A DNA stretch of 64,000 nucleotides from Pholiota molesta (lineage: Eukaryota > Basidiomycota > Agaricomycetes > Agaricales > Strophariaceae), in NCBI GenBank assembly GCA_014925825.1, contig JACGCK010000004.1, positions 992,001-1,056,000 on the forward strand, read 5' to 3'. The notes below the pieces were generated by a model. It did not search any database. It was not told the origin of the DNA and saw only the letters and a program-made list of their open reading frames with translations. Position 1 is the stretch's first letter. Every line of letters begins with the position of its first letter. A program made the translations under genes and the position numbers. Positions 1-64,000 of the stretch are shown here, one piece after another.

Positions 1-751
1 GAGTACGCGATGCTTGAATATCATCAAGGTCCTCGATACAGATCGACGCATAATTGAGGTAAGTGAAATCGAAGAACAGTTTTTGATCCGCGCGTTGCAT
101 TGCGCACATCTTTGAGATTATGCTGGCATGTGTAGCATCGACAGAGATATTGGAAAGCCGTATTGATGAATTCGACAAATTCGAAACTAGAGCATTGTCG
201 GTGTCAGGTGCTGTCAGTCCATCAAATTCAACCCTCCTTAGATTGGTGCAGGGTACCAAGTCTTCAACCATAAACTTTTCGATATTATATAGCGATATGT
301 CAGAGAGTGTTGGAAGGTGCATGAGGTGAAGCATTGCTGGTCGGAGGGGGTTATCATTCCATTGAACGCAATTCAGGCCATATTGTATGGTGAGAGTTTT
401 CAGGCAAGTAATTTTCTTGAAGGTTTGCAGGACAAGCGCAGGATCCTTGATGTCGTCCTTCGTGGGGATGTAAAGCAGCCATCGGATGTAAGGGGCAATC
501 TCTGGCGTGGTCAAGAGAAGCCGGTGAAGCTTATGGGTAGTAACAAATGTTATTCCACTTGGTTTGGCAGAAGATGGATCCGTGTGATAAATGCCGTTCA
601 CATAAAAACAAGCCCAGATATGCTTTCTGCAAAGATGAAGAAAAACATGGCTGACAAGAGCGCATGTCTTAATCGAAGGAAGACTGAACTCATCCTGGGA
701 AAGGATATCGATGATCGTTTCTGTGATTTCGATTGGCAGAATTGTTGGCAT
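1..751 (-). CDS. F-box-like protein, C-terminus beyond the window
   Basis: An uninterrupted frame runs on the minus strand from an ATG at 751 to the window edge (250 residues, no stop reached). The first 50 or so residues look like an F-box: MPTILPIEITETIIDIL, then a stretch of the type CALVSHVFLHLCRKHIW, which fits the pattern of an F-box helix followed by a 'C.lVsr.w...a...' segment. The remainder has leucine-rich character (for example LKTLTIQY, LPTLSDISLY, TNLRRVEF), as in the many basidiomycete F-box/LRR-like proteins. Such proteins usually bring substrates to SCF ubiquitin ligases through Skp1. The substrate cannot be guessed. The gene is divergent from the YTP1-like gene, with about 380 bases between the two starts. 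It could be any member of this large, fast-evolving family. Confidence 0.6.
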   Translation of the reverse strand, partial: MPTILPIEITETIIDILSQDEFSLPSIKTCALVSHVFLHLCRKHIWACFYVNGIYHTDPSSAKPSGITFVTTHKLHRLLLTTPEIAPYIRWLLYIPTKDDIKDPALVLQTFKKITCLKTLTIQYGLNCVQWNDNPLRPAMLHLMHLPTLSDISLYNIEKFMVEDLVPCTNLRRVEFDGLTAPDTDNALVSNLSNSSIRLSNISVDATHASIISKMCAMQRADQKLFFDFTYLNYASICIEDLDDIQASRT

Positions 752-1132
752 ACTTCAAGGTAATGAAGTTCAACCTGATATAGCGGCACAAAAATGATTA
801 GTACAAAGGTTCGATTCAAATAAATGAGCTTTCCGACGTTTATCTGGAGACCTGAACGAGTAAGCCACATACCTTCTTGGTGTTGTCTCAAGTTCTCCGA
901 GGCGAACGACTCGAAACTGAGCAGAAAGATTCGTTCTCTTGATGAATGTTTTTAGTTGAACTTGAACTTGAACTTGAAGCGCTACAGGCCAGTGTGTCAC
1001 GTGTCAAATATCTGCTTCAGGAAATTCGGCGAACGACCTGTGAGCCGTTTCACCCTCTTCTTCCGACCCCTCACGCCCTCCGGTGTCTTTTCCATCTACG
1101 AGCGGGGCCTTCGCGCCATCGATATCCTAATA
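752..1132. other. Divergent intergenic region
   Basis: This 381-base stretch separates the minus-strand F-box-like gene from the plus-strand YTP1-like gene and probably serves as a shared promoter region. A short run of imperfect GAACTT/GAACTTGA repeats lies at about 956-978. I see no convincing TATA box or other specific site. Confidence 0.4.
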
Positions 1133-3244
1133 ATGCGCAATCTCCTGCGAACTGTGCTCGGGCTATGTTTCCTTCTCCAGGTCCTCGCTCATGGCCACCA
1201 TGATGAACTCACAGAAGAGGAGGCCTCCGCGCCGATCGATAATATTCTATGGATTCATATGTTGCTGCAAGGCTTGGTGTGGGGCGTGATGTTTCCTATT
1301 GGGATGGTTCTTGGGCTTTCGAGGAGTAGATGGCATGTGCCATTGCAGGTGAATTCAACGAACCCTATCTCACTCTTTTCTACCAAATCTAACCTTTTCC
1401 ATAGGCAACCGGTTATGCATTGACGGCAGGTGGCTACATTCTCGGTCACTCACACAAAGGACGCGCATTTTTCGCTGGTGCTCACGGAACATTTGCGAAA
1501 GTTCTATTCATTCCTATCCTTGCTCAACTCGTCCTTGGCATCTATCTTAAGCTCCATATTCACGAAAAATCGATTCGCCCTTGGATCGTTCCTCTCCATG
1601 GAATCATTGGAAAAGCATATCCAATATTGGGATGGGTGCAAATGCTCTTCGGAATCATTGCATTCCGAGGGTATTGTCGTGGAGGAGCTCTGGGCAAGCT
1701 TTCGTCTATTCAAGAAAGGCAGAAATGCTCATACCGAAGTTCATTCCAGGACAATGTCTCGCACATTATATTATGGGTAGCGGGTTTGTTGCGTATGCTG
1801 TTATGATGACGATTATTTTGTTGGTGGGAGAGCAATGGATACGAAGAAGCGGTCGGAGTCCTGAATTTTTCGATTCGGCTGTTATTACTGCTTGGGTACG
1901 TCCTTGCTCATGCCGTTTCCTCTATAGTTAGTGCCCGTTGACTGATACGCTCGTACAGGGAATCGGTGAGTTTCGGATCACTTGACCTTATCCCTGTTTC
2001 TTACACTTCAAACCACTAGTCAACACTTTCACAGAACATCATGGAGGTGCTTGGTCTGTAAAGGATATGCAACACACGTGAGCACCTCTGTTCCTAACTC
2101 TCTAGAGTAGGGAAGTCAACTCCTCCTTTCCAGCATTCTAGGCGTTCTTTGTATGTCACTTTTTGTTTAACTTGCCAAATTGCTGACACCAATTACAGGG
2201 TGGACGGGAGGAATCTTGGGGATCTATCTCTCACGAAATAATCAAGTAAGATACATTCTTCTAACATATGGAGTATTCAAAGTTAACGAAACGCGCTACT
2301 CATTAGCGCAATGTTATACCTGGAATAATGTATGCAAATATCCTCCATCACTGGACCTGTTGCGATAACTTTTTTTCCGCAGTATCTTCCTCACAGGCTG
2401 GGGGATGTCTCAACACGCCCAAGCTCTTATGATTTCCACCAGAGTACTTCTTAATTCTCAATGCTTCTTCGGAAATTCGTTGTCTGACCAATTACTGCTT
2501 AGGTCCATGCAATGTTTGGTTATACGCTTATGCTGGCCGGCATCTCTCGCATTATCGAAGTCTGTTTCTTCGTGCCCTCATATGCATCGGATGGCTCCGA
2601 CGACGACAATCATAGCGAACACACATTGGCTGATGGTACCAACTCCCGACCGCAATTGTCCCCAAAGGCAGCAGCTTCGAGGTCTTTCCGCTATCTTACA
2701 CCTTTCGTGAGTTGATGTTTATATAAACGTAATCATTGCTGACTGTGTGTTTTAGTTACTGGTTGCTTCTGGGTAGGTTTCGGGGACATTATCTGTACCA
2801 ACATTTAACCCTCCTTCATATAGTTTGCTCTTCATGTCAGCAACTGACGAAGAACTCAAGTTCGTCCACGACAACGAGATGGACCACGTCACCTATATCC
2901 TCATCGTGTTTAGGCAAGCTCACCGTCTCAATCTCCCTTATGTAATCCTCTCTTACTCTCATCCCAACCACAATTTCGTATACAGTTTGTCATTCCTCCT
3001 TTACACGCATATCGTCTTCCTCATCAACCTTTACTCTACTTCGGGACGTAATGCACCAAATACATCTGGGAATATGCACCCCATCGATGATGGTAACATT
3101 GAACTGGTCTCGCCCGGGCCTGGCGCGAAGTGGCCTTATGCGCGCGTGCCACTACGCCAGGGCAGTGGGGGTCTGCACGTGCTGGGCGACGACGAAGAGG
3201 AAGAGGAGGATATGATGGCGCCCCATATTGTTAATCGAAGATGA
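1133..3244 (+). CDS. YTP1-like multi-pass membrane protein (DUF2427/Ytp1 family)
   Basis: Thirteen exons give a continuous 477-residue protein: 1133-1348, 1405-1693, 1750-1895, 1959-1965, 2020-2077, 2134-2150, 2199-2245, 2307-2329, 2383-2443, 2503-2706, 2756-2772, 2824-2913 and 2986-3244. The exon lengths sum to a multiple of three. The start [20 protein letters not shown] looks like a signal peptide and is followed by a His/acid-rich linker. The N-terminal half matches the DUF2427 pattern ([30 protein letters not shown]). The C-terminal half has Ytp1 hallmarks ([43 protein letters not shown]). Several hydrophobic segments suggest eight or more membrane helices. Yeast Ytp1 has no established biochemical role. 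Two introns use GC rather than GT donors (after 1693 and after 2913), and one exon is only 7 bases. A cytochrome b561 assignment was considered but fits less well. Confidence 0.85.
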
Positions 3245-4428
3245 AACTTGTAGTGTATGAGCGGCGTATTGTATAGACTGGTGTATGTAGGTTGGTGTAG
3301 GTATTAATGTGTTTGTCGACAGTGTTGTTGTATCATACTTACATACCACTGCGGTTGGGGTTCAAGCGCTCAGCGCTCAGCTTCGATAGCCGCATAACGA
3401 TAGAACGTGGTAATTGTTCGCGAGGCGCTACCTTCGGAATTGGCTGTTTTTTCCTGCTACCGTTAGGTAGAAGGTTTTAGGGAGGTCAGTTTTTCCCATC
3501 AATGACACACGTGACTCTTTTTTCCTTTTCGGGTCCGGAGCCCGGACTGTTTTCGGGCCGTCGTATTCTAATAATGTCTGCGAGAGACCAATCCAGTCAG
3601 AGTTGTGCTCGGGCCATTTCTTATTGTCTTTGCAATATTATTATTGTTCTCTCCGATTTTCTGCTTGGTTTAAAAAGCGATAATTTTGCGGTTTCGCCAT
3701 CTTCCAACCGTCTCCCCCACATCATCATGCCTTTCTCCATCAATGACTTAGCGCTCAATGTCTCGTATTCGGACAATGCTTTGCCGTCCCGTTTATCTCC
3801 ATCCTTTGCACAAGGGGTACGCGCCGGCAATTGCCGACATACGAGGTAGGGGGGGGGTCGGGTTTTGGAGGCTTAACCAAAAAAAATTATGGCAGTATAA
3901 ATTTCAGTTTAAAACAAGTTTAAAATGTGATTTAATACCTATCTACATAGTTTCTAATGTATTCTAAGTGTTTGGGAACTGTTTAGTTGGTTTAGGCCGT
4001 TAACGGATGCGTAGCGGCCTTGGGACGCGCTTTGATGAGCCTGATAGCCCCCATCCAATCATATCAAAGTTACGATAACCGACGGCATAAGTCGGCCTAT
4101 CCAATAATAGTACGCGACGGAGATACCCGTGGCAGAAAACACCCAATTCTCGCGCGTCTAACGAGCGCTAAAGACCAATTTCGCCTTTCTGGCTCGAGAA
4201 CAGTAAAGTAGATATAGATGTATTCATATTAGAGGCAATCACAAGAGCCAGAATGATCATATTCGTTCTGAATACCTTATTCCGCGCACAAAACACTCTG
4301 CGATCACTTCCGTTTTGCTTCCGTCTTGGAAAACGGAATTAAATTTCAATCATAGATCTGACTGATAATCGATAATCTCTCTTGATTCACTCGTTCATAT
4401 CTTCGTTCACTATACTAATTGTTATTCA
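3245..4428. other. Intergenic region, no gene seen
   Basis: About 1.2 kb between the YTP1-like gene and the transposase-like gene. It contains a G-run near 3850, a small duplicated GCTCAGC motif near 3370, and AT-rich stretches. The short frames here look like noise. The left end of any transposon that carried the downstream gene might lie here, but I could not pair terminal repeats. Confidence 0.4.
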
Positions 4429-6260
4429 ATGGTCAAAAAATCTAAGAAACCGAAGGTATGACGTTCAATTTGGTTCAATTGATCATAAATCTATTATTAC
4501 ACTTGTGTTAAACATGACATTTGCTCCTATTACAGCAACCAGGGTTCAGTGTCAACTCTACGCAGCGCTGCGATGCGTGCAATCGCGATGTCGTTATTGG
4601 GCTCGGTGGGGAGAAGAACTGGGATATGCACGTCGCAAGTGCAGCACATCAACAGGCGATCCGGAAGGCCGAGGCATTACCAAAGAAGACGCTTCTTTCT
4701 TTCTTTCAACCTGCCAGCACGTCGAGTACTCCTCCCACGTCTGTCAACGCTCCTGGAATAGTTGCTGCGGCCCCCCTTATCGCCCCGCTGACAATTCCGG
4801 ATGTCAATGTCCATTCTCCCTCGTTCACACCGTCCTTACCTGCGGTTCAACCGCAGTCGTCGCTCCCTGCAGATGCTCCCATCCTACAGAGGCTATCTCG
4901 AACGATCCAATTCTTACCGCATACCGTTCCCGCTGGTGTTCCATTGGACCCACTAGCTGCACTCTCTTGTCTACCGAAGGACTTGATTTTCGATGGCCAG
5001 GATGCTTGGGAAGACGTCGTTAATCCAATGCTCGACCGGCTTCTAGGATTTGGGACGACTCAAGACGATATACGCGCTCTCATTCGTCGTGGACAGTATG
5101 GGATGGACGGTGTCTACCGATACTTCCGCTCCTGTATCTGTGACCTTGATATTCCGGTGGGGCTTCTCGAAGGAAAAATTGGCCGCCTGGTGGATGCTAT
5201 GATGGAACTGTAAGTATTTCTTGTCATTGAACGCGAATATATTCACATTTTATTGTCACAGAGGTGCCACGGAAGAGCAACCAACAATCTCTGAGACTTC
5301 CAACCCCGAAACCATCATCGACCCAGAGGTGATCGTTATCGCCTCTCCGAGTCCAGCGCGTCCACCACCTCGTCAATTACCTCCCACTCCTCCAATGCGT
5401 CCATTACCGATAGTCGAGCCGCCCTGTCCTGGTTACCATTTACGCCTTCCGGACGGGGCATCGCCATTCGCTTCATACCCATTTCTTCTCCACACCAAAT
5501 ATACCCTCCCATGGAAGGTTACCGTCGATTCTGAACAATTAATTCTATATGCGACACGCTGTACCGGCACTGGACGTACTTCAGAGAAGGGCAAGGAAAA
5601 AGAGCCTCGCTCTTGTCATTATTGCGCGCGCCTCCATGACCATACAACAATCATGGGAATACGACATCGGCTCCTCGATGGAACACACGAGAATACCCCA
5701 TGGGCCTTCCTGACGCCTGCCGAAATGCATACTGCACTGCAGCGCAAGACTCAGCTTGCGAACAACTTCAAGTTGCGCGCGTTGAACAACGCTGCGTCGA
5801 TTGGTATTCGAAACCAGCACATTCAGGCATGGAAACGACTGTCGATAGCCATCGGGCAGTCAGATATCCCTCGTCTTCGGGCCCTAATGTCTACCCAGGT
5901 ACGAGTTAAAGACTATTTATCCTCAAGTGCTAACATATTTGCAGGTTCGAGCAGGCGCCAGCGTCTATTCGATTATAGAGAAGATCGACAAAGCAGCAGC
6001 GCGCCAATACAGCCCTAAAGGCTATGCTCAAGCTGACTTCGAACGTGCATTCTTAATCTACAAACTAGGAGGTCGTTCTGCCGCGAACATTGCCCATCGC
6101 GCCCTCGGAGTCCCGTCGATTGATGCTACCAAGCGACACATAGCCTCAGCACCCCTCCAGCCATCACCCGGTTTCCCTACCTGGCAACAGCTCTCGGCGA
6201 ATCTTCAGCAGTGCTATCCACCAGAAAATACACGCTCCGATCAACCCATCCTCGGCATGA
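4429..6260 (+). pseudogene. Transposase-like gene, 5' third (split by insertion)
   Basis: This is the first of three pieces of one gene (the others are at 11309-13248 and 47541-49360). Exons are 4429-4455, 4536-5209, 5262-5898 and 5945-6260. The protein opens with a basic MVKKSKKPK, then a single zinc-finger-like module (CDACNRD ... HVASAAHQ, i.e. C-x2-C ... H-x5-H) suited to DNA binding. A proline/serine-rich linker follows, then a conserved segment ending in the LGGRSAANIAHRALGVPS region. From memory this belongs to a multicopy basidiomycete family, and the later pieces resemble P-element/THAP9 transposases. The frame stops abruptly at ...ILGM, where the first inserted element begins. Removing the insertion continues the frame into ...SIQLDELK at 11309. 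Introns and coding potential look intact, so the gene was probably functional until recently. Confidence 0.7.
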
Positions 6261-6639
6261 CATCACGAAAAACGACAATATCTCTAGAGAAATCCTGGTG
6301 TCTCTAAAAGACATCTAGAGACACCAAGAGCACTAAAAGACCTCAGAGACAGAAAGATCTCTAGAGTTACGTGATCATCAACATGATTTACCCAGGTGTC
6401 TTTGAGTGTCTCTGGGAGTCCTCTGGGTTGCCTCTGGGAGTCCCTCAAAACTGTTTGGAAGTCTATTGGATTGCTCTCAGAAGCATCCTTCCCATCCTCA
6501 ATCTTTGGTGCTTTGCTTAGAATAAATGGTCAAATGTAATAATAAAACATAATATATTATAAGGCTGAAGCTACTACTCTAATATTCTAAGTAATCTGTA
6601 CTACGGTCATAATTTACTGCCCACCCTCATACATCCCCC

Positions 6640-6864
6640 ACTGCTGTCTTCACATGTGCTCACACGGCGTCCACATCGTTGATGCGCCGTCGTGTCGTTG
6701 TGCCGTCGTGTCATTGCACCGTCCCGTCGTTGCGCCGTCGCGTTGTCGCACCGTCGCGCGTCGTCGTCGTCGTCGTCGCATCGTTGCGCATTGTCGTCGT
6801 TGCGCCGTCGCGCCGTTGCATCATTGCGCCATCGCGTCATTGCGCCGTCGCGTCATTGGCTGCG
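6640..6864. repeat. GTC/GTCGCC trinucleotide-rich low-complexity block
   Basis: A run dominated by GTCG and CGTCGTTGCGCC units. It continues beyond the fold-back insertion at about 10052-10600, where GTCGTCGTG and GGTGACGTGG units predominate. The fold-back element therefore landed within a pre-existing simple-sequence tract. Frames translated here (Arg/Ala/Val-rich) are repeat artefacts. Confidence 0.7.
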
Positions 6865-7027
6865 CACTAGTACCTACCACTTTTAATGATATGGGCATGG
6901 TAATAGCCAGGAAGCCCGTTTTATATTTACCATGCTACTAATGAAATGAGATATGCCTGACAACTTAATGAAATCTTCTTAGAGTGCGATATCAATCTTT
7001 GCCACTAGATCTCAATACTTACTGCCA

Positions 7028-7288
7028 GGTATTTCATTCCTGCCATTGCTGGGATATCATATCTGTTATGGGGTATTTTATTCCTGCCATAGCTGGGATA
7101 TCATATTTGTCATGGGGTATTTCATTCCTGCTATAGCTGGGATATCATATCTATCATGGGGTATTTCATTCCTGCCACAGCAGGGATATCGTATCTATCA
7201 TGGGGTATTTCATTTCTGCCAATGGGGTATTTCATTCCTGCCATAGCTAGGATATCATATCTGTCATGGGGTATTTCATTCTCTGCCA
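7028..7288. repeat. 44-bp minisatellite in fold-back arm (copy A, left)
   Basis: About six imperfect units of 44 bp, each starting GGTATTTCATTCCTGCC and containing GGGATATCATATCT; one unit is shortened. Mirror-image arrays occur at about 9622-9881 in the other arm and at about 20547-20807 and 23137-23397 in copy B. Its presence in every arm suggests that it is part of the element and may hold repeated protein-binding sites. Confidence 0.85.
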
Positions 7289-9621
7289 TATATGCTTAAA
7301 AGGCTTCTATATTTAGAATTCACATCAGATTGGGTAATTAGATCAATCTGCTGATTGATCAGACACATGATAGATAAGATTTCCCAAAATAGCAATGTCT
7401 TATTAGGCATATGACCCTATTTGGGTGTGGGAACATCCCAAAATAGAATATATCCACTATCATTGGTACTGCATATTGCTGCCTGGGCGCTTCCCTTGAA
7501 CGAGTATAGGACTATGTTATATCAGTAGATGCGTATTTTTAATACGAATCCAGCGCAAAAGGTTTCGTGATTTTATCTGCACGCGTTCACGAGATATAAG
7601 CGAAATACTGGGTGCGCTTAATGAGCAAACACTGTAATTTGCATTTTCTTCTATAACCGGTGGGTCTATTCGTACGCTCTAAATTACATTATGTAGGTGT
7701 CATAAAGAGCTTTACAACGCGCCCTTGATCACGTATTTGCGTCAGGTATTAGCGCGGGAAATTGCGTGCGCTTATTTAGAAACGCGCGCTTCTAGCACCC
7801 GCATTTCTCACGCTCTTTCCACGAAAACATACCGTAAAATACTACCTATATGTACCTTTCTACTGCATGTTATTTGGAATGATTCGATGGAATGGTGCAC
7901 CTGTATTCGCATTTTAATTGTTCTATATATACCATAGCAGGCAACGGATAAATTTGTGCAATTTTGTACAGTTCTACTCTCCTGATTTTTCTCAATTTAA
8001 TGATATAGGTACTGTGGCAAGAAATGGGGTATAGGAGAGCGAAATAGATTGGGTGCTGGCATGGAAAATAGGCTGGATTGATCGGAATTACCATATTTGG
8101 CTAGCCATCAGTGGCAGGTCCCTCTGGACCCCTTCAAAAGTAGGCACCCATTTCTCCACTAATTCTCAACCAAATCACTTCAATTCTTTTGCAAATAGTA
8201 TTTATTTAAAGATAAGATAATTTCCACCGTGTTATATTTACAAATTTATTTCTTTATGTGTATGCATTCACTGATTTCGCTTTTTGGCCCAGATGGGCAA
8301 TATCCATCTTTTGAAATACTGTATATTTAAGTGTGATTCCACTTGGAACAGATGAAGAAAAGTAACTAGGTCTAGGAACATGTGTTTGGAAAGGTCAATG
8401 AGCATGGTTTGAAATGGTATTACAGAAATGTTATAGAGACATGTATCAATTGCTACAAGAACTGTAACAGTCATAACTGACTATCTTAAAAGCGAAATGA
8501 TTTATATCCCCACCTCCCTGCAAAAATATATTCCAAGGTCTACTTACTTTTCTCTTCCTTCTCCAAGTGGAATCATGTTCAAATATGCAATATTTCAAGA
8601 GAGAGATATTGCTCACCTGGGCCAAAAAGCGAAATCAATAAACACATGCACACAAAGAGATAAATTGATGAATCTAACTCAATGGAAATTATTCTATCCT
8701 TGAATAAATACTATTTGCAAAAGAATTGAAGTGATTTGGTTGAGAATTGGTGGAGAAATGGGTGCCTACTTTTGAGGGGGTCCAGAGGGATCTGCCACTG
8801 ATGGCTAGCCAAATATGGTAATTCCGATCAATCCAGCCTATTTTCCATGCCAGCACCCAATCTATTTCGCTCTCCTATACCCCATTTCTTGCCACAGTAC
8901 CTATATCATTAAATTGAGAAAAATCAGGAGAGTAGAACTGTACAAAATTGCACAAATTTATCCGTTGCCTGCTATGGTATATATAGAACAATTAAAATGC
9001 GAATACAGGTGCACCATTCCATCGAATCATTCCAAATAACATGCAGTAGAAAGGTACATATAGGTAGTATTTTACGGTATGTTTTCGTGGAAAGAGCGTG
9101 AGAAATGCGGGTGCTAGAAGCGCGCGTTTCTAAATAAGCGCACGCAATTTCCCGCGCTAATACCTGACGCAAATACGTGATCAAGGGCGCGTTGTAAAGC
9201 TCTTTATGACACCTACATAATGTAATTTAGAGCGTACGAATAGACCCACCGGTTATAGAAGAAAATGCAAATTACAGTGTTTGCTCATTAAGCGCACCCA
9301 GTATTTCGCTTATATCTCGTGAACGCGTGCAGATAAAATCACGAAACCTTTTGCGCTGGATTCGTATTAAAAATACGCATCTACTGATATAACATAGTCC
9401 TATACTCGTTCAAGGGAAGCGCCCAGGCAGCAATATGCAGTACCAATGATAGTGGATATATTCTATTTTGGGATGTTCCCACACCCAAATAGGGTCATAT
9501 GCCTAATAAGACATTGCTATTTTGGGAAATCTTATCTATCATGTGTCTGATCAATCAGCAGATTGATCTAATTACCCAATCTGATGTGAATTCTAAATAT
9601 AGAAGCCTTTTAAGCATATAT

Positions 9622-9881
9622 GGCAGAGAATGAAATACCCCATGACAGATATGATATCCTAGCTATGGCAGGAATGAAATACCCCATTGGCAGAAATGAA
9701 ATACCCCATGATAGATACGATATCCCTGCTGTGGCAGGAATGAAATACCCCATGATAGATATGATATCCCAGCTATAGCAGGAATGAAATACCCCATGAC
9801 AAATATGATATCCCAGCTATGGCAGGAATAAAATACCCCATAACAGATATGATATCCCAGCAATGGCAGGAATGAAATACC
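9622..9881. repeat. 44-bp minisatellite in fold-back arm (copy A, right)
   Basis: Reverse-complement counterpart of the array at 7028-7288, with the same unit order and the same shortened unit. This shows that the two arms share array structure down to unit level. Confidence 0.85.
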
Positions 9882-10904
9882 TGGCAGTAAGTATTGAGAT
9901 CTAGTGGCAAAGATTGATATCGCACTCTAAGAAGATTTCATTAAGTTGTCAGGCATATCTCATTTCATTAGTAGCATGGTAAATATAAAACGGGCTTCCT
10001 GGCTATTACCATGTCCATATCATTAAAAGTGGTAGGCACCACTCGGCTGCGGCAGAGAGGCAGGCGCGCCGCAGCGCGGTTCGAGCACGCCACTTTGTCG
10101 TGGTGACGTCGAAGCGCACGGACCAACTGGGTGCGCAGCGACGTGGTTCGAGCACGCCGCCTCGTTGTGGTGACGTGGCAGTGCACGGACCAGCTGCACG
10201 GCGGGGGCGGGAACCCCACAGCGGCGGGGCACGCCGGATGCGAGGCAAACGGGCGGCGGGAGGGTGATGTGGCGGGTGGTGGGCGGCGTCGTCGTGTGCA
10301 AGCGCCGCGGGAGGGTGACGTGGCGGGGTGGGCGGGGTGGTGGCCGTCGTCGTCATGTACGGGCGTCGTGGGCGTCGCGGGCGTCACGGGAGGGTACGTG
10401 GAGGACGACGTCGTCGTGTGCAGGCGTCGTGGGTGGGTGACGTGGTGACGGCGGGTGGGCATCGAAGTGGTGACGTGGCGGGGGGTGGGCGTTGCGGGGC
10501 GGGCGACGTGGTGGTGGACGACGGCAGTGGTGGCCGGACGTGGCGACGTGGTGGGTGGTGGCCGTCGTCGTCGTTTGCGCTGCGACTCCTCGTCGCCGTG
10601 AAAGGAAGCTGTGGGGAGGGGGTGGTGTCAGCGGCACACAAGGATGGTGTATGGGGCGTACTTGGTGGGTCTCCCGCTCCTGGGTCTCCCCTTGCTGTCT
10701 CCTCCCCTTCCAACGTCATCGTCATGTCGCCGCGTCATGTCCGTGGTTGTCCGTGGTCGAGGTGGTGTCATGGCAGCGAGGGGGTGAGTTGAGGCTGGTG
10801 GTGGTAGTGGTAGGAGCGAAGCGAGGAAAGGACATGGAAATTATTCTAAGTCCCGCGCCCTATAGAATCAATAGTATATAGTACATTTTGTGTCGACATT
10901 TAAC

Positions 10905-10985
10905 TGCCCTATGGCTTAGTTGGTAACGCGCCTTGTTCTTAGTACACTCCACGTGATGTCGTTCGTTCGAATCTCGTCAAGTGCA
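10905..10985 (+). other. tRNA-derived (SINE-like) head with Pol III A and B boxes
   Basis: TGGCTTAGTTGG at 10912-10923 matches an A box, and GTTCGAATC at 10965-10973 matches a B box at the usual spacing. The sequence before the A box (GCCCTA) and the D-arm resemble a eukaryotic threonine-type tRNA, but the anticodon arm and acceptor stem do not fold into a proper cloverleaf. It is better read as the degenerate tRNA-like head of a SINE, or a tRNA pseudogene, inside the 5-kb insertion than as a working tRNA. Confidence 0.5.
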
Positions 10986-11308
10986 CTATTTTTCCAAGGT
11001 CGCGTCAGGGGCGTGAGAATTACCTTGCAAGCTGAAAGTACTTTCGGGGTAATTTTCCGCTTTCTACGCTTTCTAAGCTTTGGGAAATGTTCGTATTGTG
11101 TTCGTACGTCTGTAAGTAAGGGCTAAAGGGATTACTGATCTCTGAGCAATTAAGTACAGACCTAAGAACTACATTGAATAGAAAGTAAAACTAACGATGC
11201 TCTGAGAGCATACTAGGATGCTCTGCAGTGCTTTGCCATGCTTTGGCGTCTCTGGCATATACCTGGCTTACCTGGTTTGGCTTTAGGGCAAAGGCGTTTT
11301 TTGTGATG

Positions 11309-13248
11309 GAGTATTCAACTCGACGAGCTTAAAGTTCAAGAACGTCTGCGTTGGGATCCTCGCACCAACAACATCTTAGGTGTTTGTCGCGAGCACGGGA
11401 AACAGAGCGCACTGGAATTTCGCTCTATAGTCCAAGCTGATGCTGTGGCAGAGGCTCTTCGAGAGAAGCGCATCCATCTCGCAACTGAGGTACGTGGCTA
11501 ATTTTTTTTTTGGTCAGTATCGTCAATATGAGATCTAGGTTACAGTAATCGGCGCTAGCATTTTGTGCGCCGAGCCTCATAAATACGTCACCAAGCCGTA
11601 TGGCATGTCAGGGAGTTGCAAGCGAGAAACGGTAGCAGATCAAGAGAAATTAATCTGTACTTCCGTCGACGCTCTCAAGGATCACGAAAAGGACATCAAC
11701 GCACGGCTATATTGCCTTTGCTCTGATGGAGACAGTCGCCGGCGCCGGGCGCTAATCAATATTGCGTTGAAACGTGTGTATATTCTCTCAACGATTCTTC
11801 AAGGAATTTATAGCTAACATTTTAACCCATTGGTAGGTAATCTCAATCCTGACGATTCAATCTATTCAACCTTATCCGCCCTCCCACTCTTCAATCTCAG
11901 ATGTGGAGACGATGCACTGATGGCCGATTTTGACTGGAAGCACGTCCTCAAACGTTTCCGGAATACCGCCATCCGCCACAAGGGGTTCAGCATCAATGGC
12001 TGGGCTTTCTCAACCTCTGTTCTTCGAGAACACCTCAAATCGCTCGATATGTCGGACCTCACCATTGAAACGCTCCTTTCGCCAAACGACAAGCAAGACG
12101 TCGTTCTGATGATCAAGCTCCTCTATGCTATCAGTCAGTTGTCATCCGCTCCTGCCACTGCAAGTCCCCTAACACGTTCTATGCGCGATATGCTGCGATT
12201 GCTGGGCCGCGTTTATGGGAATCTCCTCAGCGCTTATCTCGATGTCTCACTCTCATTGCACGAGCAACTTGTGAAGCTCAGTACTGCCGGTCACCTTATC
12301 CTTGCGCTCTACAATTCGGACAAAGGTCATTTTATTCCCGTTCAGTCTTACTTCGACATTATGTGCATGATCAAGAACGTATATTTTTGCGTCGCCAAGG
12401 CTCAGCGCGACAACCCAACTGGGCGCTTCTATATCATCCTCCTCGGAACCGATGGACTTGAGAAAGTGTTTGGGAAGGTGCGGACGATGGTGGGGAATGA
12501 CACAAATACCGACGTCCTCCAGCTGGCGAATCGAATCGATGGTGCGGTAAAATGTGTCAATATCCTCGAACATCATCCCGAATGGGGGGGCGATGCTCGG
12601 CGCTTAAAGGTCAAGCCTCTCAACGACAAAGAATCGGAGATTACGAGCAAGTACGATCACCTCAATCCTTCGGCGTTCACAGGTGACCTACGGGTGAGCT
12701 CTGTTGTTTTGCTTGGTTCGTGGAATGAAGGGCGTCGGCTGGCCGAAGAGGAACTGCGGTCCTTTGGGATTAATCCACCCTTCAGCCGTATGGAGACGGA
12801 GGATGGCTATGATATGTTATGTCCATTTGGGAATGGAAAGATCGTGCTTGTCGGTGGGCTGGAATCTGGCGAGTGCGATGAAACTGAGGAAGAACGAGAT
12901 GATCCTACAGTCATCCCTAGCACTGATCCTCAACCTCCAGATGTATTGGACAATGTCGCCCTCCAGCCGGATTTGGACGATCTCGCCGCAACCGCCAATG
13001 TTTCTACGAATATAGCAGATAAAGCGCCCTCTGCCTATGTTTCTGTTGATCCAACGTTGAAGCCGATACACAAATCATCCATTCTACGGCTATATTCAAG
13101 TCCTCTTACCATCAACGAGTCCAGAGACCGTCTCAAGCGCGTACGCGGATATTCTCGTTATAACGAAGTCAAGAGCGACGCGATTCAGGCCACTGCACCT
13201 GGAGGCGAATCAGAGGACACCCTGGACGTTCAAGACCCCGCCTTCGTG
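11309..13248 (+). pseudogene. Transposase-like gene, middle piece (P-element/THAP9-like core)
   Basis: Exons are about 11309-11489, 11539-11773 and 11837-13248. The piece resumes the frame interrupted at 6260 and ends where the 34-kb element begins. Motifs resemble the catalytic core of P-element/THAP9 transposases: IQLDELKVQERLRW (family 'DE.k...l.y'), CSDGDSRRRRAL (like 'CDgas.NR'), FDWKHVLKRFRN (like 'D..HllK..RN'), and TDGLEKVFGKVRTMVGN (like 'D.LEnfFg.vR..gG.n'). These would supply the acidic catalytic residues. The match is from memory of family patterns and was not computed. Removing the 34-kb element joins ...DPAFV to LVQCDKN with no frame disruption. I see no stop within the piece. 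Confidence 0.7.
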
Positions 13249-13266
13249 CACCTTTGGCAGCAGTTG
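13249..13266 (+). repeat. Left terminal inverted repeat of the giant KDZ element
   Basis: CACCTTTGGCAGCAGTTG, preceded by the target duplication CCTTCGTG at 13241-13248. The other two KDZ-like elements in the window also begin CACCT, suggesting a shared terminal recognition sequence. Confidence 0.9.
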
Positions 13267-13276
13267 ATGGGGGCCT

Positions 13277-13313
13277 TAAGGTGGGGTTTAATGTGCAGAT
13301 TAATCCCACCTTA
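13277..13313. repeat. Subterminal imperfect palindrome
   Basis: TAAGGTGGGGTTTAAT pairs with ATTAATCCCACCTTA around a 6-base loop. A related AGGTGGGGATTAATGG occurs, inverted, at about 47500-47520 near the right end. These repeated GGTGGG/TTAAT motifs are plausible transposase-binding sites. Confidence 0.65.
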
Positions 13314-13573
13314 GAGCCATCTCCGCGATCGCCGGTGCATCTAAGAATAGAACGTGTGCCATCCATCCTCACCATCTCCTAGCGAGCATCCCCAGAGCAT
13401 CCCACCAACATCCTAGAGATCGTTGGTCATTGCCCGGCTTCCCCCGCTGCATCTGCTCACGCTCCTCCCATCCGTTTTTTGGCCCGCCATGACGCGCCCT
13501 CCTCCTCGTCCACGGCGGCTCGTGTCTCTCTCCTTTATATCGTTCTCAACTCTTCTCAGGCTACTCTACCACA

Positions 13574-16500
13574 ATGACCAGGAATCTGCCCGCCCCACTC
13601 TCAAGATATCGTGCCGGCCAAATCTCCGTCACCTCCGGCCTAGGGTCCCACTTTGTTAGCCCTCACAAGCGCCCTCACAGGTTCAATACGCAGAAAAAGG
13701 GGACCGTGGCCTTCATCGATCTCGACGCCAGACGACAGCGGCTTAGAAAAGAGTTAGACGCGCTTCTCGCACCAAAGGACACATCTTCGTCTGCATTGTC
13801 AAGCTCTGACGACCCCGCCGCCAGCATGGACATTGATCCCGACGACCAATGGGTCGATGAAGAACCCCTCCCTGCAATAATAACCCAGCCTCCCGACGAT
13901 CCCAGGCCGATAACGACACCCAACAAGACAAGGCGCATCGCGCCTGATCAGGCAGCCATTGACCTCTATGCCAAATGGCAGGCCCTAATCCCTTCGCTAA
14001 TCGAGCCACTTCTTGCCTATACATCGGATTCGATCGGGAAAGCTGCTCGGGCGGTCGCAGCAGATTTTGAGGGCTCATGCAAGGGTTCCATCTCCTCTTG
14101 CGAGAGGAAGGAGGCCGTCCTTCAATGCCTTTACTTTGACCGTACGTATTTGTAGTGCAATTTTCCTCCTTTTATTAAATTCTTTTGCAGATTTTGTAAC
14201 AGTTAAAGTCAAATACTGTCCATGTCAGCCGCTCGCCCACACCCTCGTATGCCACGGCCTTTTCCCGACCGCTCCAGATCAAATCCGGATGGCGATTTCG
14301 ATTGATTTGTTGGACTTCTACAGCGCCCTCTTCGAGCGCTCCTGTGACGCCGTTAACGCGATGGCTGCTGCCCTTAACACTTTCTACATTCGGCGTGGAT
14401 TCTTCCTTCTTAACGGCAAGGTAAGCCCAGATCCAACTTGGAGCAGCGTTAGCCTCTACTTATGACGCGATGCCAGGGAGAAAGGTTCAAGGAGCCATTT
14501 CGTCGTGGGCTGGGATATGCGGCGCAGTGGATGGACAGCCTCCGCGCCTTGGTAGAGAAGCACACCGAGTCTATACTAGAACAAGCCGATACGTTTTTGC
14601 AAGCACAGAACTCTCCCCCAGCTGCAAGGCCAACCCTTTCTTTCAACCCTGATGCCTCCAGACTCCCCTATCAGCCGCCGCCCTACGGATCTCCTCACCC
14701 GCCATCACCAGAGCTGCCCTCGCCTCCATCATCTCCACCATCCGGAATCCCCAAGCAGCGTCCATGCCCTTCATCACCTTCTGAAGAATCATTGCAACAA
14801 TCCAAGGCACCTTTGACGCGATCAGAGTGCGCGCGAAGGCTGCGGCAGCTATGCCCTGCCTGCTTTGGGGGCGGGAAACATGGACGGTCGCTGGAAGAGT
14901 ATGTGTGTCTGCCGATCTAATTTGCCACGATACTTATTCGTCGGTTTGCTAGTGGGGGAGATTTTCAAGTTGCAACGGATGGAAACTTCCACCATCGCCA
15001 TCTTGTCTCAGGAGGGCGGGGCGTTCCATTTCATGAACCGAGGCACATAATACCCAAGTCATTCGTTGATGGAATAGGCGAAATGATAAGCCAAGCCAGA
15101 AAATCGTCTCCGAAAAAACGAAACCCCAAGGTTCCTGATTCAGCAGTCGATGAATGCGAGAAGTCCCACGATGCCGCCGACGGGGACAAAAAAAATCCGT
15201 CTCTAGCGAAGGGCGCTACGACGACATGGGCTGGATGTCCCTGGTTTGCCGCCATGACATTCCCCTCTTCTTTGCGAACATTGATACCGCTGGCGAGCAG
15301 CAAAAATATTTGGTTGCCCTCATCATATGGCTCTTTGGACTGATACCACCCAATGCGAGCGTTACCGTGCTATATGATATTGGCTGCGTGCTCGATCGTA
15401 GTACGCAGATGGTTAGTTCTCTTTACTTGTTATATAAAATGTCTTCCTCAGCCGTTCTCATTTTAGTATGACATCCTGCCATTGCATATCCACCATCGTG
15501 TTCAATTCGTCACCACTGCAATGCATGCCTACGGCCATCAGTGGTCATGTCAACTGTTGTATAATCCTCGACTCCATCACGGATTGGGCTTAACCGACGG
15601 TGAGGGTGTTGAGCGGACGTGGTCGCGTTTGCGAAAACTAATCCCCCTCGTGAGGACTTCAGCAGTAAGTCCATCCATATACAATTTTGACAACTGCTCA
15701 CAATATTTCTCGAAGCGCACACGTCGGATTTGGTTGACAGACCGGCAACTTTCCTGGATTGCTGCTGATCTGCGGGATGACCTTGGCGATTGGCTCAAGC
15801 GCCGCCAGCGGCTGGGCGTTGAAGGGCATCGCGCAAAGGCAAAGGCGATCATAGACCAGTGCTCGATGCAAGGGTCTGGCCTGCGTGCCCAGTGGGATCT
15901 TCAAAAAGAGGCCCAGCTATCTATTAGAGCGCGTGAGGATATTCCGCACTCCTCAGACTGTCCAGTACTCACCGTCAATCTCAGACGCACCCTCAAGGCT
16001 AAAGAAAGAACTCGACACAATTTTGAGTCTACAAGGAGAGCTGGAAACCGTGGAGAAAGCAATCAATGCTGCAAAGCTCATGCTGGCAACGTCTGCAACA
16101 CCCGAAGAGTCGAAGACCATTTTGAAAGGACTTCTGGAGATGCATGCGACATTTACGGAAAAGGTAGAGACACTGTACGTTTCACTGAACATTCACGACT
16201 CCCACCCCGACCTCAAAGGAGCAAGCTTGGAGTTCGTACGAACTCTCTTGATGGCTCGCGATTTGAAGATGAACATTCGAAAGCGAGCGATTGGAAGTTT
16301 TTTTGAATGGGACCGGTTGGATCAAGCGATTGGAGGCCAGAACCAGGCGCTTGGTAAGTGGCAGTTCGCTATGCTTCGCTCAGAGACTCACAAAATTCCA
16401 GGAACCAAGCTTCATCAGCAGACACGAAAAGCGATCTCCAAGAGAGCGCCAGCCTTGCTGACCGCCATCAGGAAGTTCAACGCCTACTGCGCCAAGCTTG

Positions 16501-18137
16501 AAGATATATACGATCCATCCTGGAACATACCCCTTCTGCTCCCACTTCCTACCAAGTTAGCAGATCTTCGCGATCACTCAAGTCTTATGGAGGATGTGTG
16601 GATCACGCCATCGGAGAGCAAGCCCCAACCTTGGCTTGATGATCCCGACGTTCGATCAGGGATACGCGCAATGATCAAGCTTGATCGTTGCACGGAGGAG
16701 CAGCGTCGGCTGGGAGAAGAATCCGACAACCTTTGTTCATGGTTTCGAAGAGAGCTAGGCGCAGTTGAGCTGGCTATTAGGGCACCTACTTGTAAGTGTA
16801 GCATCTCCAGGAGATCCTCTATCGCACAATCCTGACAATCTTGCAGGCAGCGCATATGGCGTACAGCTTGGGCAATATCGCGACCATCTCCTGCATTTGA
16901 AGACCAGATGGGCGAGTTCTTTGGCCTCCACGATCCGATTCGACTCCCATGCCGCCGAAGCCATGCTGATTGCGTCGCAGTTAACAGGACATCCAGAACC
17001 GCCACCTCACAAGTGGATCTATATGAATGCGGTTGAAGATGGCGAGGACGTTGAAGCTCAGCATGGCCAAACTCGAAATGATGGCAGAGGGACGCCCTTA
17101 CCGCTGCATGCCTCACCGGTGCAAGAGGAGGACGAGGATGTCATTATCGTCTCGGAGATTCTCCAAGTCGAGAAGGATGAAGCCGAAGACACGTCGGCCA
17201 TTGGATATACTGAGGATGCAATGCGCCTTCAGTGGATGCCACCGGTGGGGTTGCTCCTGCCTTCTTGATAATCATTCTAAAAAAAATTGACGCCCACTTA
17301 GGACCTCCAAAAGGACGAGGGCTTGCTTCACTTCATCAACAGATGCAGGGCTCTGGGCGGCGACCAATGCCGCGGCAGACCTCAATCTAACGCCTATGGC
17401 ATTGGCGAGAACGAGCTACAGATACTAGCCACCAACAATGCACTGCTCAACGATGTTTGTATAAACGGCCTATCCACCCTCCTTCAAGAACTCTTTTCCA
17501 GGGATCCCCTGCACCGCACCTCTGCCAATCGATGTGCACTTTTCTCAACGTATGACCTTAACCGGATTCGCTACAAGGCCCCCGACATCGAACTCTGGAG
17601 AAGTACATATCGTCATGATTTCTGGACTAAAGACATATGGATCATTCCAATCCACCGGCGATCGGAATGTCACTGGGCGCTGGCCGTCGTTTATCTTCAA
17701 CAAAGGGAGGTGCACGTCTTTGACAGTCTCGCAGGGAAGGCGTCGTGTCGTCGAGACGACATTCAGGTAGAGCCTCAAACCTTTCAATCAATATCATACC
17801 TCTGACGCCCTTTTTCCAGAGCATATCGATCTTTGTCTCCAGATTAATCGAGTTGGCAATTCGCTCCGGATACTCAATGATGACGCCCACAACCGGCTGG
17901 GTTGCAAAGCCTGCCATCGTACGTAGCCTCTCAGCTCAACCTTTGGACCCGGTCTGAACACTTTGCCAGGTGAACCCCGTCCAGTCGAATGGCTATGACT
18001 GTGGATTGTGGGTTTTGGCGTGGATCGCTGCCATTTTAAGGGGTTATGGCTCTGTTGGGGATGCAGTTGATGAAACTGTGATGCTCGCTTGGCGGGATAT
18101 TTTGGGAAAGTTAATTTATGCAGTGTCCTCTAAGTAG
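13574..18137 (+). CDS. KDZ transposase with CxC1 cysteine cluster and C-terminal Ulp1-like protease
   Basis: Twelve exons: 13574-14141, 14191-14420, 14477-14898, 14953-15411, 15467-15664, 15716-15932, 15985-16353, 16402-16791, 16847-17244, 17302-17766, 17820-17918 and 17970-18137. They total 3,983 bases, one short of 1,328 codons. The frame breaks at an A8 run (15188-15195), and one extra A restores it. The N-terminal region has a CxC1-like cluster (KVKYCPCQPLAHTLVCHG ... FERSCDAVNAMA). The catalytic region has ATDGNFHHRHL, WMSLVCRHDIPLFF, YDIGC, and HAYGHQWSCQ ... GEGVERTWSRL, typical of KDZ transposases. The last ~280 residues are a C48/Ulp1 peptidase with His in ECHWALAVV, Asp in VHVFDSLAG, and Gln/Cys in VQSNGYDCGLW, so the catalytic set is complete. 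KDZ-Ulp1 pairing is known; here the exon chain suggests a fusion. The start at 13574 is the first ATG before the long acidic N-terminal region. Confidence 0.88.
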
Positions 18138-18408
18138 TCACTTATCTGCAATAGCAATAACATTCCTACCCTTGCTTATGTGCATCAACTCGACCGTTAC
18201 AATGCGCGACAACTCGACGGATGACGTGCGTCCCAATTCCGCGGGGATCACGAAGAGAAGCCATATAATAATTTGTCGAATGACTCCACAAATTGAAGCA
18301 GGCGTTGCTTGCATTCCCCCACCACCTCTCCGCATCCTCCAGTATTGAAGCTGCCAAGGTAAGTGTCTATGCTGAATGCGAGTACCAGCAAACTAACCTT
18401 GGGATCAG

Positions 18409-18965
18409 ATGGCTGAGCCTTCCAACATCGCGTCCGGCACCAAAATCGCTCCAGAGGTCAATGCGGAATGGGTGGCAATGCTCCTCGAAATCCAGCAAGC
18501 GATGCTTGCATCCCCTGCGTCGGGGGACATCGAAGCTGCCGGGGTTGACAGGCACTCGTATGCAATCTGGAAGTTCGCACAGCACGCTGCCGCTTTCTAT
18601 CACCAAGCAGAGGCGGAAGGCCACTTGAAAGAGTACTTCAAATGTATCAACAAAATTTCCCGAGATCGCTGGCCCACCTTGGATGAAGACGCTCTCAGGA
18701 AGGTAGGCTCTTTCGCATTCACAGCGCGTCTGCTTCCAATGCTCTGGATAGGTGCAAACCGAAGTTATGGCTGCTGCAATCGGTACCAGCCTTAGCACTC
18801 CCTCTCAAGATTGGCGGGTCGTGTTGGATATTGCTTATGACCGTGCACATAGGGTAAGCATTCCACTCATTTTGCTCGAGCTTCTGGCGTCTCAGAATTC
18901 ATTAGTGAAGATTCAACTAAAGTGCACAGGCCGAAAATACGGAGGCAGGCAATGCAGCGCATTAG
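18409..18965 (+). CDS. KDZ-element accessory protein, unknown function
   Basis: Three exons are likely: 18409 to about 18701, about 18750 to 18853, and about 18930 to 18965. They encode about 140 residues beginning MAEPSNIASGTKIAPEV. A coding exon could precede it (frame ending ...SSSIEAAK before the donor at 18360), so the start is uncertain. The protein is helical and soluble in character, with YAIWKFAQHAAAFYHQAEAE and KCINKISRDRWPTLDEDALR. I do not recognise a domain. It lies directly downstream of the KDZ-Ulp1 transposase on the same strand, inside the element, so it is probably a transposon accessory gene. Confidence 0.5.
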
Positions 18966-19132
18966 AATATTTGTGACACATAGGTAGCTTCAATTAACAT
19001 GATCTCGCTGCGTATTCAGCTCCAAAAGCTTGCTCAATATAACATTGCATCTCTCAATTCCATGCCATACAATCAAAAATGGCCATCATTGCTTGTCAGA
19101 AAAATTACAGCAAGGTTGTATTTAATTTGGTA

Positions 19133-19765
19133 TTACATCGACGTTTCCTGCCTAGCCTTCTTGGGCTTTGGGCGTGGCTGCGGCCGGGTGGGTGAATCCT
19201 CGCAGCCCGAACAATCCCCATACTTTCTCTGTGGGCAGGGCTTGCAGTTAGGAAAGAGTCTAGGGCCAAATGGATGGCGCACATGCCTTATTAGGATCGA
19301 ATCCTTGACGCCGCTCTTGAACTGTCATGACTTTCCTTGGGCTTCGCGGGCAAGGTCCTTCCGGCAACAGCGACGCAGCCAAGTCAAGCGCGCCCTCGAT
19401 CCACTAATACAGGCATGATGGTTCAGACGGCCTATGTTATTCATGAAGGACATGGCGCGTACCGCTTTTTTTTGCACCCTGGCATCCTCCAGCGCTTCCT
19501 CGCTTCCGCCGTAATCCTGAAGCTTCAAACGCCAGCGAATAAACCAAAGATCAAATAAACGGCCAATAAACATTGGGCCATCCTTGCGGCCTTTTACAGC
19601 CCGATAGGATGGGGCGAGGTCCTTGATGAGCTCGACCTGCTCAGCCAACTCGGCCTGTGCAGCGAGTTCGATCTGCGCAGCGAGCTCCTCAGGGGATTTC
19701 AACTAAGGCGACTTCATCAGTTCATGCTCGGCATCAGGTGGTGGGCGGCGTACCATGAAGGCCAT
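19133..19765 (-). pseudogene. KDZ-element accessory gene, Cys-rich C-terminus, with internal stop
   Basis: Reading from ATG at 19765, MAFMVRRPPPDAEHELMKSP is followed by an in-frame TAG at about 19703-19705. The same frame then stays open through an Ala/Glu-rich helix (LAAQIELAAQAELAEQVELI) and a conserved-looking block (RKDGPMFIGRLFDLWFIRWR). A probable intron (donor at about 19417, acceptor near 19327) leads to a C-terminal segment with CKPCPQRKYGDCSGCEDS and a Pro/Lys-rich tail ending at 19133. The cysteine cluster suggests metal binding. I do not recognise the family. The internal stop points to a degraded gene, a missed intron, or a sequence error. It is convergent with the preceding accessory gene. 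Confidence 0.5.
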
Positions 19766-19924
19766 GGATGCAAAAGGGTGGGGGGGAAAGCTGGGGCAAA
19801 AGGTGAATGTTCGAAGCAGGCGGCGATTGTAGGCACAGTCAGGCTTTAAAGCAATATGGGTGGGTGCGCACGCGGAGTTGCTAGGCACGAAGCACAAGGC
19901 CTTCTTCTTGCAACTCCCATCAAG

Positions 19925-20383
19925 ATGGGACGCACCCCCCTGTACCGTAGTGCTGAGGAAAAGGTGGTCGCTAATAGGGAAAAAAGCAAAAGATACTATG
20001 AAAAGTAAGCCAAGTACTCACCAGACACATATATGTTCTAATTGCGGTGTCAGAAATAAGCGCTCCATCAACAAAAAACGAAGAAAGGGGTACGCGCGCC
20101 AGCACGCAGTAAAGGGGTAAGCAGAAGTGGAAAAATCTATCATTAGTGTGTAATCTTTTTGCAGGGAACCTGAGGCCGTACCTGCACGCAGCGGCACCCC
20201 AACCACTACTGCACCAACCGATCCTCTTGTCACCTGGATGGAGGGCGTCGAAAGAGTACATCGCGGCCTGGGCCGGGTTACCGGAGAGGTGCCACAAGAT
20301 TATGTCGAGCGAATCTGTGCAAGTTTCCTAGAAAATCGAGACAAGGATCGAATCTACGAAGAAGTTGTCAGAATCAGCAGATA
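19925..20383 (+). pseudogene. KDZ-element accessory gene, split by fold-back copy B (5' part)
   Basis: Exons are 19925-20004, 20054-20116 and 20165-20383. The frame continues after the fold-back element at 23568-23769. The protein starts MGRTPLYRSAEEKVVANREK and is strongly basic (INKKRRKGYARQHAVKG), fitting a DNA-binding or nuclear N-terminus. A region with DPLVTWMEGVERVHRGLGRV follows. The fold-back element inserted within the codons for ...RISRY, and removing it with one GCAGATA duplicate joins R-I-S-R-Y to R-N-S-I-Y in frame. Similar small 'LY.s.E.k..aNR.k' proteins recur beside basidiomycete KDZ transposases as I recall them. The function is unknown. Confidence 0.6.
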
Positions 20384-23300
20384 GAGTGGTGCCTACCACT
20401 TTTAATGATATGGACATGGTAATAGCCAGGAAGCCCGTTTTATATTTACCATGCTACTAATGAAATGAGATATGCCTGACAACTTAATGAAATCTTCTTA
20501 GAGTGCGATATCAATCTTTGCCACTAGATCTCAATACTTACTGCCAGGTATTTCATTCCTGCCATTGCTGGGATATCATATCTGTTATGGGGTATTTTAT
20601 TCCTGCCATAGCTGGGATATCATATTTGTCATGGGGTATTTCATTCCTGCTATAGCTGGGATATCATATCTATCATGGGGTATTTCATTCCTGCCACAGC
20701 AGGGATATCGTATCTATCATGGGGTATTTCATTTCTGCCAATGGGGTATTTCATTCCTGCCATAGCTAGGATATCATATCTGTCATGGGGTATTTCATTC
20801 TCTGCCATATATGCTTAAAAGGCTTCTATATTTAGAATTCACATCAGATTGGGTAATTAGATCAATCTGCTGATTGATCAGACACATGATAGATAAGATT
20901 TCCCAAAATAGCAATGTCTTATTAGGCATATGACCCTATTTGGGTGTGGGAACATCCCAAAATAGAATATATCCACTATCATTGGTACTGCATATTGCTG
21001 CCTGGGCGCTTCCCTTGAACGAGTATAGGACTATGTTATATCAGTAGATGCGTATTTTTAATACGAATCCAGCGCAAAAGGTTTCGTGATTTTATCTGCA
21101 CGCGTTCACGAGATATAAGCGAAATACTGGGTGCGCTTAATGAGCAAACACTGTAATTTGCATTTTCTTCTATAACCGGTGGGTCTATTCGTACGCTCTA
21201 AATTACATTATGTAGGTGTCATAAAGAGCTTTACAACGCGCCCTTGATCACGTATTTGCGTCAGGTATTAGCGCGGGAAATTGCGTGCGCTTATTTAGAA
21301 ACGCGCGCTTCTAGCACCCGCATTTCTCACGCTCTTTCCACGAAAACATACCGTAAAATACTACCTATATGTACCTTTCTACTGCATGTTATTTGGAATG
21401 ATTCGATGGAATGGTGCACCTGTATTCGCATTTTAATTGTTCTATATATACCATAGCAGGCAACGGATAAATTTGTGCAATTTTGTACAGTTCTACTCTC
21501 CTGATTTTTCTCAATTTAATGATATAGGTACTGTGGCAAGAAATGGGGTATAGGAGAGCGAAATAGATTGGGTGCTGGCATGGAAAATAGGCTGGATTGA
21601 TCGGAATTACCATATTTGGCTAGCCATCAGTGGCAGATCCCTCTGGACCCCCTCAAAAGTAGGCACCCATTTCTCCACCAATTCTCAACCAAATCACTTC
21701 AATTCTTTTGCAAATAGTATTTATTCAAGGATAGAATAATTTCCATTGAGTTAGATTCATCAATTTATCTCTTTGTGTGCATGTGTTTATTGATTTCGCT
21801 TTTTGGCCCAGGTGAGCAATATCTCTCTCTTGAAATATTGCATATTTGAACATGATTCCACTTGGAGAAGGAAGAGAAAAGTAAGTAGACCTTGGAATAT
21901 ATTTTTGCAGGGAGGTGGGGATATAAATCATTTCGCTTTTAAGATAGTCAGTTATGACTGTTACAGTTCTTGTAGCAATTGATACATGTCTCTATAACAT
22001 TTCTGTAATACCATTTCAAACCATGCTCATTGACCTTTCCAAACACATGTTCCTAGACCTAGTTACTTTTCTTCATCTGTTCCAAGTGGAATCACACTTA
22101 AATATACAGTATTTCAAAAGATGGATATTGCCCATCTGGGCCAAAAAGCGAAATCAGTGAATGCATACACATAAAGAAATAAATTTGTAAATATAACACG
22201 GTGGAAATTATTTATCTTTAAATAAATACTATTTGCAAAAGAATTGAAGTGATTTGGTTGAGAATTAGTGGAGAAATGGGTGCCTACTTTTGAAGGGGTC
22301 CAGAGGGACCTGCCACTGATGGCTAGCCAAATATGGTAATTCCGATCAATCCAGCCTATTTTCCATGCCAGCACCCAATCTATTCGCTCTCCTATACCCC
22401 ATTTCTTGCCACAGTACCTATATCATTAAATTGAGAAAATCAGGAGAGTAGAACTGTACAAAATTGCACAAATTTATCCGTTGCCTGCTATGGTATATAT
22501 AGAACAATTAAAATGCGAATACAGGTGCACCATTCCATCGAATCATTCCAAATAACATGCAGTAGAAAGGTACATATAGGTAGTATTTTACGGTATGTTT
22601 TCGTGGAAAGAGCGTGAGAAATGCGGGTGCTAGAAGCGCGCGTTTCTAAATAAGCGCACGCAATTTCCCGCGCTAATACCTGACGCAAATACGTGATCAA
22701 GGGCGCGTTGTAAAGCTCTTTATGACACCTACATAATGTAATTTAGAGCGTACGAATAGACCCACCGGTTATAGAAGAAAATGCAAATTACAGTGTTTGC
22801 TCATTAAGCGCACCCAGTATTTCGCTTATATCTCGTGAACGCGTGCAGATAAAATCACGAAACCTTTTGCGCTGGATTCGTATTAAAAATACGCATCTAC
22901 TGATATAACATAGTCCTATACTCGTTCAAGGGAAGCGCCCAGGCAGCAATATGCAGTACCAATGATAGTGGATATATTCTATTTTGGGATGTTCCCACAC
23001 CCAAATAGGGTCATATGCCTAATAAGACATTGCTATTTTGGGAAATCTTATCTATCATGTGTCTGATCAATCAGCAGATTGATCTAATTACCCAATCTGA
23101 TGTGAATTCTAAATATAGAAGCCTTTTAAGCATATATGGCAGAGAATGAAATACCCCATGACAGATATGATATCCTAGCTATGGCAGGAATGAAATACCC
23201 CATTGGCAGAAATGAAATACCCCATGATAGATACGATATCCCTGCTGTGGCAGGAATGAAATACCCCATGATAGATATGATATCCCAGCTATAGCAGGAA

Positions 23301-23560
23301 TGAAATACCCCATGACAAATATGATATCCCAGCTATGGCAGGAATAAAATACCCCATAACAGATATGATATCCCAGCAATGGCAGGAATGAAATACCTGG
23401 CAGTAAGTATTGAGATCTAGTGGCAAAGATTGATATCGCACTCTAAGAAGATTTCATTAAGTTGTCAGGCATATCTCATTTCATTAGTAGCATGGTAAAT
23501 ATAAAACGGGCTTCCTGGCTATTACCATGCCCATATCATTAAAAGTGGTAGGTACTAGTG
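20384..23560. mobile_element. Giant fold-back element, copy B (3,177 bp)
   Basis: Copy B is the reverse complement of copy A (6865-10044). The left end is GAGTGGTGCCTACCAC; the right end, read inward, is CACTAGTACCTACCAC. The 7-bp target duplication is GCAGATA (20377-20383 and 23561-23567). It shows the same near-identical outer arms, diverged central arms, 44-bp arrays and mirror-image short frames as copy A. It differs from copy A by only a few substitutions and single-base gaps (for example near 22382 and 22436). The insertion disrupts an accessory gene of the giant KDZ element, so it is younger than that element's arrival or travelled within it. Confidence 0.9.
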
Positions 23561-23567
23561 GCAGATA

Positions 23568-23769
23568 TCGGAACTCAATATACAGGTATCAAAACGAAGT
23601 TTATGCACTGGCAGGGGCAGGCCCAGAGCACGAAAGGGCGGCTGAGGTGGGCAAGGAGATCTGCATGGTATTGAGCTGGGTTGAAGAGATTCTGTGTTAT
23701 GCCATGGTAGATTTCAGTGAGGTTCAGGAACGCCACCTAGCTAGAGAGTTTATGTATCAAGCCAAGTAG
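23568..23769 (+). pseudogene. KDZ-element accessory gene, 3' part after fold-back copy B
   Basis: Continuation of the gene at 19925-20383. The frame reads ...RNSIYRYQNEVYALAGAG, then an acidic, helical tail ending HLAREFMYQAK and a stop at 23769. It has no recognisable domain. The open frame on both sides of the insertion indicates a recent disruption. Confidence 0.6.
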
Positions 23770-24434
23770 CTAGTTGCCTTCAATAATGCTGTGTTGGAGC
23801 CAGCTTATGTTGTCGACGCCGTATAGTAGAGACTAGAGTGGTTAAAGCGGAGTTTGAATGCAAACTTAACAAAGCGCCCGACATAGAAAAACATGTTTTA
23901 ATTCACTGAGGCAACGAAATATAATTCTAATCACATAGTTGCGCTCCAATTAATCACAGCTTTCAGAATATATATATATGTCATTAGGTTTAGAACAAGG
24001 AAAATAAAAGTCAGACGACGATGCCATATCACCCAGATTCCAACTAAATTTCCATAGCAGATTGCTCAAGGGCACCGCCATTCACTCACATTTTGCATCA
24101 CAAATAGGCTGTTCAAAATCTTATGTCTCCATGCATCACAGGCCCTAACAGGCTTCTATAATTGCTGATATCTACAAAATTGAAAGGCGAGGCAGGATGG
24201 CAATTGCATTAGGGTACTATATAAATTGGGTGGACGTATCTACAGCCCCTTCCAGAGGCCTTCTACCTATGCTGCCAAAAGCAAGGTATGTATGGTAGGG
24301 GGATTCTGGCAAAGGGCAGCGATGCGCGCAGGGGATGGGGTAGCGGCGCCTATAGGCCTCCGGGGAAGATTGCACATGTGCGAGCATTTTGCCGCCCAGC
24401 GTTTGTGTTTTTTGGGCCCAAAGCAAACCTCTCA
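23770..24434. other. Intergenic region, no gene seen
   Basis: AT-rich spacer between the 3' end of the split accessory gene and the 3' end of the convergent TET/JBP gene. It includes a short TA run near 23970. I see no coding or repeat structure of note. Confidence 0.5.
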
Positions 24435-26302
24435 TCAGAGGCCTGTCGATCGCAACTCTTTGAGGCTGCTCAGCATATCCATGCCACGAGCCCACCTCAG
24501 CATAGCATCCTCCTGCCGCCGCTCAAGCTCCTTGGGCGATGCCTTCTGCGTCCATGAGTCCTGGGATTGAAACCCGTTATCAATCCATCGAAAGAGCCCG
24601 CCGGCGGAGTACTGCGCCATGGAAAACCTGGTTTCGCCGGCTGCAATCGGGGTATTTGAGTGCTTGATTAGGGCTGAAGGGAGCAGGATGGTGGAGCCTG
24701 GAGGAAACCGTACGATGTATTTTAAATCCCAAAGAACAATGTGCCCCCCCAGATCCGGATTGTAGGAGCCTAGCGCTGTGACCGCGCACCATCCCCAGGT
24801 GAGGTTGGCGTAGTCGCGGTGTGGATAAGAAATGGTTCTTGGCCCAAGGTTGACCGTGCAGGCAGCGAAGGCGCTTTCAGGAATTGCAGGGCTGAGGCCG
24901 GGCGATGTGCTGCGGAGCTGACAGAGTGCGTCGGAATAATGGGAGTGAAGGCGGCGTGCATACGTGCGGAATAGGCCTGCCAATTGGGGTGTTAGCTTTC
25001 CTATGGGCCTGCAGGGCTTGGGGGCTTACAATTGGCAAACCCTGACAGCCTTCGCATGGCCTGGTTTTGGAACAGCCTCGTGAGGGCCCGTTCGTTTTGG
25101 GTGCAATGTGTCAGTACAGAGGGTTTCTTCTGCCCGCCTCCATGTGATACCCCTGCAGCGATGGCGGGGAAGCAGCCGCGACGATGCCTGGCATCCTTGG
25201 GGCCCACGCGGATGCGTCGGCGGGCCCCCTCGATTGCCCGATTCGCCTCGGCCACTACATCTCCCCACCCTTTGTCTCGAGGCACACCGCCAAGGACAGC
25301 AAAGACCATGCCGTCGCGATCAACGATTGGGCGGCAGTCACTGTACAAAAAATTCGTTAGTCGCTAAGCTTGCTGAGGAGATAATGGGACACACGCCCCA
25401 TCCCAGTCGACCACCACCATTCCATGCCCGTTTACCAGCTCCTCCAGGGTATACTCCCTCCGGTCTTCGGCTTTTTTCCCCTCGCGCAGGGCAGTCCAGC
25501 GCGGCTCAGTCAGGTTAACTTTGAAGTCTTCGCTGCAGTTGATCCAGGATCTCAGTACGGCGCTGCATGCCTGAAGACGGCGGCGTAGGATGCAGGCCTT
25601 TCCGCTCGCCCCCACCTTGGCTTCGATTTCGGCGCGTTTGGCGCCCCGCAGCTCACGCACTCGTAGGGTAGACTTGCGGTTTTTGGCCTTCTTTCCGACA
25701 GGGGTGGGGCATGGGGCGCCCGAAGGCCGGTCGGATATGAAGGAGGACTGGGCGCTGCCTTTGGCCACACGCGCGGGGGGGCCGTCACTGCCGCCACGGG
25801 CGGCCAAAGCGTCGGCGCTGTGGGCGGCCTCAACGATGATTTCGGCCCCACCCTCAGCATCAGAGAGGTCGGAGAGGTCGGAGAGGTCGGAGAGGTCGGA
25901 AAGGTCGGAAAGGTCGGAGAGGTCATCGTGGTCGGAGATGTCATCATTAGCGTCTTCGCTCAGGAGGACCTGAAGGTATTCACGCGCGGTGAATGCTGCA
26001 GGTGCTTCGAGAGGCTCTCCATGCGTAAGTTGGGATGGGGCGAATGCATACGGGGAAAGCGTTTTCCCCGTACGGGTGGGATCTTTCACAAAATGGGCAG
26101 TTAGCAAAGCTTTCAATAAGTAGGGTGGGGTGGGGAAGGTGGCTGGGAGGCTCTGTGGCAGCGGACAGCAACCGCGATACGTTTCCAAGGTCGGCCTCGA
26201 CACGCAGCGCCTGTCACATGTGCACGATAATGGCTCCATGCCAGGAAAGGGAGTGGGTGAGAGGAGCAAGGGCTTACCAAGTTTGGGCATATCACGTAGC
26301 AC
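24435..26302 (-). CDS. TET/JBP-family 2-oxoglutarate/Fe(II) dioxygenase (5-methylcytosine oxidase)
   Basis: Exons on the minus strand are 26302-25395, 25340-25030 and 24976-24435, giving at least 586 residues. The frame stays open upstream to about 26417, so the true start is uncertain. The C-terminal catalytic domain shows the family's double-stranded beta-helix motifs: an HxD-type iron ligand (ISYPHRDYANLTWGWCAVTA), GGHIVLWDLKYIVRFPPGST, the distal His (ALIKHSNTPI), and the 2-oxoglutarate-binding Arg (GETRFSMAQYSAGGLFRW). Fungal TET/JBP proteins oxidise 5-methylcytosine in DNA. The N-terminal half has a Cys-rich patch (CTCDRRC) and an Asp/Ser/Leu repeat coded by a 9-base microsatellite at about 25862-25925. 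The gene sits inside the giant KDZ element, matching the known KDZ-TET association. All metal and cofactor residues appear present, so it is probably active. Confidence 0.87.
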
Positions 26303-26818
26303 GTAGCCGGGGGCGCTGAGCTTGCAGTGTTTCTGGATGCAGTGTTTCTGGAGGAGGTAGTGTTGATCCCTGGAGGATGCGCAAAGCGCTTGGCTAGCAC
26401 AAATGATGCACGGACCAATTTACCATGTGATCTTGATGTGATTAGATGTCCATTGATCTTGACATGATTAGATGCACGTTGGCTGCGCGTTGGCTGCGCA
26501 TTGGTTGCGCGATGTGAGCGCATCCCGGAGACACTCGAGGGCGGCACTTTGTGTATGGATTGGATATCATAATAAAAATTTTGGCTTGTGTTTTAGCCCA
26601 CTGAGCCTAACATATGCCAAGCCGATGACTCAAATTTTTCGAAGAAGGGTTCCAATGTGGTCATAGCATTGTAACAAGATAGACAGAGCTTTCGAAACAT
26701 GTACGGAGGTAGCTACTGATACGCGCCAAGGCGGCACTCCGCATGCAAGCCCAACTTCATCTGGACGTTCGCGCGTCAACTAGAGGCCAATCACCGAGGA
26801 GGATGGCACAACGTACTG
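26303..26818. other. Region upstream of the TET/JBP gene with short direct repeats
   Basis: Contains a 15-bp duplication of AGTGTTTCTGGATGC (about 26320-26350), repeated ATGATTAGATG motifs and three GCGTTGGCTGC-like units (about 26475-26512). It probably holds the 5' end and promoter of the minus-strand TET/JBP gene and the 3' flank of the next minus-strand gene. The longer frames here are not convincing. Confidence 0.4.
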
Positions 26819-27372
26819 TCAAAAATCTTCCCGCTCTTTGTCCGAATGTTTCGCGCCACTTTTCATGCCATTTTTCTTCCCATACGCCCGCCTGAAGGCC
26901 TTCTCCTTCTCGTGCGCTTCCTCCGCCTTCTTGCCTTCTCTCTGGAGATGCCACTCCTGCAAGAGGGTCAGGTGCACAGCCTTCGCGATTCCGATACCTA
27001 TCACAGGAGAATTCGGCCACGGGAAGGGATGGGTGATGGTAGTGACGAGCTCCGTGGCAGCATCGGCTGGGCCAGCAATCGTGTAGCCAAGTCTCGAATG
27101 CCTTGACGTGTTTCGTCCGGGAGGCGGTCGATCTCGTCCAGCCTAGCAGTCTTGAAGGCGACTTGGTTGTGGCGCGCTCGTGCGGGGGCGTCGAGGCGGT
27201 CAAGGTAGATGTGAAGAAAGTGGGTTTGGGAATAGGGAAGGAATTTGATGCGCTCAGCCCCCTTCAGATGGGCGAAGTTTTTGAAGAAACGGAAGAATTC
27301 AAGCGCCATGGCGAGGTACATGGTGCGGTGTTGACGATCGTAGGAGTAGATGATCCGTGCGTTGCTGCTCAT
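26819..27372 (-). pseudogene. KDZ-element accessory gene, single-base frame break
   Basis: The minus-strand ATG at 27372 opens MSSNARIIYSYDRQHRTMYL and a conserved-looking block (AHLKGAERIKFLPYSQTHF, DRLDAPARARHNQ). The frame runs into a stop just after ...PSPIPSRGRI. The neighbouring frame continues PVIGIGIAKAVHLTLLQEWH to a Lys/Glu-rich end at 26819. One added base near 27005 would join the two frames. I recognise it only as a protein seen next to fungal KDZ/TET loci. It may be pseudogenised or carry a sequencing deletion. The same-strand gap to the TET/JBP gene is about 500 bases. Confidence 0.5.
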
Positions 27373-27404
27373 GGAGCCTCTGGGGGTGCAGTATTCGCGA
27401 TGGA

Positions 27405-28562
27405 TAGTGTTGTACGCGGCTCGGCTTCAAAGCCGTAAGCCGTACGGCTTACGGCCGGCTTAGCCGAGCCGAGCCGAGCTTTCAAGGGGGCTTTGGATGG
27501 CCTGGGGCCCGGGCTTGTGTTTCTGAAAGCCGTGAGCCTGGGCTCAGGCCGCGGCTTTTTTGGTCCGTGCGCTGTCAAATTCAAGCGGCGCTCGAATCGA
27601 ATGATGGATGTTGAACGTCGCTCAACGTTCAACATCAACACCTCCTCGGCTCGCTCCACCACACCCGCAACGTTCGCGCGCCGCAACACGAAGGAAAAGG
27701 GGGCTGGAGAGCGAAGGGAAGACCCGGGATGCGGGAGATCCGCCAGGTGCGTCACACTTGATGCACTTTCGCCTATTCTAATGTTCCCCCTTGCTCCCCT
27801 ATAGCCAGTGCGACATCTACCGTGCCAGTAGCCGTACGACAGCGTCCCGTACCGCAACGAGCACGACCCCCCGGCGCCTTTTCGTCATCCCAGGGCACTA
27901 TGCTGTTGTGTCAGCCCGTACACGTCGATGCCGCGGGAGCTCGATGCGCGCTCAGCACAGCACCGAGCACGAGCACTTCTGGAGCTCGATACGTCCGCCG
28001 CACCACGATGAGCACGACTGCTCGGTCCCTCCGGCAGACAGGCGCAATGACAGCGGACAAACGTGAATATGACGGGCAGACGCCAGGCAGACACGAGCAC
28101 GGCGGGCATGCGCAAGCACGACGGCGGGAACGCGCGAGCACGGCGGATTACGGGTAGACGCGAGCACGCACGGTGGGGAGATGCGAGCACGTCGGGCAGA
28201 CGCTCGTCGACGCGATCTCCGCGGACGCCACGCGGGCGTCGCGGGCTCGCTCGCCACCTGCGCGCTGTCCGCACCCTAAGTGCCCGACGCACAGCGACCC
28301 ACACCCACACCCTACCATCTATACGTACAAGGAGGCTGCATATGTGCAGCCTCTGCGGCGTAGAGATGCATACGGGGGTGGGTATTGACAGCGCGTTCAC
28401 TTGGCGCTGCATACGCTCCGAAGCCGCGGCCTGGGCCGAAGCCGAGCCCTGGCTTGGGCTTGGTAGGGCCTACGGCTCGGGCTCGCAATTTAGTGAGCCG
28501 TGAGCCCCCAAAGCCGAGCCAAAGCCGGGGCTTTCAGGCCGAGCCGAGCCGTGGCAACACTA
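27405..28562. mobile_element. Non-autonomous hAT-like element (1,158 bp)
   Basis: The ends TAGTGTTG ... CAACACTA are inverted and continue as GGCTCGGCTT / AAGCC..GAGCCGAGCC. The 8-bp target GCGATGGA is duplicated at 27397-27404 and 28563-28570, as expected for hAT transposition. The subterminal regions are very rich in GCCGAGCC/AAGCC(G/C) inverted motifs. The interior has no transposase; frames are short and repeat-driven. Confidence 0.8.
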
Positions 28563-28630
28563 GCGATGGATGGGCCAATCCGCCCTTTGGCCACCTGTAG
28601 ACGCTAGTATTATACATGAGCCCATGGTAG

Positions 28631-29166
28631 CACCTGCCATACCCTGTTGTTTGGTCTTATTAGACGGGAACAAGATGCTCCTCTTCGTCTCTAAATAGAC
28701 CCAAGACGTACATCCACCCGCTAGGGGCAATAACTACCCAATAACTATCCCTTATTCCCACCTCACCGGTTACTAGTCGTCCTCCGCCACCGGTGTTTGT
28801 CCCAGCGTCGTCAGGTCCATCAAAGGCCCATCAAAGGCCCTCGCGCCCATCAACCATCTTCTCCCGTTATGGCAATTCCCATCAGCAACGTCCGCCGCCA
28901 TCCTCGGTGACCTCTGCTCGCCGCCGTCGACGACGAGCATGCCTCCCGCACTCATTCCCCGGCCGATTTCTTAGCAATTTTAACAGTAGCTTACCCTTCA
29001 TGTATAGACTAGTATTATAGACCAACAGATCTCCATGATTTTTATTGAAGGCCCCAGAGGCCCTTTAAGTGTCTGCTCACCATCAACACCAACAGTGAGC
29101 TCTCTCTTGTTCAATTTTCACTCAAGCCTTTCGCAAATTCAATAGTAGCTTGATTGTATTATAATA
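28631..29166 (+). repeat. Left long terminal inverted repeat of second KDZ transposon
   Basis: Pairs with about 36484-37019. The two arms translate to identical short frames, so they are nearly identical in sequence. Long, matching arms suggest recent transposition or gene conversion. Confidence 0.88.
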
Positions 29167-29253
29167 GTAGATAAAAACATGTTCAAAAGGTAACAAGACA
29201 GTGATCAAGGGAGATGTGCTTCAAGAGGAGGCTGGAGAAGGGCAATCTGAACC

Positions 29254-30740
29254 TTAGAGGTCCCTGCTATCGCTCGCTGCATGAATTGACTGGGTACATG
29301 TCGGCGGGAGCTGAGACAAGGCTGCTTGTGCCCTTGAGGTAGCAGTCTGACCATCAGTAGTCTTCGCAGCCTTGCGCGGACCCCTCTTGACACCTGCATC
29401 AGAGCGGCCCTTCCTTTTCTTCCCAATCGTCTCGCCAGCCTGCTCCCTCACCACCATCTGCTTTGCGTGGGACGTAACCTCGAGTTTCGTGAGCCGTATC
29501 CAATGGCAAGTGCCACACCGGAGAGCTTCGAGGAGGGTGCGAACATCGTGAATCGTGTGGATATCATTCGGGCTGATCACCTTGTCGAAGGTCCATCCGA
29601 CGAGCTTGACACCGTGCCTCTGGATGATCTGCGTGTCGTAGTTTGCGTAGTTCATTTGAGCTTGTCGATTTTGTGCTGCGGTTCCTGCAATGATGAAAAG
29701 AATGAGTACCAGTAGCTGAGGGAGTGGAAGACAGGCGTACTGAGGCCTCCGTTGATGAACGAGCTGCATTCTATGCGCATAGATGCAAGGGAGTCGGGAT
29801 TACGATCTGATGGATGTTCGATGGTATCAATAAACGGTCTGTTGAATGAGGACAAGACGTACTTTTGGATTTGGAGCAAGACCACTGCTCCAGCATGCGG
29901 CTACCATCCCACATGGTGACACCAAAAGCATCCGTTGTAAAGCTGGAGGCGTTCTGGGAGCAAAGCCAATTGGGCTGGTAGGTATCTTCGAGATGCGAGC
30001 GGCTAGTAAATGCGACGATAGAGGCTCCGGTGCGATTCGAAAGACCAGTAATCTAGGTAGAAGTTAGTAGGCACAATAAAACAACTTAGTGACTCGAAGA
30101 CTCACCATGCGGTCAAGTTCCGAGACTCCTGCACGATAATCTTGCGCTGCTGATTTGTTTGTTGCGCGCGCGCCAGTCTTCTTGAGCTGGCGGACCTTCC
30201 GAACTTCGCTCTTCATCTCTTCCTCTTGGTCCTTCGAGAGGTTCTGGTATGCGGGGTCCTCTTTCACAAGGTGACGTATCTCGAGAAGATTCTTCCGTTC
30301 GCCTAGAGGTAAGTCTAGAGAAGATTAATGACAGGTTAGGATGTGTAGAATGTATACTCACTGTCATTGACCTCTTTCGCCTTCATATGAATCTTGGCAT
30401 TTGCTATGTTGACATCGCGCTTGGGCTTGAAGTGAGCATTCCCAGCGTGGAGCTTCTTGAGATATTGGGGGTCCAATGAGTGCGCCTTTGCGAGTTCTTC
30501 CAATTTGGTGTGATAGCCTTCGAGTAGGACGTCATAAGCGCCGATAGCCTTCGCATGGTTTTCCTTCTTTGCTGCAGCTTTGGTAGAACGGCTGATTTGC
30601 TGGGTATCGGTCAGCTCTTTGCTCGTGAGAGTGCGGGGCTGCTGCTGAGAGAGGTGTGGGTTTCGTAGTGCATGTGTATTGTTATCATTGAAACCAAAGC
30701 CTGAGGACGCGACGGAGAATTCTTGGGAAGGATGGGCCAT
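29254..30740 (-). CDS. KDZ-associated accessory protein (basic C-terminus)
   Basis: The minus-strand gene runs from ATG at 30740 (MAHPSQEFSVASSGFG) to a stop at 29254, with at least three introns (near 30310-30360, 30065-30110 and 29700-29860). Segments include a Lys-rich helix (KELTDTQQISRSTKAAAKKE), a charged coiled-coil-like stretch (KDQEEEMKSEVRKVRQLKK), the conserved-looking GASIVAFTSRSHLED and the C-terminal VKLVGWTFDKVISPNDIHTI followed by a strongly basic tail (IGKKRKGRSDAGVKRGPRKA). Proteins of this shape recur near fungal KDZ transposases as I recall, but have no known function. The basic tail suggests nucleic-acid binding or nuclear import. It is divergent from the RNase H1 N-domain gene, with 20-bp tandem repeats between them. 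Confidence 0.65.
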
Positions 30741-30764
30741 ATTGTTGTCACAATTGTTCACACA

Positions 30765-30843
30765 GACGCTTCTCTGTCAACCCCGACGCTTCTCTGTCAA
30801 CCCCACGCTTCTCTGTCAACCCCACGCTTCTCTGTCAACCCCA
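30765..30843. repeat. Tandem ~20-bp repeat in a divergent promoter
   Basis: Four adjoining units of GCTTCTCTGTCAACCCCAC type lie between the start of the minus-strand accessory gene and the plus-strand RNase H1 N-domain gene. Their position suggests clustered factor- or transposase-binding sites. Confidence 0.7.
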
Positions 30844-31136
30844 TGTTTCACAAGGTTTCACAGCGCTGTGCACACTTGATTGCCGAGCAATAATATGACA
30901 TCGTGGTATGTTTGTTGAAAACATGTGACGCTGTTGTGGTTTGATATGTCAAGTTCATTAAACGTTGATCGCATGTCAACCATTCAACATCACTTCCTTC
31001 CTTCCTTTCCCCCACATTCCCTCCCTTCGTTTTGTCGTCGTCGCCGTCCAGGTTCTTCCATGACGCCGGGTATGTCTCTAATGCCCAGATTATCGTCTGT
31101 TCTAACATTGTGGAATGTATAGACTCCCGCTTCCCG

Positions 31137-32269
31137 ATGACTCCACCAAGGGGCTCACCGTCTGTGTTCTTCACTGGTACGAGCGCAACACACCATTCAC
31201 TCTCTGTAATGACTATCTACACAGCACACACCAGTCCCACTGCTGTTGGTGGTGGCTACACTGAAGGTATGTATCGTCAGCCTGGGTCCTGGATTTCGAG
31301 GCTAACTGTCATCGCACTAGAGCTATCCATTTCGCAGCAGGTGTATTGGGAAGATTTTGAGGATCTCGTAGTGGCTCCAGTGTCACTCCCGCCACCACCA
31401 CCACCAGCCAATCGCACCAGCATTTCGCAAACTGAACGATACTCCCAAGGTCAACGATCAGCCAAAGGATTCATTGCTTATGTTGTGTTTGCTGGCAATG
31501 ACATCGGAGTCTTTTACAACTGGTATGTTTTTGATTTCACCTTCGTCAATTCCCATATCTGCTTATGATCCACAGGGACATCGTTCGACGAGCCATCGAA
31601 AACTGTGAGCGGAAATGCTTCAAGGGTTTCAAAAGCTACGAAGATGCCTGTCTCGCATGGCAACAGTTCATCGTAGGTAATATACTTCCTACTGATACAG
31701 TAGAAACGCTGAGCCATCGTCGCATGCCACATCCCATTGCCCCGCTTGTCGTGGATGATTCCATTGCCGGCCTGCATCTCCCGCCAGCGGCTCCTTCGAC
31801 ATTGTCGCAGTCCGGCAACACGAGCGGAGTCACCGTCCACATCCACACGAATGTCTCGAATGCTTCTCCACGTCAGACCACCCACATATCTCGATCTCAA
31901 TCACAACCTGCATCGCACTCTGTCGGAACCCCTCAGTCGCCCAACCCACCTCCGTATTCAATGACTCCTGCCGGAACGCCCTCAGCACAACGTCGCGGTG
32001 TGTCACCAATGCGGCCGTTGTCACCAACACCTTCGAGGCCAGGTCCATCGACACTCTTGCGAGTGCGCCTCCCTGCCCCGGAGCATCACCTGTACTTCAT
32101 TATCCTCATCGGTCAAGCTCCCGGAGTATACATGGGACGGCGTCAGGCCACGGCTGCTCTTGGGCCGTTATCTGCTGCCAAGTATGATAGTGCTGCTACG
32201 AAGGCTGAGGCTGATGCCATTTTTGTTAGTGCTTACATGTCCAGTGATATAGCTCGTCTCTCGGAGTAA
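31137..32269 (+). CDS. RNase H1 N-terminal-like (RNA:DNA hybrid-binding) domain protein in KDZ element
   Basis: The likely start is ATG 31137 (MTPPRGSPSVFF), with introns near 31172-31222, 31266-31320 and 31523-31575. An upstream exon before 31060 is possible. The middle of the protein has the compact fold seen in the N-terminal domain of RNase H1 and caulimovirus protein VI: FIAYVVFAGNDIGVFYNWD, then VRRAIENCERKCFKGFKSYE, DACLAWQQF. In RNase H1 this module binds RNA:DNA hybrids and dsRNA; no RNase H catalytic domain follows. A Ser/Pro-rich linker leads to a second half with LYFIILIGQAPGVYMGRRQA, which looks like another diverged copy of the domain. It lies inside the second KDZ transposon. 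The role there is inference: it might bind hybrids or single-stranded DNA during transposition. Confidence 0.65.
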
Positions 32270-33161
32270 GGCTTACACCTTGCTCTCTACATACCCTTGA
32301 TGCCTTGTCACTACTGTACATACCCTTGATGCCTGCTTACTTACCTTTCTCTTGGACTCTGTTGTTGTGTTGCATAGCTAGGCCCTTGTTTTCTTTACCA
32401 CCACTCTGTCATGTAGGTAGAACCTCGTCAAAAAAATTATGACCTTACCCCTAAAGTGCCTTTGACGGCGAAGCTACGCATTTTTATTTTCTGGTAAACC
32501 TTAATGTGAATAGGCGCTGGCGTCTGATTGGCTGGCATCAATGCACCGTCTCACTTTTCAAATGCACAAGTCCATTTTGGCTATTTTTGAAAGGCCAAAT
32601 TCTTTATATCTTGTCTTATACAATAGGTATCAGTATGAAAGTTGTATGGGCATCATAAGGGAAGGTATACCCACAACATAAGCCTAATGAGAAACCTTGA
32701 GCAATATTTGAACATGGTCATAGAATGGTAGTAGAGAGATGTATGGCGTGTATAACCTCATACCCCTGCCTATCGATACTTGAATACATGAACTTTCTTG
32801 TTAAAAATGAACCTTTCTTATTAAATCTAGAGTGTTCTCCTATAGCTAAAACAGTTGAAACTTCGACCTTATCACCAAAACTCCGTCCGGAATTGATTGA
32901 AGAAGCCTGAAATTCAACAGTAAAACATGGGTTTGGGCTTTATTGCTAATATAGGGTCATAAAAAAATCCAGACGCTTTCCGGACACAATAAATCAACTA
33001 AATACAATGTCTTACACATTATCCAGCAAAATTCTGTTACATCTAACGGAAGGAATTCTTTGAATTCATCCAAACATTACATCTAATCGTACAGATGTAC
33101 CATGATAGCAGGCGTGACTTGTGATGTTTAACGTGACAAAGTGCGTTGATCAACAAGGAAA
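32270..33161. other. AT-rich spacer, no gene seen
   Basis: Lies between the RNase H1 N-domain gene and the KDZ transposase gene. It has TTATGACC-type motifs near 32438 and 32952 in opposite orientation, which might bound a small degraded element. No convincing coding sequence. Confidence 0.4.
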
Positions 33162-36100
33162 ATGGTCCTTGGCCGCACACCTGGCAGCAAGAGGAGCTCA
33201 AAGAATGGCTCATCGTCCTCTCGCCATGTCCAGTCTCACACCAGCTATATCTCTTCCACCGGTCGCTACATCCAACGAAAGGAAACTCTCAGCGCACTCA
33301 TGATTTCGAAACGGCAAATCAATGACCGCCTCATAAACAAGGACCACATGGAGAGTCTGACAACGGCACAGCTCAGTGAAATGGGCGCTATTCGAAACCA
33401 CCTACTGGAGACGATACCCGACATCAACGACGTCCCGAGCGATGATTGGGAAATGGACATGGGGGATATGTTGAATGGTCAGGCTGCGCTCAATGTCAGT
33501 CACGCTGGAGGTGAATTCAAAGCACTCATCGACCTTGCTGAAGACTTCCTGAACTCGTCTACAAGGTATGTTTGACTTTTTTCTATTCAGTTAATACTCC
33601 AGCAACTGACTGTGAAAGCTTAGAGACCGTGTGGGTGCCCGAGACTACAGAACACGACGAGATCGCACTGAGCATCGTACTCATGCTTTCGCGGCTCAAT
33701 TGCCAGCTCTCAAGGAGGCATATATGGCATGGACTTCTGGGCTGGGCGATCTCGGTCTTTCTGGCGAGTACGAGCTTCCTACGGATGCAAAGCTTCAAGG
33801 AACGTTCGAAATCTTGACCATCGACATCTTCCGTAAGTCACCACAGTACTTGAGCTATGGTATTGTCTCTGATAGTCGGCTTTACAGGTAAATATAAAGC
33901 AACAGTATACTGCCTCGAAGGAGAAGCTGGCGTGCCGGCTACGCTCATCAAGCAGGGCTTAATGCCTTGTGCCCCCTTTACCCCCGCCGTCGCAATCACG
34001 ATTCGGGCGCTCGAATTATTTCGAGTTGCTCAACTTCGTTGTCCACACATCTCCATCCACTCCTTTGTCAAGACCATCTGCGACCTTCATATGGTCCCCT
34101 TCAAAGGCTCTCTCACGCTGCAGTTTTCGATCGCCCTCGATCTCTATATATCCATTCGAAATGCAGTTCACATCGACGTTCAGACGGCCCTCTCTCGCAA
34201 CACTGCCGATTATCGACTACAACATCTGTGCCCGCCGTGCACGTACAAGCTTGAAGATGAAGAGCCGCTCAAATTTGCAATGCTGTACACCGTCGACGGA
34301 AACGATTCGCTGAAGAGGATCATTCGCCGTGAAGCAGCCCCTGAAGAATCACACAGCGCCGAGCCCATCATAGGAAAATCGAGCGAGTCAATCGACACGA
34401 GGGATGCTGGTCAGGGGATGTATCTCACCCGAGAACAGGTCGATATGTGGTCGAAGGAGATCCTTTCGAAGACGATGCCCGGATTTACAGAGGATCCCGA
34501 GAACCCATGTGCCGAACGATGGAAGAACATGAAGGAGGAGTTGACGGCACGCATGTGGGGGATATTCGAGGAGACAGGCCTTTTCCTGGCGCTATGCCGC
34601 CATGGTTTTGTTCTGCTTCTTGCTGACATGGTTCGCAGTGGTGAACTGTAAGTCACATCACTTCTAGACGGCCGTTTATACTAACAGTTTGTGTTTTATA
34701 GCTCAAAGTATCCGTTAGCCATTGTCAACAAGATGATGGCCGTCTTTGGATCTGACCTCGCCTTGGGCTACGACATCGGATGCCGCTTCAAGACCACCCT
34801 CAACAACAGTCCCCTTGGAGCTCAAGCACGGGCGCTTAACCACTCGACTCTCGTCGGTGCATTCCACGGCCACGCACACAACCGACTCTGCCAACTTCGC
34901 TTCTTAGCTACGTATGTCGAAGGATTAGGTTTAGAAGACTTAGAAGGCTGCGAGCGCTTCTTCTCGAAATCGAACGCCCTTGCTGGCTCGACGCGGTATG
35001 CCAGCATCTTCCATCGACGACAGGCTATTGTCGAGTATTGTAAGCACAACGACGCCTTTGAGACATATCAGAATCTCAGTAAGTGCCACTCCCATGCTTT
35101 TATTTCTGATGATGACGGTTATTAACTTAAACATGCAGGTACCTTTCTACTGAACAATTACAAGCAAGCCCTCTCTATCCTCAACTCAAGACCAGCCGTC
35201 TTGCTGGCGTTACAGAATGCTGGGGCCGCTGATGGTAAAGCCGTCGAACAATGGCTGCAAGACGAAGAGACCTATCTTCGAGGACTCACGAGGGAGCCGC
35301 CCCAGGAGACACTCGAGATGGAGTACTACACCCACCTCCTTGCTCTCCAGACAAGCTCGTAAGTCGCTGTTTGATCGTCTTCGTTATTGGTATTGACAAG
35401 GAGGCTTGAACAGGGCTAAACTTGCAGCCGCGACATTGGTATGGTCCAACATCTCACCCGAAACAATAGGACATAAAGACCACACGTCGTCGACGGAGAC
35501 AGCTCGTCGACATGCTATGGAGGTCGACAACCAGAACCTCGCCGCCGTTCAACTGTTCGAGCGAAAGCTGTCTGTCTCGGAGAGGTGGCAGCCATACTCC
35601 TCGGAGTGGAGGGCTGCAGCATTGAAGGTCTCCATGCGCAAGTATCAACGGGCAATCGATTCCCTTGAAGGTCTGGTGGTAGCGAGGATATTCGAACTGA
35701 CGAAGATGAACCAGTCACACACAGGTAAGTTTATTATCTACATATCTACATACAGAGTACTTAATACTATCAACAACAGGTTACAGTCTGCGCCAACACA
35801 TAGGTACTGCGTTGAAGACCCGCTCCCAAGCCGTCCGTACCGCCCTCGACAGGTACAACCTCGCCGCACTCATGATGACACCCCCTCGTCAAAGCCTCGA
35901 TTGGACGAGGTGGTTGCCTACGCGTTCCTCTCCGACTTCGACCTTCTTCGGGACACTCGACAAGACATCCGGAGCAAACCGTGGGCAACACCAGCCGCTC
36001 GACTGGCCCTTGATCAATGGTTCAAGCTCCTGCGCGCCGAGGAAGAGATCAAGCGCCTCAACATCGAGGTCCGGCGCTTCCACACCTATCTATACGCGGA

Positions 36101-36455
36101 GGATGCACTCCTTCGTTCAAAGGAGACCGAGATCGCGTCCGTGAATCCTTCCCTAGCCCACCAGGTATGGCTCCATCGGATGGAGCGTGCACGTTTCAAT
36201 AGCCACCACGACCGCATCCTTCGCAAGGTGTACGCTCTACATGGATATACGGGCAACCCCAAACTCGGCGCTCATTTCATTCAGGACGTCATGGCACCAT
36301 CGACCCATCAACCTACGGAGACTCTGGGAGATGGTGTAGATGCTGCTGAGGTCGAGCTAGAGGAGGAACAAGCAGGCGAGGATGAGGACACAGTACAATT
36401 AGGAGCTTTCTTTGATGTAATGACGATGTCTACTGACGACCCCGGCGCCCTCTAA
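33162..36455 (+). CDS. KDZ transposase of the second KDZ transposon
   Basis: The gene runs from about 33162 (MVLGRTPGSKRSSKNGSSSS) to a stop at 36455, with introns near 33568, 33833, 34649, 35079, 35359 and 35725. The core matches KDZ transposases: a CxxC pair leading to the first catalytic region (LCPPCTYKLEDEEPLKFAML, then YTVDGNDSLKRI), ETGLFLALCRHGFVLLLADM, ALGYDIGCRFKTT, and FHGHAHNRLCQLRFL ... GLEDLEGCERFFSKSNALAG. These include the Asp, His and Glu positions expected for the RNase H-fold catalytic site. It lacks the Ulp1 domain seen in the 13.6-18.1 kb transposase and is clearly a different subfamily. The acidic C-terminus (EVELEEEQAGEDEDTVQ) is typical. The frame appears intact. Confidence 0.85.
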
Positions 36456-36483
36456 CATCACTTTCTTGCTGTCTTTAAGTCAT

Positions 36484-37019
36484 GTACATAATACTATCAA
36501 GCTACTGTTGAATTTGCGAAAGGCTTGAGTGAAAATTGAACAAGAGAGAGCTCACTGTTGGTGTTGATGGTGAGCAGACACTTAAAGGGCCTCTGGGGCC
36601 TTCAATAAAAATCATGGAGATCTGTTGGTCTATAATACTAGTCTATACATGAAGGGTAAGCTACTGTTAAAATTGCTAAGAAATCGGCCGGGGAATGAGT
36701 GCGGGAGGCATGCTCGTCGTCGACGGCGGCGAGCAGAGGTCACCGAGGATGGCGGCGGACGTTGCTGATGGGAATTGCCATAACGGGAGAAGATGGTTGA
36801 TGGGCGCGAGGGCCTTTGATGGGCCTTTGATGGACCTGACGACGCTGGGACAAACACCGGTGGCGGAGGACGACTAGTAACCGGTGAGGTGGGAATAAGG
36901 GATAGTTATTGGGTAGTTATTGCCCCTAGCGGGTGGATGTACGTCTTGGGTCTATTTAGAGACGAAGAGGAGCATCTTGTTCCCGTCTAATAAGACCAAA
37001 CAACAGGGTATGGCAGGTG
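36484..37019 (-). repeat. Right long terminal inverted repeat of second KDZ transposon
   Basis: Inverted counterpart of 28631-29166. It is followed directly by the CATGGTAG target duplicate at 37020-37027, which also forms part of the outer element's end. Confidence 0.88.
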
Positions 37020-37027
37020 CATGGTAG

Positions 37028-37440
37028 TTACCTAGTAGCAGTGATAAACCCTCACCGGTAGTTACCTAGAGGGGTCTTTGAGCCACGGGATTGGCTGGTG
37101 CTGTAGGGGGAGGTGGGAGGGGCTGTAGGTCACATGTGGGTGAGAGGGTGATGCCATATAGTGCCGAGGATGCCGTGGGGGGTGGCAGGGTGGGTACAGA
37201 TACATAGGGCGCTGTGGATGGGGCGGGGGTGGGGCGCGCGCTCGGGGCTGCAGCCTAATACACGTAAACAACACAGGATTTGATGCTCGGGGGGCCGCGT
37301 TCGCTGTAGGGCGGCGTCGGGGGCGTTTTGGAGCGGGAAAAAAAAGCGGGATGTATATAAATAATGTACGGACCTAATGGAACTGTTTCCGCGCGTCGGG
37401 GAGGGCGGGAAGGGGTGGATTCAGCAGGGGGCTTATGGAT
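37028..37440 (+). repeat. Inner part of the left inverted repeat of the long-IR element
   Basis: Matches the reverse complement of about 41290-41702, including AGTGATAAACCCTCACCGG near the outer edge and TGTATATAAATAAT further in. A more diverged direct copy of part of it lies at about 41090-41200. Confidence 0.75.
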
Positions 37441-37799
37441 GACGTTCCAAAATTAGACGGGCGGTTTCTAATTATAGGACATCGGCTATATTATCCGAGC
37501 GTCTATTAGCTTCGGGGGCCTATTTCTCTCGCTTTTCCTTCGTTTTCAGTGAATGCAAAAGATTTATTTTATTGAATTAGTCTACTGAACAATGTAATAG
37601 ATTAAATAAAGTAGAGAGATGAGGGAATGGAGGCAGGGACACGCAAAATGGCGGTCCCTGTTTCCCATTCCCCATCCCTCCCGCCGCGCCTCGCTTCCTC
37701 CGCCTCTCGTGGCACGGAATCACCTGCGCTTCGTGGCCGCTGGTTGTGCTGCCCGATTGGCGGGCTCTCACTTAACGCCTGGCTCCGTCCACTTGTAGC

Positions 37800-38480
37800 T
37801 CTGTCTGCCATGGGCCGCTGACTGTCGTTTGCCCTCCCTGGCTGTCCGTCGTGCCCGCTGGCTGCCGTTCGCCCTCGCTGACCGTCCGTCACGCTCGCTG
37901 GCCGCTCGTCGTGCCCGGTGGCCGCTGTTCGCGCTCGCTGGCTGGTCGTCGGGCACGCTGGCTGTCGTTCGCCCTCCCTGGCCGCTCGTCATGCACCCTG
38001 GCAGCTCATCGTGACCGCTGGCCGTCCGTCGGGCTCCCTGGCTGTCGATGTTCGCGCTCGCTGGCCATCCGTCGGGCTCGCTGCCTGTCGTTCGTCCGCT
38101 GGCCGGTGTGCGCCTTCGCTGGCCGTCCGTCGCCCTCGCTGACCCTCCGTCACGTTCGCTGGCCGCTCGTCGTGCCCGGTGGCCGGTATTCGCGCTCGCT
38201 GGCCATCCTTCGGGCTCGCTGGCTGTCGTTCGCCCTCCCTGGCTGTCCGCCGTGCCCGGTGGCCACTGTTCGCGCTCGCTGGCTGGTCGTCGGGCTCGCT
38301 GGCTGGTCATTGGGCTCGCTGGCTGGTCGTCCGGCACGCTGGCTGTCGTTCGCCCTCCCTAGCCGCTCGTCATGCCCCCTGGCAGCTCATCGTGGCCGTC
38401 GGGCTCCCTAGCTGTCGTTCGCCCTCCCTGGCCGCTCGTCGTGCCCCCTGGCCTTCCATCGTCCCCGCTGGCCGTCCGTC
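37800..38480. repeat. GC-rich degenerate minisatellite (GCTGGCTGTCGTTCGCCC type)
   Basis: Irregular tandem units of roughly 15 and 30 bases built from CGCTGGCCGTCCGTCG-like and CTGGCTGTCGTTCGCCCTCC-like words. Related words appear reverse-complemented (CAGCGACCAGCGA, CCAGCGAG) at about 40360-40440 and 40690-40880. Long frames here are repeat artefacts. Confidence 0.75.
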
Positions 38481-38814
38481 GTGTCGTCCTTGCTGGCCGG
38501 AGGGGCACCCGGCGGTTGTAGGGTAGCGTTGCGGACGGTGGTACGGTGGTGGTGACCGCCCGCGCGTTCGTCCGCGAAGGGAGGGCGAGAGGGCAGGGAG
38601 GCAGTGAGCGCCTCGCGGGTGCGCGAGCCCGCGATCTCGAGGCCGCGAGACTCCCTCCCGCTACCTACTCGTCCTGCGCGCCTGGACCCACCCGCCCCTC
38701 GTGCCCGTGCGCACCCGCTGCCCCTCGTTCGCAAACGCTGCCTCTCACCTCCGCCCGCCCCCCTCCTGCTCGCCAACCGCATCGACACCCTGACGCGTTT
38801 CTTCATCCTCCAGC

Positions 38815-39055
38815 TAAAGAGCCGGCCCACATCCCTCGATTGAGGGGAGGGGCGCACGGTGTGGTAGGGCGGTGGCGAGCGCCTTGTGCGCGGCTGCTTG
38901 CAGTAGTGATGTCCAACGCCGGCCCACATCCCTCGTTGGAGGGGAGGGGCACGCGGCGGAGCTGGCATACTGCAGTGGGTGGGGTGTTCGCGCATCCGCG
39001 GTATCAAGGAAGAGAGCCGGCCCACATCCCTCGTTGGAGGGGAGGGGCACACGGC
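38815..39055. repeat. Repeated GCCGGCCCACATCCCTCG motif, direct and inverted
   Basis: Three direct copies of a ~35-bp motif (GCCGGCCCACATCCCTCG plus TGGAGGGGAGGGGC) lie at about 38820, 38920 and 39018. Two or more inverted copies lie at about 40205-40240 and 40285-40322, and a weaker one near 40648. With the minisatellite this gives 37.8-39.1 kb and 40.05-40.9 kb an inverted arrangement. Confidence 0.75.
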
Positions 39056-39142
39056 TGTGCGGGTCGGAGAAGAGGGCAGGCGGTGGAGAGGGAAGGCGGT
39101 GGAGAGTGGAAGGCAGCGGAGGAGGATGGGGTGGTGGTTGAA

Positions 39143-39169
39143 GAGATCAACCATGTTCAACATGGTTGA
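39143..39169. repeat. 27-bp perfect palindrome
   Basis: Two 13-base arms starting GATCAACCATGTT around one central base. It lies at the border between GC-rich repeats and an AT-rich segment, which is where a nested element end might be. Confidence 0.8.
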
Positions 39170-39442
39170 TCGCGATGCCGGGGATTTCCGTGACGAACCC
39201 GATTGGCTCGGACATACGGCCCGGCATCTTCGAACTTGCTGGTCGTCGTCTACGGCGTCTCGGACAACATCAGATTGCAATATATGTGTAAAGTAACTAT
39301 CTAGAATTCATGTAGAATCAACTTAATGGTCTTTAAGATAGCTCCGGTCCATATATTTGAAGCTAAATGACTCAATACTTACATTGTTCAGTTTGAGACA
39401 AGATGAGTTTTAGAAATTCAACACATAGTTGAGCGATCTTTC

Positions 39443-39828
39443 GTAGATTCCATGTATGAGTTCATAAAATTTGATTTTCTGCCAGAAAACTATTGGAGAA
39501 CTGTTCTGAATATATTTGAGCTTTCATTCATACAATTTTTGGCTATGTCTCTAATGTAGATCTCTTATAAAAAATTAATCTTCATCCGAAAAGTTTCGGC
39601 GTCAATCCGAAAATCACCACGGGTACCGTAGATTCCGTGTATGAGTTCCTAAAATTCGTTTCTCTTGCAAAAAAAATTATTGGGAAGCATTCCTTACATT
39701 GCCTATCATTTATTTACAGAGTTTGTAGCCATATAACTAATCCAAATCTGTCTAAAAAGTTCAATCTTCATTCGAAGAGTTTCAGCGTCAATCCGAAAAT
39801 CACCACGCGTTCACGATTTTGCTTATTG
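39443..39828. repeat. Two diverged tandem copies of a ~186-bp unit
   Basis: Both copies begin GTAGATTCC(A/G)TGTATGAGTT and end with GGCGTCAATCCGAAAATCACC or its one-base variant. The AT-rich interior has drifted more. No coding potential. Confidence 0.65.
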
Positions 39829-39960
39829 CAAGCTCAATCTTTACCCAAATTTAACAAATCTTAAATATAATTGTATTCATGCTAAGGAACTATTGTTCCA
39901 CAGCTAAAAAACGCGCCATTAAGAGCTATAGATGTCGCAAACGGCGTCCTCGACGATGGC

Positions 39961-40042
39961 GAAACGACCGGCAATACATTCGCCGGTCGTTTCAGGCGGA
40001 GCTTGAAAGCTGAAATCAACCAAATCTTGGTTGATCTCAGCT
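39961..40042. repeat. Two adjacent strong hairpins
   Basis: GAAACGACCGGC (39961) pairs perfectly with GCCGGTCGTTTC (to 39993). Shortly after, AGCTGAAATCAACCAA pairs with TTGGTTGATCTCAGCT (about 40009-40042) with one mismatch. The ATCAACCA core is shared with the 27-bp palindrome at 39143, suggesting one family of structured ends. Confidence 0.7.
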
Positions 40043-41289
40043 TGCTCTCCTCACCACGCTCGCCGCCGCTGCCACCACCCCTCGACTACCCTCTCCCTTG
40101 CCAATCACCACCACCACCACCACCTCGCCGTGCGACCCTCCTCTCCAACGAGAGATGGGTTGGCTCTCTGCCTCGACGGCGTCCCCGCCTACCCTATGCT
40201 GTGTGCCCCTCCCCTCCAACGAGGGATGTGGGCCGGCTCGGTAGCTCGACACCCCCGCAGCGTGCCCCGACGACGCCCCCGCTGGCTCCCCTCCCCTCCA
40301 ACGAGGGATGTGGGCCGGCTTTGTAACTTGCCGCGGCCGAGCATACCGACGGACGGACGACCAGCGACCAGCGACCAGCAAGCACGGCGGCCAGCGAGTA
40401 GGAACGGCGCCAGCGAGGAGGCCAGCGGTCAGCGAGTGTGGGAAAGGGGGCGGGCGGGTGGACGTGAGAGGCCGCGGGTGCGAACGAGGGGCGAGTGGGT
40501 GCAGGCGCGCAGGGCGAGCGGGTAGGGGTGAGTCTCGTCCCCGCCGTTGCGCTGGCCGCCACCCCTCGACTACCCCTACCACCTCCTAACCACCACCAAC
40601 ACATCCTCCTCCTTGCAGATGTCGTGTGGCCCTCCTTGGGCCCTCCCATCCCTCGTTGGAGGGATGGTCTGGGGATGGTCTGGCTCTCCTACCAGCGAGG
40701 GTCACAGCCAGCGACGCGATGGCCAGCAAGGACGTCGGCGGCTAGCGACAGCACGACGAGCGACGACGACCACCAGTGAGGACAGCAAACACGAACGGCT
40801 GCCAGCAATGACGACGGACGGCCAACGAGGCCAGCACGACGCCGACCACCGAGGACAACAACGGCCCAAGCAAGCATGACGGCAGATGACGACGGCGGCG
40901 GCAGAGGTAGCGGCTGCCAGCGGATATAGGCAGGGCCATGCATGGGATACGGGCGCGAGCGAGGCGCGGCGAAGGGGGGAGGTCGGCAGGGGGTGGGGGA
41001 GCAGGGCGCAAGCAATTGCCCGCCCCCTCCACTCGCTCGCCCCAACGTATTGTATTGAACTTAGATAACATAATCTATACAATAAATTTTTTTCCCGCCC
41101 AAAAATCCGCCCGACGCCGCCCTGCAGCGAGCGCGGCACCCGAGCATCGCGCGCAGCGATGTTTGTATATGTTAGGCAGTGCCCCCCATGTCCAATAATC
41201 AGTGCGTCATCAGAAGCCAACGATTGATATGGATTAATTAAGTACGTCATCTGATGCCAATAATAGAATTGGTTTAATTGATCCCGAAC

Positions 41290-41702
41290 GTCATCCATAA
41301 GCCCCCCTCCGAATCCACCCCTTCCCGCCCTCCCCTAGGCGCGCAAACGGTGGCATTAGGTGCGTATATTATTTATATACATACCGCCTTTTTTTCCCGC
41401 TCAAAAACGCCCCCGATGCCGCCCTACAGCGAGCGCGGCCCCCCGAGCATCAAATCCGGCGTTGTTTACGTGTGTTAGGCTGCAGCCCCAAGCGCCCGCA
41501 CCCGCCCCGCCGCCATCCACAGCGCCCTACGTATCCGTACCCACCCCGCCACCCCCCACGGCATCCTCGGCACTATATGGCATCACCCGCTCACCCACAT
41601 GTGACCTACAGCCCCTCCCGCCTCCCCCTACAGCATCAGCCAATCCCATTGCTCAAAGACCCTCTAGGTAACTGCCGGTGAGGGTTTATCACTGCTACTA
41701 GG
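41290..41702 (-). repeat. Right inverted repeat of the long-IR element
   Basis: Reverse-complement partner of 37028-37440. The terminal part continues to 41744. Confidence 0.75.
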
Positions 41703-41751
41703 TAACTACCAGGGTTTCATATAGAAATCTAGCGTCTATGGCTGCTTTGGC

Positions 41752-42871
41752 ATTGGGTACTCTGTACAGTATAAATTTTGTTAGCCATCCATACAGTTAT
41801 GTGTGGATTTCCGGCTTACGCAATAGGAGCGGGCCCTACAACGGGCACACTCAAGGATCTTGTTGAGCACGACGTCGCATCCAGGGTTCCCGCAAGAAAC
41901 GACGAGCATCCTGTACGGATAGGATGCGCAGAGCTGGGGAAAACGGAGTGGAATTGTAGGAGAAGCTAAGGTTGTCAAAAGGCCGCCGAAAGAGCGCCAG
42001 CCCATATGAGCAATATTCGATACACGTAAAGGGGTAGAAACATTCACCTCGATTAATATCTGATTCTGCGGAGCAGTCTCAGAAGAAACGTCGTTCGAGT
42101 GCCTCGTTCAACAGTTTAATTGAAGGCACAGTTTAAATGAAGGCACCGGGGCTGGCTGCGCTCCTCTATGGTGTCTGCATAATGTACCAGCCCTCTAGAC
42201 TACTTAGTAGCCTTCCCGAGTGGATGAGCCAGTGCAACTTGACGTGTTTGTGGGAGGAGGGGGGCAGCGGAGGTGATGGAAAGAGTTTTCAGAGACGTGT
42301 CAGATGTGCAAGACACGCTACCGCCGCTACGGATTCTATCGCCGTGCTACCACCGCTACGGATTCTGGATTGCGGATTCCGGACTGACTTACAATCACAT
42401 GCAGATCTCTGTAGACAATACCGGAGCGCTGGAATTTTCGGATCTCCTCGGAAGTAAATGGCATCCCCAAATCCACGTGTCTCCCTCGGCCAGGGATGGT
42501 ATGTTTTCTTGAATCACCCTGAGATCGTAAACCTTCCGCCATCCCCAGCCAGGCCCAAATATTGTCCAAAAGGCATGCAGCCGCTATGGCCTAGTGAGTG
42601 CAGTTATTCCCCATTTTCTTGGTGACTGCTCAGTGCTCATGCATCATGGTTCAACGCAGGCAACAAGGTCCACAGCTCGAATTGACAGGGCTAATTCAAC
42701 ATCGATATCACGATAACCAGGCAACTAGGATAGAAGCAGGCAGATGGAGGATCCATGTCTGGTAGAGGTGGATCTATGGCGTAGTGGTGCGCAAATATTT
42801 TCATTATTCAATGGCGCCTTCAATGTTCAACCTTTCCTTGAGCCTACAATCTGCCCAGGTAACAGTGAGCG
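41752..42871. other. Spacer upstream of the proline-rich KDZ cargo gene
   Basis: About 1.1 kb that rejoins the body of the giant KDZ element. A triplicated CCGCTACGGATTCT word at about 42322-42365 is the only clear repeat. One frame at about 42360-42510 (WIADSGLTYNHMQISVDN) could be an exon of an unknown gene, but I cannot connect it to others. The rest shows nothing definite. Confidence 0.35.
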
Positions 42872-45800
42872 ATGTCCAGCTCTTCCACTGAACGCTCTGG
42901 CACTGCATCCTCCACCGACCAATATGATATGGCTCTCGAAGATGCGCCGCTCACTCAGGAGGAGGAGGCAGCTATATCACAAATCGAGAAGGGTGCCGTC
43001 CCTTCGCAGCCTCCACGAACATCACCCAGCAGCACGCCAGCATTGAAGAAACGCAAGCGCGGTCGTTCTGCGAGCCCCCATATCACCCCTTCACGCCTCC
43101 GCTCCGCTATGAAGCCCACCGCCCGCGCTTTGGATGCAGGGTTCAAGCCCAACACCTCCCATTCCTTCCGTCAAGAGCCATCCCTTGGCACCATTCCTGG
43201 CATTCCTGCAGATGTTGGCGCCATGGGTATTGACACCCAAACCCGACGCTCTGAATCTGCTGGCCCCTCGGGTGCATTAGGCCATCCCGGCACGATGGGA
43301 ATGGCTGCTGGTGATCGTAAGTATCCATCCTTTCGATCACATCTCCCCGCCCACTCACCACGACAATTCAGCACGACGCTCTCAATCTATTGGCCCTCCG
43401 CCGCCCCTACTTCAGCCGGGCGGATTTGGCCATCTTGGCACAATGGGCGATCTTTCGGCCCACTACCACCACTATCCCATGCCGCAGCAATACCCCGCAT
43501 ATCCTGGACAAGGCCAACCAAACCCACACGGCATGCCACCCCCATACTTCCAGCCTCCAAGCTCAGCATATGGGAGCGCCCCGCCACTGCAATTTTATAA
43601 CAATGCCCACCATCCCGCGATTCAATGCAAAACCGCTCACAAACGAGTCTGCCTATGAAGGCGCCAACGGCAGACATCTTCTCGCCTCAGTATGCCCCCG
43701 CAGATTTGCAACCGCCGCCACAGATCCCTGCACCCCTGCGCCTCTCAGCTCAGCCAACTACGTCCATATCTGCTTGCAGCGCAGCCCTTACCCGCGATTC
43801 GTCTGCAGCACGCAGCCCATCCCCCGCCAACACATCCGACCCTGCGGCTGCTGTGCCGCCCACCGTTAAGGCAGCGAAGCACATCCCTGAGCCTGCCAAG
43901 TCGTTAAGCGACTCCGCGCCTCCAAAAGCTGCCATCCCGCCCATCTCGGAGCAGCCTGCTACCCCCATGCCATCATCCATTCTGCGCAAATCCGACAACC
44001 CCGAGGATGAGGAGGCTGCTTTGGACCGCAAAAGGGCGGCAGCGCTGGAGGACTCGCCCACCGTCGGGCGGATGACCAATGCCGCTCGCGAAGCCCTGCG
44101 CAAGGGCTTCGGCGATCTTAACGCCTGCATCAACCGCATAAGTGCAGAAACGGGCCTGAAACCCGCCCAAATCGTTGAACGCTGGGATGTGGCCAAAACC
44201 CGCGTAGTCAGCACCTGGAACATATACCAAACCTTCTTCGAAGAGCGACGCGAGCAGGAGCTAGCTCGTCTTGATGCAGATGCTCGACCCCCGTGTAAGT
44301 AGTGTTTCGAAATTCGCGATATAAAATCCGCCACTAATCCTACCTTAGCGGGCGCCATACCCAGCAAAGCCACCATCTCCGCTTGCTACGATCGCTTCAA
44401 AGCAGCCAATGACGGCTACGATGACATCCTGCGGGCATATCATCGACTCCATCTCATGGAGGAGGACAAAGCCGAATTGTCCATGGCAAAACGAATCCAT
44501 GAATTCAAAAAGCATGGGGACAAACTGGATTCATTGGTGCGTATCCGAGATTCTAATCATTATTCCTACCTAATGACTCGTAGGTTCGACGCGCTTCTGG
44601 CCTTTATGGCTTTGAGACCGTCTGCATTGCTGTAGGCGGCGTTGTCAACCAAGATCAGGGCCTTGCTCGGGTCGTGTCGAGTGAAGCTACCGGTGATGTA
44701 CGCCTTTTAAATCATATGTTTAACTTCTGCTTATTGGCCGCCCAGTTCTTCACAGAACGCTTTCACATCTCCGATGGCACCGCACTCGGACAGCTAAAGG
44801 CCCACGTTTAGTAAGCTCCCTCAGGCCGACCTATCCCTACGCCGTGGGCTAACACAAATACCGCAGTGATCGCCTGTCGAAGCGCGTGGCGGCAGCCATC
44901 ACCGATGGCCTGGGGGATGACCCCTCTCCTGCGATAACTGTGAAGAAGGAGGCAGCCCTAGGCATAGTTCCAGGGGACGCTGTAGTGCCAGCAATCAGCG
45001 ATCTGAGAGACAGGTTCATCGCGCTCGCAGGTATGTCTAATTCTGCAGTTGCTGCAAAGTCATGCCTCTGATGTGATCCTTTAGCGCGCCACAAAATCAC
45101 GATTACAAAAGGCAACTCGCTTATCTGGAAAAGCCTTCCACAGGTTTTCGCAGACGCAGGCTATGTTATCCTAAACTGGCCTGAAGATGTGCCTTTTCCT
45201 TGCGACGATGTGGCCAAAAACACCTCAAAAGGAATTGCAGTCCTGAAGCTTCCCGCGCGCGCGCTTCTTTTTGCAGCATTCGACCACCCGACCCACCCTC
45301 TCTCCTTGGAAAAGCGGTATCACAGCTCAGGTATGGGTTAATGAACCATCACTACAGCCTTCAACTTATTTTCTTTAGGTGTACCCAAGGATCAGCCCAT
45401 CATTATAGGTGCCCCTCCAGATGCCAATTCTGCACATACACACGGCCGCCGCAAGTTTCTAGGCGCCCACCGTAATGAGGATCGCCAAGGCCCGGAGCGA
45501 CTAGTTCGAGCAGCACTTGTCGCAGCCGTTCAGAAACCGGCACTCCACGCATCGGCGAAGGGTTCGCCTGCCGGCGTCGGCTCGGAGGATGATGATGACG
45601 AGGAGTCCAAACCCAAAAAGCTGCACCGGCCATCGAAGAGGATCGCCACCGCAAAAAGCAAGGCCCAAGTCCAATTTGTAGAGCCAGATGGCATGGATGA
45701 GTCGGATACTCCATACCGCGCCTCGCAGGATGGATCGCCTCGATATTCTGGGGTGGATGATGACATGCCCCTGGCACGATCTCCTCACCAAACAAGGTCT

Positions 45801-47039
45801 AAGCGTCCGGCGAAGGGAAAAGCTGCTGGGAAAAAGCGAGGTACGTTGCTGCTGCGACGCTCCGTTCACAGAATCCAGCTCATTGTACTTCCCAATAGCA
45901 CCCTCGAAACCTGCCACAAAGCGTTCACGCGTGTCGTCAGACGAAGACGAGGAGTCTCAAAACTCCGAAGGTATGTGATGTTGTTGAATTAATTTATGCA
46001 ATAAAATTTTGACGCATGCTCAATAGCATCGGTTGTCGAGATCGAGGCCGACTCTCCTGAAAAGATATCGAAACCCGAGAAGAAACGCGGCGTCGAGCCA
46101 GCCGCGCGTATGAAGGCGCCGCCTGCAAAAACCGCAGGATCGTCATCAAAGCGGGATCTTAGCTTGACTGACAAAGTCGCTGACATTCTGTTCAGAGACG
46201 CACCTGTGGGCCAGCCGCTGACCGCCGCACGCCCAGCCTCTGTACGCGGAGACACGGCCCCACTGCCGCCACCAATGCCACCTGCGCCAGCCATCGCTCC
46301 ACCCGCACCACCTATCGCTAATCCTGCTCCGGCTGGCCCCGCCCCCCAAGCCTATCAGCCACCTCCTACCACTGCCCAGCCCCAGTTTTCGCATCCGCAG
46401 GCTCCAGATCGCATCGCTCCACCCGCGCCGCCTATCGCTAATCCTGCTCCGGCTGGCCCCGCCCTCCATGCCTATCAGCCGCCTCCTACCGCTGCCCAGC
46501 CCCAGTTCTCGCATCCGCAGGCTCCAGATCGTGTCGCTCCACCTGCGCCGCCTGTCCCTAATTCTGCTCCGGCTGGCCCCGCCCCCCATGCCTATCAGCC
46601 GCCTGCCCCCCATGCCTATCAGCCGCCTCCTACCACTGCCCAGCCCCAGTTCTCGCATCCGCAGGCTCCAGATCGTCAACAGATCTCACAGCCGCCAGCG
46701 CATGGGCAAGAGGCCTACTATTATCCCAGCACCTTCGCCGATTCATACAACGGCCATTATGCCTATGGCGAGCGCCATCCTGGCTGGAATCAGCCTCCTG
46801 GCCAAGGTCCGCAAGGCTGGTACGCGCAAGGCCCCGGCAACCCCTCTTTGCCCCCTGGCTCCAATCTGCAAACGTCCGGCCCCGGGCAGCTTGCTGGTCC
46901 AGGCTACTGGGGCCACCAAGGCCACCCCGTCTACAATCCGCAGCCATACGGCCACTATCCGCCTCCCAACGTGCACCCGCCGAGTCATACCTCTCAAGAC
47001 GATGCGCCGCGGGCATGCAGCGACGGTCCACCAGCGTAG
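42872..47039 (+). CDS. Large proline-rich KDZ cargo protein, unknown function, probable -1 frameshift
   Basis: Starts at ATG 42872 (MSSSSTERSGTASSTDQYDM). Exons include 42872-43316 and 43372-44294, then a chain with introns near 44300, 44536, 44700, 44812, 45030, 45332, 45840, 45972, ending at 47039. In exon 2 the frame shifts near 43630 (an AAAA run); one added base continues into MKAPTADIFSPQYAP. The middle part carries a conserved-looking region (EALRKGFGDLNACINRISAE, VVSTWNIYQTFFEERREQEL, GFETVCIAVGGVVNQDQGLA, FFTERFHISDGTALGQLKAH, KGNSLIWKSLPQVFADAGYV). A Ser/Lys-rich low-complexity segment with likely nuclear signals follows (KRSRVSSDEDEE). The C-terminus is Pro/Gln/Tyr-rich with ~40-residue tandem repeats. 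As I recall, similar proteins accompany basidiomycete KDZ/TET loci, with no known role. It lies just inside the right end of the giant element. Confidence 0.6.
46296..46675 (+). repeat. In-gene tandem repeat of ~120 bp (Pro-rich, 40 residues)
   Basis: Three full units begin (I/V)APPAPP(I/V) and end PQFSHPQAPDR, and a partial extra YQPP-APHAY segment sits inside the third. Nucleotide identity between units is high, so copy number is likely to vary between element copies. Confidence 0.8.
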
Positions 47040-47522
47040 ATTATAGGGCATTAGTGTGTTCAATCGCCACGTAGCCGTTTAGGCATCCTTTTGTTTTCGC
47101 TCCCATACCTTGTATTGCCGTGCATTGGTGTCATCATCATCTAGGACTTTGTTCTTGTCTTTTTCGAGTTTTCTTGTCACATAAACACCATTATCGTAGT
47201 CATTATGTTAATAAGATGAGATTGCCATTGTACTACTGCCAAATGCCACAGTATATTGAAATCTATACGATCTGAAGTGATAACATAAAGTCTGACAGTG
47301 GATTTAATAAAGATTTCGGAGAAACTCAGAGTGAGGGACTTGGTCACGGATTTGGCGATCCGACATCCATCCCTGATGATTGATAGGAGAGGGCAAGTGA
47401 TACGCCATCGTCAGGAGATGGCGAACGATCAGCTATAAAAGGATTTGGGTGAATAGAAGCCATGGGGATTTCACCCCTTAGGTGGTCCCTGGCAACCATT
47501 AATCCCCACCTACAGGTGCTGG
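47040..47522. other. Right subterminal region of the giant KDZ element
   Basis: Non-coding 3' flank of the proline-rich gene. Near the end it carries GGTGG/CCACC motifs in inverted arrangement (about 47478-47515) that mirror those at the left end. Nothing else definite. Confidence 0.5.
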
Positions 47523-47540
47523 CAACTGCTGCCAAAGGTG
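47523..47540 (-). repeat. Right terminal inverted repeat of the giant KDZ element
   Basis: CAACTGCTGCCAAAGGTG, the exact reverse complement of 13249-13266. It is followed by the duplicated target CCTTCGTG at 47541-47548. Confidence 0.9.
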
Positions 47541-49360
47541 CCTTCGTGCTAGTCCAGTGCGACAAGAACCTCTTCTTGGCTGTAATTCAGGTCTTAGGAA
47601 TACGACGCGATGGAAAGGAAGTATCATCAATCCCATCCCGCTTTCTCACCGAGCCGAGTACGCGTGTCCATGGGCAGGTTATGAAGCTATGTCCTATCGA
47701 TTTTCAAACCGAGAAAGGCCCAGACGATCCTGATTGGGAGTGGAATGGAAATTTCGAGATGGCGGGTGTGTTACGTGATCTATATGGCCGATTCATTACG
47801 CAGGTCGACCCCCAGCTCCAACGAGCGTCGCGTGGCCGAAACAAAGGTGAAGACACATATGTTTTCAAGACATCTGAATTACGTGCGATCGCAGCTGTCA
47901 TGTACGAACGCCTTGCGAAGGAATCACTTCCTAAAGTCACAATAACCGACTCGTTTCCATATCGTACGGAGAATGGTATGACATTTATTATTCTAAGTCT
48001 TCTGATACTAATTATTTTATACAGGTGACGCTTGCTTCGTCTGTGAGAAGGATGGAGCTCCGAGTCATGAACACCTTCGTCGTATCGATGGGTCACCTAC
48101 TTGCTCGCAGTGTCCCAACATCAAGATCGAATCATTGGGTGGTCAGGATCTTCTCAAACATATGGGTACTCACATCTTGAACGATGCTCAATTGCGTGGG
48201 TCAAATAATCCATGCGGTCTCTGTTTGAATGTCGGGCACCTATGCCAGATATTCCTACAACAACGCGCGGGGTCACTCAGCATCGATCAAGCAAAATCTC
48301 AGTGCCCAAACCTTCGTGCGTTTTCGATCAAGAAAGCCGAGGAGTTCACATCCAAACAGCCTTGTACGAATCATCCTCTCCTCTGTCCCCTCTGCCCACG
48401 TGGCGCCGCAGCAATATGGAAGTATAACCTCAAAGCTCACATACAAATAAAGCATCCATCATCTAATGTAGCGCTTTACGAGCCCCTTTGGCGCCTTCAC
48501 GCAGATGAAGAATTACTAATGAAAGCAGAATGGGAGAAACTTAAACGTCATCGACTCCGACCTTCAAAGGACACAAGCGCTCGAAAGCTCAAGATTTCGG
48601 ATGCCCACAGTTCACGACTCGCATTGCGGTAACGATTTCTTTTCTGCTTAATCTATTCTATTCATATGTCTAACTTGAACGTTATTATTTTATTAGTACT
48701 CTGACGGTTGAAGGCCTTGATCCTGTAGTTGAGGATAACGAAGAGCCCACGGCTGTACCTGATAGCCCTTCCTCAACTCTGGCTCGTCCTGAGAGTGTAG
48801 GGTGTGAGGTTTCTCCATCGCAACATACTGAAGAGGTCGATCCATGGGATCCACCCTCACGATTAGCGTCGCCAGCTGCTGTGGCCGACTCTGATATCGC
48901 AGGAAGGGCAGAAGATGACAACGATGATGAAGATGGTGATACACCCTATCGTAGGAGTCTTGAATTTTTTTTGCGAATGATATACTCACAAAGTTTTTAA
49001 TGAAGTACCGCCTACAAGTAATATACTGAATATAGAAGGCTTACATCGACACCAGAAAAGAAAACATGACCCGGAGCACGATGACATGGATTTCGACAAC
49101 GAGAACGCATGTCAGGACGATGGCTGCGGCCGCCTCGTTGAGGAGGTCGACTTGATTCACTGCAAAGGTCCAGGATGCGGTGGTGTGGTAAGTTATAGAT
49201 CTAAATTCAATTGCTGCTTACTGAATAATCCTTTTTTTAGTATCATCTTACTTGCCGGGGGCTTTCAAAGAAGCCTACTAAAGACTGGTATTGCGATAAT
49301 GATTGTAAAGCTAATGCCACTGGTACCGTTACTCGAAAACGGCGTCGAAAGAAGAATTAG
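47541..49360 (+). pseudogene. Transposase-like gene, 3' third, with zinc fingers
   Basis: Resumes the gene interrupted at 13248. Exons: about 47549-47975, 48025-48628, 48697 to about 48950, about 49011-49187 and about 49241-49360. After LVQCDKNLFLAVIQVLGIRR come a DPDWEWNGNFE block, then three zinc-binding-looking modules: CFVCEKDGA ... CSQCPN, CGLCLNVGHLC, and LLCPLCP ... HIQIKHP (C2H2-like). After an acidic linker the protein ends with a PHD-like finger (CQDDGCGRLVEEVDLIHCKG, then CGGVYHLTC and WYCDNDC) and a basic tail. Such fingers would fit DNA or chromatin binding at the C-terminus. The stop is at 49360. No internal stop was seen after splicing, so only the two insertions break the gene. 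Confidence 0.7.
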
Positions 49361-51221
49361 GAGTTTTTATATTTAGTACACGATCTATTCTTAGTAGTGA
49401 TGCGATCAAAACACGTGAATTATTTCCTTTTTTGGGCAGATGGGGGGGAGGGGGGGTCAAATTTCCCTTATCCAAATAAATCGACCTCGTATACCCGAGA
49501 TTTTTTTTGCGTACCCCTTGCCTTTGCATCCTGCTTGCCTCATAATGTTACCTCGTCATTCTATGCAACTGTGTCCTGTGATGATTCTGAACGAGGGTTT
49601 TCTTGTGCGCTCAACTTTATAGTGGATGGTTCATTGATTCACTGTGATGCTGTATTTGGTCCCGAGTTTGCTTCTTGATGCTCGACAACTGCTCAGTCGT
49701 CCCTTGTGGCGACAATTCCTAGGTATCCTGGTGGTTATTTGAGTAAGTTTCTTATCTTATAATTTTACTTCATGTGACTGACTCATCTTTTGTTCCAACA
49801 GGCGCCGATCTTCCTTCCCGGAACTGTCTCTCTTCCTCCTCGTAAGTTACCATTCAATCTGAAGACGCGCTATAGCTAATTTCCACGTAAGGTGGTGCAG
49901 ATTATCGTACCCCTCATTTTAACACTTTTAATCATGTAAATTTTAATGATGAAATATTGAATGATTCTGTTCATTCGTCCGAACTTCCTGTTCCCTCCAT
50001 TGCCCCGTGCCTCAACTGCGCTACATCGTTCAGGATTTGAGATCCTTGAGTCCTTCTTATTATCAAAATCCAATTCTGGTATCACCTTTCGGCTTTTAAT
50101 AATGACCTTGAAAGTTTGCGGCATTCTGAGACGCGCTATGTTGGTGCAGTTTGAACTTTTGTGAATGATGTAAAATTACATGTATTCTGTAGAACTGCTG
50201 TAACGTAGTTAAGCGCCCTACATCGAATGCTTGTGCATACGGGAAGAGACGGTAGCAGGTGTTGCCGCTCGTCACGAGCGGCCCTTAGGTTATTAAACAA
50301 ATGTACCAGGGCAGGTCAATCGTTTCAACTTTCAACCAAGTGCACGATGTAAAGAGTGTTACGTGCCGGGAGCCGGCCCTACATCCGTATTTGTATTGTT
50401 ACAAGTCACTTGCAACTTTGTGATGTCTTTCTACATCTGGACTCGATCTGGACGCAGGTTGCCTCGGTGTTCAAACGTTCAAGTGAATCCAAGTAAAGCA
50501 TCCTTGTTCCCATGTCCACCAGGGAGGCAGAACGAAACTCGTCTGCGCAACAGACACTCGATAGTGAGTTTTGATCTGCTCTTACTGAGCCTGCGGCAGA
50601 CTTAAGTCAAGTCATATGTGCTTAGTCCTCTACGATATCTCGCAGCTATTAAATACCCAATTAGATAAAGCCACCCTCGCAACATGCATCGGGATGGTTG
50701 AGAATGGGGTCAACCCAGAGGCGCTCGCTGTCCGTGCAAGTGCCACCCAAAATCTATGCCCGTGCTGATTTATTTTGCAGGCTGTAATCCAGGAACTACG
50801 ACGAGAGGGAGCAGCAACCCAACCGCCGGTTAACCACACTCAAATGCGATAATAACAATATTCATAAAGGGTGTTATGCAAGTGTTATGAGGATAGTTTC
50901 CTGGTAATTGCCCTCGGATCATCTATGGCACAACTACCTTACACCGCCTCACGAGACCTCGAAGCAGGCTGGGTAATACAATAAGTTGAATAACTGATGA
51001 TCAGAGAGTAGTATGATAACAAGTAATGAAATACTGTGTTTATAAAAGTTATAAAAGTGTTGAGCGTAATCTTGAGCTGCTTGAGTAATAAAGGCGCTGT
51101 GGGAGGTGCCGACAGCGGAGTTGTTGAGCGACCTGCCAAATTTGTCGGGCACGTCGTGCTCAACGCTGGCCACCACCATCATACATCGTCCAGGCACTCT
51201 GCGCTCGCCTCGTCTGTTTGC
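49361..51221. other. Intergenic region with possible exon remnants
   Basis: About 1.9 kb. A stretch at 49690-50030 has intron-like GT...AG signals and a frame reading ADYRTPHFNTFNHVNFNDE, but I cannot build a gene from it. The rest is unremarkable; a small hairpin (GCCGCTCGTCACGAGCGGC) lies near 50264-50282. The right end of any P-like transposon could be here but was not found. Confidence 0.4.
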
Positions 51222-54187
51222 ATGGCTGCAAGACCTCTCCAACCATCAGAGTATGAGATTCAACGGGAAGTAGAGGTCCTGCGCGATCTCAGACGCCGTT
51301 CGACCACCCCAGGGGCCCTCACCATTGACCCCGACCTCCCCAACCAGTCGCCGCCTGCATCGCCCACAGCACACTGGCCAGGCAAGCCTCTCTCTACCTC
51401 CCCAATCTCAGCAACCGACAGCAGCAGCAGCAGCAGCTTCGCCCAGGGCAGCTCCAGCCTCGAGCACAGCACTTCGAGTTCGTCCTCGAGCAGCAGCCGT
51501 GCACCCGCCACCGACGGGCCCAACAACCCCGCCGATGATCCCCTCCACCTCTTCTGGGTCCCTGCGAGTCTCCACCCCGAGATTGCGCCCGCAGAATTCC
51601 GCGCTTTTCTCAAGGAGCATGCTCGATCACCCGTCGATGCCTCAGACCCGGCTTCGGTGTCCTCATCCACCTTGCTGTCCGCGTCCCCCAGCCTCTCCCG
51701 CAAAAAGTCTATGCTGAGTCGCCAATATCGGCCAAAGGAGAACGATGGCGTTGAGAATGAGAATATCGTCCCGTTGAAAAGGAATCGCAGCCTCTTGTAC
51801 CCGACCAATCCAGGGCCCCAGCTCACCATCAGCGATCTGCAAATGCTCGAAGAGTTGGCGGAGGAGGCATCCACGAGCGATGACCCATCCAAGCTCAGGA
51901 ATGTCCTGCGACGGAGTCTTTCTCTCAACGTTTCTCCTTCTGGTTTGTAAACATTCTTATCCTTGTCGCCCAAATCTAATAGCCAGCCTGCCTAGCCGTG
52001 GAGATGATGGATGAAATGCCAGAAATGGGCGACGAAGCTGACGCCCCCATCATTGTGCCACCTCCAGGCCAGATCCTGCGACGAGCTGCCCGCACAAAGA
52101 TTCGAAAATCGGGCTTACCAGGCGACGGCGGTGGCCATCGCTTTGCGGCTTCTAGAAGGGGTGGTCAAGCAAAGCCTTCTCAGGCACCCACAGCTGAACA
52201 ACGAACATCGAGCGAAATATCTTCAAGCGACCATGGCGATGCCGATTCCTCTATCGTCCGGCGACCCACGATCTCCGATGACGGCTCGCAGGGCATGCAT
52301 AGACCGAGCTCATCATACAGCGAGGAGAACTCTATATATGACGCATACGCGAGAGACGATGATGAAGATACCACGCCCCTAGTGGTGACACCTGCCACCC
52401 CACAGGAACCTCTACCACTAGAAGAGCCACCTGTTCCCCAACCGCCCCCACCTATACCACCTGTCCTACACCAGCCGCAACCGCAGCGACTGAATGTCCC
52501 TCCATCTCAAGACCAAACTCCGCCTTCTCGAACTCCCTCGCCCTCAGAACCTGTCGCCGAGCGACCAACAATAACACCCCTGCAGGCCACACCTTCAGTT
52601 CCAGCACCACAACCACCACCACAATCGCGCCAATCCGTAGCCCCCACCCCCGCGCCTGCCGTTTCCATAGGCGCTCCAAATCGGAAGGAAAAGGAGAAAA
52701 AGAGTCTCTTCAAATGGGGCGACAAGGGCGGGAAAAAAGGTTCGAAGGAAAAGGATCGCGAGAGCCATGAGCGCGCTGAAAAGGAAAAGGAGTCTGGTTT
52801 CTTTGGATCGCTTTTTGGGGGCAAGAAGAAGCAAGACTCGGATTATCAGTCCTCGATGACTGGCGGCACGTCGGGGCGCGAGGCAGCGCAGGCTCTTCTT
52901 GGAGCATCCAAGTCATCCAAGTCGTACGTGCCGCCGACATCGCCTGGGCTTGCACCGGGTATTGGCGGCAACCCATATGCTCGATACCCGATTCATGTGG
53001 AACGCGCTATATACAGGCTGAGCCATATTAAACTCGCCAACCCCCGCCGCCCGCTATATGAGCAAGTGCTGATAAGTAACCTTATGTTCTGGTACCTCGG
53101 GGTCATCAACAAGGCCCAAAATCCTACACCAGCAAGTCCTACGCAACCAACAGCTCCTAACGGACAGCAGCAACCAAATTCTGGAGCAGCGGGAGGAGGT
53201 GGAGCTACGGAGCAAAGTCGGAGTGAACAGGAGGAACGGGAAGAGAGGGAGCGTGAGCAACGGGAGAAGGAGGCGAGGGAAAAGGCGGAGAAGGAGCGTC
53301 TAGAGCGTGAGCAGCGCGAGCGCGAGATGGAGCAGAAGAAGAAGGAGAGCGGTCGACGCGGGTCACTCACCAAGGCACCCCCGGCAGGTGGTGCGCCAGG
53401 CGGGCGCCGTGCAGCGGAAATGCCCATCAAGGGCCCGCAATACGAGATGCAGCATCGCGTGATGGAGCAAGAGTATGGTCAAGTTGGGGGGATGTATAAC
53501 GGCGGCGGCCCACCCCGTAGCCCTACATCAGCCACGACGAATGGCGGTCCTCCGCAGGGCTATCAGCGCCCGCCACAGCCAGGTCCATATAATGGCGCTG
53601 GTGGAGGTCCACCACGAGGCCAGCCGGAGCAGCAATACTACTATCAGTCCGCTGTCGACCCACATCCGCAGGGCCATATGGGCTTGCCGCCGGGCGCGAT
53701 GCCTCCCGTAGAGCCGACAGGTTCGTGGAATGGCCAGCCGCCACAATTACAGCAGCAACAGCGCACTTCCCCACCGCCTGCACAGCAGCGGCGCCTCTCA
53801 CCCAATCAAGGCGGGCAACGGCGCTCGCAGTCTCCACCGGCGCACCATAATCCACATCACAATCCACACGGCGCGCAGAAGCAAGGTTTGGCGCAACAGC
53901 TGCATAAGCTAAACACGTCACAGGAGAGCCTTACTTTGGGGCCGGATGGCACACGGCGCGCGCCAGCGAGGTCGTTATCGGCGACCGCTTACAGCTCCCC
54001 GGCGGCAGGACTGCCCGCAGTGAAAGGGGGCGCACCACTGAGGAAAGGAAATAGTGCGCATGCGGCCTCGGCGGCCCCGTATGACAGGGCGCGGGAGAGA
54101 AAGCCAAGTACAAGCGAGAGACGGTCGCCGGGGGGCGAAGAAGAGGATGTGCCGCTGGCGGTGTGGCAGCAGCAGCGACGGAAATGA
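51222..54187 (+). CDS. Zds1-like protein (cell polarity / mitotic exit regulator)
   Basis: Two exons, 51222-51942 and 51996-54187, encode 970 residues. Most of the protein is Ser/Pro/Gln-rich and likely disordered. The diagnostic block is at roughly residues 565-605 (about 52980-53105): YPIHVERAIYRLSHIKLANP, RRPLYEQVLISNLMFWYLGV. This matches the conserved C-terminal domain of yeast Zds1/Zds2, which bind the PP2A subunit Cdc55 and act in polarity and Cdc14-dependent mitotic exit. Just before it is a Lys-rich region with SLFKWGDKGGKKGSKEK and FGSLFGGKKK motifs. A strongly charged Glu/Arg coiled-coil segment follows. Basidiomycete homologues show this same motif in a long low-complexity protein. 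The chosen ATG (MAARPLQPSEYEIQ) begins the conserved-looking N-terminus. Confidence 0.85.
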
Positions 54188-55082
54188 GGTAAATGCTGAG
54201 CACGTTAGGGCGCATACTATGCTGTGCTGTGAACGACCTCGGTTTCTTTTCTTTCCCGTTCTCTCTGTCCTCTTTTCCTCACGCATATACATATGTATCA
54301 TCCCACCATATATGCATACCACACGCCATATTACTACGCACTTTCGTACCGTTCCTTCTGTGGTGTTCAGCAGACTTTTTCTGGTTCTTTTGTCTGGATT
54401 TTACTTCGTTCGGACGATTGCGTTAATCGCTACGCCGCAGGAACTGCCCTCTATCTCTATCCACGCCTTTCGCTATTACATTCTTTCTTTATGGAGTCTC
54501 TGCTCTGCTTCTGACCCTCTTATTTCGTGTCCATATCATCCTCACCACCCCAACATTATACTGTAGCTTTTGCATTTTCCCGATCATGTGGTTCCAGTCC
54601 TTCTCATCTAGTCATCGTTTGTTCCTCCTCTGTCTGACCTTCTTTCTCTGTTTTCCTCTCCGACTCAGTCGTCCATTTTCATCCTCACTCATACCTCCCA
54701 GTCTAACTACGGTGGTGCCCGCAGCTCCAGTTCTATGCCTATCATATAATGGACGGACTTGAACGACCCAAAGTCAGTTGATCAATACTCAGTACTCAAT
54801 ATCCACACAATATCCACATGCGCTTCGTATTCATTCCCTCTATTTATTCGAATGACATAGATAAGAACCTATTTATGATCATGCCGCATACGAATTCCGA
54901 AGTATAATCATAACTTCAATCCCTGGGTAGAAAATTGGTCTATTTGGAGGTTTTGACTTCTACTTGAATAAGTAGTAGCGTGACTTGAAGAGGTGACGGC
55001 CATTACCCGACACTGTGACCACGGTTTTACTACGAGCCTCAGCGAGCCTTGCCCAAGGTTAACCTCAAAAACAGGCCATCCA
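54188..55082. other. Intergenic region, no gene seen
   Basis: Pyrimidine-rich (CT-rich) stretch from about 54230 to 54720, probably 3' UTR and flank of the Zds1-like gene, then the promoter of the Tma16-like gene. No coding or repeat signal. Confidence 0.5.
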
Positions 55083-55834
55083 ATGGCTCCTACCCCCACT
55101 TCCAAGTCTGCAACAGCAATAAAGGAGAAGAAGGAAAAGAAGGAAAAACTCTTTCACCCTTCCTCAAGAAAAGCTGGTCAGCTTGCACGCAATGCCTTGC
55201 GAAAAGGCAAGCTTGGAAATCTCGCGAGCAAGCGTACGCACAAGCAAAACTCACTGGGTATGCGCTGCATATCTATTTACTTGTCAGATGAACGATTTAT
55301 TGACTTCCTTGACTAGTCGATCTCTATGGATTCTTCTTCCATGCCGTACCTGAAGAAGGCGAACTAACTCTCGAAGAACTGCACCATATCATCCGGGACA
55401 TCTGGTTAACCCGACATGACGATGAGCTAGAGCGCGAAATAAAAGCACGCCGAAAGGGTCGGCCTAAGAGTGTCCAACAGCAAAAGTTAGAGGAGATCAA
55501 GATGAGAGAGGCTGAGATCTATCGCACAGGAATGGGTATGTTGCTCATTCTTTTCTGTCAAATACCTTCATATTTACCTCCAACTCACACCATCCATTTT
55601 TTCTATCGTACAGAGGTCATTGACCTAACACACCCCGAAAATGTTGAGCTCTTCCGCAAATGGGACACGCAAGAGGTTGCCTTCATCCAGCTACTACGAT
55701 TTATTCGGATATGCAGTACGGACCCAGAGCTCGCGCTGGTTTCGCGACCGGGGAAGCATTTCACGCTTGTGGGAGGAGGTATAGATGCAAACGCTGCAGA
55801 TGCTGATGTGGCCATGGACACAGAAGACAAGTAG
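55083..55834 (+). CDS. Tma16-like ribosome biogenesis factor
   Basis: Three exons, 55083-55257, 55317-55535 and 55614-55834, give 204 residues. Conserved features of the family are present: a basic start (KEKKEKKEKLFHPSSRKAGQ, then LARNALRK), LYGFFFHAVPEEGELTLEEL, IRDIWLTRHDDELEREIKAR with RKGRPKS, LREAEIYRTGMEVIDLTHPE and FIQLLRFIRI. Yeast Tma16 and human TMA16 associate with pre-60S ribosomal particles. The short acidic end (DADVAMDTEDK) is as expected. Length is close to the family norm, and it looks like a normal housekeeping gene. Confidence 0.9.
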
Positions 55835-57081
55835 AAAACTTGCGTTGCCCATGGTTTTCTTTGTGACTATCAACTATCATCGCGCGTACTTATTCAAGGT
55901 TTCGATGCAACGGATGGTCACCTCGTCGACTATGACACCTTATGCCTGGACTATCTCTGCATCCCCGATCGTCTCGTTGTGTCATTCCGACACCAAATCA
56001 TCCCTCAAAACCCGCACCACAGCTGTCCCATATGCGGACTCGCTATCTACGGTTTCTTGCTTGCCATTTCCAGGATCATCCAACGTTTGATATTGGCCAT
56101 CAGACAGCAAGTCATAATTTCATTGTAATCGCCCTGCTTTGTCGCATCTGTCTGTATGATCATGATCTCGAGATTTCTCGCGTGATTGAATAATTTCTAC
56201 ACTACTCCTCTAAAGCCAGTCACCATTGGAAAGAAAACACGTTTGATATTTGGATGAATTGACGCCGACAGAGTTACCGTTGTGTTTTCACGATATTGAC
56301 CATGACATTCATCTCATCTCATCCATCTTATCGATAGTCTCGTCTATGATAGTCGGTTCCGACCTTCCTATTGGAGCCAGTTGGAAAACGATTGCGCTTC
56401 TACTCGTGCCCAATGGCATGGCGAGACGGTGTAGTACGGAATCATAGCCGCTGGTGAGTCGCCGCCGAATATCATTAACATCTACAATGCATTTGAGATG
56501 GCCCATAGCAATGACCCGCTCAGACTAGGGTCCGAATAATTGGATAGGACCAGGATAGCAGTTGTGTTCACACATCTTAACAGATCGTGGCTGGTCGCAA
56601 TTGCAAGAACGTGTTTCCTTCTTGTCATCTGGATGATCATACGAAGTTGTTTGGTATCAACCAAAAAAAAAGCGCCCAGGCCACAGTCGAGACTCGAAGC
56701 CGATAGTGAAGTCATGACGCCCGCCTCTCGCCCTCGGGGGTCGGGCTCAGGAACTTTTAAGGTTACCGGTGTGCAAAGTATCAATCATCTAGGCGCATAA
56801 TGCCATATGGTATTGATCAGCATCAAAAATAACAATGAGTCTGTGGAGCCTGGGAATTGGTCAGAAGCAACTGTGAAATATTTCAGCTTACTGGAATCTT
56901 AATCAGTCTTAATCTCCTACATCCATCCTTCAAATTTCATTTTCGTTCTCAATACTGTCTGTCTTGACCTTCATCTATATCTTCATTCATTGCTTGCCTG
57001 ATCGCGCTACGGACTAATCCATCACCATTTGAACCCGCTTTTTCCCCCCTTCACATCTCATCGGGCTTCTAGTTTTCACCC
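55835..57081. other. Intergenic region with one unassigned frame
   Basis: A frame at about 55900-56125 reads GFDATDGHLVDYDTLCLDYL and then PHHSCPICGLAIYGFLLAIS. It has a CxxC pair and a hydrophobic stretch but no recognisable family and no clear start. The rest of the 1.2 kb shows nothing definite. The last part is the promoter of the FAD monooxygenase gene. Confidence 0.35.
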
Positions 57082-59416
57082 ATGACAACCCCCAGCACAT
57101 CCCCACCAGTGCTCATCGTGCGTGTTTCTTTCTACAGCACTTCCTGACAAATGCTGCATTGTACTTGGTACCTTGACATTTGACTTATCCTTGCGTTTAC
57201 GTTATACAGGTTGGAGGCGGCCCGTCTGGACTCATCCTAGCGCTTACGCTGCTACACAACGGCGTCCCCGTCAGGATCATCGAAAAAATTCTCTGCCACG
57301 ATTGGGGCAACGCGGAGCGGGCATCATGGTACGCAAGTCTTTCCGGATCCCAAATCGTCTGATTGCATCTAGATATTATCTGTGCTCACTCTTGGTGTAT
57401 TGTATAGCCACGCTCGCTGGAGCTATTCACGTCGTTGAGGATCATCGAGGATGTTATGGCAGGTGCAATCCTGACGCCACCCGTGCGTCTGTACAAGATG
57501 CCTGAAGGAGTCGAGGTGCTCCACGAATTCGAGATGTCTCCCCGGCGCAGTCCGACTGCGAACAATCCCTACGTTTGTGCCTTCTATACCTTGCTCCTAA
57601 ATAACCCAAGCTCATTATCTATTCTAATCATACATGTAGCTAAATCCGGTGTTGCTCGGCCAAGACAAGCTCGAGAAAATTCTCCACGCTGCAATCGCCG
57701 GTTTTGGGTGCAATGTTGAGCTAGGAACTGAGCTCATTTCGTTCGTGCAGACGGACGAGCATGTCCGCGCTAAGCTGATCAAACGCGGTATGTCGCAAGA
57801 TATGGAAAGCGGCGAAGAGGAGGAAGCAGTATTCGCTTACATGATTGGCGCCGATGGCGCGCGAGGCATCGTGCGCAAGCAACTGGGGCTCTCATTCCTT
57901 GGGGAGACAAGGGAGGTGGATAATTTTGTTGTGGGTGATATCTGCGTGGATGGTTTATCGCAAAACGTATGTCAGATCGTTGATGAGCTTATCACCCTTG
58001 CATTCACATAATTTCTTCTTTAGTACTGGCATATGTGGGGAGATGCTTCGGATATTTTGTATGTGGACAACTTTTTTTTTTTTTTTTTCCGTAATCAGAG
58101 GAAGAAAGAAAAATACTCATGGTATTATATCATGTTGCAGGATAAGTTTGCGAGGAACAGAGACGCCGAACTTGTTCAACTTTGTGATCGCCGGCAGGAA
58201 TGTCAACTACGATAAACTTGCTGAGAACGAAGCAGAGCTCAAGAACTGCTTCTATGAAAATACTGGACGGCGGTCTGATCTGAAGTTCCTTGAAATTCCT
58301 TGGATGTCGCAATATACGTGCGTTGATTCATTTCATCTATATTGAAGCTATGGGCAATGCCAATGCATCATCGTCCATGATACTGATTGATCATTTTATT
58401 GTAGTCCTAATATCCGTATGGTAGACAAATTTGGATATGGGAGGGTATACGTGACTGGAGGTAAGTTTTGGGCATTTTCCGGTGTGTTCGGGAATTGATG
58501 GTGTTATGTGTGCCATAGACGCTGGCCATGTTCATAGTCCTACTGGGGGCCAGGTGAGATCATCGAATTTTTTTCTTTTTCGGTATTATAGAATAAATAA
58601 TTTATTTCATGACTTCAGGGGATGAACACTGGAATTCAAGACTCCTTCAACCTTGCCTGGAAACTTGCGCTAGTCCTGAAAGGCATCGCAGACAAATCCC
58701 TACTAGATACCTTCAGCGAGGAACGTATTCCCGTCATCGCTGAGATGATCGCACAAACAACGAAGCTCCTCAAAAAGACACTCGATGACGACGATCACGA
58801 CTTACAGACCCTCGGCTCCCTATTCCAATTAGGCGTGAATTACCGCTGGAGCTCCATCGTCGTGGATGAGCGCAAAAAGATTGAGGCGGATCGTGAGGCC
58901 ATCGAAGATGCTTACCTGAAGGAATTCGAGTTTCCTGACGACGAGGAAACAGAAGTGCCGGAAAATCTGGACTCGTACGGCGAGATCAATGACGGACGTT
59001 TGCGCGCAGGCGACAGGGCCCCAGACGCCTCTGGGCTGACCATCATCTCTCCACCCGAGCTACAGAAGCAGGTCTGCCAGCTCTTCCAGATATATGGCCC
59101 CGCGCGGCACACGGTGCTGATATTCGCAGACGTCGTCAATGCGCGTGATGTCCTCAATCTCCTCGCTGCTTACCCCAAGAATTTGCTTCGGCCTGTGGTC
59201 ATCTTTCCACCACGGAAAATAAAGCCGGTGAATTGGGACGGCGCGGACTTCGTTCTAGAGGACCGCGACGGCCACGCGACGCAGGCATACTGCTCCGCGG
59301 GCGTTTGCGGGATCATTATCATCAGACCTGATGGTGTCGTGGGCGCTATCGTCAGAGGAGCGGCTTGGGCACATCGCTACTTTCATGGCATCTTTTCGGC
59401 GCGAAGGAGCCATTGA
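57082..59416 (+). CDS. FAD-dependent aromatic-ring monooxygenase (phenol hydroxylase-like), one-base frame break
   Basis: Starts at ATG 57082 ([12 protein letters not shown]). Introns lie near 57117-57210, 57330-57408, 57572-57639, 57967-58023, 58062-58140, 58317-58404, 58460-58518 and 58553-58619. The N-terminus has the dinucleotide-binding loop [15 protein letters not shown]. Near 57283-57288 an A6 run breaks the frame; with a seventh A it continues [14 protein letters not shown] to PRSLELF, the usual family sequence. Then come [16 protein letters not shown] (DG motif) and [20 protein letters not shown] (GD motif for FAD). The last ~190 residues form the thioredoxin-like C-terminal domain of the phenol 2-monooxygenase group (GDRAPDA ... 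[10 protein letters not shown]). Such enzymes hydroxylate phenolic substrates using NAD(P)H and O2; the substrate is unknown. Confidence 0.8.
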
Positions 59417-60084
59417 GGACAAAGCTTTGGTCCTCAACTTCCTGTTTCGACTCTCGATTTTATTACCTATACGCTCACACCGTCTAATAAATTTTACAGT
59501 CTGTTTTATTTTTTTATATCGCTGTATAACACATCGTGTAGAGTATCGATTCCATTGCATGCATCTGTCCCCCCCAAATATTATTGCACCTAGACATGTA
59601 GCTACTAACTACATTTCCGCATAATGTAGTATATATCCTAATAAAGAGTTCTGTTTTCTTCTTCCCTCTTTGGATATGATGACCGATTCGTGAGCTATTT
59701 ACAAGGGATTCGGACCGATCGCCTGTGGGTGTTTGTGAATTCGACGGAATTATTTCTTGAGATAAATGAGGCGATCATAATTTCCACGCCCGTGGTTCGT
59801 TCAAACCCTTTCAAACCTCGACCTGCTTTGCTCTGCACCATCGTCATCAATCCGTTTTCACCACTGCGGGACTCGTATACGCAAATCCTGCATCATAGTG
59901 ATGCAAAAACAGTCACTAGTCAGGCCTGCCCTTCAATGAGAGCGCTTGTTGATCTCACGCCTCATTAATCCTTGCCTCGTGTTCGACTTGAATATGCCAC
60001 GACCTGCCACAGCCTAATGCAGTTGCTTCTGCCCTTTCTATCCACCACCAGCCTACGCCACACGATAAGGCCTGCGCGTCAGTT
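59417..60084. other. Intergenic region, no gene seen
   Basis: Between the monooxygenase and the CCT-like gene. AT-rich at first, with a polyadenylation-like AATAAA-type context near 59485. No repeat or RNA gene seen. Confidence 0.5.
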
Positions 60085-60966
60085 ATGGGTGCCTCCAGCG
60101 TTCTGAGCGACGACGACTACGACGTTATATCGAATCCGGGGACGGTGTCGCTGGAGAACAGCATGAACCTTGAAGACACGACCGTCCGTGAGCTCCCGGC
60201 ATTCGACGATGTGCAGGACAGGTTCGAGACGACACGCTGGAATGCGTCCGAAATCCAGGCTTATATTCGCAAGGGCCTCAGCGCACCGATATGTTCCAAG
60301 CACGAGAATAGGAGAGTGAAGATATACGTGGATGGCTCTTTCGACACATTCGATGTTGGGTGCGTAGCGTCTATTTTTGTTTTCCAATGGCGCAACTACT
60401 TAGATTGACTCTATTTATTTTCATACTGGTATTAGGCATGCATTACAACTGCGCCAGGCAAAGCTCGCTTTTCCGTCCGTGTACCTCATTGTTGGTGTGT
60501 TTTCAGACGACCTCCTACAGCAGAACAATGCCAAGGCTGCGTGGCCTGAGATCGAGAGACTTGAACTCGTAAGACACTGTCGCTGGGTAGATGAAGTCGT
60601 CAAAGATGCTCCTTGGGAAGTGTCCGTTCAATATATGAAAGAGAAAGGCATCGACTTCGTCGCAATTGACGAAGGAGCATCTGTGGACCCCAGCTATGAT
60701 AAAGCGCGTGTCAAGGCTTATGACGAGCTCAAGCAAAATGGTAAGATCTTATTCTCTTGTTGACGGTCGTGAACTGCATTTTGATATGGCTGTCATTTTT
60801 TTCAGGCAAGATCATCAAGACTCGGCGGACAATAGGGTTGACATCTCAGAGGACTCGTACCGCGGCTAGCCCTTCGCAAAGAGCAACTCCTACCTTAACA
60901 AACTCGTCGTCAGATGCCCCTCCCGACTTTACTGCTCATGTGGATATGTATGGAATTGGATACTAG
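60085..60966 (+). CDS. CTP:phosphocholine cytidylyltransferase-like protein with altered HxGH motif
   Basis: Three exons, 60085-60359, 60436-60740 and 60806-60966, encode 246 residues. The fold signatures of the nucleotidyltransferase family are clear: VKIYVDGSFDTFDVGHALQL, AFPSVYLIVGVFSDD, LELVRHCRWVDEVVKDAPWE and IDFVAIDEG, then KTRRTIGLTSQRT. In active cytidylyltransferases the first motif is HxGH (for example FHFGHA) and the last is RTxGISTSD. Here the first His is replaced by Asp (DVGH), and ISTSD has become LTSQR. Both sites bind or activate CTP, so this is probably a catalytically weakened or dead paralogue, or one with a changed substrate. The long amphipathic lipid-binding helix of Pct1 is absent. 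It could regulate the true enzyme. The frame is otherwise intact. Confidence 0.8.
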
Positions 60967-61424
60967 ACCGCCAAGCGGCCCAAGCCCCTGGCTCCTAAGG
61001 TGGGAGCATATCGTGTTTTTACATTCATGTGTAGAGAATGTTCCGCTTTAATAGAATACTTTCTTAATTTTTAGTGCACATAAGTTCACACGGTTTTTCG
61101 TCCGCCACTTTGCAGTAATATACAAGAAGGCATTCATTGTTCAGGCCTGAGGAAGGGTGTTCAATTTCCTTGTGCACCATCAACTGCGCTTGGAGTGATC
61201 GGGGTGCTTGAGCCCTTGATCGGTCGCGTTCCTCGTTTTCAGACAATGCGCTCCCGCGGGATCAAAATTTGAGATTCCTGACTCAAATATTCATCGTCTC
61301 CCGACACCCCATCAGGGTCATGACTCGTCTGCACACCCCGGGAAATAATTTAGGGTGGGTCATCACCCACTGCCAGCGACAGCTCGGAAATCCGAACATT
61401 TTGCGATGAGCATCGCACACTAAA
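60967..61424. other. Intergenic region, no gene seen
   Basis: Holds the likely 3' UTR of the CCT-like gene and the promoter of the following F-box-like gene. Short minus-strand frames are not convincing. Confidence 0.45.
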
Positions 61425-62540
61425 ATGTCCCACATCGCGACGGATATATCAAGAGGCTTCTCAGACCAGACGTTATACCCACAGCATCTTATGGACCCTG
61501 TCAAGGCACCCAGCGACAATTTTTTGCTCCCGGAAATACTGGAGCAAATTCTCAGCTGGCTATGGCTCTCGCCCATGTCCGTAGACGAGAGGCGCTCTTT
61601 GGTCGCCTCCGTCTGCCTGGTCTCAAAGGTGTGGACCTCAGTGTTCACCCGAATACTGGTCAGACATGTTTTCATCACCTCTTCGGCCTGCTTCCAGTTT
61701 TACAGACGGCTGTTCAACAACCAATCCCTCGTGTTGAAGGTGGAAAACACCTCCGCCACATCGACAACTTCCTTCAACGAAATATGCCTAGCCTATACTT
61801 GCCAAATTAGCGCGTCGAGCGTGCAGCGTGAGGACCTCGAGAAGAAGTACACGCGCGACCTGTTCGCAACCATCCGCGTCATGCCGTTCCTCCCGAATCT
61901 GCGCTCGCTGGCCATTGCGTACTACAAAAAACCGCAGCAGGGAGTCCAGACGGCGCACACCGCCCAAGGCATCCAGGTCCCCCGTCCGCGGTTCACCACC
62001 TTCACCACGCGCGTCGTGCGCCTGCACCTCGAGTACTCGTTCACATCCGCCGCCCCCGAATGGCTCCTCGACGAGCTCGGCCTCAGCGGCAAGCGCAACT
62101 CGCGCATCGCAAAGCGCCGCCTGCCCTCGCCGTGCGTGGGGCCGGACCTCGAGCACGTCTCCGTCCCCGCCGACCAAGACGAGGAGGCAATGGGCACCGT
62201 CCGCACCGCCGCGCCCCATCTGCAGCTGGCGACGGACGAAGAGGGCAAAATCCGCGTCCGGATATTGGCGGCGTCGGGCGGCCTGCCGCCGAGGTGTGCC
62301 ATTGTGCATGGGGCGCTTCAGCCCTCAACGTATGTGCGCGGGCGCGTGTCTGTGTCGAGTCCGGGGCAGCCGCCGTCGGGTGGAGATACGCCGACGATGC
62401 TGGCGCGTGGGACGGCGTTGGGTTTCATCATCGAGGAGCAGACGAAGCAGAAGAAGCAACGGAGGGAATACGCTGCGCCCGATTCCAATGTTCTGAATAC
62501 ATGGAGGAGAGTGCATGTGCTCATGCCAAAGAGGAGATGA
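61425..62540 (+). CDS. F-box-like protein, single exon
   Basis: Intronless frame of 371 residues from ATG 61425. Residues ~35-80 read LLPEILEQILSWLWLSPMSV, then RSLVASVCLVSKVWTSVFTR, which fits an F-box. The middle has a leucine-rich character (PFLPNLRSLAIAYYKK), and the region after residue ~165 is GC-rich and Arg/Ser-rich. Lack of introns is unusual for the neighbourhood. It is probably a substrate adaptor for an SCF ubiquitin ligase, substrate unknown. An alternative later ATG at 61490 (MDPVKAPSDNF) would still keep the F-box. Confidence 0.55.
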   Translation: MSHIATDISRGFSDQTLYPQHLMDPVKAPSDNFLLPEILEQILSWLWLSPMSVDERRSLVASVCLVSKVWTSVFTRILVRHVFITSSACFQFYRRLFNNQSLVLKVENTSATSTTSFNEICLAYTCQISASSVQREDLEKKYTRDLFATIRVMPFLPNLRSLAIAYYKKPQQGVQTAHTAQGIQVPRPRFTTFTTRVVRLHLEYSFTSAAPEWLLDELGLSGKRNSRIAKRRLPSPCVGPDLEHVSVPADQDEEAMGTVRTAAPHLQLATDEEGKIRVRILAASGGLPPRCAIVHGALQPSTYVRGRVSVSSPGQPPSGGDTPTMLARGTALGFIIEEQTKQKKQRREYAAPDSNVLNTWRRVHVLMPKRR

Positions 62541-62770
62541 TGACAATACCCCCCGCCGAACCGCGCACTGGCTTCTGAGGCTGCAACGTCCGCAGTGCAT
62601 ACCTACATATATAGGCCCAGAAATTAGAATTACAGCCACAGGCCCACTACTACAACGTACACATTATCAACTCTGTCCATATAGACTAGAAGGTATCCGA
62701 ATGAGTTGCGCCTCCGAAACCACAGCCTGCCTACAACGTCCCGCTGAGCCGCGCGAGTCTGTCAAAAAAA

Positions 62771-64000
<1,230 letters not shown>

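What the first reader, a model, noticed from the sequence alone, without database searches (positions are those of the whole stretch)
13249..47540. A fully bounded 34.3-kb KDZ transposon carrying a TET/JBP DNA-methylcytosine dioxygenase
Both ends are resolved to the base: an 18-bp perfect inverted repeat, an 8-bp duplication (CCTTCGTG), and restoration of the host frame when it is removed. It carries a transposase-protease fusion, a TET/JBP enzyme and at least four further genes. Fungal KDZ-TET links are established from comparative genomics. A giant, cargo-bearing unit with exact borders suggests that the TET enzyme and accessory genes move as one package, perhaps to erase host 5-methylcytosine marks.
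Basis: partly seen in the sequence, partly recalled or inferred. Interest (0 to 1): 0.9.

Follow-up and report, generated by a model that had tools for sequence, protein, structure and literature searches.

The report
Mushroom transposon carrying a TET enzyme
A jumping gene in a mushroom carries its own DNA-methylation-eraser-like enzyme and several companion genes; about half of its apparent 34,000-letter size is other jumping genes that landed inside it later.

Summary
The borders are real: an 18-bp perfect TIR (13249-13266/47523-47540), an 8-bp TSD, and a target frame that closes when the insert is skipped. In the genome, 12 of 12 facing TIR pairs have exact 8-bp TSDs. Thirteen of 13 other matches to the target gene read through the insertion point. 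The element encodes an intact-looking KDZ-Ulp1 transposase and a dioxygenase whose family folds like CcTet, NgTet1 and TET2. A second bounded copy (17,056 bp) has the same genes in the same order.

The 34-kb package is not supported: about 17.5 kb is later insertions (a hAT-like element, a second KDZ element, another repeat, a palindrome) that split two of its own genes. The mobile unit is about 16.8 kb.

TET-bearing fungal transposons are already published (Kojima 2025, PMC12730594). Apparently new: a dioxygenase type outside the published AG and PE residue patterns, with Asn where TET2 contacts 5mC; its presence on two deeply separated KDZ lineages; and KDZ-TET co-divergence within one genome. 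Demethylation is inferred, not shown. The genome is very probably Pholiota molesta.

The parts
13241..13248 (.). left copy of the 8-bp target site duplication, CCTTCGTG
13249..13266 (+). left terminal inverted repeat, 18 bp
   Evidence: genome copies
13574..18137 (+). KDZ transposase fused to an Ulp1-type (C48) protease domain, 11 exons, 1,353 aa, no internal stop
   Evidence: model; Pfam; homologues up to 69% identical
19145..19645 (-). remains or exons of a small conserved gene (about 160 aa in the C609 copy), no Pfam match
   Evidence: exon structure in the window not resolved
19874..20381 (+). 5' pieces of a gene for a protein with a basic N-terminal region; interrupted by the palindromic insertion
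   Evidence: no Pfam match
20389..23555 (.). nested palindromic insertion (1,120-bp arms, 100% complementary), absent from the C609 copy; no exact TSD found
23542..23766 (+). 3' piece of the interrupted basic-region gene
24435..26152 (-). TET/JBP-fold dioxygenase; exons 26152-25395, 25340-25030, 24976-24435; HRD, H and R catalytic residues in the last exon; start codon uncertain
27097..27402 (-). second exon of a MYND-finger gene, cut off from its first exon by the nested insertions
   Evidence: MYND match of the C609 copy
27405..28562 (.). nested hAT-like non-autonomous element, ends TAGTGTTG..CAACACTA, TSD GCGATGGA at 27397-27404 and 28563-28570
28598..41738 (.). nested repeat 'iv', ends TAGACGCTAG..CTAGCGTCTA, itself interrupted by the second KDZ element; no TSD found; related sequence in C124
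28631..37019 (+). nested second KDZ element, 8,389 bp, 533-bp TIRs, TSD CATGGTAG at 28623-28630 and 37020-37027; relative in C152
33854..35053 (+). KDZ transposase region of the nested second element; no TET domain found in it
41787..41900 (-). first exon (MYND finger) of the interrupted MYND gene
   Evidence: C609 copy
42872..47039 (+). gene G4, about 1,180 aa, largely low complexity with a conserved middle, no Pfam match; one exon near 44868-45030 only roughly placed
47523..47540 (-). right terminal inverted repeat, 18 bp, exact
47541..47548 (.). right copy of the target site duplication
11818..13248 (+). 5' part of the interrupted target gene, a member of a multicopy family
47549..48025 (+). 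3' part of the interrupted target gene

Best explanation
It is a multigene KDZ-superfamily cut-and-paste DNA transposon of about 16.8 kb that inserted into one member of a multicopy gene family, making an 8-bp TSD, and was later inflated to 34.3 kb by nested insertions. Shown: ends, TSD, other bounded copies, read-through target relatives, an open 11-exon KDZ-Ulp1 reading frame, the dioxygenase gene, a second bounded copy with the same genes in the same order, nested elements with their own ends. Inferred: the KDZ transposase binds the CACCT..AGGTG ends and moves everything between them; the Ulp1 domain may remove SUMO-like marks from host factors or the transposase; the TET/JBP-fold enzyme oxidises 5-methylcytosine on the element, or more broadly, and so counters methylation-based silencing; the roles of the MYND, basic-region and G4 proteins are unknown, regulation or DNA binding being my guess. 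Because nested insertions now split the MYND and basic-region genes, this copy can at most still supply transposase and dioxygenase.
Against: Pfam does not accept the dioxygenase as Tet_JBP (15.5 bits against 34.9); only 8 of 38 relatives match Tet_JBP at E<=0.01 and 7 of 38 match another 2OG family. No enzymatic or methylation data. CpG o/e is 0.87 in the core and 0.89 in C609, against 1.01-1.03 in the flanks and 0.97-1.13 in the ten short copies without TET, so there is no footprint of protection by TET. The empty sites are relatives of the target gene, not the empty allele of this locus. 15 of the 39 TIR matches are unpaired. Only two copies of this transposase lineage were found, so recent mobility of the full unit is not shown. 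A third copy (C321) keeps one TIR, G4 and TET but not this transposase.
Confidence: 0.88

Rival explanations
1. A true 34-kb giant element in which all internal genes are cargo mobilised as one functional package.
For: One outer TIR pair with a TSD encloses everything, so a new transposition could in principle carry the passengers too.
Against: The collinear C609 copy lacks the two extra blocks. The blocks contain elements with their own TIRs and TSDs, and the nested KDZ element has a relative elsewhere (C152). The insertions break the MYND and basic-region genes.
Confidence: 0.05
2. The dioxygenase is not a DNA 5mC oxidase but another 2OG enzyme (for example acting on protein, RNA or thymine) that the transposon uses differently.
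For: Weak Pfam score; 7 of 38 relatives match 2OG-FeII_Oxy_3; sequence identity in the fold match is only about 16%; the profile matched no TET chain of the PDB at E<=1.
Confidence: 0.2
3. TET is not a functional part of the element but one gene of a methylation-dense, repeat-rich region that hitchhikes.
For: 22 of 45 loci of the family have no KDZ hit within 10 kb (both lists are lower bounds and many contigs are short).
Against: Low dN/dS, same order in two bounded copies, co-divergence with KDZ over pairs in this genome.
Confidence: 0.08
4. Assembly artefact joining unrelated repeats.
For: The palindrome and the 100%-identical 533-bp arms are hard to assemble.
Against: The outer ends are supported by 11 further bounded pairs and a collinear copy on another contig, and each of the two nested elements with found TSDs has an exact one.
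Confidence: 0.03

Closest known systems
TET+ Kyakuja elements of mushrooms (Kojima 2025, PMC12730594; full-text parts 1-4 of 7, section 4.2 and figure legends seen)
   Same: A KDZ-type DNA transposon of Agaricomycetes carrying a TET/JBP-fold dioxygenase; 5'-CA..TG-3' termini.
   Different: Described as having 7-bp TSDs and no TIRs; here an 8-bp TSD and an 18-bp TIR. Their AG-type enzyme is described with Gly/Ser and Asp at the CcTet 331 and 337 positions; here Asn and Cys at the same spacing from HxD.
Zisupton and Dileera elements (same paper)
   Same: 8-bp TSDs; TIRs for Zisupton.
   Different: No labelled reference sequences were available, so the transposase could not be assigned. TET types there are PU for Dileera, and AG or PE for Zisupton.
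CcTet of Coprinopsis cinerea (PMC11040006, abstract and passages seen)
   Different: About 16% identity; CcTet has Gly331 and Asp337, which allow 6mA oxidation; this family has the TET2-like Asn at the Gly331 spacing.
Human TET2 / Naegleria NgTet1
   Different: Far in sequence; not transposon genes in those hosts (recalled).
Agaricomycete CxC1-KDZ-Ulp1 proteins (573 proteins at E<=0.001 among 8,000 scored)
   Same: Same domain order; up to 69% identity (Hypholoma sublateritium).

Membership tests
KDZ transposon superfamily | KDZ transposase domain (PF18758) | tested here: met
   E=2.1e-36, 126.1 bits against 26.6
KDZ transposon superfamily | cysteine cluster (CxC) before the transposase domain | tested here: inconclusive
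   CxC1 E=1e-5, 26.0 bits against a cut-off of 26.9; CxC2 18.5 against 27
TIR DNA transposon | terminal inverted repeats and a constant-length TSD in several insertions | tested here: met
   18-bp TIR; exact 8-bp TSD in 12 of 12 facing pairs
TET+ Kyakuja (Kojima 2025) | 7-bp TSD and no TIR | tested here: not met
   8-bp TSD and 18-bp TIR (definition)
Zisupton or Dileera lineage | position in the KDZ transposase tree | not testable with these tools
   no labelled reference sequences; 8-bp TSD is compatible
TET/JBP dioxygenase | TET/JBP fold ranking above other 2OG enzymes | tested here: met
   homologue P0007, 57% identical to the window's catalytic exon: CcTet 21.5, NgTet1 19.1, TET2 17.6, next CMD1 13.6 and FTO 13.3
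TET/JBP dioxygenase | HxD...H metal triad and the downstream Arg | tested here: met
   H413, D415, H466, R477 in the 540-aa model; H413 and H466 invariant, D415 and R477 at least 90% in 38 sequences
TET/JBP dioxygenase | Pfam Tet_JBP gathering score | tested here: not met
   15.5 bits against 34.9
TET/JBP dioxygenase | oxidation of 5mC | not testable with these tools
   needs an enzyme assay
AG-type transposon TET (Kojima 2025) | Gly/Ser at HxD+5 and Asp at +11 (CcTet 331, 337; stated for the Kyakuja enzymes) | tested here: not met
   Asn at +5 and Cys at +11 in all 38 aligned relatives and in 20 of 21 genome loci; ungapped spacing assumed, no residue-level structural alignment was available
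PE-type transposon TET (Kojima 2025) | HxE instead of HxD | tested here: not met
   HRD in the window; Asp at least 90% in 38 relatives
PU-type transposon TET (Kojima 2025) | residues conserved in the PU group | not tested
   the residues are in a figure that is not held; PU is reported from Pucciniomycetes only

The most novel reading that the evidence does not exclude
The dioxygenase is a further class of transposon-borne TET, beside the published PU, AG and PE types: TET2-like at the 5mC-reading position and therefore predicted to be 5mC-selective rather than 5mC/6mA-bifunctional. It has passed between at least two deeply separated KDZ lineages, and in one of them, with TIRs and 8-bp TSDs, it forms part of a stable six-gene unit with a KDZ-Ulp1 transposase, a MYND protein and the G4 protein. 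Such units would each carry their own eraser against methylation silencing.
Probability: 0.45. Interest if true: 0.62.

Novelty: new variant of a known kind. Interest (0 to 1): 0.5.

Why it matters
TET enzymes on transposons are a clean natural case of mobile DNA fighting methylation. That TET-bearing KDZ elements exist is known. What this locus adds is a defined six-gene unit with base-exact ends, two bounded large copies and ten bounded short copies without a transposase in one genome. That makes a direct test possible: compare 5mC and 5hmC on copies that have the enzyme and copies that lack it. It also points to a dioxygenase family, widespread in mushrooms and annotated mostly as hypothetical protein, that should act as a conventional 5mC oxidase.

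Tried and rejected
A TET domain could not be found by Pfam in translated single frames or by the PF12851 and PF20515 genome scans in the window; it showed only after splicing and by fold. Sequence searches of the PDB gave no TET chain at the thresholds used (E<=1; E<=5). As a caution, a genome locus that does match Tet_JBP also found none (E<=1), so this failure says little about the type.

The first joint model of the MYND and TET genes ran two genes together and was dropped. The G4 model used for dN/dS was out of frame (9 and 10 stops), and its values were dropped; the MYND exon gave an infinite dS and no ratio. CpG depletion as a footprint of methylation: none worth the name. NCBIfam gave nothing for four proteins.

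The right end of the third copy (C321) was not found: no TIR within 4 mismatches on that side, the best match having 5. TSDs of the other TET-bearing KDZ lineage could not be measured: the two copies compared (C586, C344) are still 99.5% alike over the whole 3.4 kb fetched, so no border was reached. A Starship-type origin was considered from memory and set aside because a KDZ transposase with TIRs and TSDs explains the ends; it was not tested by a search of its own.

Kojima's supplement (family list) could not be read, so it may already name related families. Iyer 2014 and Chavez 2014 are not held; what I say of them comes from papers that cite them.
Full report
Borders. The 18-bp inverted repeat and the 8-bp duplication are exact. 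Joining the flanks with one duplication kept restores one open frame through DPAFV-LVQCDKN. The target gene belongs to a multicopy family: of 15 matches in the genome, 2 are the two halves in the window and the other 13 all run through the insertion point without a stop, 7 at 49-75% identity and 6 at 28-31%. At DNA level 5 of 5 fetched relatives have no gap at the insertion point. These are relatives, not the empty allele. Pfam gave nothing significant for this target protein.

Other copies. The TIR has 39 matches at up to 2 mismatches, against 2 for the reversed control. Twenty-four of them form 12 facing pairs: ten short ones of 2.7-5.1 kb, the window element, and a 17,056-bp one at C609:48308-65363. 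All 12 pairs have an exact 8-bp TSD. Fifteen matches stay unpaired. The short copies resemble one another (best stretches 76-98% identical), have no ORF above 277 aa, and no KDZ hit lies in them; I read them as non-autonomous copies.

The large copy. C609 is collinear with the window element from the transposase to the G4 gene. Two blocks occur only in the window: about 20389-23555 and 27405-41738. The first is a palindrome with 1,120-bp perfect arms. The second begins with a 1,158-bp hAT-like element with TSD GCGATGGA, then, 35 bp further, a repeat of about 4.7 kb interrupted by an 8,389-bp KDZ element with 533-bp TIRs and TSD CATGGTAG. That KDZ element has an 83% relative at C152:31212-39442. 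Without these blocks the window element is 16,791 bp, close to C609. The first block lies within the basic-region gene; the second separates the first exon of the MYND gene from its second.

Genes. G1: KDZ plus Ulp1 protease, 1,353 aa, no stop. A small gene and a basic-region gene follow, both without Pfam match. The dioxygenase gene is next; its start is uncertain. The MYND gene is recognised from C609 (E=1.4e-7). G4 (about 1,180 aa) has no Pfam match (part of the protein) and only 5 homologues at E<=0.001 among 8,000 scored candidates, from Pholiota, Hypholoma and Gymnopilus.

Host. Contig C609 is 194,341 bases long, as is the contig of two Pholiota molesta proteins (P0122, P0241); C555 is 1,074,669 long, as is that of P0052, also P. 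molesta. I conclude P. molesta. By the same reasoning the transposase and G4 share one contig in Hypholoma sublateritium (83,304) and Pholiota conissans (123,566). Whether TET lies there too is unknown.

Association. Merging hits by hand, I count 70 KDZ loci (from 128 matches) and 45 loci of this dioxygenase family (from 50 matches); 23 of 45 lie within 10 kb of a KDZ hit, with about 2% expected from the share of the genome near KDZ hits. Of the 23, I compared 21 pairs (left out: the second C163 locus and the C321 locus whose partner is ambiguous). Protein distances of transposase and dioxygenase correlate: r=0.72 over 21, 0.59 over 14 after collapsing near-identical ones, 0.68 over 12 without the window and C609; p=0.0001 each. 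Two pairs do not fit neatly: C175 has a degenerate dioxygenase, and the window/C609 transposases stand 66-78% apart from all others while their dioxygenases do not (47-60%, leaving C175 out). Quick trees agree: the transposase tree separates the window lineage from the other TET-linked KDZ of this genome by long, 98%-supported branches, whereas the deepest split in the dioxygenase tree is short and weak (44%). The simplest reading is exchange of the dioxygenase between KDZ lineages; unequal rates remain possible.

Selection. Between the window and C609, dN/dS is 0.06 for conserved blocks of the transposase and 0.12 for the catalytic exon, with dS above 2, so the values are only a sign of constraint.

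Mechanism. Cut-and-paste transposition from the TIRs with an 8-bp stagger follows from the anatomy. Removal of 5mC is the published hypothesis for such enzymes (Kojima, section 4.2) and fits the fold. The DNA itself gives no support: CpG o/e is 0.87 and 0.89 in the two TET-bearing copies, 1.01-1.03 in the flanks, 0.97-1.13 in the ten short copies.

What is known. Complete TET-bearing fungal DNA transposons, including KDZ ones, were described in 2025 (PMC12730594), so the main idea is not new. My searches of the held library listed no paper describing this six-gene unit or this residue type; I read only the papers named, and Kojima's supplementary family list could not be opened.

Noticed in passing
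window 28631-37019: A second complete KDZ element nested inside, with 533-bp perfect TIRs and an 8-bp TSD, an 83% relative at C152:31212-39442 and short end-matches elsewhere. Perfect long arms suggest a recent insertion.
   Followed up: partly
window 20389-23555: A 3.2-kb near-perfect palindrome without a recognisable TSD; a fold-back element or an assembly effect.
   Followed up: partly
L052/L053 (C321:4900-24899): A third copy with one TIR, G4 and the dioxygenase closest to the window's (69%), but without this transposase lineage; another KDZ lies there instead.
   Followed up: partly
window 11818-13248 and 47549-48025: The target gene is itself multicopy (13 other matches in the genome), without Pfam domains; possibly also a mobile element gene.
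   Followed up: partly
C1:11550, C34:35000, C268:304883, C1:615047 (L044-L047): Other Tet_JBP-like loci with Asp instead of Asn at the +5 position, a different group from the window's dioxygenase.
   Followed up: no
window 51983-54184: A 734-aa ORF with the Zds C-terminal domain (PF08632, E=6.8e-28), an ordinary host gene flanking the element.
   Followed up: no
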